From Antedon mediterranea (lineage: Eukaryota; Echinodermata; Crinoidea; Comatulida; Antedonidae), in assembly GCF_964355755.1 (NCBI RefSeq), contig NC_092670.1, positions 10,725,201 to 10,789,200 of the forward strand: a stretch of DNA of 64,000 nt. The letters are read 5' to 3'. This document shows positions 1 to 64,000 of this stretch, one piece after another (within the stretch, counting starts at the first letter, position 1; each line of letters starts with the position of its first letter). Under the pieces are notes generated by a model that ran no database searches, was not told the DNA's origin, and worked only from the letters and a program-made list of their open reading frames with translations. The translations under genes and the position numbers were made by a program.

Positions 1-2973
1 TTGTTGAATATGTATTATAGTTATGTATTCTGAGATCGTACAAGGTCGCAAAATATAATACTGTATTTGGGTGTATTATGCTGTGAAAAGTACTGCAATT
101 GTGTAATTCTAATCAAAATTAGTTTAATTATTGAAAACATACCTTTTGCATAGAATAATAGCATTTGTAAATTTAGTGTCTTTGAGAAATTAAATTGGAT
201 GGTGTTGCAATAATTCATTTTTCATAATTATGTTGTTTGCATACATCTTTAAAACACACTTTTTAAATTAAATACTATAGATATTACTATTTTTTATATA
301 TATTTAACTGCAAAGTAAATAATACAAATTCATGTTTGGAGACCAAAAAGAAGTTCTAACCATGAAAAGTATAAAGTGTTTGCGATAATTTGTAGAAAGT
401 TTCGAAATAACCCATAAAAAATCACCCAGCACTTAGTACAGTAGGTAATTCAGATCTTTCTTTCTTCTGTTCGATTTTACTGCATGCAATTTCATTGACG
501 GATTTGAGGATTAATAAATGGGGAAGGTGTGCTTAAAAATTGTGAACTTAATGGATTAACTTAATAATAGTATACTTTTCCATTGTAGTTTCCCAAATTT
601 AGAAGGGGTTTAGACGGGTGAGGAACAATTTAAAAAATAAGAAAATGTCAGTTTAATCTGGACGAATGCAATATTTGGTGGTGGGAAGTGCAAACGAGTC
701 TCCACAACATCAGGCACACTTGTTGGAGCTGAGGTATGAAAATTGTGAAAATATAAACCTGGAATTGCTCCCTATAAACGTATGGATACTATACAAATTG
801 CAGAAAACAATTCAAACCGCGCAGTTTACTTCAGCTGGTTGCGTTTCTGTTCCTTTTAAAATAAAAAACTGATGGTCTATCGAAAATCTTGTACATCTTT
901 GTACACACTGCGCAAGATCCTTCAGCAACATAAAGGGATTGCTTCTGAATGTTCGACTGACACACACACACAGATACCCACCAGGCTAGTCTTCATCAGA
1001 CACGGTGGATAGCAAAAGAAGAACGTATTCCAAATCGTGCATAATAGCATACAGTATTTTGATCCGATGATGTGCTTTCAGTTTTAAATAAAGTATTGAT
1101 AATTATGTGTTATTCTGTGAGGAATACATAGAAGTATGATTTCAGGGCTAGATCATGTGGTTGGATAAAATATGATAATTATGGCTGGGCATACAGTAGG
1201 TTATTACGTATAGGGGCCGTGTTGGAAAGGGTTTTAGCAGGCAACTGTACTGTATAAAGGTGTAATGTAATATTTTCTATTGACATGGTTGACCGTTCCT
1301 CTAGGCAACCAAGAATTCAGGTTAAGAGAGTTGAATTATCTAATAAATAGTTAAACTTTTGTGATAAATTTGTATTTGGGCATTTTGTTTCTGTTACACA
1401 TATTTGTTTATTATGTACATTTAACCAGATATTATTTGAGCTTAAAATATCAATCACTAAATGTAACAAATTCTGTAACAACTAACCTAATTTAACCACT
1501 AACGTAACAACAGTTTAACCACTAACTTAACAAAATGTAACCACTAATGTAACAAGAGTAGAACATTTTGAGATATGTTTGGACTTAAATATTCTATATT
1601 TTTTTGCGGAAAATTTTTTGTAAGTTGGAAATCTTAGACACTTTTGTTCCAAGTTCAATCCTTTGTGTTTTTTACAAACCTACGTTTAAATTTGTGCAAA
1701 TGCATCTCTTTACTTACTCATTCTCCACCTTTCGTAAAGCGACCGACTTTCAAAAACAGCCATCTCGTAAGTGACCACCTCCCTAAAACGACCATAAATC
1801 GTAAGCGACCACCCTCATTAGCGACCACCTCTCTTAAGGGACCGCTTCTCATAATCAAACAACTCCTAACGACCACCTCTCGTAAGTGACCACCTCTCTT
1901 AAACGACCATAATCTCTCTTAAGGGACCACTTGTTGACATAATTTACCGCCTCTTATAATCGACCACCTCTAGTAAGTGACCAGTTCCTCTTGTAGAGGA
2001 CCGCTTCTCATAATCAACCACCTCTGGTAAGCGGCAATCTCTCTCTATTGTCTATTACAAGAGGTGGTGGTCCTTTGGAAAAGGTGGTCGCTTACGAGTT
2101 GGTTGATCATGATAAGCTTTCCCTAATGAGAGGATATGGTCGCTTACGAGAAGTAGTCTTTTAAAAGAGGTGGTCACTTACGAGAGGTAGTGGTCGTTAA
2201 GAGAAGCTGTTCCTTAGGAGAGGTCACTAACGAGTTTAAGAGAAGGGGTCATTTATCAGAGGTGGTCGATTATGAGAAGCTTTCCCGTTGTCAGTATATT
2301 AGCCAAAAAAAGTCAAAGATTTTAGTTAAGTTTAATTTAGTTAAATGTAACATTATTATTTATCCAGTTACAGAGAGCTGACAAACTTAATTCCTAGATT
2401 TCCAACTTTCAAAACAAAAAATATGCTGAGTTTTTAAAAGATTTCTTAACATTTTCTCCTGTTAATTTTCTGGTTAAAATTCAACTTGTTGCAAAACAAA
2501 GATTAAAAACATTACTTAACTCTACATAAAAAATAATTAGATTAGGAAACTACTAATTATCACTAATGAAAATATAGGAAATACTGTTTTATGATTAAAT
2601 ATCAATTTTATTTTATTAATAAAAACGATAAATAAAACGATTAATAATAATAATGTTAATTTTATATATGTATGAGCATAATATTTTGATAAATTATTGT
2701 AAACACAGTTGTGAACATATTATTAGATATCCTCGTGTATAATCCCACCCCTACTGATTTTACAAACAGGCATATCTCCGGGTATAGTCCCAGTATTGAC
2801 TTTTGGCCACTTCAGATGAGTTTTTACAATAAATGCTTAACAGTTATTTTTTTTCATAAAGTGGTTTACCCGGGTATAGTCTCATGCCCAAAGTCGGCCC
2901 AACTTCGTGTTTTAGCGGGATGAAATTATACCAGAGGATATATGGTAATAATAAAAACATGTTCATTGTTAAA
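1..2973. repeat. Copy A of the PAN-FReD gene 3' flank
   Basis: Near-identical to 5714-8640 (offset about 5714 with small indels) and, over its first 1.2 kb, to 47038-48220. No convincing coding exon is present. Short ORFs such as 666-872 recur in all three copies only because the DNA is duplicated. It contains the longest version of the foldback palindrome (1735-2290). Since the other two copies lie 3' of PAN-FReD genes, this is inferred to be the 3' flank of a further gene copy outside or lost from the window. Confidence 0.8.
1735..2290. repeat. Foldback palindrome built of a degenerate ~16-bp unit
   Basis: The left arm (1735-2035) repeats variants of GACCACCTCTCGTAAG. The right arm (2060-2290) repeats the reverse complement CTTACGAGAGGTGGTC. 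The centre is near 2036-2058 (CAATCTCTCTCTATTG). Outer arms with 'ACCACTAACGTAAC' to the left (1496-1545), and its reverse complement in copy B at 8154-8166, suggest the inverted repeat originally extended further. It has the form of a foldback-type non-autonomous element; no protein is encoded. Confidence 0.7.
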
Positions 2974-4295
2974 AGTATCTATATATAAATTATGGTTAAT
3001 TCTGACATAGGCGAGCACAATGCAAAAACTTCGGTACAAATCTCCGCCTTGGATACCTACCTTATCTATCTGAGATGTACCGCGAAACGTAGATTTGATA
3101 ACATTAGTGTTCACGGCGACGCTATTGTTCCATATTTCTATCTTAGGAAGATATTATAAAGAGTTTTTTAACACAATTTATGATTTCAACATTAGATTTT
3201 CATCTCAATTTCAATTCTTCCCGGTCAAAGTAATTTCCGGGTTTAAGATAAGTTCACCTGGCAACAACCTGGTATCAAATATTTTCTCTCTTTTATACAC
3301 AAGGGAGCAGTTAAAATAATAGATTTGACCCTAAAGGTGACTGGAGACAGGCACTTTCCATCAATCAATACAGTGTCCCTTAAGTTGGCCATTAGTCATT
3401 TCCATTTCAGTTTTTTGTTTATTTTAAAACATACCGCGCGTGTGTGAAGGTACAGTAGTTAAATAATAGGAATTATACTGCAAATTAATAAATATCAAAT
3501 TAAATATACGCCATAAAGAATCAGAATATATTGTGGGGAATAGTATTATAAAATTACATAGGGAGATTTGATGATAAGACATTTTTCGAGTGAAATCCCG
3601 ATAGCTGAGCTTTATTGAGTAAGCTTGCAGGAATAACTGTAGGCTATCTTCCTGTGTCCCGTTAGGACCGAGATGTCTGCCCATGTTGCAAGCCGTAATG
3701 TCTTCTTTCTTGGGCCCACTCTGTCACGGCAGTTAGTTTCAAAAGATGATTAAATTAAATAATGTATTAATAATTATTAGGATGGTATTCATTTGAATAA
3801 ACGCCTCTCCAATAAAACATCACTTTGAATAATAACCCCCCCCCCCAACCCAACTATCTAATAAACGTCCATCCACATATTTATAACAACACAATTATAC
3901 TATTTGTAGTAGAATTCACCGCACTGTTATTTACAATTTACCAAGCATTTGTTATTCTTTTTTAGCACTTTTCATATCTATTAGAGGATTTCATTTGATT
4001 ATAAATGTTACCATATTATTAAAACTACAAAATTTAACATATATCCCTCGAATAAGCACCTCCCTCAAATGACCTCCGCCTCCCCAAAGGGCCCTACCAA
4101 ACAAAAAAAACTATACTTTAAAATGTTATTAATTATCTAAAACACTGTGAAACAAAGTAGTTTAGATTTACGAATGTCAAGCATTTTCAATAATGGTAAC
4201 CGACAGAAAAACGTATAAGGAGAACATTATCATTCCGAGAACCATCGTCTACACCTCCTAGAGGGGGAGCGAGCGAAGCGAGCTCACCCTCTAGT
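2974..4295. other. 1.3-kb segment present in copy A, absent from copy B
   Basis: Copies A and B align on both sides, but B joins directly (8640/8641), so this is an insertion in A or a deletion in B. I see no gene. It holds a poly-C run near 3837 and a short hairpin at 4258-4295 (CTAGAGGG ... CCCTCTAG around GCGAGCGAAGCGAGC). No terminal repeats or target duplication are clear. Confidence 0.55.
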
Positions 4296-4500
4296 TATAA
4301 CAATTAAAATAATAGTAAATCAATACAAAAATAAATCACAGTTTATTTGATGGGACAATGTTTGATTTAGAACATTTGGATTAAGTAACTAGCCTTTATT
4401 ATAATTTAATGATAAGGCTATAATGTATAATAGATCTGAGAAACAAAATAGAAATCTATCCTTATTCCCTTTATTCATAAGTCAAATTATTTATTTATTT
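4296..4500. repeat. Relic of PAN-FReD 3' UTR/flank (copy A, second part)
   Basis: Aligns with 8641-8846, the sequence directly 3' of the last FReD exon of gene 1. The homology runs into an ATTT microsatellite (4491-4512), where the FReD exon would be expected, so the associated gene end has been lost here. Confidence 0.7.
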
Positions 4501-4509
4501 ATTTATTTA

Positions 4510-4781
4510 TTTACCAGATTTCTATAGCGCCCTTTTCATGAAAACTCATGCTCAAAGGCGCTTCACATCATAAAGACAAACATCATAAGCAATAATTATA
4601 AAAGTAACCTCAAATTATACGAAATAAGATTTCTTAAACTAAGTTATAAATATTCTTACTGTACATTAATTAAAATCGCATAAAATAGAAAAATAAAATG
4701 AACGATATACAAAATAGGTCGGAATTTCTTAAACTACGATTACAAAAATACAATTTATTTACATATTAATTATTATTTAAT

Positions 4782-4816
<35 letters not shown>

Positions 4817-5355
4817 TTTTTTTAAATTTTAATTTAATTTAATTAAATTGATTAAAAATTAAAAATATTATTGCACAATAATTGACCAAACAAATTGCAG
4901 TAGAAAAATACAAGATTACAAAAATAGGCATCAATATACTATATTCAAATTGAAATCAATCATTGTTGTAGTATGACACAAATAAGTGTGTTTTAAGTTC
5001 CCCCTTAAAAATGTTCAAGGAAGAAGCACTGCGGAGCTGGTATGGAAGAGCATTCCATAGAGTCGGCGCGGCCTTCATGAAACACCTTTCACCATACGAT
5101 TTGTTTTTAACTCTAGGAACACATAAAGTAAAAGAATCCTGTGATCGTAATGGCCTATTTGGTTGATAAAGACAAACATCATAAGCAATAATTACAAAAG
5201 TAACCTCAAATTATACGAAATGAGATTTCTTAAACTAAGTTATAAATATTCTTACTGTACATTAATTAAAATCGCATAAAATAGAAAAATAAAATGAACG
5301 ATATACAAAATAGGTCAGAATTTCTTAAACTACGATTACAAAAATACATTTTATT
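4510..5355. repeat. Interspersed repeat with an internal ~185-bp direct duplication
   Basis: 4573-4757 and 5167-5350 are near-identical direct copies. Between them lie an ATTT microsatellite (4775-4820) and a block (4980-5130) reading like a retroelement 3' tail. The motif 'TATAGCGCCCTTTTCATG ... CAAAGGCGCTT' at 4523-4565 also looks like a widespread short-element end, by recollection only. No ORF of note. Confidence 0.5.
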
Positions 5356-5359
5356 TATT

Positions 5360-7696
5360 ACATAATTAAAACAATAATGAAAATATTAACAATCATATAT
5401 CAACAAAACGATTTTTACAGAATGATCCACAAAGATATTCGGGAGTTATCCATGTTGAACACCCTTTAATGACCTAATATACGTTATCCATTACATTTGT
5501 TGTCGTTCTCCAGCTCTGTAATTTTGATTCCAATATTTACAGTTACATTTTCTATGGTTACATCGTTATTGTACAAATCTAATTAATTTTCAAAGAAAAA
5601 TAAAGAATTTATCATGTCATGTATAATAATAATAATAAATCAACCACCTTCTGAAAATGATTAATACGGCGCTTTATTAAAAGTGTTCATTGTATCATTA
5701 ACTCATAAGATTATTGTTGAATATGTATTATAGTTATGTATTCTGAGATCGTACAAGGTCGCAAAATATAATACTGTATTTGGGTGTATTATGCTGTGAA
5801 AAGTACTGCAATTGTGTAATTCTAATCAAAATTAGTTTAATTATTGAAAACATACCTTTTGCATAGAATAATAGCATTTGTAAATTTAGTGTCTTTGAGA
5901 AATTAAATTGGATGGTGTTGCAATAATTCATTTTTCATAATTATGTTGTTTGCATACATCTTTAAAACACACTTTTTAAATTAAATACTATAGATATTAC
6001 TACTTTTTATATATATTTAACTGCAAAGTAAATAATACAAATTCATGTTTGGAGACCAAAAAGAAGTTCTAACCATGAAAAGTATAAAGTATTTGCGATA
6101 ATTTGTAGAAAGTTTCGAAATAACCCATAAAAAATCACCCAGCACTTAGTACAGTAGGTAATTCAGATCTTTCTTTCTTCTGTTCGATTTTACTGTATGC
6201 AATTTCATTGACGGATTTGAGGATTAATAAATGGGGAAGGTGTGCTTAAAAATTGTGAACTTAAAGGATTAACTTAATAATAGTATACTTTTCCATTGCA
6301 GTTTCCCAAATTTAGAAGGGGTCTAGACAGGTGAGGAACAATTTAAAAAATAAGAAAATGTCAGTTTAACTCTGGACGTATGCAATATTTGGTGGTGGGA
6401 AGTGCAAACGAGTCTCCACAACATCAAGCACACTTGTTGGAGCTGAGGTATGAAAATTGTGAAAATATAAACCTGGAATTGCTCCCTATAAACGTATGGA
6501 TACTATACAAATTGCAGAAAACAATTCAAACCGCGCAGTTTACTTCAGCTGGTTGCGTTTCTGTTCCTTTTAAAATAACAAACTGATGGTCTATCGAAAA
6601 TCTTGTACATCTTTGTACACACTGCGCAAGATCATTCCGCAACATAAAGGGATTGCTTCTGAATGTTCGACTGACACACACACACACAGATACCAACCTA
6701 GCTAGTCTTCATCAGACACGGTGGATAGCAAAAGAAGAACGTATTCCAGATCGTGCATAATAGCATACAGTATTTTGATCCGATGATGTGCTTTCAGTTT
6801 TAAATAAAATATTGATAATTCTGTGTTATTCTGTGAGGAATACGTAGAAGTGTGATTTCAGGGCTAGATCATGTGGTTGGATGAAATATGATTTTTTTAA
6901 ATAACGGTTGGGCATACAGTAGGTATAGGGGCAGTGCTGGAAGTGGCTATTAGCAGGCAACTGTATAAAGGTGTAATGTAATATTTTCTATTGACATGGT
7001 TGACCATTTGTCTAGCCAACCAAGAATTCAGGTTAAGAGCTGTGAATTATCAAATAAATAGTTAAACTTTTGTGATAATTTTGTATTTGGCCATTTTATT
7101 TCTGTTACACATATTTGTTTTATGTACATTTAACCATATATTATTTGAGCTTAAAAAATCAATCACTAATGTAACAGTTTCTTTAAGCACTAACAAAACA
7201 AACTTCATTAACCACTAATGTAACACTAATATAAATTTAACCACTAACGTACAGTAGAAAATGTTGAGATATGTTTGGACTTAAATATTCTGTATTTTTT
7301 TGCGGAAAAATTCTTTTAAGTTGGAAATCTTTTTTGTTCAAGTTCAATTTTAATCCTGTGTGTTTTTTACAAACCTATGTTTAAATTTGTGCAAATACAT
7401 CTCTTTACTTAGCTATCAGTCTCCACCTTTCGTAAAGCGACCGACTTTAAAAAACAGCCATCTCGTAAGTAACCACCTCCTTAAAACGACCATATATCGA
7501 TATGATGCCAGTGTTATTATAATTATGTACCTGGTGTAAGATAAAGGCTATTCAGGTTTGAACGATAACAGTTATTGTACCACCAAGCACCTTTGTATTG
7601 CTCAGCACAGTTACTACTGCATTTCTTATCATTGCCTCTGTTGTATGTTGTAAATTGTTTACCATTGTGAATTGATGCCAAAGAATCACCTAAACT
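5360..7696. repeat. Copy B of the PAN-FReD 3' flank, duplicated at 46682-48908
   Basis: Matches 46682-48908 at an offset of 41322-41324 with only scattered differences. A deletion in the 47-kb copy (about 6895-6998 here) is the main indel. From 5714 it also aligns with 1 onward. It carries the left arm of the foldback element (7425-7503), interrupted by a FReD exon fragment. Confidence 0.85.
7506..7690 (-). pseudogene. Truncated FReD 3' exon embedded in the foldback element
   Basis: Minus-strand translation gives [17 protein letters not shown], then [15 protein letters not shown] and [12 protein letters not shown], the core of a fibrinogen C-terminal domain. The 5' end keeps the intron acceptor (GTTTAG then GTGATTC). 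The 3' end stops after the TGII motif at the join with the foldback left arm (about 7504), so the last 25 or so residues are missing. The other side joins TAAGCGG of the right arm at 7696. It sits 1.2 kb 3' of gene 1's intact last exon and cannot be spliced into a complete domain. Same fragment at 48724-48906. Confidence 0.85.
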
Positions 7697-8076
7697 AAGC
7701 GGCAATCTCTCTCTATGGTCTATTACGAGAGGTGGTGGTCCTTTGGAAGAGGTGGTCGCTTACGAGTTGGTTGATCATGATAAGCTTTCCCTAATGAGAG
7801 GATATGGTCGCTTACGAGAAGTGGTCCTTTAAAAGAGGTGGTCACTTACGAGAGGTAGTGGTCGTTAAGAGAAGTTGTTCCTTAGGAGAGGTCACTAACG
7901 AGAGGTGATGAACGTTTAAGAGAGGTGGTCACTTATCAGAGGTGGTCGATTATGAGAAGCTTTCTCTTAGAGAGAAACGTTGTCAGTATATTAGCCAAAA
8001 AAGTCAAAGATTTTAGTTAAGTTTAATTTAGTTAAATGTAAAATTATTTTTCCAGTTAAAGAGAGCTGATAAACTC
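7696..8076. repeat. Right arm of foldback element plus flank (copy B)
   Basis: Repeats of CTTACGAGAGGTGGTC. Matches 55404-55782 almost exactly. In that copy the segment lies just outside the right end of the Harbinger transposon, so this boundary equals a transposon insertion point. Confidence 0.75.
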
Positions 8077-8889
8077 AGTTCCTAGATTTCCAACTTTCAA
8101 AACAAAAAATATGTTGAGTTTTTAAAAGATTTCTTAACATTTTGTCCTGTTGTTACGTTAGTGGTTACATTTTCTGGTTAACATTCAACTTGTTGCAAAA
8201 CAAAGATTAAAAACATCACTTAAACATTAAAAATAATTGGATTTGAAAACTACTAATTATCACTAATGAAAATATAGGAAATATTATTATTATTTTTATT
8301 AAATATCAATTTAATTTTATTAATAAAAACGATAAATAAAACGATTAATAATAATAATGTTAATTTTATATATGTATGAGCATAACATTTTTATGTGATA
8401 AATTATTGTAAACACAGTTGATATAAACTTGTACGTATTATTTGATATCCTCCTGTATAATCCCACCACTACTTTATGTGTGATTTTACAAACAGGCATA
8501 TCCCCGGGTATAGTCCCAGTATTGACTTTTGGCCACTTCAGATGAGTTTTTACAATAAATGCTTACCGGTTTTTTTTTAGCGGGATGAAATTATAACAGA
8601 GGATACGGTAATAATAAAACATGTTCATTGTTAAAAGTATTATAACAATTGAAATAATAGTAAATCCATACAATTAAATACATCACAGTCGTTTTGATGG
8701 GACAATATTTGATTTAGAACATTTGGATTAAGTAACTAGCCTTTATTATAATTTAATGATAAGGCCATATGTATAATAGCTATAAGAAACAAAATTGGAA
8801 TCTATCCTTATTCCTATTATTCATAAGTCAAATTATCTAATAATAATTACTACCTGTGCCATCATCAGGTCTGAATCATGACAACTCTC
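8077..8889. other. 3' UTR and downstream flank of gene 1
   Basis: AT-rich sequence directly 3' (minus strand) of the gene 1 stop. Blocks are conserved with 4296-4500, 30840-31260 and 44420-44790, that is, with other family members' 3' regions. Many AATAAA-like motifs are present on the minus strand; no single polyadenylation site can be chosen. Confidence 0.5.
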
Positions 8890-9140
8890 TTATGGTACTC
8901 TTTTAATCATCATCACTGTCTTCTTGAGACTGTAGTGATTAGTATGGAAATCATACCAGATGATGCCTGTCGCATTATCGGTACCTGGTTTAAGGTAAAG
9001 CCCATTCAGATTTGAACGATAGCAGTTATTGTACCACCAAGCACCTTTGTATTGCTCAGCACAGTTATAACTTCTCTTATCATTGTCTCTGTTGTATGTT
9101 GTAAATTGTTTATCATTGTGAATTGATGCCAAAGAATCAC

Positions 9141-9576
9141 CTAAACAAACAAAATCTTCAGTTTACTTCATTAATATTGAATTTATTTGTTTTTAAAATA
9201 AAAAATAATAATAATAAAAACAATATTACCTACAAACCCAACTTTTTTCTCCTCAAAATATCAGTATCAATAAAACACCTGAAATGTGTTTATAACATCA
9301 TGAAGGTATGATTTTATTTGATTAGGTAAAGAAATCTATAATTGTGTAATAAAAATATTCTACTGCAGTTACGAGATATATGTGCATGTTATCAGACCTC
9401 GTGCAATGATTTCGTTCGTCGGCTTTTGTACCTGATTTTGAATCCCATTTTCTCACTTTCTTACTAGATAAGCTCTTTCACTCTGTTTATATTTATTATA
9501 ACCACGATAAATATTGGCATCCAGATCTTGTTGGCCGATTGCTACGTTCTGAAGAACTCAAATGGCCGATTGCTAC

Positions 9577-9664
<88 letters not shown>

Positions 9665-10039
9665 AACTTTAAAGGTCAATTAATTTTTAAAAATGGATTT
9701 GCACACAGTAAAGTATTTTATTTACATGTACCATAAAAATGACAAAAGTCGCCTCCCCTAAATTTAATTAAAACAGCACCACCGCTACTTGGTTACAGTA
9801 CATGTATCAAGTTCTGTCCTTATGATATAACTGTGTTTAAGCAGTCGTAATTCTAAAATTGCTTTTTATTATATATACTTTAGACCTAAATGTGACAAAT
9901 GCAACAGAAACCCTACAGTATGTTAGTAGTGCATGACTATTTTTACTGCTAGATACAAAGGCCTACAAAAAAGTTAATTCTATGTTTAATTGAAATGTGC
10001 TATTTTAGAGTGTAAAAATTGACAGAAAGATATACTAAC
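9141..10039. other. Intron between FReD exons 2 and 3 of gene 1
   Basis: Starts with GTTAGTATA and ends with GTTTAG on the minus strand. Contains the TA microsatellite at 9579-9661. No coding signal seen. Confidence 0.7.
9579..9661. repeat. (TA)n microsatellite
   Basis: About 80 bp of almost pure AT dinucleotide, interrupted once by GATT. The apparent plus-strand ORF of alternating Tyr and Ile here is an artefact. Confidence 0.95.
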
Positions 10040-10301
10040 CTGCCGTTCCTGTGTATCCACTGATTGTCAAATTATAGTTATACTCTTCAGTACCAACTCG
10101 AACGTGAGAGTAGTTTGCGATCTTCGTTTCATCCAAGTGATCAGTCATTTCTACTAATAGCTCAAAATCTCCATCAGATGTTATACGGTGGATCTTTTCG
10201 TTACCAAGCCAGAACTCTGTGTTCACGTTTCCAAAACCCTCTTTGTATTCTGCCCAATTACGATAGAAATCAACTGATCCATCTTGTCTTCTCTGTATCA
10301 C

Positions 10302-11657
10302 CTGAATGATAATAATGATAAAAGTAATAGTGTAACACTCTGACCATCAGGTCAACAACCCTTTTACACTATTTCTCCCTACTCCATCTATTAACATTCC
10401 TAGTGGTTTCTTCCTATCCCTAGTCACTATCCTATAACCCACATCCTTAATCAATTACTGTTTTCTCATCATCAAGGAATGTTCCCTTTACTAAATAGTC
10501 CCCTCCCGTTACATGCATATTAATTAGGACCGTTCCTTAAATATGAATATACTGGTAAGAGAAGAGAGAAGGAAAAGAAGAGCTTGATAGAATAAAACAT
10601 TTATAAATAGAGAGAAAATGTATTTGAGATAGCCAGAACAGACTGTATTATATTTAGTATTGAAATAAAACTATATCTGGACAAAACCATATTTACTGTT
10701 TGTACATTTCTGTGACTGTGTGAAATCCTGCCGCTGATACTATATGATATAGTAACGGATACACTAAAATACCACCGTTACAACTGGTTCCCACACAATT
10801 TGAACCCACAGAAGCCAATAAAACAAAAAGAAAAAAGAAGAAAAAACAAGAAGATAAAACATGGATCAGATTTGGAGTTTGCAGAGTTTGTGGAGCTGCA
10901 GATGCTGATGGATGAATGAACCCAGACAAAGAAGAGCAAAAGAAGAAAAAACGAAGATTATTGGATGAAACAATTGCAGGACCAGCCCCAGGAATAGAAA
11001 ACGGAAGACAGAAGAGACAACGCCGAGGACAAGGAAGAAGATCATTAACTGTTTTTTGCGACCTTTTGTTTCACTTTCTTTTGACATTTTAATACTATTT
11101 TTGAACGCTTTATATAAATTTATAACATTTGTTTAATACTTTGGATGGCCTGGCTGATTTATTTTTAAACATTATTTTGGACGTTAACCTATAGTATATT
11201 CAGCTTGGATTGAACACAATATTAACGATGTGGTAAGTGATCCATCATTTCTAGTTCTTTTCTATAACCTCCTCTTTCTTCGGGTGATATATTATTATTA
11301 TAGATATAATCATATTGTAACATGTTTTTACGTTCGGGAAATTCGGCTGTTAATACTCCAATTTCAACACACAGTCTTATACCTGGTAAAGATACTAGCC
11401 CGATTACCCCATCACCCACCTCATTAACACAACTGGATTTAGCCCTTTCTGGCAACACTTCAACATAATTTTCAGCCTGTAACGTCCCACTGCTGGGCAA
11501 CGTTTCTCTGCTAAATCATGACATTATTTTCAATAATAAATGATTTCTGTCCACGCTGAACCCTGGCAGTACTTACAGTAATGATGATGCACCGTTTTCG
11601 TTTTTTGGAATGAAGTAATAATTAAGGATATCTTAGAATATTGCCTACACTTCTTAC
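10302..11657. other. Intron between FReD exons 1 and 2 of gene 1
   Basis: 1.36 kb with GT-AG ends. An A/G-rich stretch at 10800-11050 (AAGAAGAAAAAA runs) and generic AT-rich sequence; no exon recognised. The duplicated copy at 57.5 kb starts at about 11308, inside this intron. Confidence 0.6.
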
Positions 11658-11801
11658 CGTCCAATTGCCACTTTCCCTAATGTCACAGTACACAGCAAAC
11701 TCTGGTCCTCCATCACATGGCTGCATCACATATTCACCACTCACAGCAGAAGGATAACATTGTAAAATGTCTCCACAGCCCCTCATAAAACACTCTAAAA
11801 T

Positions 11802-11895
11802 GTACAAAGTTTGATGTGTTTAACACATCAAACTATATTTTAGTAATTTTATTAATACATTTAGGCCTACTCAATTTTGTATTTAAACTTTGTAC
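11802..11895. repeat. Inverted repeats next to a FReD acceptor site
   Basis: Two nested inverted repeats. 11809-11819 pairs with 11824-11834 (AGTTTGATGTG / CACATCAAACT, perfect). 11802-11812 pairs with 11885-11895 (GTACAAAGTTT / AAACTTTGTAC). The outer arm reproduces, on the opposite strand, the pyrimidine-rich acceptor of the 137-nt FReD exon. Present again at 58000-58093. Confidence 0.75.
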
Positions 11896-11900
11896 TTTCA

Positions 11901-13549
11901 GAGAAAAGGATTAGTAAGGCAGGATACGAATCATTGGGACCGAAGAAGACCAGTAAGACAGGATACGAAATATCGGGATCGAAGAGGACCAGTAAGACAG
12001 GATACGAATCATCGGGACCGAAGAGGACCAGTAAGGCAGGATACGAATCATCGAGACCGAAGAGGATCGGTAAGGCAGGATACGAATCATCAAAACCGAA
12101 GAGGATCAGTAAGACAGGATACGAATCATCGGGACCGAAGAGAACCAGTAAGGCAGGATACGAATTATCGGGACCGAAGAGAACCAGTAAGGCAGGATAC
12201 GAATCATCGGGACCGAAGAGGATCAGTAAGGCAGGATACGAATCATCGGAACCGATGAGGACCAGTAAGGCGGGATACGAATCATCGGGACCGAAGAGGA
12301 CCAGTAAGGCAGGATACGAATCATCGGGACCGAGGAGGACCAGTAAGGCAGGATACGAAATATCGGGATCGAAGAGGATCGGTAAGGCAGGATACGAATC
12401 ATCGGGACCGAAGAGGACTAGTAAGGCAGGATACGAATCATCGGGACCGAAGAGGACCAGTAAGGCGGGATACGAATCATCGGGACCGAAGAGGACCAGT
12501 AAGGCAGGATACGAATCATCGGGACCGAAGAGGATCAGAAGGCGGGATACGAATCATCGGGACCGAAGAGGACCAGTAAGGCAGGATACGAATCATCGGA
12601 AGAGGACCAGTAAGGCAGGATACGAATCATCGAGACCGAAGAGGACCAGTAAGGTGGGATACGAATCATCGGAAGAGGACCATTAAGGGAGGATACGAAT
12701 CATCGGAAGAGGACCAGTAAGGCAGGATACGAATCATCGGAAGAGGACCAGTAAGGCAGGATACGAATCATCGAGACCGAAGAGAACCAGTAAGGGAGGA
12801 TACGAATCATCGAGACCGAAGAGAACCAGTAAGGCAGGATACGAATCATCGGGACCGAAGAGGACCAGTAAGACAGGATACGAATCATCGGGACCGAAGA
12901 GGACCAGTAAGGCAGGATACGAATCATCGAGACCGAAGAGGACCAGTAAGGCAGGATACGAATCATCGGAAGAGGACCATCAAGGGAGGATACGAATCAT
13001 CGGGACCGAAGAGGACCAGTAAGACAGGATACGAATCATCGGGACCGAAGAGGACCAGTAAGACAGGATACGAATCATCGAGACGGAAGAGGACCATTGA
13101 GGGAGGATACGAATCATCGGAAGAGGACCATTAAAGCAGGATATGAATCATCGGAAGAGGACCATTAAGGGAGGATACGAATCATCGGAAGAGGACCATT
13201 AAGGGAGGATACGAATCATCGGAAGAGGACCATCAAGGGAGGATACGAATCATCGGAAGAGGACCATCAAGGGATCAGATTCGAATCATCGGAAGAGGAC
13301 CATCAAGGGAGGATACGAATCATCGGAAGAGGACCATTAAGGGAGGATACGAATCATCGGAAGAGGACCATCAAGGGAGGATACGAATCATCGGAAGAGG
13401 ACCATCAAGGGAGGATACGAATCATCGGAAGAGGACCATCAAGGGAGGATACGAATCATCGGAAGAGGACCATCAAGGGAGGATACGAATCATCGGAAGA
13501 GGACCATTAAGGGAGGATACGAATCATCGGAAAAGGACCATTAAGGGAG
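11901..13549. repeat. 39-bp / 34-bp minisatellite array
   Basis: The first ~800 bp is tandem 39-bp units, roughly GACCAGTAAGGCAGGATACG followed by AATCATCGGGACCGAAGAG. From about 12665, 34-bp units lacking the GGACC step become dominant. Because 39 is a multiple of three, the plus strand holds a long 13-residue-periodic reading frame. It lies in the PAN-to-FReD intron of gene 1 and is not conserved outside the duplication, so it is treated as non-coding. An identical-length copy is at 58099-59747. Confidence 0.95.
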
Positions 13550-14776
13550 TGTTTAATTGCAGGAATGGCTCAAAGATTTTAAGACATATTGTACACATTA
13601 TTATTTAGATCTAGATGTAAAGTTTGATGCCATATTAAGTCATTTGGGGGATCGGCTAAGGAAACTAGGTACATTACCAAATGTCCATATTGGGTACAAG
13701 TAAAAATTCCAGAAAAGCCATTCAAGTATTACAAACTTTTTTACCGTTCTGGGGGACAATTACATCTTTAAGCGTGAGGTTAGCACTCGTAAAAAAGAAA
13801 AGCATTACATTCAGTTGGTAAATTAACTTCTTTAAACATGACTGACAAATTAATAAATAACATTTTGAATTAAACTAAATATATACAGTAGAATGGACAG
13901 AAAAGGAGAAAGAAATACTATAAAAAAAATCAAACAAAGAAGAAACTTCGTCCGTTTATGTATTGAATTGGAAAAGTTGTGTATTGAGGGCGCTGCGTTG
14001 TCATTCTGTAATTAAACATACAGGTGATTGTGTGTGATATAATGCCGTGCGTAAGCAGAGCGGGTCTTTTGTTCGTTACAGTTGTTATTTTGCATTTGCA
14101 GTTGTTAGCATATATGTAAGTTATTGTATTATATACTGTATTTAGCAACTGAATTACATGTAATTTACTTGGTTATAATAACATTACAGTTCTTGTTCAT
14201 ATCGTAGGCCTATGTAGGCCTATAAGCAATTTACCAAACTAATAATCATGCTGTGCTTAGCAATAAATGTGTCTTACATTTACAATATTTATCTTAGTTT
14301 TGATATGTTTCGAATGATTTTCGGGCGACTATTATATGTAGTCAATGTGCTCGATCAGAAGTAATGGGTCCACACATGTGTTTAGGGCAAGTTGCCGTGT
14401 CACGAACATCAAAGAAATTAGAAACCCTGTCTAATGAGGAAAATGTTAAAAGATACTAACATCAAAACAAAGGTAAAATGTGTAAAATATAGTCTGATAT
14501 CGGGTAATAAATACATAGTTTTAAGTATTATAATAGGATACAGTTTTCCTTCTGTAGTTAAATTAATTAAATTAACTAAAACTAAACTTTAGTACTGTGC
14601 TTATTCCGGGGGTAGGGGAGTTACTCCCTGTACAAACAACTCTAATTTTTCAGAACCATCGTCGTACAGCCGTCGCTAATCAAACAATTCTTCATCTATA
14701 CACACACACACACCAGGAAAGAGGGTTCAAACCATCCGTTAAAATGATTTACCATATAACAAGGATTTGACCATGT

Positions 14777-14844
14777 AAACAATGTTTTTGTTTGGCTGTT
14801 AATGGAGTCATTTTAACTCAACAGCCAAAACGAAAACATTGTTT
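14777..14844. repeat. Hairpin, ~24-bp stem with 19-nt loop
   Basis: AAACAATG...GGCTGTT at 14777-14800 pairs with AACAGCC...CATTGTTT at 14820-14844, with one mismatch and one bulge. Intronic (gene 1). It could be a tiny inverted-repeat element or a structured RNA; nothing else supports a gene. Repeated at 60975-61042. Confidence 0.65.
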
Positions 14845-15468
14845 ATTGAACAGGTTTATACACGCTAGCACACATCTCATAGACCTTCCCAGACGTGCTT
14901 TGGGGGTTGAGGATGCATGATCCTAAATTTGTCCTTTTTAGGTCATATGCATACATATTATTTTCAAAAGCAATATATATTTCTATTTCTATATTTCTTT
15001 TCACATTTACTTTAAATAGGTTAAAATAATGAGTGTAATTGATGCGTCAAAACTATGACCTCTTCTGATTCCAACACATATAGACCTATTAACATTGCTT
15101 AACATTAAATCGTTGAAAATTGAACTTGTTCACAATCTTAATATAAATGTGACAAGGTGACAATTTCTTTGTTACAAAAATGATACGTAGGTTAATCTAT
15201 TTTGTGTATTTTAAACTCTTCTATGAAGAAATTTCAACTGGAAATTCTTTAATAAACAAATTATTGTACAACTATGCCATTCGACTTGTAATATTTTGGG
15301 CTTTCTTCCAATTTTTGCATACCTATACGTATACCAATTTCCATTTCCTTTTCCATCGTCTATTGTAGCAAACGGTAACAAAATATCACTACCAATCAAC
15401 ATTGGTATAAACCTCCATATAAAGAATCAATTTATTTAATATAGAAGTTTGCAAAAATTTATACTTAC

Positions 15469-15759
15469 TCCTTTCAATGTAACAAAATTTAGGCGTTTGA
15501 ATTATGTTTTCAACTGATGCTTTTTCCAGTTTTTTCTGACTGATTTGACAAACACTATCTTTCTGGTTATAGTTAACAGACAGGCAATCGGATTGCTTGG
15601 AACATTCCAGCAAACAATTTAGTTTATGTATATTCTTCAACTCGTATAGTAACTCCAACCTTCAAGAGCATGCCCTTGGAGAATAACAGTATAATTATAT
15701 GTATTGATCGAATCATCACTGATGACAAATGACAGAAGTAAGACAATTAAAGTTAGCAT
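15469..15759 (-). pseudogene. Exon 1 of gene 1: signal peptide + PAN/apple domain with 5-nt insertion
   Basis: ATG at 15759 followed by a hydrophobic leader. The PAN core is visible in the shifted frame: CLLECSKQSDCLSVNYN then CQISQKKLEKASVE (Cys pattern CxxxC...C...YN...C). The donor is GGA|GTAAGT at 15469/15468. 291 nt instead of an expected 286. Confidence 0.85.
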
Positions 15760-15931
15760 TTCGACGTTTTTAGAATTATGTAGTGACGAATGAAACGGTT
15801 ATTGTGCCAATACAATCTACAATTCGTCTTAAAATACTCGATGATACTGTATGAGTTACCTAATGTGGTACGAACTATATTTTTATCTTTTACATATTCC
15901 ATTATCCAATCACTTTACATACAACCCAGTG

Positions 15932-15973
15932 TGCACCAATCAAAATGGTGATAGTAAGATATGATTTACATAA
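15932..15973 (-). promoter_or_regulatory. Conserved upstream block of gene 1 (CCAAT-type)
   Basis: 42 nt, about 175-215 bp upstream of the ATG, matching 46338-46379 upstream of gene 2 with only two differences. On the gene strand it contains TTTTGATTGGTGCAC (inverted CCAAT box) and ATGTAAATCATAT (octamer-like). A second GATTGG lies nearer the gene at about 15905-15912. Conservation against a more diverged background suggests promoter function; no TATA box is assigned. Confidence 0.5.
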
Positions 15974-15978
15974 ACAAA

Positions 15979-18319
15979 GTTAAACATGAGGATATAGTAG
16001 GGAGGCCAATGTGAGCTTTTTCATCATTGGGGACATTTTCTGTTAATAGCAGGCAACCATGTGGAATATGTTCCTTATGGGATGAAAAAAAAAATAGGGG
16101 TGGATGCCGCTCTCAAATTTCAAGTTAAAGGTCATTTTGAAGGTTATAAGGTCAAATATGGTAAAATCGGGATTTAAGGTGTTTTCAACAACTTATAAGC
16201 AAATTAAAACATATTTAACAATAATTGACATCATGTCGATGATGATCAAGTTTTTCAATATATCAACTTAAAAGTTTAAAGGTCATTTTCAATGTTATAA
16301 GGTCAAATTATGGTAAATTCATGTTTTTTAGCTGGTTCAACAATGTACAAGCAATATGAAACAAATGTAACAATTATTAGATAATTATTGACGTATTATA
16401 GAAGATGGTTAAGTTTAAAGGTCATTTTCAAGGTCATAAGGTCAAATAGAACACAGACCTGTTAATTATTATCAGTATTAATAATTTAAATAAATATAAA
16501 TAAATAACTAATTTTCATGAGGATAACCTGCTGGGGCTGATGGGTAGTGATGTGTCAAAATTACCAGAATTGTCCTGGGGAGATTTTAAACTTGACATTT
16601 CATGGGGAGTCATGGAATATAAAAATAACCGGAATTTAAGATTTTTAAGAATTTTAAAAGAATCACAGAGGGGTTGTGGGTTGGAAGAGACCATGGAATA
16701 TCAACATGAGCGGAATTTGTACTTGGAATGTTTTAAACTACTGGTGTAGGATTGGGAGAGGTAGCCGCACTGGGGTGGGTATTTCTTCTATTACATAATA
16801 TAATTGCATGCATATTAGCCAGCTGGGTATTCAACAATCACACATGCATATTTACGGCAACAAATATATCTGGCTCTTTCATTTCATTTTGACCATAATA
16901 TTGATTTACAAATTCCATTTACAAGGAGTGGATGCGTTACGAATGATTTCCAGTATGACTGCTTCCCATAACCATCAAATGATGATGTCTTGACACCTGT
17001 AAAGGTACGAAAGCTGTTTTGATTATCCGTAATATTTTTTCGGCCACTTTTTTGTTCAGTATACCAGATATCGTCCTTTAGTATGTTTGCTATAAGACTT
17101 AAAAAGTGCACATTATTACACATCAACTGTCATGTATAAGCACATAAGCTTCTTCGTGATTGATATAGCAGATCATTTCTCCTTGTTTACCTTGCATCTT
17201 GAAAATCTACCCACTGTTACCAACTCGTATTATTCTTGAACTGTTCTCTATGTATTCATTATCTAGGTAACTAAAATGCCTGACAGCCATGTTTACTGAA
17301 TCCTTAAACTAGTAATGAATGATTATCATGTTTTTAAGTTCCAGCTTCTGGAACATCTGTGAGTATGTCAACGCCATTCACCATTAAATTATGTATGAAG
17401 TCAGATTTGACTAAAGAAATTGAAATTGAACTATGATCAGGCTCTACTTTATGATATTGACCAACTCCAATGGTTGGTCAGCAGATTTTCTGTCAGCTTT
17501 TTTTCGTAAATTTTGTTTTGATATGCACTATTAGAAATGGTTGCCTTATAGAAATCAGCAAAGGTTTAGAGCGATGCTTTCTCAGTGGCTTATAAAATTC
17601 TACTGTTTTTCTCTTTCTTTAAATGTAAGCTCTTCCACATCATCCGTCAGGTTGAAAAGATATTGTGTATGTACCATGTCATGCAGAACCTATCACTGAA
17701 TGAATTGTTTCTTGTTGTACCATAGGCCTATAATTCTATAGGCCTAACAAACTTCTCAATATTACGTTATATATAGATAGTAATAATATTATAGTAAAAT
17801 ATGAATATTTTGGCACATATGGCGTTTCATACCTATAATAATTTAACTATTTTCCCGACTAAAATCGAAACGCTGACTGGTGGACAACATAAAAAAAGAC
17901 AAATTAACAACAGACTGGGGAAAGTCTAAAAAAAATTTGTTGTAATTAAAAGATGTTTTATCTGAATTATGTTAAAACAAAATTTTGAGAAAATGACACT
18001 TTTGTATTTAATTTCCTATATTTTTATGTGTAGAATAAAATGCTTATCTTATAATTACTATAATATAAAACATTAGTTGATCTTTGTTGATGATTTTCCA
18101 TGAATAAAGTAAAAATCCCATATTTTGACCTTGTTTGACCTTTTGACAATATAAACTTACCTTAAAACCTAAAACTGAGAATGGCATCCACCCCTATCAT
18201 TTTTTGTCAACCCACAATGGATACATTCAACATGGTTGCCTGCTATTAACAAAAAATGCCCCCCAAACCTTTTCTAGAGGACTTTTGAGTATTTGGCCTC
18301 ATGTTAAACATGAGGATAT
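15979..18319. mobile_element. 2.3-kb inverted-repeat element with 17-bp flanking direct repeats
   Basis: GTTAAACATGAGGATAT occurs at 15979-15995 and again at 18303-18319. Between them the ends are inverted repeats of ~150 bp with gaps: AGGCCAA, then GTTAATAGCAGGCAACCATG (16041-16061) and AGGGGTGGATGCC (16097-16109), match the reverse complement of 18184-18297. The paralogous position upstream of gene 2 (about 46380-46440) lacks the element and has a single stretch of similar length, which supports a real insertion. I recognise no transposase inside; 16884-17126 (minus) is open but of unknown meaning. Subterminal repeats carry AGGTCA motifs. Confidence 0.7.
16127..16447. repeat. Subterminal AAGGTCA-rich repeats
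   Basis: Three diverged repeats of AAGGTCATTTTCAAGGTCAT AAGGTCAAAT form at 16127, 16277 and 16418. Each contains two or three AGGTCA half-sites in direct orientation. These are likely transposon subterminal repeats that happen to match nuclear-receptor half-sites. Confidence 0.6.
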
Positions 18320-19559
18320 GTTGTTTTTTAGACGCATTTAATTTTTTATTAATTTTATAAATTGGGCAATATTAGGCTTCACGTATCTTGGTAGGCTCAT
18401 GAAGTAATTAACACATCAACAGTATTGGGTGCATGTCATATTGTCCCTGTTTAATGTGATGGTCTCTTCATACCTCCACCTCCCGCAGCAATACTTCAAA
18501 GCTAACAATAACATTAATGTACAATAAAAACAGTTATAATAATATTGACAACATTGGCAGATTATCCTCCACAGAGACATATTTGGAAAATGGTGTGATG
18601 TTTATGAGACAGTAAACGTCATCCATGACGATTATGTATATAAGTGCGATGACGTCTTTCAGAATTCAGAGTTTTACATTTAAAGTTTCTTATTTTTCCA
18701 TTCACATTTCACTAAATAAATGTGTGAGGTGTAAGATTTTTAAAACGTGATGTATTGAATACAGTATTCTAATTTAAAGTTTTTTGGAGAGTAGTCCTAC
18801 AATGAGTGGACATTTGTATGCACAAAAACATCCCATAAACAATCGGTTCACCTCCACGGCGGTGCAATAATTCAATTCAATTCAAATAAACATTTATTTC
18901 TTTCATTCATATTTGAGTAAAAAAAAACATTATAATTTCTGATATTTTATAAATAATTTTTTTTTTTTTTTTATAGATACAATACAGTAAATCATAATGT
19001 ATAAAAAGATGATTCAGTTATATACAAAATGAAAGAGGCAAAAAAACCCAAGAAAGTATCGATCAATTGGAAAAAAAAAATCCAATTGAAACTTGTATGT
19101 TGGGAAGCCATGTAAGAAGAGTTTATGAAAGTTGGGACGAGAAAGTTAGTCAGGAACAAATAATATTTTATATGCATTTTCAAATATTGTTTGTTATCCG
19201 AGTAAGATTCTTTAGGAGCGGGATAACATTTTCCAAAACTACAAATTTGTTTTACTCTAAATCTGCTCCGGTGAGTGTGATTTTCAAAATCTTTTGTCCA
19301 GATACAATATTTAATTTGCATGTCGTATACGTATTCCAATTGAATCGTGTGAATTTTCTGTATGCACGTCCCCCATCAATAAACATATTAATCATTCATT
19401 CATTAAACCATACTTACAAAATCAATTGCATCACATAAGAAAAAAACAAGTTTATCTCAGGATGTCCATCATTTTGTTATGGAGCCTGGATGATTCAAAT
19501 GATGATAGTAATACTTCTTTCTTGGAGATACAAGAAATATTTATTATATATGGCCTTTG
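18320..19559. other. Intergenic sequence without recognised gene
   Basis: 18320-18480 is homologous to the upstream flank of gene 2 (about 46410-46490), continuing the gene 1 5' flank beyond the inserted element. A TATATAAG at about 18638 followed by TTTCAGAATTCAG could be a promoter, but no gene follows. 18868-18900 has an ATTCAATTCAATTC run and 18959-18973 a poly-T run, like a reversed retroelement tail. Confidence 0.4.
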
Positions 19560-20064
19560 GCCCAAATAATATACAATGTAATACAATATTAAATAAATAT
19601 CATTTGAATGCGTTTAAATGAAAAAAATAAATATTTTCCAAGTTTAACAATAAGATCAGAATTTGTGATAGACATAAGATCAATATATTTTAATTTAGTT
19701 GGGTTGTTTGTATAAAAGGAAAACATATATTTAGTTCTAATATCTTCATAAAATGGACAAACTAAAGTCAAATAATATTCATCTTCAATTGATTGTAAAG
19801 CACATAATTTACATAATCTTTCATTTCTATTTATACAATTCCATCTTCCTTTTTCAATTTATAATTCTAAAATTCCTAATCTTATCTTAGCAATAATTTG
19901 TCTATGTTTGTAATTTGTTACTTTAGTTAGATATTCTTCAATTCCAAAATTATATTTAATGTGTTTGTAATATTGGAGCTTAGAGTGTAGCCTAGTATCT
20001 TCATAGAATTTTTGTCGTTCAATGTCTGTAAGCCTTTGTTTAATATTTGAAATAAAAGTATATA

Positions 20065-21816
20065 TGTGACCTGCTCTGGCATAGTGAAACATAACTCGCT
20101 GATCTTTATTCAGTGTATTGACCTATAGAAGTACTATGTACGTTAAAAATCACTATCTTGGTGAAAATAGGGTTTTCCCCTTTTTGGAATCTACAACTAT
20201 TTAAGAATCAAGATCAAGTTTTATTTTGTGTGAATTAAGTTTATAAAAGGGCTAAATAAGTGATTTTAATGAGTACCTTTTATGTCTTGATTTCATTTTG
20301 TTGCAAAAAAATGAAATAAAGTGCATGAAACACTGTTAGAAAACTGTGCAGTTTATGAAAATATTTGTATAGCTACCTTTAGAAACATGGTAGAGTCTGA
20401 AAATTTAAATATTCATAAGCCATATTCAGTGGGTATTTCAAGTAGTTTTCAATATTTTTGGCTTCTTCAGCGGGAATTAGAGGAGGTAAAAAGCTTCTCT
20501 GATGTGATTTTTACACAACAGAAATCCGTTGTCAAGGATACGCCACGTAATGGCTAGCGCGTAGTAGAAATACAGTACTGTAATTGGCTTATCCTTATAA
20601 TGACCTTTGACCTGTTTACTTTTTACGCGGAGAAGAGAGTGTAAACAATTCAGATTTAAGATAATCGATGGATCTAGTCTAGGGCCTAGGCCTAGGCCAA
20701 ATACAATGACTAAAAAATAAAAACATAATGAGAGTAGCAAAGGACCTATGATATTAAATTATTACAGCCAGTGTAGTGACTAGCCTCTAGGCCTACTAAG
20801 TAGCCTTTTGGACTCCAGGCTGGGTCCTTCTAGGCCTACTGGTCCTAGCCTAGCTAGGCCCTAGGGTAGGCCTAGCAGGTCTAGACTAGACTAGCTAGGC
20901 CTAGGTAGGCTAGCTTGGTAGGTTGCAGGGCAGATAGGCCTAGCTAGGATAGGTAGGCTAGGCCTAAGTGGCACTTTTATTTGCCTACATATCACATAGG
21001 CCTACCATATTTATTGTTTTTACATAATAAGTATTGTATTAATTCATGTTATTGTAGGCTATTATTATGCACTTACACCAACATAATTTCATGAACATTA
21101 CACAATTTTAAGTAAATGCTTAAAACAAACTTAATACATTAGTATATGCTTAAAACATATCCATTATTTAATTGATTAAAGCAATCGCATAATGTTATTT
21201 AAGTTGTATTTGTTATCTAATCAGCAGGCACTACACAACTAAAATTTAAATTATTTAAGTAACTTTTAAGAACGTACTTAAATCCAGTAGTTCAAGAAAT
21301 GGTATTTAATGTTATATAACTTAATTTATTGTATACATTTAATTAATTCTTAAAGAATAATACAGTTTTTTTAGTGTAAAAACATTAATTTACCCCCTTT
21401 TTTACCATTTTAAGCAAGTGCTTAAAAGAAACACAAGTATGTACTTAACATAGAATGTGGAAATATTTTTTTGTATGCATTGTCACAGTAATCAATATCC
21501 TACCAAAAAACATTTCATTGTATCATATTTTATGAATGTGTGATACTTAGAAAGTATACACTATTAGATTAACAAATATTAATTTGTGTTGTTTTATAAA
21601 ATAACATTGACATTCAATCATGATTTTCTCAAAACTGTTATTTGTATATTTCTTTATACATGCTTCGACTTAACGTACAATATCTCGGGATCCCCTTCAT
21701 GTTAAATATTAAGTTTGGTATCATTCTAAAGGATATAACATTTCCTACCAGATAGAATACAAATCTGAAAAATTTAAATTTTCGACTTATGTTTCACTTT
21801 GCCAGAGCAGGTCACA
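20065..21816. mobile_element. 1.75-kb element with ~38-bp terminal inverted repeats
   Basis: The left end TGTGACCTGCTCTGGCATAG and the reverse complement of the right end TGTGACCTGCTCTGGCAAAG continue with GTGAAACATAA for about 38 bp. Both sides abut TATAT-like sequence, and removing the element rejoins the LINE reading frame (NNIYTFIS), so it is a clean insertion with a short AT-only target duplication of ambiguous length. No transposase recognised. The interior has TAGGCCTAG-rich low-complexity sequence (20680-21010) and TAAGTAAATGCTTAAA-type repeats (21110-21440). Confidence 0.75.
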
Positions 21817-22684
21817 TATATTATTAACCTGTTGTGAGTACCATATGTTACCAAATCCATTTATGCATAGTATTTGTTTTACGTCATTGGCCCAACATTG
21901 ATCATTTCTTTGAGCTTTTCTATATTGAAAATCATAACATTGTTTAATAAATTTGTCATTATCCATTTGGATTACTCTTAGCCAGTAACGAATTATATTA
22001 ATGATAATTTGAATTTGGATAGTAAATCTTCCACATTCTCCTCTCACTGCAACACTTGGTGCAGAATTTTTTTTTTAAACACCATATTTAATGAGGGTTA
22101 TCCATCCAGCTATTGCTGATCATTAGGGACCCTCAGAGGTTCACACGACAAACATATACACAAGATGCTCTACATAAACAAAGTCTTATTACAAGTCTTT
22201 GGGAGTGAATTGTAATTTGGTCCTTAGAAAAAATCCTGACATGTGACGGGACTTGGAGTGGTAGCCAAGCATCATAACCACCAAGCCACAACTCCACTCC
22301 TAGAATGTATTTACAGAATCTTAGATGAACTTTCTCTAATACTGATATATCATTTAAACCCCATATTTCGCTACCATAAAGTAGGATTGGCATAATCTTA
22401 ATATCAAATATGGTTCCATATATTAACTTGGAGGTTGCCAAAACGCATATGGGTCAATCCCTTCAATGTGAACAAAGCCTTATTAGCTTGTTGACAATTG
22501 TATTCTTTAGCTATTCCAATTACCATTTGAGTTGAAAACAACTCCTAAATATTTAAAGGATTTGTCAATGTCAACTGTATTTCCATTGTAATTCCATTGT
22601 TCAAATTTGTTAAGACTACCACCATTCTTAAACACTACAATATTACTCTTGTTAACATTGACAGTTACATCCCATCTTGTACAA

Positions 22685-23234
22685 TATCCCTTTCACACCA
22701 AAAGCAAAACTCCGGAGACACTCCGGAGTTGACGCCCCGCTGCTGTTTGGTGTGAAAGGTAAAATCAAGCAACTCCGGAGTTTAAAACTGCGGGGTTGAA
22801 CAGCTGAACATTCTCCGGAGAGCGAACTGCGGGGACACCCCGGTGTTTTGGTGTGAAAGGTACCAACATCAAACTCCGGAGTGTTTCGGGTCAAAAGGTC
22901 ATCCTCACACGATCACTCATTGCTTTAGTTTTATTTCAAAATACTTTAAATATTTTTAAAAAATATATAGCGGGTTTAAAAAAATAATAAGTAGTATCAA
23001 TAAAACGTTATATTACTTCTAAGACTTTTGAAAGTAATTATTAAATTTATAATATTATTAATTAAAATGATTCTAATGATCGTCGCTATGTAAACAAACA
23101 AAATAGAGGGCGACATTTACAATGTTATTTTGTAAACCCCGGTGTTGCTAGGTTGGTGTGAAAGGGGTATCTCCGGGGTTTCTCGACGTTTTGAATGGTC
23201 ATAAACCCCGGGGTGTTTTGGTGTGAAAGGGGTA
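22685..23234. mobile_element. Harbinger-type MITE, 550 bp
   Basis: The ends TATCCCTTTCACACC and GGTGTGAAAGGGGTA form the terminal inverted repeat, and CAA on both sides (22682-22684, 23235-23237) is a 3-bp target duplication. The first ~240 bp matches 49100-49335 and the last ~180 bp matches 55225-55403 of the autonomous element, so it is a deletion derivative. Palindromes of ACTCCGGAGT type and extra internal copies of GGTGTGAAAGG (22749, 22851, 23153) fill both ends. Inserted in the LINE just after the YADD box. Confidence 0.85.
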
Positions 23235-23430
23235 CAATAGTAGATAACTTGTTTAAATAATATTGTAGACCATAAACGGTATCACCGAATAATATAAGGT
23301 CATCTGCATAGAGTAAATGATTAATTTTTAGATTTCCTATTTGGATTCTATGCCCGTCGCCTTCCTCATTTAATGTTTCACTCAAATCATTAATAAAAAT
23401 ATTAAATAACAAGGCCATATAGATGGCTGC

Positions 23431-24139
23431 AGTCGCGTGCTTAGTGTTTACCGACCGACCGACCAACCTACCATCTGACCGAAATTACTGAACATGTTTT
23501 AAAATGTTGAAATGTTTAAAAACAGTAAATATTTTTTTAATTTACACGTGCGTAGCCTGTCACTTTTGACGTGCTCGTATAACGTAATTTCGAATTGAAA
23601 AGTAAGTCAAGAAAACAGAAATCGGGCAAAACGATTGCGCAATAACATTTAACGCGCAGCGCGCGCGCAAAAATCTGCGCACTCATGGCAATTTTGTAAA
23701 CGCTTAAAATTGCCTGACACGTACTCTTATTTCATCGAAAATAAATTTTGAAAATTGTAAGCGTGCGTACGCATGCGTTACATGCGCTACGCACGTAATT
23801 GTATTGCCATATGATGATTTATGCCCTGAAATTTATGAATTGTGATTCATGGTTGTGAAGATATGATTACAAGCGTGATTTCGTTAAATCGTGCGTAGAC
23901 CGCGTAATTTTTTTATTGCGCACCGTGAAAACATAACCACATCGATTCCTGGCCATAAGGAATATACTGTGAAAAATTGACTTAGCTAGATTAAACTGAT
24001 ATCAAGATAAGGTCAGAAAGCGATAAAACGCATAGTGATACCGGACCGACAGACCGACAGACCGACAGACCGACAGACCGACAGACCGACCGACCGACCG
24101 ACCGACATAGTAAACTATAGAGTCGTTTCCACGCGACTA
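23431..24139. mobile_element. ~0.7-kb MITE with ACCG/ACAG tetranucleotide ends
   Basis: Short inverted termini (AGTCGCGTGC at 23431 and the reverse complement of CACGCGACT at 24130) enclose tetranucleotide runs: CCGACCGACCGACC near 23451, and GACCGACAGACCGACAG up to 24105. It splits the LINE between the motifs PLSSFL and ALLFNIFINDLSE. No ORF; transposon class not assigned. Confidence 0.65.
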
Positions 24140-25209
24140 AAAAGGACGAGAGTGGCGAACCCTGTTGTATACCTATTAAACATTTGAAAGAATTACTAAT
24201 ATTGCCGTCGACCTTAACATGTGCTGATAACTTATTGTACATTGAATTAATAACGTTTAACATTTTTCCTTTTACTCCTTAATTTTTTAGTTTTATGTGA
24301 AGATATTGATGTCCTACGGAGTCAAAGGCTCGTTTAAAATCAATGAAAGCAGCATACTTTCCCACGTTTTTTTCCTAGGTATTTGTTAATTATTGTGTTA
24401 AGAATAAATACATTATCCGATGTTCTGAACCCCTTTCTAAAACCGGCTTGTTCCTGATGTAGAATGTTATTATCTTCTGCCCAAAATTGTAATCTTTTAT
24501 TAATAAAATAAAAATTTTTTAGCAAAAACAGGAATAAGTGATATTCGTCTATAATTATCTGGTTGTTCTTTGTCACCTTTTATAAATATTGGGACAATAA
24601 GGCTGGTTGCCCATTGCTGTGGAAACTGTCCTGTATTATAAATTATATTATATAATTTTGTTATTAGATTGATTACATTTTGAGATGAGTGTATAAAAAG
24701 TTCTGGTAATAATCCATCAATTCCAGGTGATTTACCTGTTTTTTGGATTTAATGGCATGAATTACCTCATCTACTGTAATGTCATTATTTAGTTCGTTTT
24801 CATTTACAGCAGGTTCATTATTAATGACTTTCTACAGTTTGATTATCTCTATTTTCATTATTATGAAATAAGGATTCGAAGTGAGTGCGCCATGTATTAA
24901 TACGTATGTTATTTGGAAAATTTTGTTTTGTTTGTTTTAGTTTAATCCAGAATGATTTTGAGTTTTTTTCTCCTAATGATCTAATCAATTCTGTACGTGA
25001 TCTTTTAATATAGCTGTATTTCTTATTTCTTATTAATGTTTTATATTCTTTTTTTATTTCCAGGTATGCATTAAGCAATGTTTGTGTACGATCGTGTCGG
25101 AATCTATTTAAACTTCTTCGAACTTTGTTTTTAAGTGTAAGACATTGATTGTCATACCTTCATTGTTCTTCGACTTGGTCCATAGAATATTAAATGCATT
25201 TGAAAAAAG

Positions 25210-26513
25210 GGAATAGGCACTTACTACCTTTATGGATTTGTCAAAAGCGTTTGACATTATCGATTACAGTATTCTGTTGAGCAAATTGGCGCATTATGGT
25301 ATAAGAGGCATCGTTTTAATGTGGTTTAGAAACTATTTAAGTGGCCGCAAACAATATGTTTATGCCAATGGTAGATCATCATGTTTAAAAGACACCAATA
25401 TAGGGGTGCCACAGGGTTCTGTTTTAGGACCACTTTTGTTTTTAATTTACATCAATGATATAAGTCGAGCAAGTAGTAAAATAGATATAATTAGTTTTGC
25501 TGACGACACAACTTGTATAACAAGGGGAGATGACCCTACAATGTTAAACCATACTATGAATATTGAACTAGAAAAAATAAACGTATGGCTTAAAGCAAAT
25601 AAGCTGTTACTGAATGTCAGCAAAACTAATTACGTTGTTTTTAGAACTAACCAAAAGTATTTTGACAAAAACCAGTTTAAAATAAAAATGAATAATGTGT
25701 TATTACATAGAAAAGGAAATGTGACATTTCTAGGTGTAATTTTAATCGAAAATCTTAACTGGAAACATCACATACAGCTTATTAGGAAAAAAATGTCTAG
25801 GGCAATATACTTTTAAAAGTAAGAGAATTCTTTCCTCATAAAGTCCGTATTAGTCTTTATAACACCTTAGTATTACCTCACCTTCAGTATGGTAACTTAA
25901 TATGGGGAAATACATACAAGAGCACGTTAGAAGTAATACTAAAACTCCAAAAGAGAGCTGTAAAATGCATTACCTTCTCTAAATTCAGACAAACCTCAGA
26001 GCCACTGTTTAAGAAACTAAAATATTAAACGTTTATGATATTTACAAAGTAAACGTCATAGGATTTATGGCAAACGTAAAATTCAATGAATTACCACATC
26101 ACATTTTAAATATTTTTAATTACTCTGACAGTATTAGGCCTACTCATAACCTCAGAACAGAAACTGAATTCGAAATTCCCTTCACAAGACTAACTTGCAG
26201 TCAACAGTTTATACACATATATGGACCAAAATTGTGGAAAGAATTCACTTGTAATGGTGGTAATAAACCGGTTATCTTAAAGAAACAAAATAAATGTATA
26301 AAAAAACAGCTCAAAAAATACTTTTTATCACTATATGTTGATTAACAACACCTTTGTTTATTTAAGTTCTATATACTTGTTCTTATGTAAAGGGGTCCTA
26401 CAAAAAAACGAAGCTACAGCTTTTTTATGCAGGATCCCTGTTTTCAGTTGTACTGTAATTATGATGTACTGTAATTGATGACTAAATAAATGTGGAATAA
26501 ATGAAATGAAATG
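25210..26513 (+). mobile_element. 5'-truncated LINE, reverse transcriptase 3' half
   Basis: 25232-25816 encodes RT motifs in order: MDLSKAFDIIDYSILL (motif A), GVPQGSVLGPLLFLIYIND (motif B), ISFADDTTC (FADD catalytic box), then VTFLGV. A frameshift at about 25815 leads to VREFFPHKVRISLYN in another frame, and a second shift near 26030 leads to 26067-26345, ending in KKYFLSLYVD and a stop. The element ends with an ATGAA tail at 26498-26513. No endonuclease domain is present. Inactive by truncation and frameshifts; it abuts the oppositely oriented LINE at about 25205. Confidence 0.9.
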
Positions 26514-27223
26514 AAAGCGTGGTTCCCACTAGCGACGCAACCGACGCAGCGTAACTAATGCCCTTTCAATAATTGTGTTTTCCTCCTAACCAGCTGGTTT
26601 ATCCTGAAATATTTCAAAGTAAGTTGAAATCGTCTTTGTGCTGATTTCTTAACTTACTATTATTAATTTCAATAACCTGGATACTAAACAAGTCTGCAGT
26701 CAATACAGAATTTAATCAATGTCACCACTTTAATCAATAAGTTGTTCAATATTCCAATATTGAATCACCTCGATTCTTTGAATCTTCTTTTTTTCTTTCT
26801 ATGAAATTTCATATATATGTATATTTCTATTACAGATTGCATATATAATATATATGATGAAGATGTTTAATAAAATTAACAAATAAATTATTATTGTCCT
26901 ATATTTAATTACTACTTTCAATATCTTTTTATGACTGTTTATACAAAACAGCTTACGATTCTCAAGCAACAATACTTTCAAGAAAAGAATCATTATTTTC
27001 AAAATTGAAGGGAAAATCTTATAAAACTAGAAAGCCACTTCGAGAGTGCATACGTATCTCCGCCTACTGTAAAATTCTCCTACATAAGATTTCTCCGGGG
27101 ATATATTTGTGTCTGTCTTAATGCTGTTTGTGATTGAGGCTAATTTCACAAGCATGTGTATGCGAGTTTGGTGTAATGGTTATGTAACAAGCCTTTCAAT
27201 TAACAATAGCTTCAGTTAACATA

Positions 27224-27772
27224 TTCCCCTTTTACACCAAAACTCCGGAGTGATTTCCGGAAACAACCCGGGGTTTATGACCGTTCAAAACGTCGAGAAA
27301 CTCCGGATATACCCGTTCACACCAACCTAGCAACACCGGGGTTAATAAAATAAAATTGTAAATATCGCCCTCTATTTATTTGTTTATATAGCGACGATCA
27401 TTAGAATCATTTTAATTGACAATATTTTTAATTTAATAATTATTTTCAAAAGTCTCAGAAGTCATATAATGTTTTACTGTTACTACTTATTATTTTCTAG
27501 ACCCGCTATATATTTTTTACAAATATTTAAAGTATTTTGAAATAATACTAATACAATGAGTGATCGTGTGAGGATGACCTAAAAACTCTGGAGTTTGATG
27601 TTGATACCTTTCACACCAAAACACCGGGGTGTCCCCGCAGTTAGCTCTCCGGAGATTGATCAGCTGTTCAAACCCGCAGTTTTAAACTCCGGAGTTGCTT
27701 GATTTTACCTTTCACACCGAGGCGTCAACTCCGGAGTCTCTCCGGAGTTTTGCTTTTGGTGTGAAAGGGATA
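27224..27772. mobile_element. Harbinger-type MITE, 549 bp, opposite orientation
   Basis: Reverse-complement relative of 22685-23234: the right end GCAAAACTCCGGAGAGACTC (reverse strand), with internal CGTCGAGAAACTCCGG and GCGACGATCATTAGAATC, match. Ends TTCCCCTTTTACACC and GGTGTGAAAGGGATA. A 3-bp target duplication is not clear (ATA versus TAA). Confidence 0.8.
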
Positions 27773-27809
27773 TAACAATAGAGCAGCAACGCGAAAATCA
27801 CACGAGTGA

Positions 27810-28150
27810 ATTTGAAAAGAAATAGGTTTTTTAAACTAATCGCATCAAAAAAGGTGCACATTAAATCAAAAGATTATAAATCACAAATTATAATTCTTGC
27901 CTCTTGTACAAAAATGAAGTAGTTCTCACGAAAATGCAATTTCAGTTTACTTGTTACTTTAAGACTGCTCGCCGGCTTTTGAAAAATTCTGTCCTATCTT
28001 TTAACACTAGCAGTGTTTGAAAAGTCTGAAAAGTATATTAAAAAGTGGTCCAGAATTGGGACCATGGTCCCAAATGATCACAAAATGTAATGGAATGGTC
28101 CTTGACCACATATCTATCTGTATATTTATTTTGGTAAATATCTGGTAATT
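27810..28150. repeat. Inverted copy of 38005-38335
   Basis: Shared blocks include TAGGTTTTTTAAAC, ATAATTCTTGCCTCTTGTAC, the TTACTTGTTAC block and the GTGGTCAAGGACC region, in opposite orientations and moderately diverged. Non-coding; dispersed repeat of unknown class. Confidence 0.6.
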
Positions 28151-28929
28151 ACTTTTTGAGTAATCCTGCTAACAAACAAACACACGCGACGGATTACATA
28201 TACCTCCTTGGCGGAGGTAAACTAGATTTGAGCTTGTCACTTAGTTAAGTTAAAACAACAGCAACAACAACAATCATGTTAACGTGTGTGCACGTTTGTG
28301 TTTGTGTGAATAACCTAAGCGACAGGTTCAACTCAAGTTAGCGTTAAGTAATGGAATGCAACGCAAGAACGTAAGCGCAATACAAGCAGTTGACCAATTA
28401 ACAAGAGATAGTTCGAATAATCCATTGCTTGCGTTGCATTATACATTTGCGTAGTTTGTATTTATCTCCATTTGACAATAATATTTCACCACTGCAATCA
28501 ATAAGTTGTTCAATATTCAATATTCGACTCTTTAAAATCTCTTTTAGATCATAAGACATGAGATAACTTAATAACATAATGTGATTTCCAAGAAGTTTCA
28601 TATGTATATTTCTAATACAGACTGCATATTTATAATATATATGATGAAGATGTGTAACAAATACATTACTCTTTCAATCTCTTTTGATGATTGTTTACAG
28701 AACAAAAACAGCTACAACGATTTTCAAGCAACAATATTTAAAATGTCTTTCAAGTCAAGAATCATAATGGTATCACACTTTTCAAGATTGGAGGGTAAAT
28801 CATTAGGGCGCAAATCCTATTAGGACGTTAGCGCAACGGATTATTCGAACTGTCGCTTGTCATTGGTCAACTCACGTTGTGTTTGCGCTTACGTCATTGC
28901 GTTGCGTCTTAGTTGGAACCATGCTTTAG

Positions 28930-29920
28930 GCTCAATGCTGACTAGATTTGAACTTCCGCGCAAACATAACGTGCACGTTAAAAATATGAACGCAGAGAAA
29001 ATTGATTATACCATCCCTTGACCATTAATAAATATATTAAACGTGTTGAATTGTGTCTAGTCTGTGTCATATAGTATAAACAATACTACTACATTGTAGC
29101 ATAGGTGAAATTAGGAACGCAGTTAAATTCAAATTTTTTTAATGATGTCATCAAAATTAAACATGAATATAACAATTTTGGAAGATAATTATCTGGAGAT
29201 CGAAGAAATTCGGGAACATAGAAGCGAGATGTGCGCTCTTTAGAATGTGATGAATTATAACGATAAAGATGAAAATCCCTCTTTTTAAATTCAGCTCAAC
29301 CATATATGATGACGTCATACCGATAGGCAGCAAAATCATTTTATACATGAATTCGTATCTATTTCAATAGCATCTCTATTAATGATTTCCAAAATAATGT
29401 TGCATTTGTTGATTGTGCAAGGTAAAATTACAATGTCATGTATTCAAATAGTATCCTAATAATGCAAGAAGTTTCGTTAGGTAAAAACAAACAGTACATT
29501 TTAGATTTAAAAGATGGCGGATTTTGTTGTGAATAAAATGAAGATGTTTTTGTTTTGAACAATTTTATTTCATTCTAATAAACATTTATTTCCTTCCTTT
29601 TTTCTTTTTTTTAGAATCATGACGATATCATGTAAAAAAAGTTGAATGGATTATTGATTATGGATTGACGTGCGGCCGTCATACGAACATAGGTTGCGGG
29701 TAAAATTACCCACAAAACTGGCGATTTCAAATGTACGTACCACCTATAATACATTGTCGTTTACAGAAACGAATAAATGATGATTTATGTAGTCAACTAA
29801 AATTAATACCATGGGAATTACTCCCGAAATAGAAACCTGTCACAAAATGAGTCCAAATGTTTGATTTGGACTCATTTAAACAAACCCAATTTGTGTTTTG
29901 TATGTAACATTATGGTTGAA
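28930..29920. other. Intergenic sequence without recognised gene
   Basis: AT-rich. No exon, RNA gene or repeat unit recognised apart from short A/T runs. Confidence 0.4.
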
Positions 29921-29922
29921 CG

Positions 29923-30183
29923 ATGGGTACAAAGAGGAACATTTTTAAAATAAATTCTTTACACTCAGTAACGAAATATTTGTTCATGTTTTATAGGCCT
30001 ATAAAAATTATATCATTAAATACAGTAGAACATTTGCGATTTAATACTTGAAGGATGGGTACAAAGAGAAACAATTTTTACATATACTCTTTATTCACTC
30101 AGTAACGAAACATTATGTTCATGTTTTATAAGCATATAAATATTACACCACTAAATACAGTAGAACATTTGTGAATTAATACT
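29923..30183. repeat. Tandem duplication of a ~130-bp unit
   Basis: GGATGGGTACAAAGAG ... AACATTTGCGATTTAATACTT occurs twice head-to-tail (29923-30050 and 30053-30183) with about 10% differences. Non-coding. Confidence 0.75.
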
Positions 30184-30649
30184 TTGTTAAAATCAGGGTT
30201 AAAACCCCACCATTCCTTTTACCGCAACTCCCCCCTCCCCCTTCTGACTTTGGGAATTTTTTTAATGTAGTTTAAAACCTTCACAGACAATTGCAGTCAT
30301 TTTGATAGCCATGTATGGTTACGTGCAGAAACAGAAATTTGTATAACGAACAGAAAAATACAAAAAGTGGAAAAAAGGTTGGGAATTTTGACCCATAACT
30401 TGTATTCAAGATGGCGGATGATGTTCAATACAGTTTAGAACCTTCCTGTACCATTATGGTAATTTTGATACCCCATATGTGTACAGTAACAACAATGTGT
30501 ATAACTAACATACAAACATCAAAGTACAAGCAGATTCATAAGTTAAATTCATACAAAAAGAATTGATCAAATTTTTGTTTTTTCTGAAAGTGATTTTTGA
30601 CGCTAATACATTCAAAGTTGAATTTTGTAGTTGTTTATTTGCTTTTTAA

Positions 30650-31269
30650 TATTTATATACTTTTACCTTTACCTTGGAAAATACATTAGCATTCATCTTG
30701 TGTTTCCTTATGTCACTAATTTCTTAGATCAAAACCAATATAATAAGATATATAATATGTAGGCCTACATTTATTGTAAGTTTTTATTTAATTTTTAATC
30801 ATTTCAAAACAAGATTCAATTTAAAAACTATTGCAAATATCCATTGAAAATACTCCTAAAATTAGATTAAGATTTATGATTAGATATCAATTTGATTTTA
30901 TTAATTAAAAACAACAATAATAATAATGTTACTATTATGCATTTATTAGCATAGTTTTAAAATATTAATTAAATTCTTAATAAAATTAATAATTTTTTTA
31001 CATTATATTATTTGGTATAATATTTAAAAATGATTAATAACAACAAATTCATTGTTACTATATTATATACTTTAAAATTCAAAATAAAAAATTCCATATA
31101 ATAAATTTTAAACAAATCACAGTTGATATGACATTGACAATATATTGGTTATTAATGTTATAACATTTGGATTATTATATTAAAATAATTATTTAATGAT
31201 AAGGCAAAATGATATTTAAAAGAAACAAAGAAGAATCTAAATTATTCAATAATTACAGATTCTGATTTG
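30650..31269. repeat. PAN-FReD family 3' flank of gene 2
   Basis: Homologous to 44215-44797 and more weakly to 2400-2700 and 8200-8890. It lies 3' of gene 2 on the minus strand and likely contains its 3' UTR. Confidence 0.65.
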
Positions 31270-31490
31270 TTATGGTGCTCTTTTAACCATCATCCCTTCA
31301 AAAGCATTCCAGTTGATGCCTTTAGAATCATGTGTACCTGGTGTAAGGTAAAGCCTGTTCAGGTCTGAATCATGACAGCTTTTGTACCACCAACCACATT
31401 TGTCTAAGGCCTCTATCAAAAGTATACAAGTTGATGCCAGTGTAATCAGCTGTACCTGGTGTAAGGTAAAGCCTGTTCAGGTCTGAAACA
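31270..31490 (-). pseudogene. Two tandem FReD C-terminal exon fragments
   Basis: 31410-31270 (minus) encodes CGWWYKSCHDSDLNRLYLTP, then GTHDSKGINWNAFEGMMVKRAP and a stop. 31490-31411 encodes SDLNRLYLTPGTADYTGIN before losing homology. Both lie directly 3' of the intact last exon of gene 2 and lack their own acceptor or GDSL start, so they are exon debris from unequal exchange. The first fragment, WWYKSCHDSDLNRLYL, is closer to canonical FReDs than gene 1 or gene 2 at the ligand pocket. Confidence 0.8.
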
Positions 31491-31501
31491 TGAACATTCT
31501 C

Positions 31502-31752
31502 TTATGGTGCTCTTTTAACCATCATCACTGTCTTCTTGAGACTGTTGTAATTACTATGGAAATGATACCAGCTGGTGCTTGTCACATCATTTGTACCTGG
31601 TGTAAGGTAAAGGCCATTCAGGTTTGAATGATTACAGGCATTGTGCCACCAAGCACCTTTGTATAGCTCAGCACAGTTACTATGTCTATTCTTATCATTG
31701 TCTCTATCATACGTTGTAAATTGGTGACCATTGCTGTATTCCAAAGAATCAC
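31502..31752 (-). CDS. Gene 2 exon 5: FReD C-terminal third
   Basis: 251 nt; acceptor TTTAG|GTGATTC, starts inside the Gly of GDSL. Carries the calcium-site YDRDND, CAELYKGAWWHNAC and the terminal KKTVMMVKRAP before the stop at 31502-31504. Same length as gene 1's 8890-9140. Confidence 0.92.
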
Positions 31753-34700
31753 CTAAACAAACAAGATAATATTAGATCATCTTTAGTTTACTTCATAAAA
31801 TCTTAAATTAACATTCATTTTAAAATATTTGTTTTTCTTTGTGTTATAAAATAAAAGATATTTGATATACAAAAAGGGAAAATAATAATATACAGTATAC
31901 CCTAAAATTCGTAATATATTTTATAATTGATTTCATTTATCTGTAAATTGTATGCCATAAATTAAATCATAGCACAATTATATAAATAGTTTTTTTTATA
32001 TGTACTGTATATATATTTTTTATTAACTATTCTTATATCATAGTTGCTTTATTTTAATATTTTATATATTTTGTTTTGTCATAGTTAATTTTACTTTAAA
32101 AGCAATGCATTTAATAATGAAGAAGAAAGAAGAAAACACAAGTTATATGAAACTGTACTAGATTCACACTATGATTTTTAATTTCAATTTCTTTAACTTT
32201 ATTTTGTGTACTTTTAAATCAGAGTGGTCCTTAGTTGTTATAACTGGCTCCTTTTTGAGGGACCACTGTCTAAAAAATAACTTTAATGTGCGAGTGGGCT
32301 ATGTTATTGTAAGGTACAAGGAGGATTTTTACAACAAAAATTATTTTGGGTAGAGAATTCTATAATTCTGTAGTTACTGGCAGTAATTATATTTTGTTAT
32401 ATCTAACCTGTTTGTGCAATTATTTAGCAAGCTTGTTTGGATATTAATCATACATATACTGTTGCATTGACTGCCTCATAAATGCCTACTACATTAATCA
32501 TACACATACTGTTGCATTGACTGCCTCATAAATGCCTACTACATTAATCATACACATACTGTTGCATTGACTGCCTCATAAATGTCTACTACATTAAAAC
32601 AAAAATCAGTAAATGTAGTTACTGCAGTAAATGCAGTATAATAATTTTAACATGATCTATTGATAAGATAAGTTGTTGTACTGTGGGTATGTGAACATTT
32701 TAATAGATTCGTTTCAGGCCTGTAAGAAGGAATTGCGAAGTGGGAGGTCCATCCAAAAATGTACTTTATAGACAGTTTACATTCAAGATGATCACCTTTG
32801 GGCTTTACATTATATTTGAGAAGCGACATCAATTGATAATCAAAAAGTATCAAATGATTATTATTTGTTGTTTAAACTTTTAAATATTGTGGTCTAATTA
32901 TGACATGACTGGTGAAAACATGGGGCTATATGTCACAAAGGCGTAGAAGTTTTTTTTGCATGAGATTCACTTCAATATCATTATTAGAATTGTTTTGTTC
33001 CATTTTCAGATGTTTTTAGAAGCTTTTCTTTTAATGTTTGTCCAATTTCTTTAGCTTTAGTATGTTGCGTATACCGTTATTTTTAGTCCTACTGTATGGG
33101 CCTTGGCTATGATCCCGGATGTTTATAATATGGTGCCTTGTCAAGAAAAGCGGTCATCTATTTGACCTTTGTAATACAAAAAAATCAATATTTAAAAAAA
33201 TTAATTTAAACGATCACAAAAGATCTGAAATATCTAAAGGTAACTTTACAGGTTTGATGGTCCTTGACATACAAAAGGCCTTTGATACAGTCAACCATCA
33301 GATATTATTGCAAAAACTGGTTCATATGGGCATTGATAAAGAAGAAAGATTGCAAACAAATGACATCAGTAAATGGCGTTCAGTCCCAACCATGTACTAT
33401 ATCTAGCGGAGTTCCCCAAGGTAGCATTTTAGGACCTCTTTTTTATGTTATATGCTGAAGATACAATATTGAAGTCCAAATCTGGCATCATGTAACAACT
33501 GGCTTATACTGTAAACAACAAACTATCATTACATCTTGATAAAACTGAGTCAATATTTTTTGGTACTAAAAGAAAACTTAAGAATGTTCTTGATTTTGCT
33601 GTTATTTTTAAAACTAAGTTGATATGTAAGAAGAATATGATCTCATATCTTGGTTGTTTGCTTGATGAAGACCTGTCTGGAGAATCTATGGTTCAAAAAG
33701 TTCTTGGTAAGAATAATTCAGGACTTAAATTTTTGTATAGACATTCTGCATGTCTAAATTTCTTTTCTCGCAACATTCTATGCTCTGCACTCATTACCTG
33801 TCACTTTGATTATGCATGTTGCTCCTGGTTTCCAGCTGTTTCTAAAAAACTTAAACAAAGACTTCAAAACAGTCAAAATAAAGTTGCTAGGTCTATAAAA
33901 TAAATATATAAATAATCGAGCACATATTGGTAAAGACGAACTGAACCAAATCGGTCAATTATTTTTAGAGGATAGAATTTGCCAACTCAAACTAAATCAT
34001 GTTCATAAGATTTTTTATGGAAAATCTGTACCTTATTTGACTGAAAAGTTTAAAAGAGTTTCATCTAACCACCTTTATAGGACTAGAAGTAGTGTCAATG
34101 GTTTCAGTTCCTAAATCTGATAGTCAAATATCTCAAACTTTTTATTATACAGGCAAAAAATATCCACAAACCGTTTCAGATTTTCACCAACTGTAAGTTA
34201 ATCTTTGAGAAAATTCTTTCCGATTTTTTCACACTCGATCCCAGGCCAACAATCGAACGGGCCCACCGAGATGGTAAAAGTATGAACGGTAAGCCAAGGC
34301 ATATCATTGCCCGTTTTCTCTCATACGCTTCTAAGATTGAAGTTATGAAACAACGAAGTTCTGCGCTAGATAGCCAGAAATTTTATATCATAGATGATCT
34401 TACTGCTGCCGATCTACTGGAAAAAAAGAAATGGAGATCACAAGTAAAAGAGATGTACAATAAAGGTACCAAGCTTCGTTTTACGGCTGGAAAATGGCGA
34501 ACTTCAACTGGCATTCCGGTAAACTTTTCGAAATTCCATTGAAATAGTTCCGGTAAACTTTTCGAAATTCCATTGCCATACTAGTGATCGGAATGTTGTT
34601 GTAAACACTTGGACTGACTAAGAATCTTTTATCCATTATTTTCCTTACATCTGCATACTTTGCTTAATTTGTACAAGCCACTTGATTGATTTTACATAAT

Positions 34701-37700
34701 AATTTTACAATAGCGTTTTCAGGAGTCTGTTCTCACATAATTGCATTGTCATAAGATGTTTAAATCACTTAAAACCATTTATTCACCTTTGTTTTATTGT
34801 TACCCCCCAATTCTTAACTTGTTTCTTTATATTTACGTTCTTGTACTTTTCTGTTTTTACGTAACATTACCAGGCATCTTTTATTACATACTATTGAATA
34901 AACTGATCACTACTTCCCAAAGCAGACCTAGTATTGATTTATGTAAGCTCCCTACGTATTTACCTGCTAATAAACCCCCTAATGTAAAAGAATGGGAAAT
35001 GTACAATCAATTAAGAAAAGTTAAAGTAAAAAAGTCCCCGGGCCCTGATAATGTGCCTAACAGATTAATAAGAGATTTTGCATGCGAACTAAGCATCCCT
35101 ATGACTAATATCTTAAATGCCTCCCTCAGTGAGGGTCATGTCCCAACTATGTGGAAGGATGCTATTGTTACTCCGGTTCCCAAAGAAAATGGTTGTACTA
35201 GGGTTGACAAATTTCGACCAATCTCACTTACATGTATCCTAGCTAAGGTAGCTGAGGGCTTCATTAAAAAATGGCTCTTAACAGATATCGAGAAAAATCT
35301 TGATAACAACCAATATGGTTGCCGTAAACACTTTTCTACAACCCATAATTTGGTTGATCTACTAAATGTGTTCTATGAAGGTAGTAACATTCCCAAATCT
35401 GTTGGTCAGTTAGTTTTAACTGACTTTAGTAAAGCATTCGATTGTGTTGACCACACAATAGCAGTTTCTAAATTAGTAACACTTGGTTGTAGACAACAAG
35501 TACGCTATAAATCCACCTTATCAATGAGTGTTAATCTAACATGTGGCGTCCCTCAAGGTACGCTCCTTGGGCCTATGATCTTTCTTGCTCTAATTAATGA
35601 TGCCATGCAAGACTCGCCATGTAAAACTTTGAAATATGTAGATGATTTGTGCATAGGACAGATAGTAAAAAAGGATGTAATTTCCTCAATTCAGAATGAT
35701 GTTGCTTTACTGAATGTATGGTCTAATGAAAACAAACTAAAACTTAACCCAACTAAATGTAAAACTATGTATTTTAACTTTCAAAGAAATCAATATGAAC
35801 ATGAACCCCTTTTCATTGGTAATGCTACAATTGAAATCGTTAATGAAACTAAGTTACTAGGTTTATGGATACAAGCTAACCTCAATTGGGACCGTAACGT
35901 TAAAGAAATTGTATCCAAAGCCAGCAGACGTCTGCATATATTATGTAGATTAAGAAAGTTCAATCTTCCGAAATTTGATCTTGTAGATGTATTTAAGAGT
36001 TACATAAGACCAAGTGTTGAATATGCTGTCCCAGTATGGCATTCTAGTCTCACTAAGAAACAAAGTGATATGATAGAATCTGTCCAAAAAAGGGCTTGCA
36101 GAATAATATTGTGTAATGACTACATATGTTATGACCAAGCACTCAATGATCTTTCTTTAGACACTTTATCTGATAGAAGGCGTAACCTATGCTATAAGTT
36201 TGCTCTGAATTGTTCAAAAAGTATTCATTTTGGAAAATGGTTTCCAGTGAAGAATGTAAGTAACATGAAACTACAGTAAGACGTGTAAAGTATCAACAAC
36301 CCAAATGCAGAGTTGAAAGATATAGAAAAAGTGCAATACCATACCTTATCTCGCTTCTAAATGAATAATCAGTATATATCACCCAGTACAGCTTTGCGAT
36401 TCTTATTGATGCTTTTAGGTGTTTTTTTCTTTTCTATTTTAATATTTTAAGCTAAACTTTTTGAATGTTCCTGTATTGTATTTCTTGTGTAAATTGCCTC
36501 CTTTTTTATATTTTTTTATCATTGGTTTTGTACTTTTATACAAATTTTAATATTGAACAAATGTAAATGTCTTTGTAATTCAGCTAAGGCTGCGATAATG
36601 ATATTGAAATAAATGAAATGAAAAAAAAAAAAAATTATGTACCGAATTTAGCAAGCTTGTTTGGATATTAATCATACACATACTGTTGCCTCGACTGCCT
36701 CATAAATGCCTACTACATTAATCATACATATACTGCTGCCTCGACTGCCTCATAAATGCCTACTACATTAATCATACACATACTGTTGCATTGACTGCCT
36801 CATAAATGCCTACATTAATCATACACATACTGTTGTATTGACTGCCTCATAAATGCCTACTACATTAATCATACACATACTGTTGCATTGACTGCCTCAT
36901 AAATGCCTACTACATTAATCATACACATACTGTTGCATTGACTGCCTCATAAATGCCTACTACATTAATCATACACATACTGTTGCATTAACTGCCTCAT
37001 AAATGCCTACTACATTAATCATACACATACTGTTGCATTAACTGCCTCATAAATGCCTACTACATTAATCATACACATACTGTTACATTAACTGCCCCAT
37101 AAATGCCTACTACAACATTAATCATAAACATACTGTTGCATTGACTGCCTCATAAATGTCTACTACATTAAAACAAACTAAAATCAGTAAATGTAGTTAC
37201 TGCAGTAAATGCAGTATAATAATTTTAAAATTATACCTATTGAATGTCCTTTGACCTTGTGAGTTGTTGCATTACAGAATAGAAGTTGTTGTTGTACTGT
37301 GAGTGCATTTGAACATGTTAGATTTGTTTCAGGCCCGTAAGAACCAATTTTGAAGTGGGAGGTCATCCAAAAATTTACGTTATAGAGTGTTTAGAGAGTA
37401 CTTTGCATTCACCTTTGGGCTTTACATTATGTGAGACGTGGATAATAAAAAAATATCAAATGATTAGTATTTGTTGTTTAAACTTTTAAATATTGTGGTC
37501 TAATTATGACATGACTGGTGAAAACATGGGGCTATTTCACAGAGGCGTAGAATTATTTTGCATGAGATTCACGTCAATATCATTATTAGAATTGTTTTGT
37601 TCTACTTTTCAGATGTTTTTAGAGGCTTTTCTTTAAACATTTGTCCAATTTCTTTAAGCTTTAGTATGTTGCATATACCGTTATTTTTAGTCCTACTGTA

Positions 37701-40700
37701 TGGGCCTTGGCTATGATACCGGATTTTATAATATAATGGCTTGTCAAGAAAAGCGGTAATCTATTTGGCCTTTGTAATACAAAAAATAGCTATATATTAA
37801 GCTAAATTAGGCCTAAGACTAAAATATCAACAAACGAAAAGTTATTCACGAAAAATGTTGTACCTGAAAACGTTATTTGCAGTATTAATTTGAAATCAGT
37901 TTCTTTTATTTCTAACCTAAATAATTTCCAAATATTTTGGTCAAATTCAATTTCCGTTCTTTTATTTGATATTTTTTACATGATTTGCAAATAGAAATAA
38001 AATTTATTGCAAAATTAAAAATACAGAGATATGTGGTCAAGGACCACTTCATTAAATTTTGGAGGCAATCCGGACCACGCTCTTAATTCTGGACCACTTT
38101 TTAGTATTATTTTCAAATCTTCAGATGTTAAAAGATAAGACAGAATTTTCAAAAGCCGGCAAGCAGTCTAAAAGTAACAAGTAAACTGGAATTGGATTGT
38201 CCAAAAACCTCATTTTTGTACAAGAGGCAAGAGTTATAATTTGTGATTTGTAATTTTAAAACATAATTTTATTTAATGTACAGTTTTTTTGATACGAGTA
38301 GTTTTAAAAAACCTATTTTTTTACAAATGTATTGAATGCACTAACCTGCAGTTCCTGTGTATCCACTGATTGTCAACTTATAGTTAGAGTCCTCAGGACC
38401 AATGCCAAAGTGAGAATATCTTGCAAACTTCATTTTGTCTAAGTGGTCCCTCATCTCTACTAAGAGCTCAAAACCTCCGTCAGATGTTATACGATTGATT
38501 TGTTCGTTACCAAGCCAGAACTCTGTGTTCACATTTCCAAAACCCTCTTTGTATTCTAACCAATTACGGTAGAAATCAACTGATCCATCTTGTCTTCTCT
38601 GTATAACCTGATAATGAAATGATCTATACTCTAAAGACTTACTAAAACATTGATGGCAAGCCCATCAACTGGAGTAAATGGAAATAAATGAATTAAGAAC
38701 CTGACCACTAATATTACGATGAAGGTACCATGTGTAAACTTGTGTATTTAACATTAATATAATGAACGCCGAACACTTGGACAGTAATCCGTGGATTAGC
38801 TTACCACTTGCGTGAACCACGCCAGTCTTGTGCCGTACATGTGAACGTACCCTTAGCAGGGAGTTGTACTCCCTGCCCTTAGTAAGCTCTGCCAAGGCTT
38901 TTGGAATTGCACTTGCTGATATCTTTGAATAGGTTGGCCTATACTTACCGTCCAACCTCCATCTTTTCTCATGTCACAGTATACAATTAACCGTGGACCT
39001 CCATCAATTTGCCGTATCACATATTCACCACTCACAGCATAAGGATAATGTTGTAAAATGTCACCACAGTCCCTCATAAAACACTCTAAAATTGCACAGT
39101 TGGCATTGGCATTACACGATCACATTTTGTTTTGAATACGCAATATTTCAACATAAATTGTGAAGGTTTTATTCAGTGATGTAGCCACAAGAAATAAAGT
39201 GGTGCGGTTGTTGCAAGAAAAAGGAACACTCCCATGTGCAGCCCATGGTTGTCAAAGGCCTGTGGTGAAAAAGTGGTCAGTTTGAAACCGTACCTACCTG
39301 CCCTGTTATTTCAAAGTATTTTTTAACAAAAAGGTTGTTAATAATGTTAGCATAAAATTCATTTTTTTAAAAGAGGATTTAATTTAAGTTTTTTCAACTT
39401 GTTTGCATTGTCGTGAGATGTTTTCCAAGTGATTGTACTAACGTTCTTGTGACCAATGAATCATTCATTCATAGAAAGTACTGATGTAGAAGTCGGCGAC
39501 TCTACAATGGACCAGAGACCTGAGTTGTATATTTTTTTTGTCTCCATTTTTCGTTTAAATACTTTACTTACTTGGAGGAATTGGTAGACACACGTCATCC
39601 TGACATGAGTGAAAGGTAGCCAGTACAGCTAACATACAGCAGATCATGAATGCTTTAGAATACGTTTTACGCCGTGGTTAGGATTCCGGTACCGGAACTC
39701 AACTTCCCACCGTTATGGAATCCGACACGCTATTGCGCATGCCCAGAGCGAAGTAATTATAGCTTGCACTAGTGCCACAGACCGCGCACCACATTACCCG
39801 AGAGTCGGAGTGTTAACTAGGGATGTACTGTGTAGCCAAAGATAGTGTCACTATCTTTGTTGTGGCCTAGTTAGTCGTCGCGCAGGGGAGAGAGCGATGG
39901 ATGAAACTTGGCCTAGGCCATACATGAATTAATAATTACGCCACGCGTTAAAATAATTATTATGATATGCGTATTTCAAGAAATGTACGAAAATGAATAG
40001 CGTAGCGTTGCGAAACCGACTTCTTCCGAACAGTTTTTTTTTCACATCCGCCCGGCGGCTGCTGTCAACAAATCAACTTGTATACGATTGCATGATGTTA
40101 TGTACAGTATATAAGTGCGTTATATAAAATCTTTTATTTTGTACTTGAAAAATCATAAAAATTTAAACTAGTCATGTAATTATAATTCATAATTATATAA
40201 AGTTTATATATGAATTAAGCAACGACTTTTTTAATTACGAAATAAATAGGCCCAATGGTCACATCTAGCTGGTAGGCCTACTAGTATTAGTAGGCATGTA
40301 GGCCGGCTAGTTCGCCGTGGCGCAGCTATTAAAATGATCGATCGCTGTAAAGCTTGGTTCCCACTAGAACGTAACGCAAGTGTTTTAACCAATGACAAGC
40401 GAAGTTATAGACAGTTAGCAATCACAAGCGAATAAGCCATCGCTTGTGATTGGTCAATTCACTTGCGTTACGTCCTTGTGTCGATAGTGGGAACCACGCT
40501 TTAGTCTGTAGACAAAAATAGAGTCGCTGATTACCTCGCTCTGGGCATGCGCAATAGCGTGTCGGATTCCCTAACGCTGGGCAGTTGAGTTCCGGTGCCG
40601 GAATCCTAACCACGGCGTACATTTTATGTTACATTTCTTGAAAGCTCACTAAATACAATTGACAGGTTATTTTCATTTAACTAGATTAGAAAAGTATGCA

Positions 40701-43700
40701 GTCAAACGACAAGTATTATGTTGTATTTTCACCTGATCTACCTTGCAGTGTATTAGAAATCGCCAAGTTTCTAGCCATAGGCAAGTTACTATCACATGTC
40801 TAATAGAGTCACTTGCTAATGAAGTTACTTGTCTATAGAGTGGCTGGCCAAGGAGTCGCCAACCTAGCCCACGGAGTGACTAGCCTATACAGCCACTAGC
40901 CTGGAGTCACTGGTATAATAATAGATACCTACACTCATATTGTGTAAATAATTGATTGATTGAAAGCACAAGCTTAGAGAAATTGTGAAATTTTAGGGGC
41001 TCTTCAATCTCAAACATAAACTGTAAAATTAATTAAAATTTGAAGACATCATCAACTTCCCTATCAATTTAAATTGAAAGAATGTAATTCTTACAACTAT
41101 AATTCAATGTCTTTTACACCTCAACTGAATGATGAAGCGATTGTCTCAGATCTCACAGTGCAATATTGGAACACCTCTCTTATTTAGAGATTGATTGGAG
41201 AACAACCCACATGTTTTCAAACCACACCCTTTCAACTAAAAGGTTTATAATAGGATTTCTCATGTAATCTCAATGTTACAAATTACATTATACTGAACAA
41301 TATTTGAATATTGTATATATTTGGATATTTGTTGATAATTTTTTCAGCTAATTGATTCGTGAATGATCTGAAAAACTTTGTAATTTGCTATTTGTAAACA
41401 CTCAAGATAGAATTTGCTTTGTTGGGTCTTTTTAATTTGTTTAGCTAATTTGTTCGTGAATGAGATTTAAAAACACTTTTGCTTTATCAAGCTTCATTTT
41501 AATTAATGTGAATGAATTCCTAGTTATCTATCTCTTTCTCCTAGTGTCTCTGTTCCTATTTGTCCATATGGCCCAGTGTTATGAATATCAACATTAATTA
41601 ACACAGAAACACTCTCATGCATTTACTTCGTTATATTTATTAGCTTATGTACAAAATGTTTTGTGTAGCTTTGTACGCCAGTCTGTGTTTCTGATCACAT
41701 AGTAGCCTACATTTGTAATTAAGTGAGAGAAGATGTGCCTAACTCTTGTATTTATTTATTTTTACTTTAGTTATGCTGTTAAGTGTTGTTTTGTCTCATA
41801 TTTGATCAATTGATAATTTTCAAAATAAAATCCATTTTACATACTTGTTTATTTGCCATAATAAATACTATTTTTAAAGTTCATTAATTTTTACAATTAT
41901 GAAAGTATTAACATTTCAATTGATACTTTGGAAAAAAAAGTGACCAATAAAGAAATTAAATCTAATAATAGCAATAGCATATTTCTAGGTAACTTTGATT
42001 GTTATATTCTATAGGCATTCTCACCTTTAAATGGCTGACCAGTAAAAATATTAAAAATAGAAGTTTAATTTTATATTGTTCTTTGTTGTTGTTCTTTTAG
42101 GCTTGAAGCTTCTTGGATAAGGACTATAAACCATAGGTCCAGTGTACACAACTTGCTCGTGTGCACTTTAAAGAACCTAGTACATCTTTCGAGACGAGTA
42201 GGGGGTTACCCCGGTGTATTAGTACATCACAGCCACTGATTACCAACTGGGCCCTCTGGGAGACCAGTCTTTGACTGAAGAGGTTAGCCAGTATAAATAT
42301 ATATTTCAATCAAGCCTACATATCACATGTTAAATGTTTAAAAAATAAGCATTATTATACTGTAATTGTGGGTGTCTTCCATTGTGTCCTAACCAGCTGG
42401 TTTATACTGAGATATTTCAAAGTAAGTTATAATAAGTTCTAAACTTACTTATATAATAATTTTAGTAGTATTTTTTTTTTTTCAAAAGTCAATTTGTGCT
42501 GTATTTTGACAATTGTACGGCCATGGAAAACCCTTTTTGTGAAGTAACTTATGTCATTTGAAGTGTACAGAGGTCATAATTGATTTGTCTCTAGTTTTTT
42601 TCCAAGCATAGTTTATTCCATTTCCTTGTGACAATGTGGCAGCACTAAAAAAATAATTCAATATTCCAATATTCTCTTTTATTATATTATATGGTGATGA
42701 TATTGTTCAACAAAGTGCTTATTTTGTATCCCATTCCATTCCATCATTGTATTGTATTTGTATATGTTTTGTTTTATTTTGGAATAAAAATGTTTATGAT
42801 TGATTGATTGAAAATAAATGATTATTGTCCCATACCGAATTACCTCTTTCAATCTCTTTTAGAAGACTGTTTATACAATACAGAACAACAGTTATTTAAA
42901 CAGCTACAACGATTCTGCAGAACACCAAATATTGTACGTAACTATGACAGAAGTACACTGAATGAAATCACTGCAAAATGTAGCTGAACATCTCTCAAGC
43001 AACAATATCTATCAGTGCTTTCAAGTCAAGAATCATAATGGTGTATCACAATTTTCAAGATACGTAATTGGCTTGAATGGTAAATGAACTTATAATATTT
43101 ATAATAAGAATTTAGTTGAAATGCGCTGATACTGCGATATGAATGTTTATATTAACATTTTGATTACTTGAATACTGCCATATAGCCAATGACTGCTCTA
43201 CTAGGCAAAAAAACATGTTAAATGGCTTTAAAATAGCTCGCATTTTAATTTCTAAATGCTCCAGCATGTCAGTTGTGGAAAAATATCCAGTCATCAAAGT
43301 GTTGGTAAATGGCTCTTTGGAGAAATTAACAATAAACAAAATGGTTGGCGAAAGATCCAACTTCAAGAATAGATCTCTGAAAGGTCATATATTTCATTGG
43401 GATCATCCATAATCAAATGAGGATTACTATCAAGTATAGATAGAAGGCAATGTTGTTGTATCAATGCCAATCTTTTTTTATTTATTTTACAGTGTGTTGT
43501 AATGTGTTTTGAATAGTTTGATTATTTCATTAGGTTTTTGAATCCTTAATTGAGAAAATATGGGTCGCGATTTATTATCAATTATACACTGATCTAAGAT
43601 GTGAATGTTCTCAGTTTTGTAGAATCTACAAAACTGATACTTTAAATCTACAGATTTTCTCTGTGTTGAAGCGAGTAGCGCACCGACACAATTGGGAATC

Positions 43701-46229
43701 AACGACGGGGCAATGGCCGCTTTTGACACATCGTTAATATATACAAGTGAGGAATCCTATGACATGGATTTACCTACCAACTGGTTCTACGGATTCTGTA
43801 GTTTGCAAAAGAGTATGTAACTTAACTGAAAAACAGTGAACTTTGATGTACCGGCAGTGGGAACTTTACAATGAACATTGAGTAGAAGAAAGTCCAGCCC
43901 AAATGATGTTATACTCATAGTATTATTCAGGTCCTAGCCAGGGGAAAATTTATGGTTCGGGAGAACCCCTTGACGTTAGCATTGAACGCAATTTAAGCTA
44001 TCCTTAGTCGCTTGTGTTTACCTGTGAAAAAAGTATGCTACAATCAAAATGTTATTTGCAAGTGTGCTATTATTATCATTTTCGGCCAACTAGTGGTGCC
44101 ATTTATCATGATTTTACGTGCAAGATTACCATTTCCGGTCATCTAGGATTGTCATTAAACAAAATTCGCTTTGCTACAGGCCCCACTACATGAAAAATGA
44201 AAGTTTTTCTTAAATTTACTTTCACCTTGACCTTGAAAAATACATCAACATTCATCTTGTGTTGCTTATGTCAGTAATTTCTTTGATCAAAATCAATATA
44301 TTAAGATATATAATATGTAGCCCTACATTCATTGTAAGTTTTTATTTCATTTTTAATCATTTCAAAACAAGATTCAACACATCATTTAACAACTGCAGTG
44401 AATATATATTATTTAAAATACTCCTAAAATTTGATTAAACTACTAATTATCATTAATGAAAATATAAGAAATACTGATTTATGATTAGATATCAATTTGA
44501 TTTTATTGATAATTAAAAGCAATGAATAATAGTAATGTTATTTTTGAATAAATTGAAATAATAATAAAATCGATAATTTTATAAAATAAATTTAAACAAA
44601 TCACATTTTTGGAAATATTATTTGACTATTAATTTTATAACATTTTGAATAAATAACTAGCTTTTATTATAATAAATTAATAATTTAATGATAAAGCAAA
44701 ATGATATTTAAAAGAAACAAAGAGGAATCTTTGTTATTCCTATTACTATTATTATTCATAAGTCAAATTATTCAATAATTACAGATTCTAATTTCTTTTA
44801 TGCTGCTCTCTTAACTATCATAACTGTTGTTTTATTTTTAATATTTTGATAGCAAGTCCGGCCTAGGCAGGCAGGAATTCAACGTGAATATGGAACCAAT
44901 AGATAGATAGAAAGTTTCAATTTTTTCTCAAGTTCTTTAGTGCAGATCAATTGTCAAAAAAAAAGTGAAAATTATTATGTGCAAAAGGAAATGTCTCTAA
45001 AAAAATGTTCAGCTCTAATAAGCAAATAAGTTTAGCGGTAGGATTGCAACAATTAGGCCTATTCACAGAGTGAAGCATTACATTTGTTGATACAAACAAT
45101 TTCCTAGGCAGAATTAATAGCAACAAAATATACCCATCAATGATGATGTGAATATCCATATAAAAAATACTGTTTTTATTTAATAAAGGAGTTTGCAAAG
45201 TTGTATACTTACGCTTTTTGACCAGGACCTAAAGGAAAATGAAATAAAGTATAGTAGTAGTTCAACATTTATTTATTTCTATCAATGGTACAATGATAAG
45301 AAATCATATAAAAACATTGTAATATTAAACAATAGGCCTACAACAATATCATATCTTGCAAGAAGAAATTACTTGAAGGAAATGTAATGAAATTGTTAGC
45401 CCCATCAGTTTGAAGTCACGCCCACTATGTAGTTGCATATCAACGCAAGATTAGACGTAATTATGGTCCTTGTATGTAAAAATGTAAAACTTTTACCAAT
45501 ACATTATTCATTTTATTGCCAATATATTCAGTTTTTCTGTGATTCTTAATACATTATTTTTATTTACTAAATTATTTACTAAATAAAGTTAGCTGTTTCA
45601 GGTCAATCTATAAACATAAAACACGCTATCAATTTAATGTATTGAACCCGAGATAAAATAACAAGCTGAACAAACAATTCTGAAAATTTGTAAACTTTAA
45701 ACTCAATTTTATAATTACATTAGATAGCACAATCAAACTAAATCGTACCAATTAGTCAATTAAAAAAAATTGGATCTAAATTTGACTGGTAACAGATTTA
45801 CAAACTTTTGAAGGCCTAATAGAAACACCTGTACATGCATCTATTGAACTAATTTTTGTTTTTGTTGAAACATATTAAAACACATTAAAGTTGTTCATTT
45901 CATGAGTACTCAATTAATCAGTTGATGCTCAGAACATCACTCACCTGATTAATGTGATTCAAATGAGACGCTTGAATGTTGTTGTTTTCAACTGATGTTT
46001 CTTCCAGTATTTTTTTACTGATTTGACAAACACGATATTTCTGGTTATAGTTGACCGACAAGCAATATAATTTCTCGGAACATTCCAGCAAACAATTTAC
46101 ACGGCTTATATTCTTCAACTCGTAACTCCAACCATCAAGAGCCTGGCCTCGTATAACTGTATAAAATGAATTGGTCGAAAGAACACTGACGACAAAGGGC
46201 AGAAGAAAGACAATCAAAATAGTATGCAT
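31502..46229 (-). CDS. PAN-FReD gene 2: intact secreted PAN + fibrinogen-related protein
   Basis: Five exons on the minus strand: 46229-45945 (285 nt), 45228-45213 (16 nt), 39085-38949 (137 nt), 38607-38346 (262 nt), 31752-31502 (251 nt). They total 951 nt, 316 aa, with GT-AG borders and consistent phases throughout. Residues 1-18 are a signal peptide (MHTILIVFLLPFVVSVLS). About 28-80 is a PAN/apple domain (NCLLECSEKLYCLSVNYN, VCQIS). About 100-316 is a fibrinogen C-terminal domain of normal length (CGDILQ, VYCDM, GSVDFYRNW, TEFWLGNE, then FTTYDRDND, CAELYKGAWWHNAC, SNLNGLYLTPG). The DRDND calcium-site signature is complete. FReDs commonly bind carbohydrate or acetyl groups and PAN domains bind protein or sugar, so an extracellular recognition role is inferred; the ligand is unknown. 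The 6.6-kb last intron holds LINE remains and two minisatellites, and the 6.1-kb second intron holds several MITEs. Confidence 0.88.
32443..32592. repeat. 50-bp minisatellite, 3 units
   Basis: Three exact-length units starting ATTAATCATACACATACTGT and ending CTCATAAATGCCTACTAC. The same unit forms the ten-copy array at 36667-37168. Flanks on both sides also match (32421-33180 with 36650-37790). Confidence 0.95.
33119..34170 (+). pseudogene. Degraded LINE reverse transcriptase fragment
   Basis: GLMVLDIQKAFDTVNHQILL (motif A) at 33255-33315 and SSGVPQGSILGPLFYVIC (motif B) at 33400-33455 are in different frames. The YADD region is lost. 33619-33903 continues with MISYLGCLLDEDLSGESM, SALITCHFDYACCSWFP and NSQNKVARSIK, and a C-terminal piece (PYLTEKFKRVSSNHLY) follows near 34030-34080. 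Frameshifts and stops are throughout. Lies in the last intron of gene 2, same strand sense as the other LINE pieces here. Confidence 0.85.
34190..34542 (+). pseudogene. LINE ORF1-like nucleic-acid-binding fragment
   Basis: Open stretch reading ERAHRDGKSMNGKPRHIIAR, FLSYASKIEVMKQRS, FYIIDDLTAADLLEKKKWRS, LRFTAGKWRT. The ERAHR...PRxIIxRFLSY pattern is that of L1 ORF1-type (Transposase_22-like) C-terminal halves. The N-terminal coiled-coil part is missing. A 28-bp segment near 34515-34570 (GGTAAACTTTTCGAAATTCC) is duplicated right at its end. Confidence 0.7.
34741..36640 (+). mobile_element. LINE reverse transcriptase, long ORF, 5'-truncated
   Basis: 34741-36279 is open for 512 codons. RT motifs from about residue 95: KKSPGPDNVPNRLIRDFA, FRPISLTCILAKVAEGFI, LTDFSKAFDCVDH (motif A), CGVPQGTLLGPMIFLALIND (motif B), LKYVDDLCIG (catalytic YVDD), LLGLWIQANLNWDRN. 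Compared with relatives, about 12-15 residues are absent between GCRQQ and VRYKSTL, an in-frame deletion before motif B. The first ~65 residues are not homologous RT and the endonuclease is missing. The tail ends in ATGAAATGAAAAAAA at 36614-36636. Probably inactive. Confidence 0.88.
36667..37168. repeat. 50-bp minisatellite, ~10 units
   Basis: Same unit as 32443-32592; one unit is 4 bp short (near 36810) and one 3 bp long (near 37115). Lies just after the LINE tail, with matching flanks to both sides, so the LINE cluster lies between two copies of one locus. Confidence 0.95.
37169..38345. other. Intronic sequence, partly duplicated from 32593-33180
   Basis: 37180-37790 aligns with 32600-33180 (shared TAGTCCTACTGTATGGGCCT and TGTCAAGAAAAGCGG). 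38005-38335 is the inverted partner of 27810-28150. No exon seen. Confidence 0.7.
38346..38607 (-). CDS. Gene 2 exon 4: FReD middle
   Basis: 262 nt. Acceptor TCAG|GTTATACAG, donor GCAG|GTTAGT. Encodes RRQDGSVDFYRNWLEYKEGF, FWLGNEQINRIT, FELLVEMRDH and LTISGYTGTAG. Intact and equal in length to gene 1's 10040-10301. Confidence 0.93.
38949..39085 (-). CDS. Gene 2 exon 3: FReD start
   Basis: 137 nt, entered in phase 1. Encodes CFMRDCGDILQHYPYAVSGE, the GGPRLIVYCDMRKDGGWT core, then the donor ACG|GTAAGT. Retains the GGWT motif, which gene 1 has changed to GNWT. Confidence 0.92.
39669..40620. mobile_element. 952-bp element with ~100-bp terminal inverted repeats
   Basis: ACGCCGTGGTTAGGATTCCG continues through CACGCTATTGCGCATGCCCA on the left, and its reverse complement is on the right with about 8% differences over 100 bp. 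Flanks ACGTTTT / ACATTTTA hint at an imperfect 8-bp duplication, unproven. No ORF of note; non-autonomous. A second MITE (40348-40503) is nested in it. Lies in the second intron of gene 2. Confidence 0.85.
40348..40503. mobile_element. 156-bp foldback MITE
   Basis: TAAAGCTTGGTTCCCACTA ... and the reverse complement TAAAGCGTGGTTCCCACTA at the far end. Inner arms CGTAACGCAAGTG / CACTTGCGTTACG also pair, so nearly the whole element folds. Same termini as 26514-28928. Confidence 0.85.
40640..42110. other. Intronic sequence without recognised feature
   Basis: AT-rich; several TAGCC/AGTCACT-rich stretches at 40820-40915 and short repeats of TTTGTTCGTGAATGA (41350-41465). No exon seen. Confidence 0.4.
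42124..42310. repeat. SINE-like or short retroelement end
   Basis: A GC-balanced block starting ACCATAGGTCCAGTGTACAC, containing TTTCGAGACGAGTAGGGGG and GGGCCCTCTGGGAGACCAGT, then ending in ATAAATATATAT. Much less AT-rich than its surroundings. From memory similar blocks recur in marine invertebrate genomes; no tRNA-type promoter boxes are certain. Confidence 0.45.
42385..43085. repeat. Third copy of a dispersed repeat
   Basis: Shares AACCAGCTGGTTTAT, GATATTTCAAAGTAAGTT, CTCTTTCAATCTCTTTTAG and TTTCAAGTCAAGAATCATAA with 26590-27010 and 28480-28800. Non-coding, class unknown. Confidence 0.65.
43611..43637. repeat. Perfect 12-bp hairpin
   Basis: TCAGTTTTGTAG, loop AAT, CTACAAAACTGA. No following T-run and no coding context; function unknown. 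Confidence 0.7.
44215..44833 (-). pseudogene. Relic of another FReD gene end with its 3' flank
   Basis: 44215-44790 is homologous to the gene 2 3' flank (30650-31260). At 44833-44798 the minus strand reads KTTVMIVKRAA then a stop, matching KKTVMMVKRAP of gene 2. Everything upstream of this in the exon is lost. It lies in intron 2 of gene 2, so a former array member was swallowed by, or fused into, the present gene. Confidence 0.75.
45213..45228 (-). CDS. Gene 2 exon 2: predicted 16-nt microexon
   Basis: CCTTTAG|GTCCTGGTCAAAAAGC|GTAAGT on the minus strand. It adds VLVKK plus one base, turning the phase-0 end of exon 1 into the phase-1 entry needed by the 137-nt FReD exon. The donor and following intron align with the donor of gene 1's exon 1 (15460-15475), where the PAN exon runs straight to this donor without an intron. 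Predicted from splice signals, phase and homology only; no transcript evidence. Confidence 0.75.
45945..46229 (-). CDS. Gene 2 exon 1: signal peptide + PAN/apple domain
   Basis: ATG at 46229, hydrophobic leader, then GQALDGWSYELKN and the PAN Cys pattern. Donor CAG|GTGAGT. Open throughout; the ATG is the first in frame after the conserved upstream block. Confidence 0.92.
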
Positions 46230-46337
46230 TGCGACGTTTTAGAAATGTGTTTCTGTACAGTTTTGGTGTCAATGAATTTCTTAGTTTATACTAATATGAA
46301 CTGTTCCATCATCCAACCACTTCAATAGACAACTCAG

Positions 46338-46379
46338 TGCACCAATCAAAACGGTGATAGTAATATATGATTTACATAA
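46338..46379 (-). promoter_or_regulatory. Conserved upstream block of gene 2 (CCAAT-type)
   Basis: Counterpart of 15932-15973 with two differences in 42 nt, about 110-150 bp upstream of the ATG. Inverted CCAAT box (GATTGG) and ATGTAAAT octamer-like motif on the gene strand. Confidence 0.5.
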
Positions 46380-46681
46380 TAATGTATGAACAAAAATTAA
46401 GAATATAGAAGATACATTCATTGCATTTTTAAAAATAAATTTGGTGATATTGAGCTTCATGTGTCTAGGTAGGCTTCAACTTCATCGTTATGAGTTCTCA
46501 CAATCATCATGTAGATTATTATGGAAATAATTCAGCAACAATGTCGTGTGAATAAAATATTGTCCCTGTAGTGAAATATACTTAATACATTCATTCATTT
46601 TAAAGTACTGTATATGCATTTAATTTACCATTTAATATGTACCTCTGTTGTAATAAAATCACAGCCATGCTTTAAAGCTAA

Positions 46682-48908
46682 CATAATTAAAACAATAATG
46701 AAAATATTAACAATCATATATCAACAAAACGATTTTTACAGAATGATCCACAAAGATATTCGGGAGTTATCCATGTTGAACACCCTTTAATGACCTAATA
46801 TATGTACGTTATCCATTACATTTGTTGTCGTTCTCCAGCTCTGTAATTTTGATTCCAATATTTACAGTTACATTTTCTATGGTTACATCGTTATTGTACA
46901 AATCTAATTAATTTTCAAAGAAAAGTAAAGAATTTATCATGTCATGTATAATAATAATAATAATCAACCACCTTCTGAAAATGATTAATACGGCGCTTTA
47001 TTAAAAGTGTTCATTGTATCATTAACTCATAAGATTATTGTTGAATATGTATTATAGTTATGTATTCTGAGATCGTACAAGGTCGCAAAATATAATACTG
47101 TATTTGGGTGTATTATGCTGTGAAAAGTACTGCAATTGTGTAATTCTAATCAAAATTAGTTTAATTATTGAAAACATACCTTTTGCATAGAATAATAGCA
47201 TTTGTAAATTTAGTGTCTTTGAGAAATTAAATTGGATGGTGTTGCAATAATTCATTTTTCATAATTATGTTGTTTGCATACATCTTTAAAACACACTTTT
47301 TTAATTAAATACTATAGATATTACTATTTTTTATATATATTTAACTGCAAAGTAAATAATACAAATTCATGTTTGGAGACCAAAAAGAAGTTCTAACCAT
47401 GAAAAGTATAAAGTATTTGCGATAATTTGTAGAAAGTTTCGAAATAACCCATAAAAAATCACCCAGCACTTAGTACAGTAGGTAATTCAGATCTTTCTTT
47501 CTTCTGTTCGATTTTACTGTATGCAATTTCATTGACGGATTTGAGGATTAATAAATGGGGAAGGTGTGCTTAAAAATTGTGAACTTAAAGGATTAACTTA
47601 ATAATAGTATACTTTTCCATTGCAGTTTCCCAAATTTAGAAGGGGTCTAGACGGGTGAGGAACAATTTAAAAAATAAGAAAATGTCAGTTTAACTCTGGA
47701 CGTATGCAATATTTGGTGGTGGGAAGTGCAAACGAGTCTCCACAACATCAAGCACACTTGTTGGAGCTGAGGTATGAAAATTGTGAAAATATAAACCTGG
47801 AATTGCTCCCTATAAACGTATGGATACTATACAAATTGCAGAAAACAATTCAAACCGCGCAGTTTACTTCAGCTGGTTGCGTTTCTGTTCCTTTTAAAAT
47901 AACAAACTGATGGTCTATCGAAAATCTTGTACATCTTTGTACACACTGCGCAAGATCATTCCGCAACATAAAGGGATTGCTTCTGAATGTTCGACTGACA
48001 CACACACACACAGATACCAACCTAGCTAGTCTTCATCAGACACGGTGGATAGCAAAAGAAGAACGTATTCCAGATCGTGCATAATAGCATACAGTATTTT
48101 GATCCGATGATGTGCTTTCAGTTTTAAATAAAATATTGATAATTCTGTGTTATTCTGTGAGGAATACGTAGAAGTGTGATTTCAGGGCTAGATCATGTGG
48201 TTGGATGAAATATGATTGACCATTTGTCTAGCCAACCAAGAATTCAGGTTAAGAGCTGTGAATTATCAAATAAATAGTTAAACTTTTGTGATAATTTTGT
48301 ATTTGGCCATTTTATTTCTGTTACACATATTTGTTTTATGTACATTTAACCATATATTATTTGAGCTTAAAAAATCAATCACTAATGTAACAGTTTCTTT
48401 AAGCACTAACAAAACAAACTTCATTAACCACTAATGTAACACTAATATAAATTTAACCACTAACGTACAGTAGAAAATGTTGAGATATGTTTGGACTTAA
48501 ATATTCTGTATTTTTTTGCGGAAAAATTCTTTTAAGTTGGAAATCTTTTTTGTTCAAGTTCAATTTTAATCCTGTGTGTTTTTTACAAACCTATGTTTAA
48601 ATTTGTGCAAATACATCTCTTTACTTAGCTATCAGTCTCCACCTTTCGTAAAGCGACCGACTTTAAAAAACAGCCATCTCGTAAGTAACCACCTCCTTAA
48701 AACGACCATATATCGATATGATGCCAGTGTTATTATAATTATGTACCTGGTGTAAGATAAAGGCTATTCAGGTTTGAACGATAACAGTTATTGTACCACC
48801 AAGCACCTTTGTATTGCTCAGCACAGTTACTACTGCATTTCTTATCATTGCCTCTGTTGTATGTTGTAAATTGTTTACCATTGTGAATTGATGCCAAAGA
48901 ATCACCTA
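46682..48908. repeat. Copy C of the PAN-FReD 3' flank (duplicate of 5360-7696)
   Basis: Offset 41322-41324 from copy B at near identity. It lacks about 100 bp near 48215 relative to B, includes the foldback left arm (48645-48717) and ends in the same FReD exon fragment. Confidence 0.88.
48724..48906 (-). pseudogene. Truncated FReD 3' exon with adjoining intron (copy C)
   Basis: Same fragment as 7506-7690, but here the intron 5' of the exon continues for about 190 bp (48907-49096), aligning with the introns of genes 1 and 2 (AAACAAAACA...CTTTAGTTTACT). That intron then meets the Harbinger element. Confidence 0.85.
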
Positions 48909-49335
48909 AACAAACAAAACATATCATCTTTAGTTTACTGCATACATGCAGTTTTTTTAATACAATTGTTTTATTTAAACATGTAAAAAATTAATATATG
49001 CTATGTAAAATGATGCATACCTAATGAGTGTTTTGATTTATTTATGCTTTTTGAGATTCACATCCTGTTTTAGGAGATTTTTTAATTAATCTTGTACAAT
49101 ATCCCTTTCACACCAAAAGCAAAACTCCGGAGACACTCCGGAGACACCCCGGAGTTGACGTCCCGCTGTTTGGTGTGAAAGGTAAAATCAAGCAACTCCG
49201 GAGTTTAAAACTGCGGGGTTGAACAGCTGAACATTCTCCGGAGAGCGAACTGCGGGGACACCCCGGTGTTTTGGTGTGAAAGGTACCAACATCAAACTCC
49301 GGAGTGTTTCGGGTCAAAAGGTTATCCTCGCACAA

Positions 49336-50035
49336 TCAATTGTTTATTTAGTTTTATTTCAAAAAACTTTAAATTTAGTAAACAAATATATAGCATGTAT
49401 TAGAAAATAAAAATTGATAAATAAAATATTATAGGATTTTTGAGAAATTTTAAAATAATTAGTAAAGCATAAAAATATTAATAAGTATAGCCTAATTATT
49501 GTTCGCAGTATTTTGCCCGCGAAAGTTATCACGTATCGTTTTATAGCTTTGTTGTTTGGTTTCGATGGAGTTGAATAGATTTTTTACTTTTAATAGCCAA
49601 TAATCTATCGTTTCAACAATAATATATGACAGTTTAAGTATTAAGATAAGTATATTTCTAATACTCATTTACCTAGGCCTAGTAGTAGGCCTAAAAATAC
49701 TAGGCCTACTAATAGTAATACTAGCGAGGCTACTAAACAATCTAGGCGCTAATAGAATTAGGCCGCGTAGCCTAGCAATTTAGCTACCAGACTATAGCTA
49801 GGTACTGTAGGCGGCGCGGGTATGTGCGTAATCAGCAGTCACTTCGATCGGTCGTGACGGTCTGTTGTGTTTTTAAATTGTATTCACATACCTATAATAA
49901 CAAACAAGTTAGCTGCTATATTATAGGCCTTCTTAGTTAGTTCTTCTAGGGACTAGGCTAGTTACACAGCGTCAGAGAGTCTGAGAACGTCAGACTCAAT
50001 TTACTTACAAGTTACAGTAATATCCTACCCTTATA
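49336..50035. promoter_or_regulatory. 5' region of the Harbinger accessory gene
   Basis: About 700 bp between the TIR block and the ATG; AT-rich then increasingly TAGGCCTA-rich (49670-49830) with a few CpG-rich stretches. No TATA box can be assigned with confidence. Confidence 0.3.
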
Positions 50036-52380
50036 ATGTCGGTGAAGAGTAAGAAGAAAAGTAGTTGTAGTAGCAGGCCTGTCCCTATTATTAGGCCTAG
50101 ACCTAGTAGTAGTAGTACGAGCAGTAGCCTTAGTAGGAATAACATTAACAGTAGCCCTCGTAGTAGTAGTAGGCCTACTAAGCCTATTATTAAGACCAAT
50201 GGAACATGGACTCCAGGACAAATCCGCCTACTATTAGATATCCGGGGTGAGGCTGCCGTCAATACCATGGTGAATGGTACAAGCAGGGATCGTCGTTGCT
50301 ACGACAAAGTAGCAGAGAGACTAAAGGTCAGTTTGAAATGGTAACTAATAATTAATACAATACAATAGACCTAGGCTAGGCCTAGTAAATACTGTAGGTA
50401 ATAAATGATTACACTGACCTACTGTGTACTTCCTTTATTGTTATTCATGCGGCTGATTTAGAATATATTCTGTGTATTAAATTGAATATTTATTGCGAGT
50501 GACTGACTTTTTTGTTGTTTTTTAGGAAATGGGTGTTTTAGATAAAACACATGCCCATATCGTGTATAAACTTAAGGCATTAAAGGCACAATTTTTTAAA
50601 ATTTTACGACTGAATAAGACATCGGGAGAAAGGAGACAGAGCTATGAATTTTATGATCAGTGCCAGGCAATATGGGGAAACTCAGCATTAGCTAAACCTT
50701 TAAATATAATAAGTGCTGTACATAGAGAGCAAGAGTCATCCGACAGCAGTGATGATGAGGAAGGCACTTCAATGTCGACTGTACAGATAGATGAAAATAA
50801 TGATATACCAGTTGGTAAGTTTTATACTATTTTTGGGTAATATCACTTAAGTCCTTGTTGAACGGTATTACAATTGGTAAAATTACAAATAACGTTAAAA
50901 AGCATAACATATTATAGTACTGTAATTATTTGAAAGTTTTATTACTTGTACAATTTAAAACTTGTTTATATTGCACAACAGCATAGCATTCAATTCATCT
51001 AAAAAGTAAGACAGATTACTAAAAAAAAATTATTTTGTAATGCTCATTTACAACTGAAAAATTAACTAAAATTACTAATCAGGTTTCAATAAATATTGGA
51101 GTAATGAGAAAACTTCAATATATTTTACCAACAAATATTCTTTTTTCATTATAATATCATGCTTCTTCAATATTTGTCATATTGTACTTTGTTATGGGAA
51201 CTATTACAAATAAACATTTTCAATGCCCATGTATTACCACACGGTAACTTCAAAGTTTGACCATCTCTTTAAATTACAGAAAAAAGCGCTTTGTATTTGT
51301 TCTAAATCAACTTATCTAGCTCATACCAAACCACTCTTAAAAATTTAAAACATAAAATATTTTTGATATCAATAGTTTGCAATCTGCTTTTTTTATGTAC
51401 AAATACGAAAATAATAAACTCATGAAATCATTTAATAACTACTTAACTTTATGAAACATAGTCAACTAAATAGGCATAATACACGCAATGCAAATGATTA
51501 TCTTTTACCTAAATGTACAAACAATTTGATCAAGAACTCTATTAAATACCAATAAGCTTAATTATGGAATTCAATCCATGTAGATATTAAAAATGCATCT
51601 ACAACTTCTAAATTTAAATTAGTATACAAGAACTATTTACTTTCAAGATATGATGCATGGCTTATTTGTATGTTGATACATTTTATCAAAACTAATTTCA
51701 GTGATTGCCAATGCAATTGTTGATATGCAAATGGTAGAAAGAGGATTAGATGCAGAGGGAGAACAAGCAGCAGAAGAGGAGGAAGAACAAGAAGAAGCAT
51801 CAGCAGAAGCATCAGCTGAAGAAGAAGAAGAGGTTGCTGTACCAGTTGCAGAACCAGCATTACCTGCAAGAAGTAGGTGGTGGCAATTACTTACTTTAAA
51901 AATTCATAAATAAAGTTTAACAGAAAGTGTTTGGTCTAACCGTGGCAACATTTTTTGTCAAGACCCACTTAATTTACTTTCATCAACATTTTCAATTTTT
52001 TTCAGTTTTTTGGCAGAGTATAAATTAAAATATAAAATTTCATGTATGCATTTTTAGGACCACCAAAAAAGGCCAAAAAGAAGACTAAACTACAGGAAAC
52101 TCTGGATGCGGTCACTGGCTCATTAGTTCAGGTCATGGGGGAGCAAAACCGGCAATTTGCTGAAGAAGAAAGACAGAGAGAGGAGCGACATCAGATGGCG
52201 AATGACAACTTGGTAAGGCAGCATAACGAAAATATGCAAACAATGATGGCATCTTTTCAAGAAAGCCAGAGGCAGACATTGGCAATGCTTGCCCAATTTT
52301 TGCAACATCCCCGCCCTAATTACACTCTGCCTCCAATGCTTCCCAATTATAATCCTCACCCACAAAATCCTCCACAATAA
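50036..52380 (+). CDS. Harbinger accessory protein, Myb/SANT-like DNA-binding with acidic and coiled-coil parts
   Basis: Four exons: 50036-50326, 50526-50814, 51702-51872, 52058-52380, with GT-AG introns and consistent phases (0, 1, 1). Total 1074 nt, 357 aa. Residues 1-50 are Ser/Arg/Pro-rich and basic. About 54-150 is a Myb/SANT (trihelix-like) domain: TWTPGQIRLLLDIRGE, DRRCYDKVAERLK, HIVYKLKALKAQFFKI and the end ECQAIWG-like QCQAIWGNS. 165-195 is Ser/Asp/Glu-rich, exon 3 is strongly acidic (poly-Glu), and exon 4 begins with basic PPKKAKKKTK and ends in a Gln/Glu-rich coiled coil plus a Pro/Asn tail. In the Harbinger family a Myb-like partner is required with the nuclease for DNA recognition and nuclear import; that role is inferred here. 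No stop or frameshift. Confidence 0.88.
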
Positions 52381-52642
52381 AATAACTTGTTTTAAATGAA
52401 TACATTAATTAATACATATGTTCCTTATGCTGTCTCACCAAGTTGTTATATAATTATATTGAATTTATAATAAATAAAAATTATTATTAAGGTAAGATAT
52501 GTACTACATTAATAAAATATTGATTAAACTACTAAACTGTATTTGAAAATGACCCATTCATACAGTATTTATAATTAACAAATGGTGTACAAAAATAAAA
52601 TTAAAAAAACAAAGCTTATTGGTATTTGAATTACTTTTTAAA

Positions 52643-55229
52643 TTAAATCGTGAGGTATGCTGCAATAGCATCTCTTATTTCAGATGCTCTTTCAGGTCGG
52701 TCATTAATTGGATCTTCATCTGGTTGAATCAAACCATGCTGCACCTCTTCATTTATTGTTACATCCCACTGTGGGTTATACACATCTTTGTGAATTTCAC
52801 AAAAGTTGTGCAACACACAGCAGGCTGCAACAATGTCACTTGAAAATATTGTGGAGGTGTCGTTGCGCTTAAGTAGTCGTCTCCATCGCCCTTTAAGTCT
52901 TCCAAAGGCGTTTTCCACTACAACTCTGGCTGAACTTAATTGCCGGTTGAAATGACGTTGGGTTGGAGTTAGGTGGTTGTTGTTGATGTAACCTTTCATC
53001 AACCATGGCTGCAACGGATATGCAGGATCGCCAATTAAACACACTGGGACATTCAACCCACTCAACTGCTTGTTTTTCTACAAACACAAAAGGGGAAATG
53101 ACATATTATGTACTGTACAGTATCTAAATTGCATTTCATGTAAAATAAAATGTTTTATGTATAGTAATATTCAAACATGTTTAAGAAACGTACCTCTGCA
53201 CTGAAGAGTAGGCCATTGTTGTTGGCAGCTAATTCAGGCAGAGCTGAGTGGGCAAAGACCCTAGCATCGTGTGTGCGACCTGGCCATCCTGCATATATAT
53301 CAGTAAATCTGTAAAATTATTAATAAACCTTAAAACCAGTGCTATAAATACATTATTGATACTTTTTACGTCAGCTGTTAAATTTTATCAAGAATGGTGT
53401 GTGTGTGTGAAAGAATATCATTCAGTTACTGTTAAGGATACAGTATACCAGTTACGGTAACTCATGACATTAATTGTTATATGGTACCTATACTTATGGT
53501 CCACAACGGCTTGAAGAATGATGCTGTACCATCCTTTCCTGTTGTGATAGTCCGCCTTGTTCTCTGATGGGCCGAGAACCGGAAGGTGGGTACCATCAAT
53601 GGCGCCAGCACATTGTGGAAAACCTTTCTGTTCAAATCCACTGATGGTATCATCTAATCTCTGACCTGTATATTTGTAAATAAAAAATGCCATTTGGTAA
53701 ATGATGAAATAAATAAGTTGTACAATATTGTTAAAGAGGTACAGTATTGTCCCACAAAAACATGGAAGATGAGGATTAAAAAAAAACTTTGAATAGGCCA
53801 TTTTTTTTTCGTAGAAAGAAAATACAGAATAATCGGATAAATTCAACAAAAAACTTCCAGTCAATTTGACTTTTTTTTTAAAATTACAGATTGTTATGAA
53901 AAAAAAATCGATTTTTATGATCCAAGTTTTTTTTTTCAGGGGAAAAATAACTATGTTGTATTTTTATAATAAAAAAAATAAAATATTCGCATATACCCTT
54001 TGGCAGTGAAATATAGCGTTGAAGAAACTCTCTGTTCTTTAAGGCAGCCACAACTTGATGTGCTATTGTGCATAGCGTCGATATTCCTATTCCAAACATA
54101 TTGGCCAGTGACCTGACAATTTAAAAAAAAGCATTTTGTTATAGTCAGGAGGTAATATAGCTAATAACATTTTGAGTTATCAATTATGGTATGGTGCAGA
54201 GTGAATTTTCATTATGCCTAGCCATATTACGAGCCATATTATAAGGGAAATTAAATCTTTTTTATAAGTTTTTGTTTTGTTTATATAGGCCTAGTAAACA
54301 TAGTAAAAGCAAACTATTGACCCCCAAACAAATGATGAAAATTGTAACAAAGTGTTACAATTTCCTCACGACGCGCAAAAGCCCTTGGCATTTGCACGCA
54401 TCGGCTGTATATCATTCATTTGTGACTCTAACTTCTCGGTGTGTAGGTGCTACGTGTAGGCTCACATGGCCTAAGCCTAGATTAAAAAGATATAGGAAAT
54501 AGTTCTGATATAGCCTTATATTTTTATTGACTCATGTAGTGGACATATACAGTATCTAATTCCAAGGTAGGAGTAAAAGAATTTAGAGAATGTAGGAGGC
54601 CTATGCCTATATTTAGTTTCAAAAAGAGTGGGCTGATCTCAGTATAGTAATTAATTTACTGATTGATTGATTGAAGGGAATCTTTGTTATTCCTATGTAT
54701 GACATATAGTAGAATTAAATAAATTATCAATCACTAGAGAGATAGATACAATACAGTACCTATATTCGGTTGGTGTTGCCAACCACCAAAGAGTGATTCC
54801 AACTCGTTCCTGATATGGGATTGATCGCCGGAAGTTTGTGTCGCTCTTCTCTATCTGGGGCCTCAATAACTCGCATAAATTATTAAATGTATCGCGACAC
54901 ATGCGAAAATGCGAACGAAAAATTTGATTATTATAATGATTGACTTCATAAGTCCAAAATAAACGTCCATACTCTCTGTTTCGAGCCCATAGGCCTCGCT
55001 CGATCGTTGAAGATCTGACGGTCGCCGCGATCAAGTGGGCCGTGATGGTTTGTTGCTGCAGCCTACAGAATCTCTCACGACGATGGACGCGTCCTCTTCT
55101 GAAATTGGAATTGCTTTCATTTATAGAAAAACTTAACTGTTGATTGGCGTTGTTGATTTGTAATAAAAAAAGGTAATTATTTGATAACATGTGATTAATT
55201 AGTAAAATTGATTGATTTTGATCGTCCAT
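52643..55229 (-). CDS. HARBI1-like: HARBI1-type transposase (DDE endonuclease, DDE_Tnp_4)
   Basis: Five exons on the minus strand: 55229-54760, 54112-53997, 53665-53488, 53308-53194, 53077-52643. Phases 2, 1, 2, 0 all agree; 1314 nt, 437 aa, longer than the ~350 aa of vertebrate HARBI1 because of an N-terminal extension. Family motifs in order: ERVGITLWWLATPTEYRSLA, FGIGISTLCTIAHQVV, CAGAIDGTHLPV (first catalytic Asp), GWYSIILQAVVDHKYRFTDI (second Asp), GWPGRTHDARVF, GDPAYPLQPWLMKG, SSARVVVENAFGRLKGRWRR (catalytic Glu), AACCVLHNFCE. It cuts and joins DNA at the element ends with 3-bp target duplications in known relatives. Convergent with the accessory gene, 262 bp apart. No disabling change seen; probably active or recently active. 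Confidence 0.93.
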
Positions 55230-55403
55230 CGTCGCGATGTAAACGAACAGAATAGAGGGCGGTATTTATATTTTTATTTAAAAAACTCCGGAGTTGCTAG
55301 GTTGGTGTGAAAGGGGTATCTCCGGAGTTTCTCGACGTTTTGAATGGTCATAAACCCCGGGGTGTCTCCGGAGACACTCCGGAGTTTTGGTGTGAAAGGG
55401 GTA

Positions 55404-55782
55404 TAAGCGGCAATCTCTCTCTATGGTCTATTACGAGAGGTGGTGGTCCTTTGGAAGAGGTGGTCGCTTACGAGTTGGTTGATCATGATAAGCTTTCCCT
55501 AATGAGAGGATATGGTCGCTTACGAGAAGTGGTCCTTTAAAAGAGGTGGTCACTTACGAGAGGTAGTGGTCGTTAAGAGAAGTTGTTCCTTAGGAGAGGT
55601 CACTAACGAGAGGTGATGAACGTTTAAGAGAGGTGGTCACTTATCAGAGGTGGTCGATTATGAGAAGCTTTCTCTTAGAGAGAAACGTTGTCAGTATATT
55701 AGCCAAAAAAGTCAAAGATTTTAGTTAAGTTTAATTTAGTTAAATGTAAAATTATTTTTCCAGTTAAAGAGAGCTGATAAAC
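55404..55782. repeat. Foldback right arm and flank, displaced by the transposon
   Basis: Duplicate of 7696-8076. Ends at AAAGAGAGCTGATAAACT, where homology with copy B stops and the unique segment begins. Confidence 0.85.
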
Positions 55783-56300
55783 TTATTTTTTTTATTTCGA
55801 TATTTTGTATATAAAACATTGGTTTATGTTGTACCTTTGTCGAAAGCTAGGCCTAGCTCTTTCTTTTTTCGTGATCCACAGCCGTCGGGAGCCATTCTAT
55901 ACACATCGTCGACTGCGATAAATTTGAGGTCATATTCTTTGATTATAGGTCAGCGATGATAGAGGTATCACTGCCGTTGAATGTATGAATATTTTGAATT
56001 ACACTCATCATGGGTATAATATTTTACATAAACGTCTGGATCTAATTAGAATTTTCACAGCCGCTATATGCTCGCTACTCCTTAAAAATGTTGCCGTGAA
56101 GCAAAAAACGACTGGATTTGGAGAACACATGTTTTTGGTTCTACCTTCCGTTTCTATCGATATATTCTATACATTTGAGTTACAGTATACACTATTAATA
56201 TTTATAATTATTGGTTCCTTGGTAGGCCTACTTTTTAGTCCTTTTATCAATTGTTACATAATAATCTGATCTAGGATAGTAGGATACTGCTAGACTAGAT
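55783..56300. other. Start of unique segment, no clear gene
   Basis: On the minus strand 55895-55840 reads MAPDGCGSRKKRELGLAFDK before a GTAC donor-like site, a possible small first exon, but nothing downstream on that strand supports it. Otherwise AT-rich. Confidence 0.3.
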
Positions 56301-56379
56301 AGTAGTTAAACAACATGGTTTTTATTTGTGTTTCGATTCGGACTGCAACAAAAATCGTGAAGCCGGCCCTTGTTGGTAT

Positions 56380-57165
56380 GCGAGAACGGTGTTGTGGATG
56401 GCCGACGTACTCTCGCAGACATTTTCTCTGATTTTGCAGGCGGCGAATTCGATCAAGGTGGACCGATAGGAGACCAATACCAAACTACGGAGGTGAGTAA
56501 TTGTTCGGTAAAAATGTTCATATAGAAGTAACAAAACTGTAGGCTAGCATATTGTCGCGAGAGAGTGTAGAGTTTGCCTATCCATAGAGGGGCGAATCGA
56601 CCCGGCTGGGTTGAAACTGTCCCATATATATAGGCTAGATGTTTACGGACGTGTTCGGGTACATGACCCACGTCCTGTTTAAAATATGTGTGTATGCATT
56701 GATATTCCCTCCCTCTTTGGATGTCATATTATCATATTATTGTCATGTTCAGAATTCTTTCAACACAACTGAATTTACCATATATTTACCCCTACTCTTT
56801 TTCATTCTTTATTCTAGTGTGAAGAATGCCTCAAGTGGCGAGTATGTTATGCAGCACATGTTCTGAAGCGTGACCAAGGGCAGCTCTTGGAACGAGAACT
56901 GGACACACTGTCGTATTCATGTGGAACTTGTTTTCAAGACATCCTGGGAGAGGACGATTCTATTGTTTTTGTCAATGACAAAATGACATGTGCCCTGCCT
57001 CTCGAAGCAGCTTATTACATAACATTCACAGACCCCCTGTGCTTTTATTGTGGAACTGAGCACAATTTATCAATTGAGAACATGAATTATCCACTTTGTA
57101 GTGAATGCAAGGAATCAGGCAAAACACCCAAAAGGAAAAACACTAGAGCATTTGTGCCACAGTAG
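56380..57165 (+). CDS. Two-exon Cys-rich gene fragment (unknown function)
   Basis: Exon b, 56818-57165, follows acceptor TTCTAG and is open to a stop: CEECLKWRVCYAAHVLKRDQ, then CGTCFQDILGEDDS, CFYCGTEHN, CSECKESGKTPKRK. Four CxxC pairs plus His suggest zinc binding. Exon a ends at 56492 with donor GAG|GTGAGT and in the matching phase reads GVVDGRRTLADIFSDFAGGE before GGPIGDQYQTTE; its 5' border is uncertain (about 56380). No upstream coding exon is visible in the window, so this is the 3' end of a gene or a captured fragment. I recall similar Cys-rich tails in proteins of transposon origin but cannot name a family. It lies in the segment that replaces the FReD exons 2 and 3 in the duplicated locus. 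Confidence 0.6.
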
Positions 57166-57508
57166 GCTAATAATATCCAGAAGTTTGATATAAAGTCAAA
57201 GTGTACAAAAAGGACTTTTATTGTGACCCCCTGATAAAAAAAAAAAAAGGTGTATTTTAATATTTGCTGTTCTGTATACTTATGTTTGTTTAGACATCTT
57301 ACAGTACTTACCATATTTATTTGAATTGTCAGGAAGGGTGTATGCGAGGGGTGGGAGTGATTTTTATTCATAGCGGCATGTTTATTCAAGAAAATACGGT
57401 AGTGAGTCGCCATCTTGGAAAAATAAAAAATAAAAAATAAAAAGAGCCTCTTCCTTCCTTTTTTTAGAAAACCAGGACGATCAACTGTTGTTTTTTTTTA
57501 CATGGCCT
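57166..57508. other. Junction sequence before the second duplication block
   Basis: AT-rich with AAATAAAAAATAAAA runs (57420-57440) and poly-T; no gene seen. Homology to 11308 onward begins at about 57509 (TAATCATATTGTAACATG). Confidence 0.5.
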
Positions 57509-57858
57509 AATCATATTGTAACATGTTTTTACGTTCGGGAAATTCGGCTGTTAATACTCCAATTTCAACACACAGTCTTATACCTGGTAAAGATACTAGC
57601 CCGATTACCCCATCACCCACCTCATTAACACAACTGGATTTAGCCCTTTCTGGCAACACTTCAACATAATTTTCAGCCTGTAACGTCCCACTGCTGGGCA
57701 ACGTTTCTCTGCTAAATCATGACATTATTTTCAATAATAAATGATTTCTGTCCACGCTGAACCCTGGCAGTACTTACAGTAATGATGATGCACCGTTTTC
57801 GTTTTTTGGAATGAAGTAATAATTAAGGATATCTTAGAATATTGCCTACACTTCTTAC

Positions 57859-60800
57859 CGTCCAATTGCCACTTTCCCTAATGTCACAGTACACAGCAAA
57901 CTCTGGTCCTCCATCACATGGCTGCATCACATATTCACCACTCACAGCAGGATAACATTGTAAAATGTCTCCACAGCCCCTCATAAAACACTCTAAAATG
58001 TACAAAGTTTGATGTGTTTAACACATCAAACTATATTTTAGTAATTTTATTAATACATTTAGGCCTACTCAATTTTGTATTTAAACTTTGTACTTTCAGA
58101 GAAAAGGATTAGTAAGGCAGGATACGAATCATTGGGACCGAAGAAGACCAGTAAGACAGGATACGAAATATCGGGATCGAAGAGGACCAGTAAGACAGGA
58201 TACGAATCGTCGGGACCGAAGAGGACCAGTAAGGCAGGATACGAATCATCGAGACCGAAGAGGATCGGTAAGGCAGGATACGAATCATCAAAACCGAAGA
58301 GGATCAGTAAGACAGGATACGAATCACCGGGACCGAAGAGAACCAGTAAGGCAGGATACGAATTATCGGGACCGAAGAGAACCAGTAAGGCAGGATACGA
58401 ATCATCGGGACCGAAGAGGATCAGTAAGGCAGGATACGAATCATCGGAACCGATGAGGACCAGTAAGGCGGGATACGAATCATCGGGACCGAAGAGGACC
58501 AGTAAGGCAGGATACGAATCATCGGGACCGAGGAGGACCAGTAAGGCAGGATACGAAATATCGGGATCGAAGAGGATCGGTAAGGCAGGATACGAATCAT
58601 CGGGACCGAAGAGGACTAGTAAGGCAGGATACGAATCATCGGGACCGAAGAGGACCAGTAAGGCGGGATACGAATCATCGGGACCGAAGAGGACCAGTAA
58701 GGCAGGATACGAATCATCGGGACCGAAGAGGATCAGAAGGCGGGATACGAATCATCGGGACCGAAGAGGACCAGTAAGGCAGGATACGAATCATCGGAAG
58801 AGGACCAGTAAGGCAGGATACGAATCATCGAGACCGAAGAGGACCAGTAAGGTGGGATACGAATCATCGGAAGAGGACCATTAAGGGAGGATACGAATCA
58901 TCGGAAGAGGACCAGTAAGGCAGGATACGAATCATCGGAAGAGGACCAGTAAGGCAGGATACGAATCATCGAGACCGAAGAGAACCAGTAAGGGAGGATA
59001 CGAATCATCGAGACCGAAGAGAACCAGTAAGGCAGGATACGAATCATCGGGACCGAAGAGGACCAGTAAGACAGGATACGAATCATCGGGACCGAAGAGG
59101 ACCAGTAAGGCAGGATACGAATCATCGAGACCGAAGAGGACCAGTAAGGCAGGATACGAATCATCGGAAGAGGACCATCAAGGGAGGATACGAATCATCG
59201 GGACCGAAGAGGACCAGTAAGACAGGATACGAATCATCGGGACCGAAGAGGACCAGTAAGACAGGATACGAATCATCGAGACGGAAGAGGACCATTGAGG
59301 GAGGATACGAATCATCGGAAGAGGACCATTAAAGCAGGATATGAATCATCGGAAGAGGACCATTAAGGGAGGATACGAATCATCGGAAGAGGACCATTAA
59401 GGGAGGATACGAATCATCGGAAGAGGACCATCAAGGGAGGATACGAATCATCGGAAGAGGACCATCAAGGGATCAGATTCGAATCATCGGAAGAGGACCA
59501 TCAAGGGAGGATACGAATCATCGGAAGAGGACCATTAAGGGAGGATACGAATCATCGGAAGAGGACCATCAAGGGAGGATACGAATCATCGGAAGAGGAC
59601 CATCAAGGGAGGATACGAATCATCGGAAGAGGACCATCAAGGGAGGATACGAATCATCGGAAGAGGACCATCAAGGGAGGATACGAATCATCGGAAGAGG
59701 ACCATTAAGGGAGGATACGAATCATCGGAAAAGGACCATTAAGGGAGTGTTTAATTGCAGGAATGGCTCAAAGATTTTAAGACATATTGTACACATTATT
59801 ATTTAGATCTAGATGTAAAGTTTGATGCCATATTAAGTCATTTGGGGGATCGGCTAAGGAAACTAGGTACATTACCAAATGTCCATATTGGGTACAAGTA
59901 AAAATTCCAGAAAAGCCATTCAAGTATTACAAACTTTTTTACCGTTCTGGGGGACAATTACATCTTTAAGCGTGAGGTTAGCACTCGTAAAAAAGAAAAG
60001 CATTACATTCAGTTGGTAAATTAACTTCTTTAAACATGACTGACAAATTAATAAATAACATTTTGAATTAAACTAAATATATACAGTAGAATGGACAGAA
60101 AAGGAGAAAGAAATACTATAAAAAAAATCAAACAAAGAAGAAACTTCGTCCGTTTATGTATTGAATTGGAAAAGTTGTGTATTGAGGGCGCTGCGTTGTC
60201 ATTCTGTAATTAAACATACAGGTGATTGTGTGTGATATAATGCCGTGCGTAAGCAGAGCGGGTCTTTTGTTCGTTACAGTTGTTATTTTGCATTTGCAGT
60301 TGTTAGCATATATGTAAGTTATTGTATTATATACTGTATTTAGCAACTGAATTACATGTAATTTACTTGGTTATAATAACATTACAGTTCTTGTTCATAT
60401 CGTAGGCCTATGTAGGCCTATAAGCAATTTACCAAACTAATAATCATGCTGTGCTTAGCAATAAATGAGTCTTACATTTACAATATTTATCTTAGTTTTG
60501 ATATGTTTCGAATGATTTTCGGGCGACTATTATATGTAGTCAATGTGCTCGATCAGAAGTAATGGGTCCACACATGTGTTTAGGGCAAGTTGCCGTGTCA
60601 CGAACATCAAAGAAATTAGAAACCCTGTCTAATGAGGAAAATGTTAAAAGATACTAACATCAAAACAAAGGTAAAATGTGTAAAATATAGTCTGATATCG
60701 GGTAATAAATACATAGTTTTAAGTATTATAATAGGATACAGTTTTCCTTCTGTAGTTAAATTAATTAAATTAACTAAAACTAAACTTTAGTACTGTGCTT

Positions 60801-61957
60801 ATTCCGGGGGTAGGGGAGTTACTCCCTGTACAAACAACTCTAATTTTTCAGAACCATCGTCGTACAGCCGTCGCTAATCAAACAATTCTTCATCTATACA
60901 CACACACACACCAGGAAAGAGGGTTCAAACCATCCGTTAAAATGATTTACCATATAACAAGGATTTGACCATGTAAACAATGTTTTTGTTTGGCTGTTAA
61001 TGGAGTCATTTTAACTCAACAGCCAAAACGAAAACATTGTTTATTGAACAGGTTTATACACGCTAGCACACATCTCATAGACCTTCCCAGACGTGCTTTG
61101 GGGGTTGAGGATGCATGATCCTAAATTTGTCCTTTTTAGGTCATATGCATACATATTATTTTCAAAAGCAATATATATTTCTATTTCTATATTTCTTTTC
61201 ACATTTACTTTAAATAGGTTAAAATAATGAGTGTAATTGATGCGTCAAAACTATGACCTCTTCTGATTTCAACACATTTAGACCTATTAACATTGCTTAA
61301 CATTAAATCGTTGAAAATTGAACTTGTTCACAATCTTAATATAAATGTGACAAGGTGACAATTTCTTTGTTACAAAAATGATACGTAGGTTAATCTATTT
61401 TGTGTATTTTAAACTCTTCTATGAAGAAATTTCAACTGGAAATTCTTTAATAAACAAATTATTGTACAACTATGCCATTCGACTTGTAATATTTTGGGCT
61501 TTCTTCCAATTTTTGCATACCTATACGTATACCAATTTCCATTTCCTTTTCCATCGTCTATTGTAGCAAACGGTAACAAAATATCACTACCAATCAACAT
61601 TGGTATAAACCTCCATATAAAGAATCAATTTATTTAATATAGAAGTTTGCAAAAATTTATACTTACTCCTTTCAATGTAACAAAATTTAGGCGTTTGAAT
61701 TATGTTTTCAACTGATGCTTTTTCCAGTTTTTTCTGACTGATTTGACAAACACTATCTTTCTGGTTATAGTTAACAGACAGGCAATCGGATTGCTTGGAA
61801 CATTCCAGCAAACAATTTAGTTTATGTATATTCTTCAACTCGTATAGTAACTCCAACCTTCAAGAGCATGCCCTTGGAGAATAACAGTATAATTATATGT
61901 ATTGATCGAATCATCACTGATGACAAATGACAGAAGTAAGACAATTAAAGTTAGCAT
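57859..61957 (-). pseudogene. PAN-FReD gene 3: truncated duplicate of gene 1
   Basis: Exons 61957-61667 (signal peptide + PAN) and 57992-57859 (FReD start, 134 nt, one codon shorter: CYPAVSG for CYPSAVSG). Exon 1 has the same 5-nt insertion and premature stop as gene 1. The 262- and 251-nt FReD exons are absent: homology to gene 1 breaks inside the next intron and the segment to the left holds an unrelated Cys-rich gene and the Harbinger-split flank. The only FReD 3' piece downstream is the truncated exon at 48724-48906. Non-functional by frameshift and exon loss. Confidence 0.88.
58099..59747. repeat. 39-bp / 34-bp minisatellite, second copy
   Basis: Same unit order and total length as 11901-13549, with two substitutions noticed (58209, 58327). 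Confidence 0.95.
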
Positions 61958-62129
61958 TTCGACGTTTTTAGAATTATGTAGTGACGAATGAAACGGTTAT
62001 TGTGCCAATACAATCTACAATTCGTCTTAAAATACTCGATGATACTGTATGAGTTACCTAATGTGGTACGAACTATATTTTTATCTTTTACATATTCCAT
62101 TATCCAATCACTTTACATACAACCCAGTG

Positions 62130-62171
62130 TGCACCAATCAAAATGGTGATAGTAAGATATGATTTACATAA
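62130..62171 (-). promoter_or_regulatory. Conserved upstream block of gene 3
   Basis: Identical duplicate of the block at 15932-15973, upstream of a broken gene. Confidence 0.45.
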
Positions 62172-62176
62172 ACAAA

Positions 62177-64000
62177 GTTAAACATGAGGATATAGTAGGG
62201 AGGCCAATGTGAGCTTTTTCATCATTGGGGACATTTTCTGTTAATAGCAGGCAACCATGTGGAATATGTTCCTTATGGGATGAAAAAAAAAATAGGGGTG
62301 GATGCCGCTCTCAAATTTCAAGTTAAAGGTCATTTTGAAGGTTATAAGGTCAAATATGGTAAAATCGGGATTTAAGGTGTTTTCAACAACTTATAAGCAA
62401 ATTAAAACATATTTAACAATAATTGACATCATGTCGATGATGATCAAGTTTTTCAATATATCAACTTAAAAGTTTAAAGGTCATTTTCAATGTTATAAGG
62501 TCAAATTATGGTAAATTCATGTTTTTTAGCTGGTTCAACAATGTACAAGCAATATGAAACAAATGTAACAATTATTAGATCATTATTGACGTATTATAGA
62601 AGATGGTTAAGTTTAAAGGTCATTTTCAAGGTCATAAGGTCAAATATAACACAGACCTGTTAATTATTATCAGTATTAATAATTTAAATAAATATAAATA
62701 AATAACTAATTTTCATGAGGATAACCTGCTGGGGCTGATGGGTAGTGATGTGTCAAAATTACCAGAATTGTCCTGGGGAGATTTTAAACTTGACATTTCA
62801 TGGGGAGTCATGGAATATAAAAATAACCGGAATTTAAGATTTTTAAGAATTTTAAAAGAATCACAGAGGGGTTGTGGGTTGGAAGAGACCATGGAATATA
62901 AACATGAGCGGAATTTGTACTTGGAATGTTTTAAACTACTGGTGTAGGATTGGGAGAGGTAGCCGCACTGGGGTGGGTATTTCTTCTATTACATAATATA
63001 ATTGCATGCATATTAGCCAGCTGGGTATTCAACAATCACACATGCATATTTACGGCAACAAATATATCTGGCTCTTTCATTTCATTTTGACCATAATATT
63101 GATTTACAAATTCCATTTACAAGGAGTGGATGCGTTACGAATGATTTCCAGTATGACTGCTTCCCATAACCATCAAATGATGATGTCTTGACACCTGTAA
63201 AGGTACGAACGCTGTTTTGATTATCCGTAATATTTTTTCGGCCACTTTTTTGTTCAGTATACCAGATATCGTCCTTTAGTATGTTTGCTATAAGACTTAA
63301 AAAGTGCACATTATTACACATCAACTGTCATGTATAAGCACATAAGCTTCTTCGTGATTGATATAGCAGATCATTTCTCCTTGTTTACCTTGCATCTTGA
63401 AAATCTACCCACTGTTACCAACTCGTATTATTCTTGAACTGTTCTCTATGTATTCATTATCTAGGTAACTAAAATGCCTGACAGCCATGTTTACTGAATC
63501 CTTAAACTAGTAATGAATGATTATCATGTTTTTAAGTTCCAGCTTCTGGAACATCTGTGAGTATGTCAACGCCATTCACCATTAAATTATGTATGAAGTC
63601 AGATTTGACTAAAGAAATTGAAATTGAACTATGATCAGGCTCTACTTTATGATATTGACCAACTCCAATGGTTGGTCAGCAGATTTTCTGTCAGCTTTTT
63701 TTCGTAAATTTTGTTTTGATATGCACTATTAGAAATGGTTGCCTTATAGAAATCAGCAAAGGTTTAGAGCGATGCTTTCTCAGTGGCTTATAAAATTCTA
63801 CTGTTTTTCTCTTTCTTTAAATGTAAGCTCTTCCACATCATCCGTCAGGTTGAAAAGATATTGTGTATGTACCATGTCATGCAGAACCTATCACTGAATG
63901 AATTGTTTCTTGTTGTACCATAGGCCTATAATTCTATAGGCCTAACAAACTTCTCAATATTACGTTATATATAGATAGTAATAATATTATAGTAAAATAT
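62177..64000. mobile_element. 2.3-kb inverted-repeat element, second copy (cut by window end)
   Basis: Starts with GTTAAACATGAGGATAT at 62177-62193 as at 15979. Its right end would lie about 500 bp past the window. It was copied with the segmental duplication rather than inserted independently. Confidence 0.8.

Follow-up and report, generated by a model that had tools for sequence, protein, structure and literature searches.

A PAN–FReD gene array in Antedon mediterranea with a hypervariable pocket exon in several gene classes

Introduction

Proteins that combine PAN and FReD domains are known from molluscs, namely some FReDs of Lottia gigantea and four genes of Crassostrea gigas (Gorbushin 2010 and Huang 2015, as cited in PMC7588048), and a Biomphalaria FREP with an Ig domain also carries a PAN domain (PMC7588048). 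In Biomphalaria glabrata, 39 of the 40 FREPs lie within ~5 Mb of chromosome 13 (PMC10903818), and their polymorphism is reported to lie mainly in the Ig domains (PMC5877582). FREPs of mussel and oyster are cited as varying between individuals in the review PMC5877582, according to which invertebrate FReDs act most often in defence. Seven residues are listed for the GlcNAc site of M-ficolin (PMC3088710). How animals without antibodies diversify their recognition proteins is a long-standing question. The sea urchin 185/333 genes are mosaic.

Here we describe a locus in the crinoid Antedon mediterranea, starting from a 64,000-nt window (C1:10725201–10789200) of a 354-Mb assembly; no match to COX1 or to the molluscan haemocyanin domain PF14830 was obtained in this assembly, which for the latter is no proof of absence. 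Compared by description, its genes resemble those encoding the mollusc PAN/Apple and FReD proteins in placing PAN and a C-terminal FReD in one protein and in forming a multigene family; they differ in pocket-exon hypervariability, a 16-nt exon and a megabase array, none of which we found reported for the molluscs. Like the B. glabrata FREPs (IgSF and FBG), they are clustered, diversified FReD genes with FBG at the C-terminus, but here the variation lies in the last FBG exon and IgSF was not found. With the ficolins, tachylectin-5A and FIBCD1 they share a predicted FReD fold, Ca2+ ligands and a Cys–Cys bridge beside the S1 pocket, whereas PAN takes the place of the collagen or coiled-coil part, and hypervariability affects S1 contact residues that those lectins conserve (PMC3908420). 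The sea urchin genes offer a further parallel, in that highly diverse members occur within a set of immune genes that are otherwise alike (PMC1988830), although the 185/333 protein is unrelated and the variation here is confined to the pocket exon of a known lectin fold. An initial annotation of the window had called the PAN–FReD combination uncommon; that description holds, but the combination is not novel, having been published in L. gigantea, C. gigas and Biomphalaria (PMC7588048), and large FReD clusters are likewise known. What is new is the hypervariability limited to the pocket exon: in the literature searched, we found no description of exon-limited FReD hypervariability in otherwise identical genes accompanied by constant sister classes.

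Results

The most complete gene in the window, gene B (46229–31502, minus strand), comprises five exons of 285, 16, 137, 262 and 251 nt. Its exon borders show AG at the acceptor and GT at the donor sites, the phases are consistent throughout, and the coding length is 951 nt including the stop codon (316 aa). Exon 1 (45945–46229, minus strand) encodes the signal peptide and PAN and is followed by a predicted 16-nt microexon (45213–45228, minus strand), assigned from its AG/GTAAGT borders and its restoration of phase 1; a model of exon 1 lacking this microexon gave a frameshifted protein and was discarded. The FReD begins in exon 2 (38949–39085, minus strand; 137 nt), continues through its core in exon 3 (38346–38607, minus strand; 262 nt), which is conserved between copies, and ends in the pocket exon, exon 4 (31502–31752, minus strand; 251 nt), which is hypervariable in several classes of the family. 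The predicted protein thus reads, in order, a signal-peptide-like start, PAN and FReD. Both domains exceeded their curated Pfam cut-offs: Fibrinogen_C strongly (E=3.2e-64, 217 bits against a cut-off of 22, residues 104–313), and PAN_1 barely (E=2e-4, 21.5 bits for a cut-off of 21.4). Gene A scored higher, its PAN reaching 26.9 bits against the same cut-off, and all four PAN core cysteines are retained in the family. No IgSF domain was matched by Pfam in the 316-aa protein, which is therefore not a FREP in the Biomphalaria sense. Splice phase and the recurrence of the same exon order across the array indicate that the PAN and FReD exons belong to one gene, and a chance origin is excluded by the Pfam E-values together with dozens of homologous exons in conserved order. 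The gap of gene B relative to gene A could not be explained as an insertion, the GTGAGT donor being common to other array copies.

Gene A (8890–15759, minus strand) retains all PAN/FReD exons (exon 1, 15759–15464; exon 2, 11794–11658; exon 3, 10301–10040; exon 4, 9140–8890) and is a pseudogene, since a 5-nt insertion in exon 1 breaks the PAN frame. Gene C (57859–61957, minus strand; exon 1, 61957–61662; exon 2, 57992–57859) carries the identical 5-nt frameshift and has neither exon 3 nor an intact exon 4; it is a truncated segmental duplicate of gene A. The two lie in a 46-kb tandem duplication, of which the part shared within the window spans 11307–17802 (no strand assigned) and 57508–64000 at 99.8% identity, and the units differ by a 6.5-kb insert at 48.9–55.4 kb and by the loss of exons 3–4 from gene C. 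Genes A and C are accordingly one pseudogene carried by two units of this duplication. Loose exon-4 fragments lie on the minus strand at 7526–7689 and, as its duplicate, at 48742–48905, and tandem partial exon-4 copies lie directly 3' of the gene B stop codon (31270–31487, minus strand; individually 31487–31413, 31406–31306 and 31297–31270). Copies of the 3' flank occur at 4493–4295, 44821–44566, 44779–44634 and 2983–2940. The initial annotation had recognised the signal peptide, PAN and FReD architecture with its 137/262/251-nt exons, three gene copies of which one is intact, and loose last-exon and 3'-flank pieces. The gene model bears out the architecture, gene B is the one intact copy, and the loose pieces are real, in roughly the number given; the third copy is not an independent paralog but gene A duplicated with its 46-kb unit.

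The window covers only a small part of an array that extends over ~1.2 Mb of C1. A genome search by exon, whose counts are lower bounds, placed ~30 PAN, 36 exon-3 and 45 exon-4 matches at 9.98–11.15 Mb of C1, all on the minus strand, so that the tandem cluster reported earlier is confirmed but extends far beyond the window. A plus-strand group of family exons follows at C1 11.18–11.25 Mb, and further groups lie at C1 3.0, 9.1 and 40.3 Mb and on C3, C4, C6 and C10, with near-identical relatives on C1, C4 and C10. Many array copies are 0–2% diverged over ~3 kb, and blocks ~490 kb apart on C1 are nearly identical. Four near-identical B-type units differ by 0.1–0.4%; two of the four have a stop codon in exon 3, and gene A is broken in all four. 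The array, in which recent segmental and tandem duplication is evident, is probably young and actively expanding, and these decayed units, together with the truncated gene C, substantiate the birth-and-death process proposed for the locus.

Turning to the origin of the intact copy, gene B is a chimera, in which B-type exons 1–3 were joined to exon 4 of gene epsilon by unequal crossover. Aligned three ways with epsilon and B1, the window groups with gene epsilon at 27 consecutive informative sites (31337–31738) and, from 32230 on, with B1 at 26 informative sites, the seven other sites interspersed there being private to B1; this switch places the junction in the interval 31739–32229 (minus strand). 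Gene order agrees. The B-type units with exon 4 at 10.179 and 10.668 Mb have an exon 4 of a different type (80% identical as protein) and adjoin a gamma gene. In the units with exon 4 at 10.709 Mb and at 10.757 Mb (gene B of the window), exon 4 is that of gene epsilon and the neighbour is gene A, as it is for epsilon. The distance from B1 exon 4 to epsilon exon 4 is 42.3 kb, similar to the intervals at which the tandem units repeat (42.5 and 47.0 kb). On the simplest reading, a single unequal crossover between homologous intron-3/exon-4 regions produced the tandem duplication and the pocket-exon swap together. Gene conversion was considered as the source of exon 4 in gene B, but crossover agrees better with the order of the genes and with a topology that switches on one side only.

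Elsewhere in the array, exon 4 of some classes forms a sharply bounded island of divergence. Two alpha genes 490 kb apart (C1:10.109 and 10.600 Mb) differ at 14 positions over 6,001 nt compared, all 14 of which fall within 98 nt of exon 4, with none in exon 3 (0/261), the PAN exon (0/291) or the 3' flank (0/230). Extending the comparison to the copy at 10.943 Mb gives pairwise exon-4 differences of 14, 23 and 27 of 243 nt in this alpha trio, whose PAN exon, exon 3 and 230 nt of 3' flank are identical. Similarly, four relatives on C1, C4 and C10 are 8–13.6% diverged in exon 4 against 0.6–0.7% in the surrounding DNA, with exon 3 at 0.4–1.1% and PAN at 0.7%. Because both flanks are identical, the islands cannot be crossovers and require short-tract conversion or local mutation. 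Internal controls were not hypervariable (gamma/beta exon 4, 0–2 of 243 nt; neighbouring partial copies in the same blocks, 0–9 of 264 nt), and the effect therefore belongs to gene classes rather than to the region or the assembly. No single donor for two of the alpha island tracts was found in the genome, where the best matches were 88–91%; whole-tract conversion from a copy in the assembly is thus unsupported.

The variation within exon 4 is mosaic and leaves the frame intact. In 30 of 34 distinct copies the nearest relative is not the same in every third of the exon; blocks shared between copies exceed in length those of shuffled data (613 segments against 796, sd 10); and codons are associated less the farther apart they lie (P<0.0005), the association decaying within ~17 codons. 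Framework codons hardly vary, and 59 of 60 exon-4 stretches keep an open frame with in-frame indels. Variability is concentrated at GlcNAc-contact positions, as judged against the M-ficolin residues of PMC3088710 with the alignment extended by hand to Y312: the seven site columns have a mean entropy of 1.74 bits against 0.72 bits elsewhere (P=0.0013), and six of the seven, the counterparts of F274, D282, H284, Y300, A301 and Y312, are among the variable columns. These same six residues make up the conserved S1 acetyl pocket, which is consequently not preserved here, only Cys283 being invariant. The equivalents of the M-ficolin Ca2+ ligands D262 and D264 are D in 19 and 21, respectively, of 21 unique array exons, and the FReD fold and most Ca2+ ligands are accordingly predicted to be kept.

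Within the array, piN/piS was 1.42 for exon 4 (bootstrap 0.98–2.16), 0.43 for exon 3 and 0.52 for PAN. The exon-4 excess over 1 is marginal (P=0.035), and pooling all clusters gave ~1.0; positive selection on exon 4 is therefore likely, though statistically modest, and the ratios for exon 3 and PAN indicate purifying selection. The diversifying pressure inferred initially is upheld for the last exon of some gene classes and not for the whole gene. The gamma/beta class keeps its exon 4 constant, hypervariability being a property of several classes only. As for the base spectrum, adenine makes up 31% of variable against 36% of invariant sites, the three codon positions vary equally, and transversions slightly exceed transitions; adenine-directed and AID-like mutation were rejected on this basis.

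Discussion

We propose, as the probable reading, an array of PAN–FReD lectin-type genes in which the pocket exon is diversified and the remainder of each gene stays uniform. The products would be small, secreted, sugar-binding-type proteins, probably immune, with a FReD pocket that has lost the conserved acetyl site and is not the same from copy to copy. Unequal crossover between neighbouring exon-4 regions has made chimeras such as gene B and so exchanged the pocket exon, the islands may arise by short-tract gene conversion among the many copies, and selection would retain new pocket variants. Ligands of the FReD could be diverse glycans or other surface molecules, microbial or otherwise non-self, with PAN possibly mediating assembly or partner binding. 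These features suggest an animal actively diversifying what its PAN–FReD proteins recognise.

The pseudogenes, fragments and recent duplicates that abound in the array, and the pooled exon-4 piN/piS of ~1, would also be expected of ordinary birth-and-death, in which exon-4 variants are old, selection on them is relaxed or mildly positive, conversion and duplication have since homogenised the flanks, and exon 4 undergoes no special exchange. We regard this as unlikely, given frames that stay open, framework codons and Ca2+ ligands that are largely invariant while pocket columns vary, and purifying selection on exon 3 and PAN; moreover, homogenised flanks that stop around exon 4 in every hypervariable pair would still require selection on that exon. 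The near identity of blocks ~490 kb apart could instead be an effect of assembly, two haplotypes or repeated unitigs having been joined one after the other so that the duplicates are alleles; the number of near-identical blocks could be inflated in this way, though not that of the dispersed copies on different chromosomes. As an account of the locus, such an artefact is quite improbable: the units differ by real indels (the 6.5-kb insert and the exon 3–4 loss of gene C), dispersed copies on three chromosomes show the same exon-4 pattern, and the island would need explaining even between alleles.

A dedicated mutator of exon 4, AID-like or template-directed in the manner of a bacterial diversity-generating retroelement, would account for the confinement of variation to the exon in the alpha trio, for island tracts whose best matches reach only 88–91% and for the slight excess of transversions, but it is highly improbable, because variable sites show no adenine bias, codon positions vary equally, transitions do not dominate, variable codons are shared in blocks and the gamma/beta class is constant in the same exon. 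The broader idea of a locus-specific system that rewrites the PAN–FReD pocket exon, by ongoing short-tract exchange from many donors or by a targeted mutator, in the germ line or the soma, is tentative and on the doubtful side; if true, it would be an invertebrate lectin repertoire generator acting on the fibrinogen pocket. Finally, a diversifying pocket does not by itself point to a particular binding partner, and gamete recognition, allorecognition or a role as mucus or adhesive proteins under sexual or social conflict is conceivable but rather unlikely, set against the mostly defensive roles of invertebrate FReD lectins (PMC5877582).

Near-identical genes that differ in the pocket exon, together with constant sister classes, make both the effect of pocket variation on binding and its origin open to direct test in a small set of natural variants. 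In gene B, the making of a new pocket combination by unequal crossover can be followed base by base.

Splice designs and duplicated segments

Across the array copies of the PAN+FReD genes (L017–L046), the PAN exon follows two splice designs. In gene B, the intact minus-strand copy, this exon ends at a phase-0 donor and is followed by a predicted 16-nt microexon; in gene A, one of the two broken copies, and in the dispersed copies it is a single, longer exon that ends in phase 1. The array chromosome, C1 of the Antedon mediterranea assembly, also contains near-identical blocks of ~130 kb or longer at 10.11–10.25 and 10.60–10.83 Mb, separated by ~490 kb, which may represent either a true duplication or a haplotype duplication in the assembly.

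A segment of >10 kb occurs on three chromosomes with 98–99% identity (C1:9.044–9.052, C1:11.841–11.849, C4:14.785–14.793, and C10:12.325–12.333 Mb) and carries, besides PAN+FReD genes, a transmembrane-like gene rich in Ser/Thr. Sequence comparison revealed the same blocks in permuted order in the C4 and C10 copies, a pattern that a tandem array or circular intermediate would be expected to give.

Repeats and mobile elements

Genes A and C, the two broken copies, carry a minisatellite in the intron from PAN to exon 2 (window 11903–13549 and 58101–59747), which is GC-richer and strand-skewed, with units of ~34 and 39 bp that read TSKAGYESSGPKR. Intron 3 of gene B contains a tandem repeat of ~50-bp units (36646–37243 and 32422–32663), the copy number of which varies among the B, B1 (B-type unit with a different exon 4), and epsilon (array gene matching the exon 4 of gene B) loci. 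Reverse-transcriptase-like ORFs from several non-LTR elements lie at 34741–36279, 25217–25816, and 22133–25159, and intron 3 of gene B hosts one with a 512-aa open frame. Finally, a 6.5-kb insertion (48912–55403) splits parts that are contiguous at 7695/7696. Because it encloses a HARBI1-like transposase ORF (53077–52643) and a Myb/SANT-like ORF, the insertion looks like a PIF/Harbinger transposon.
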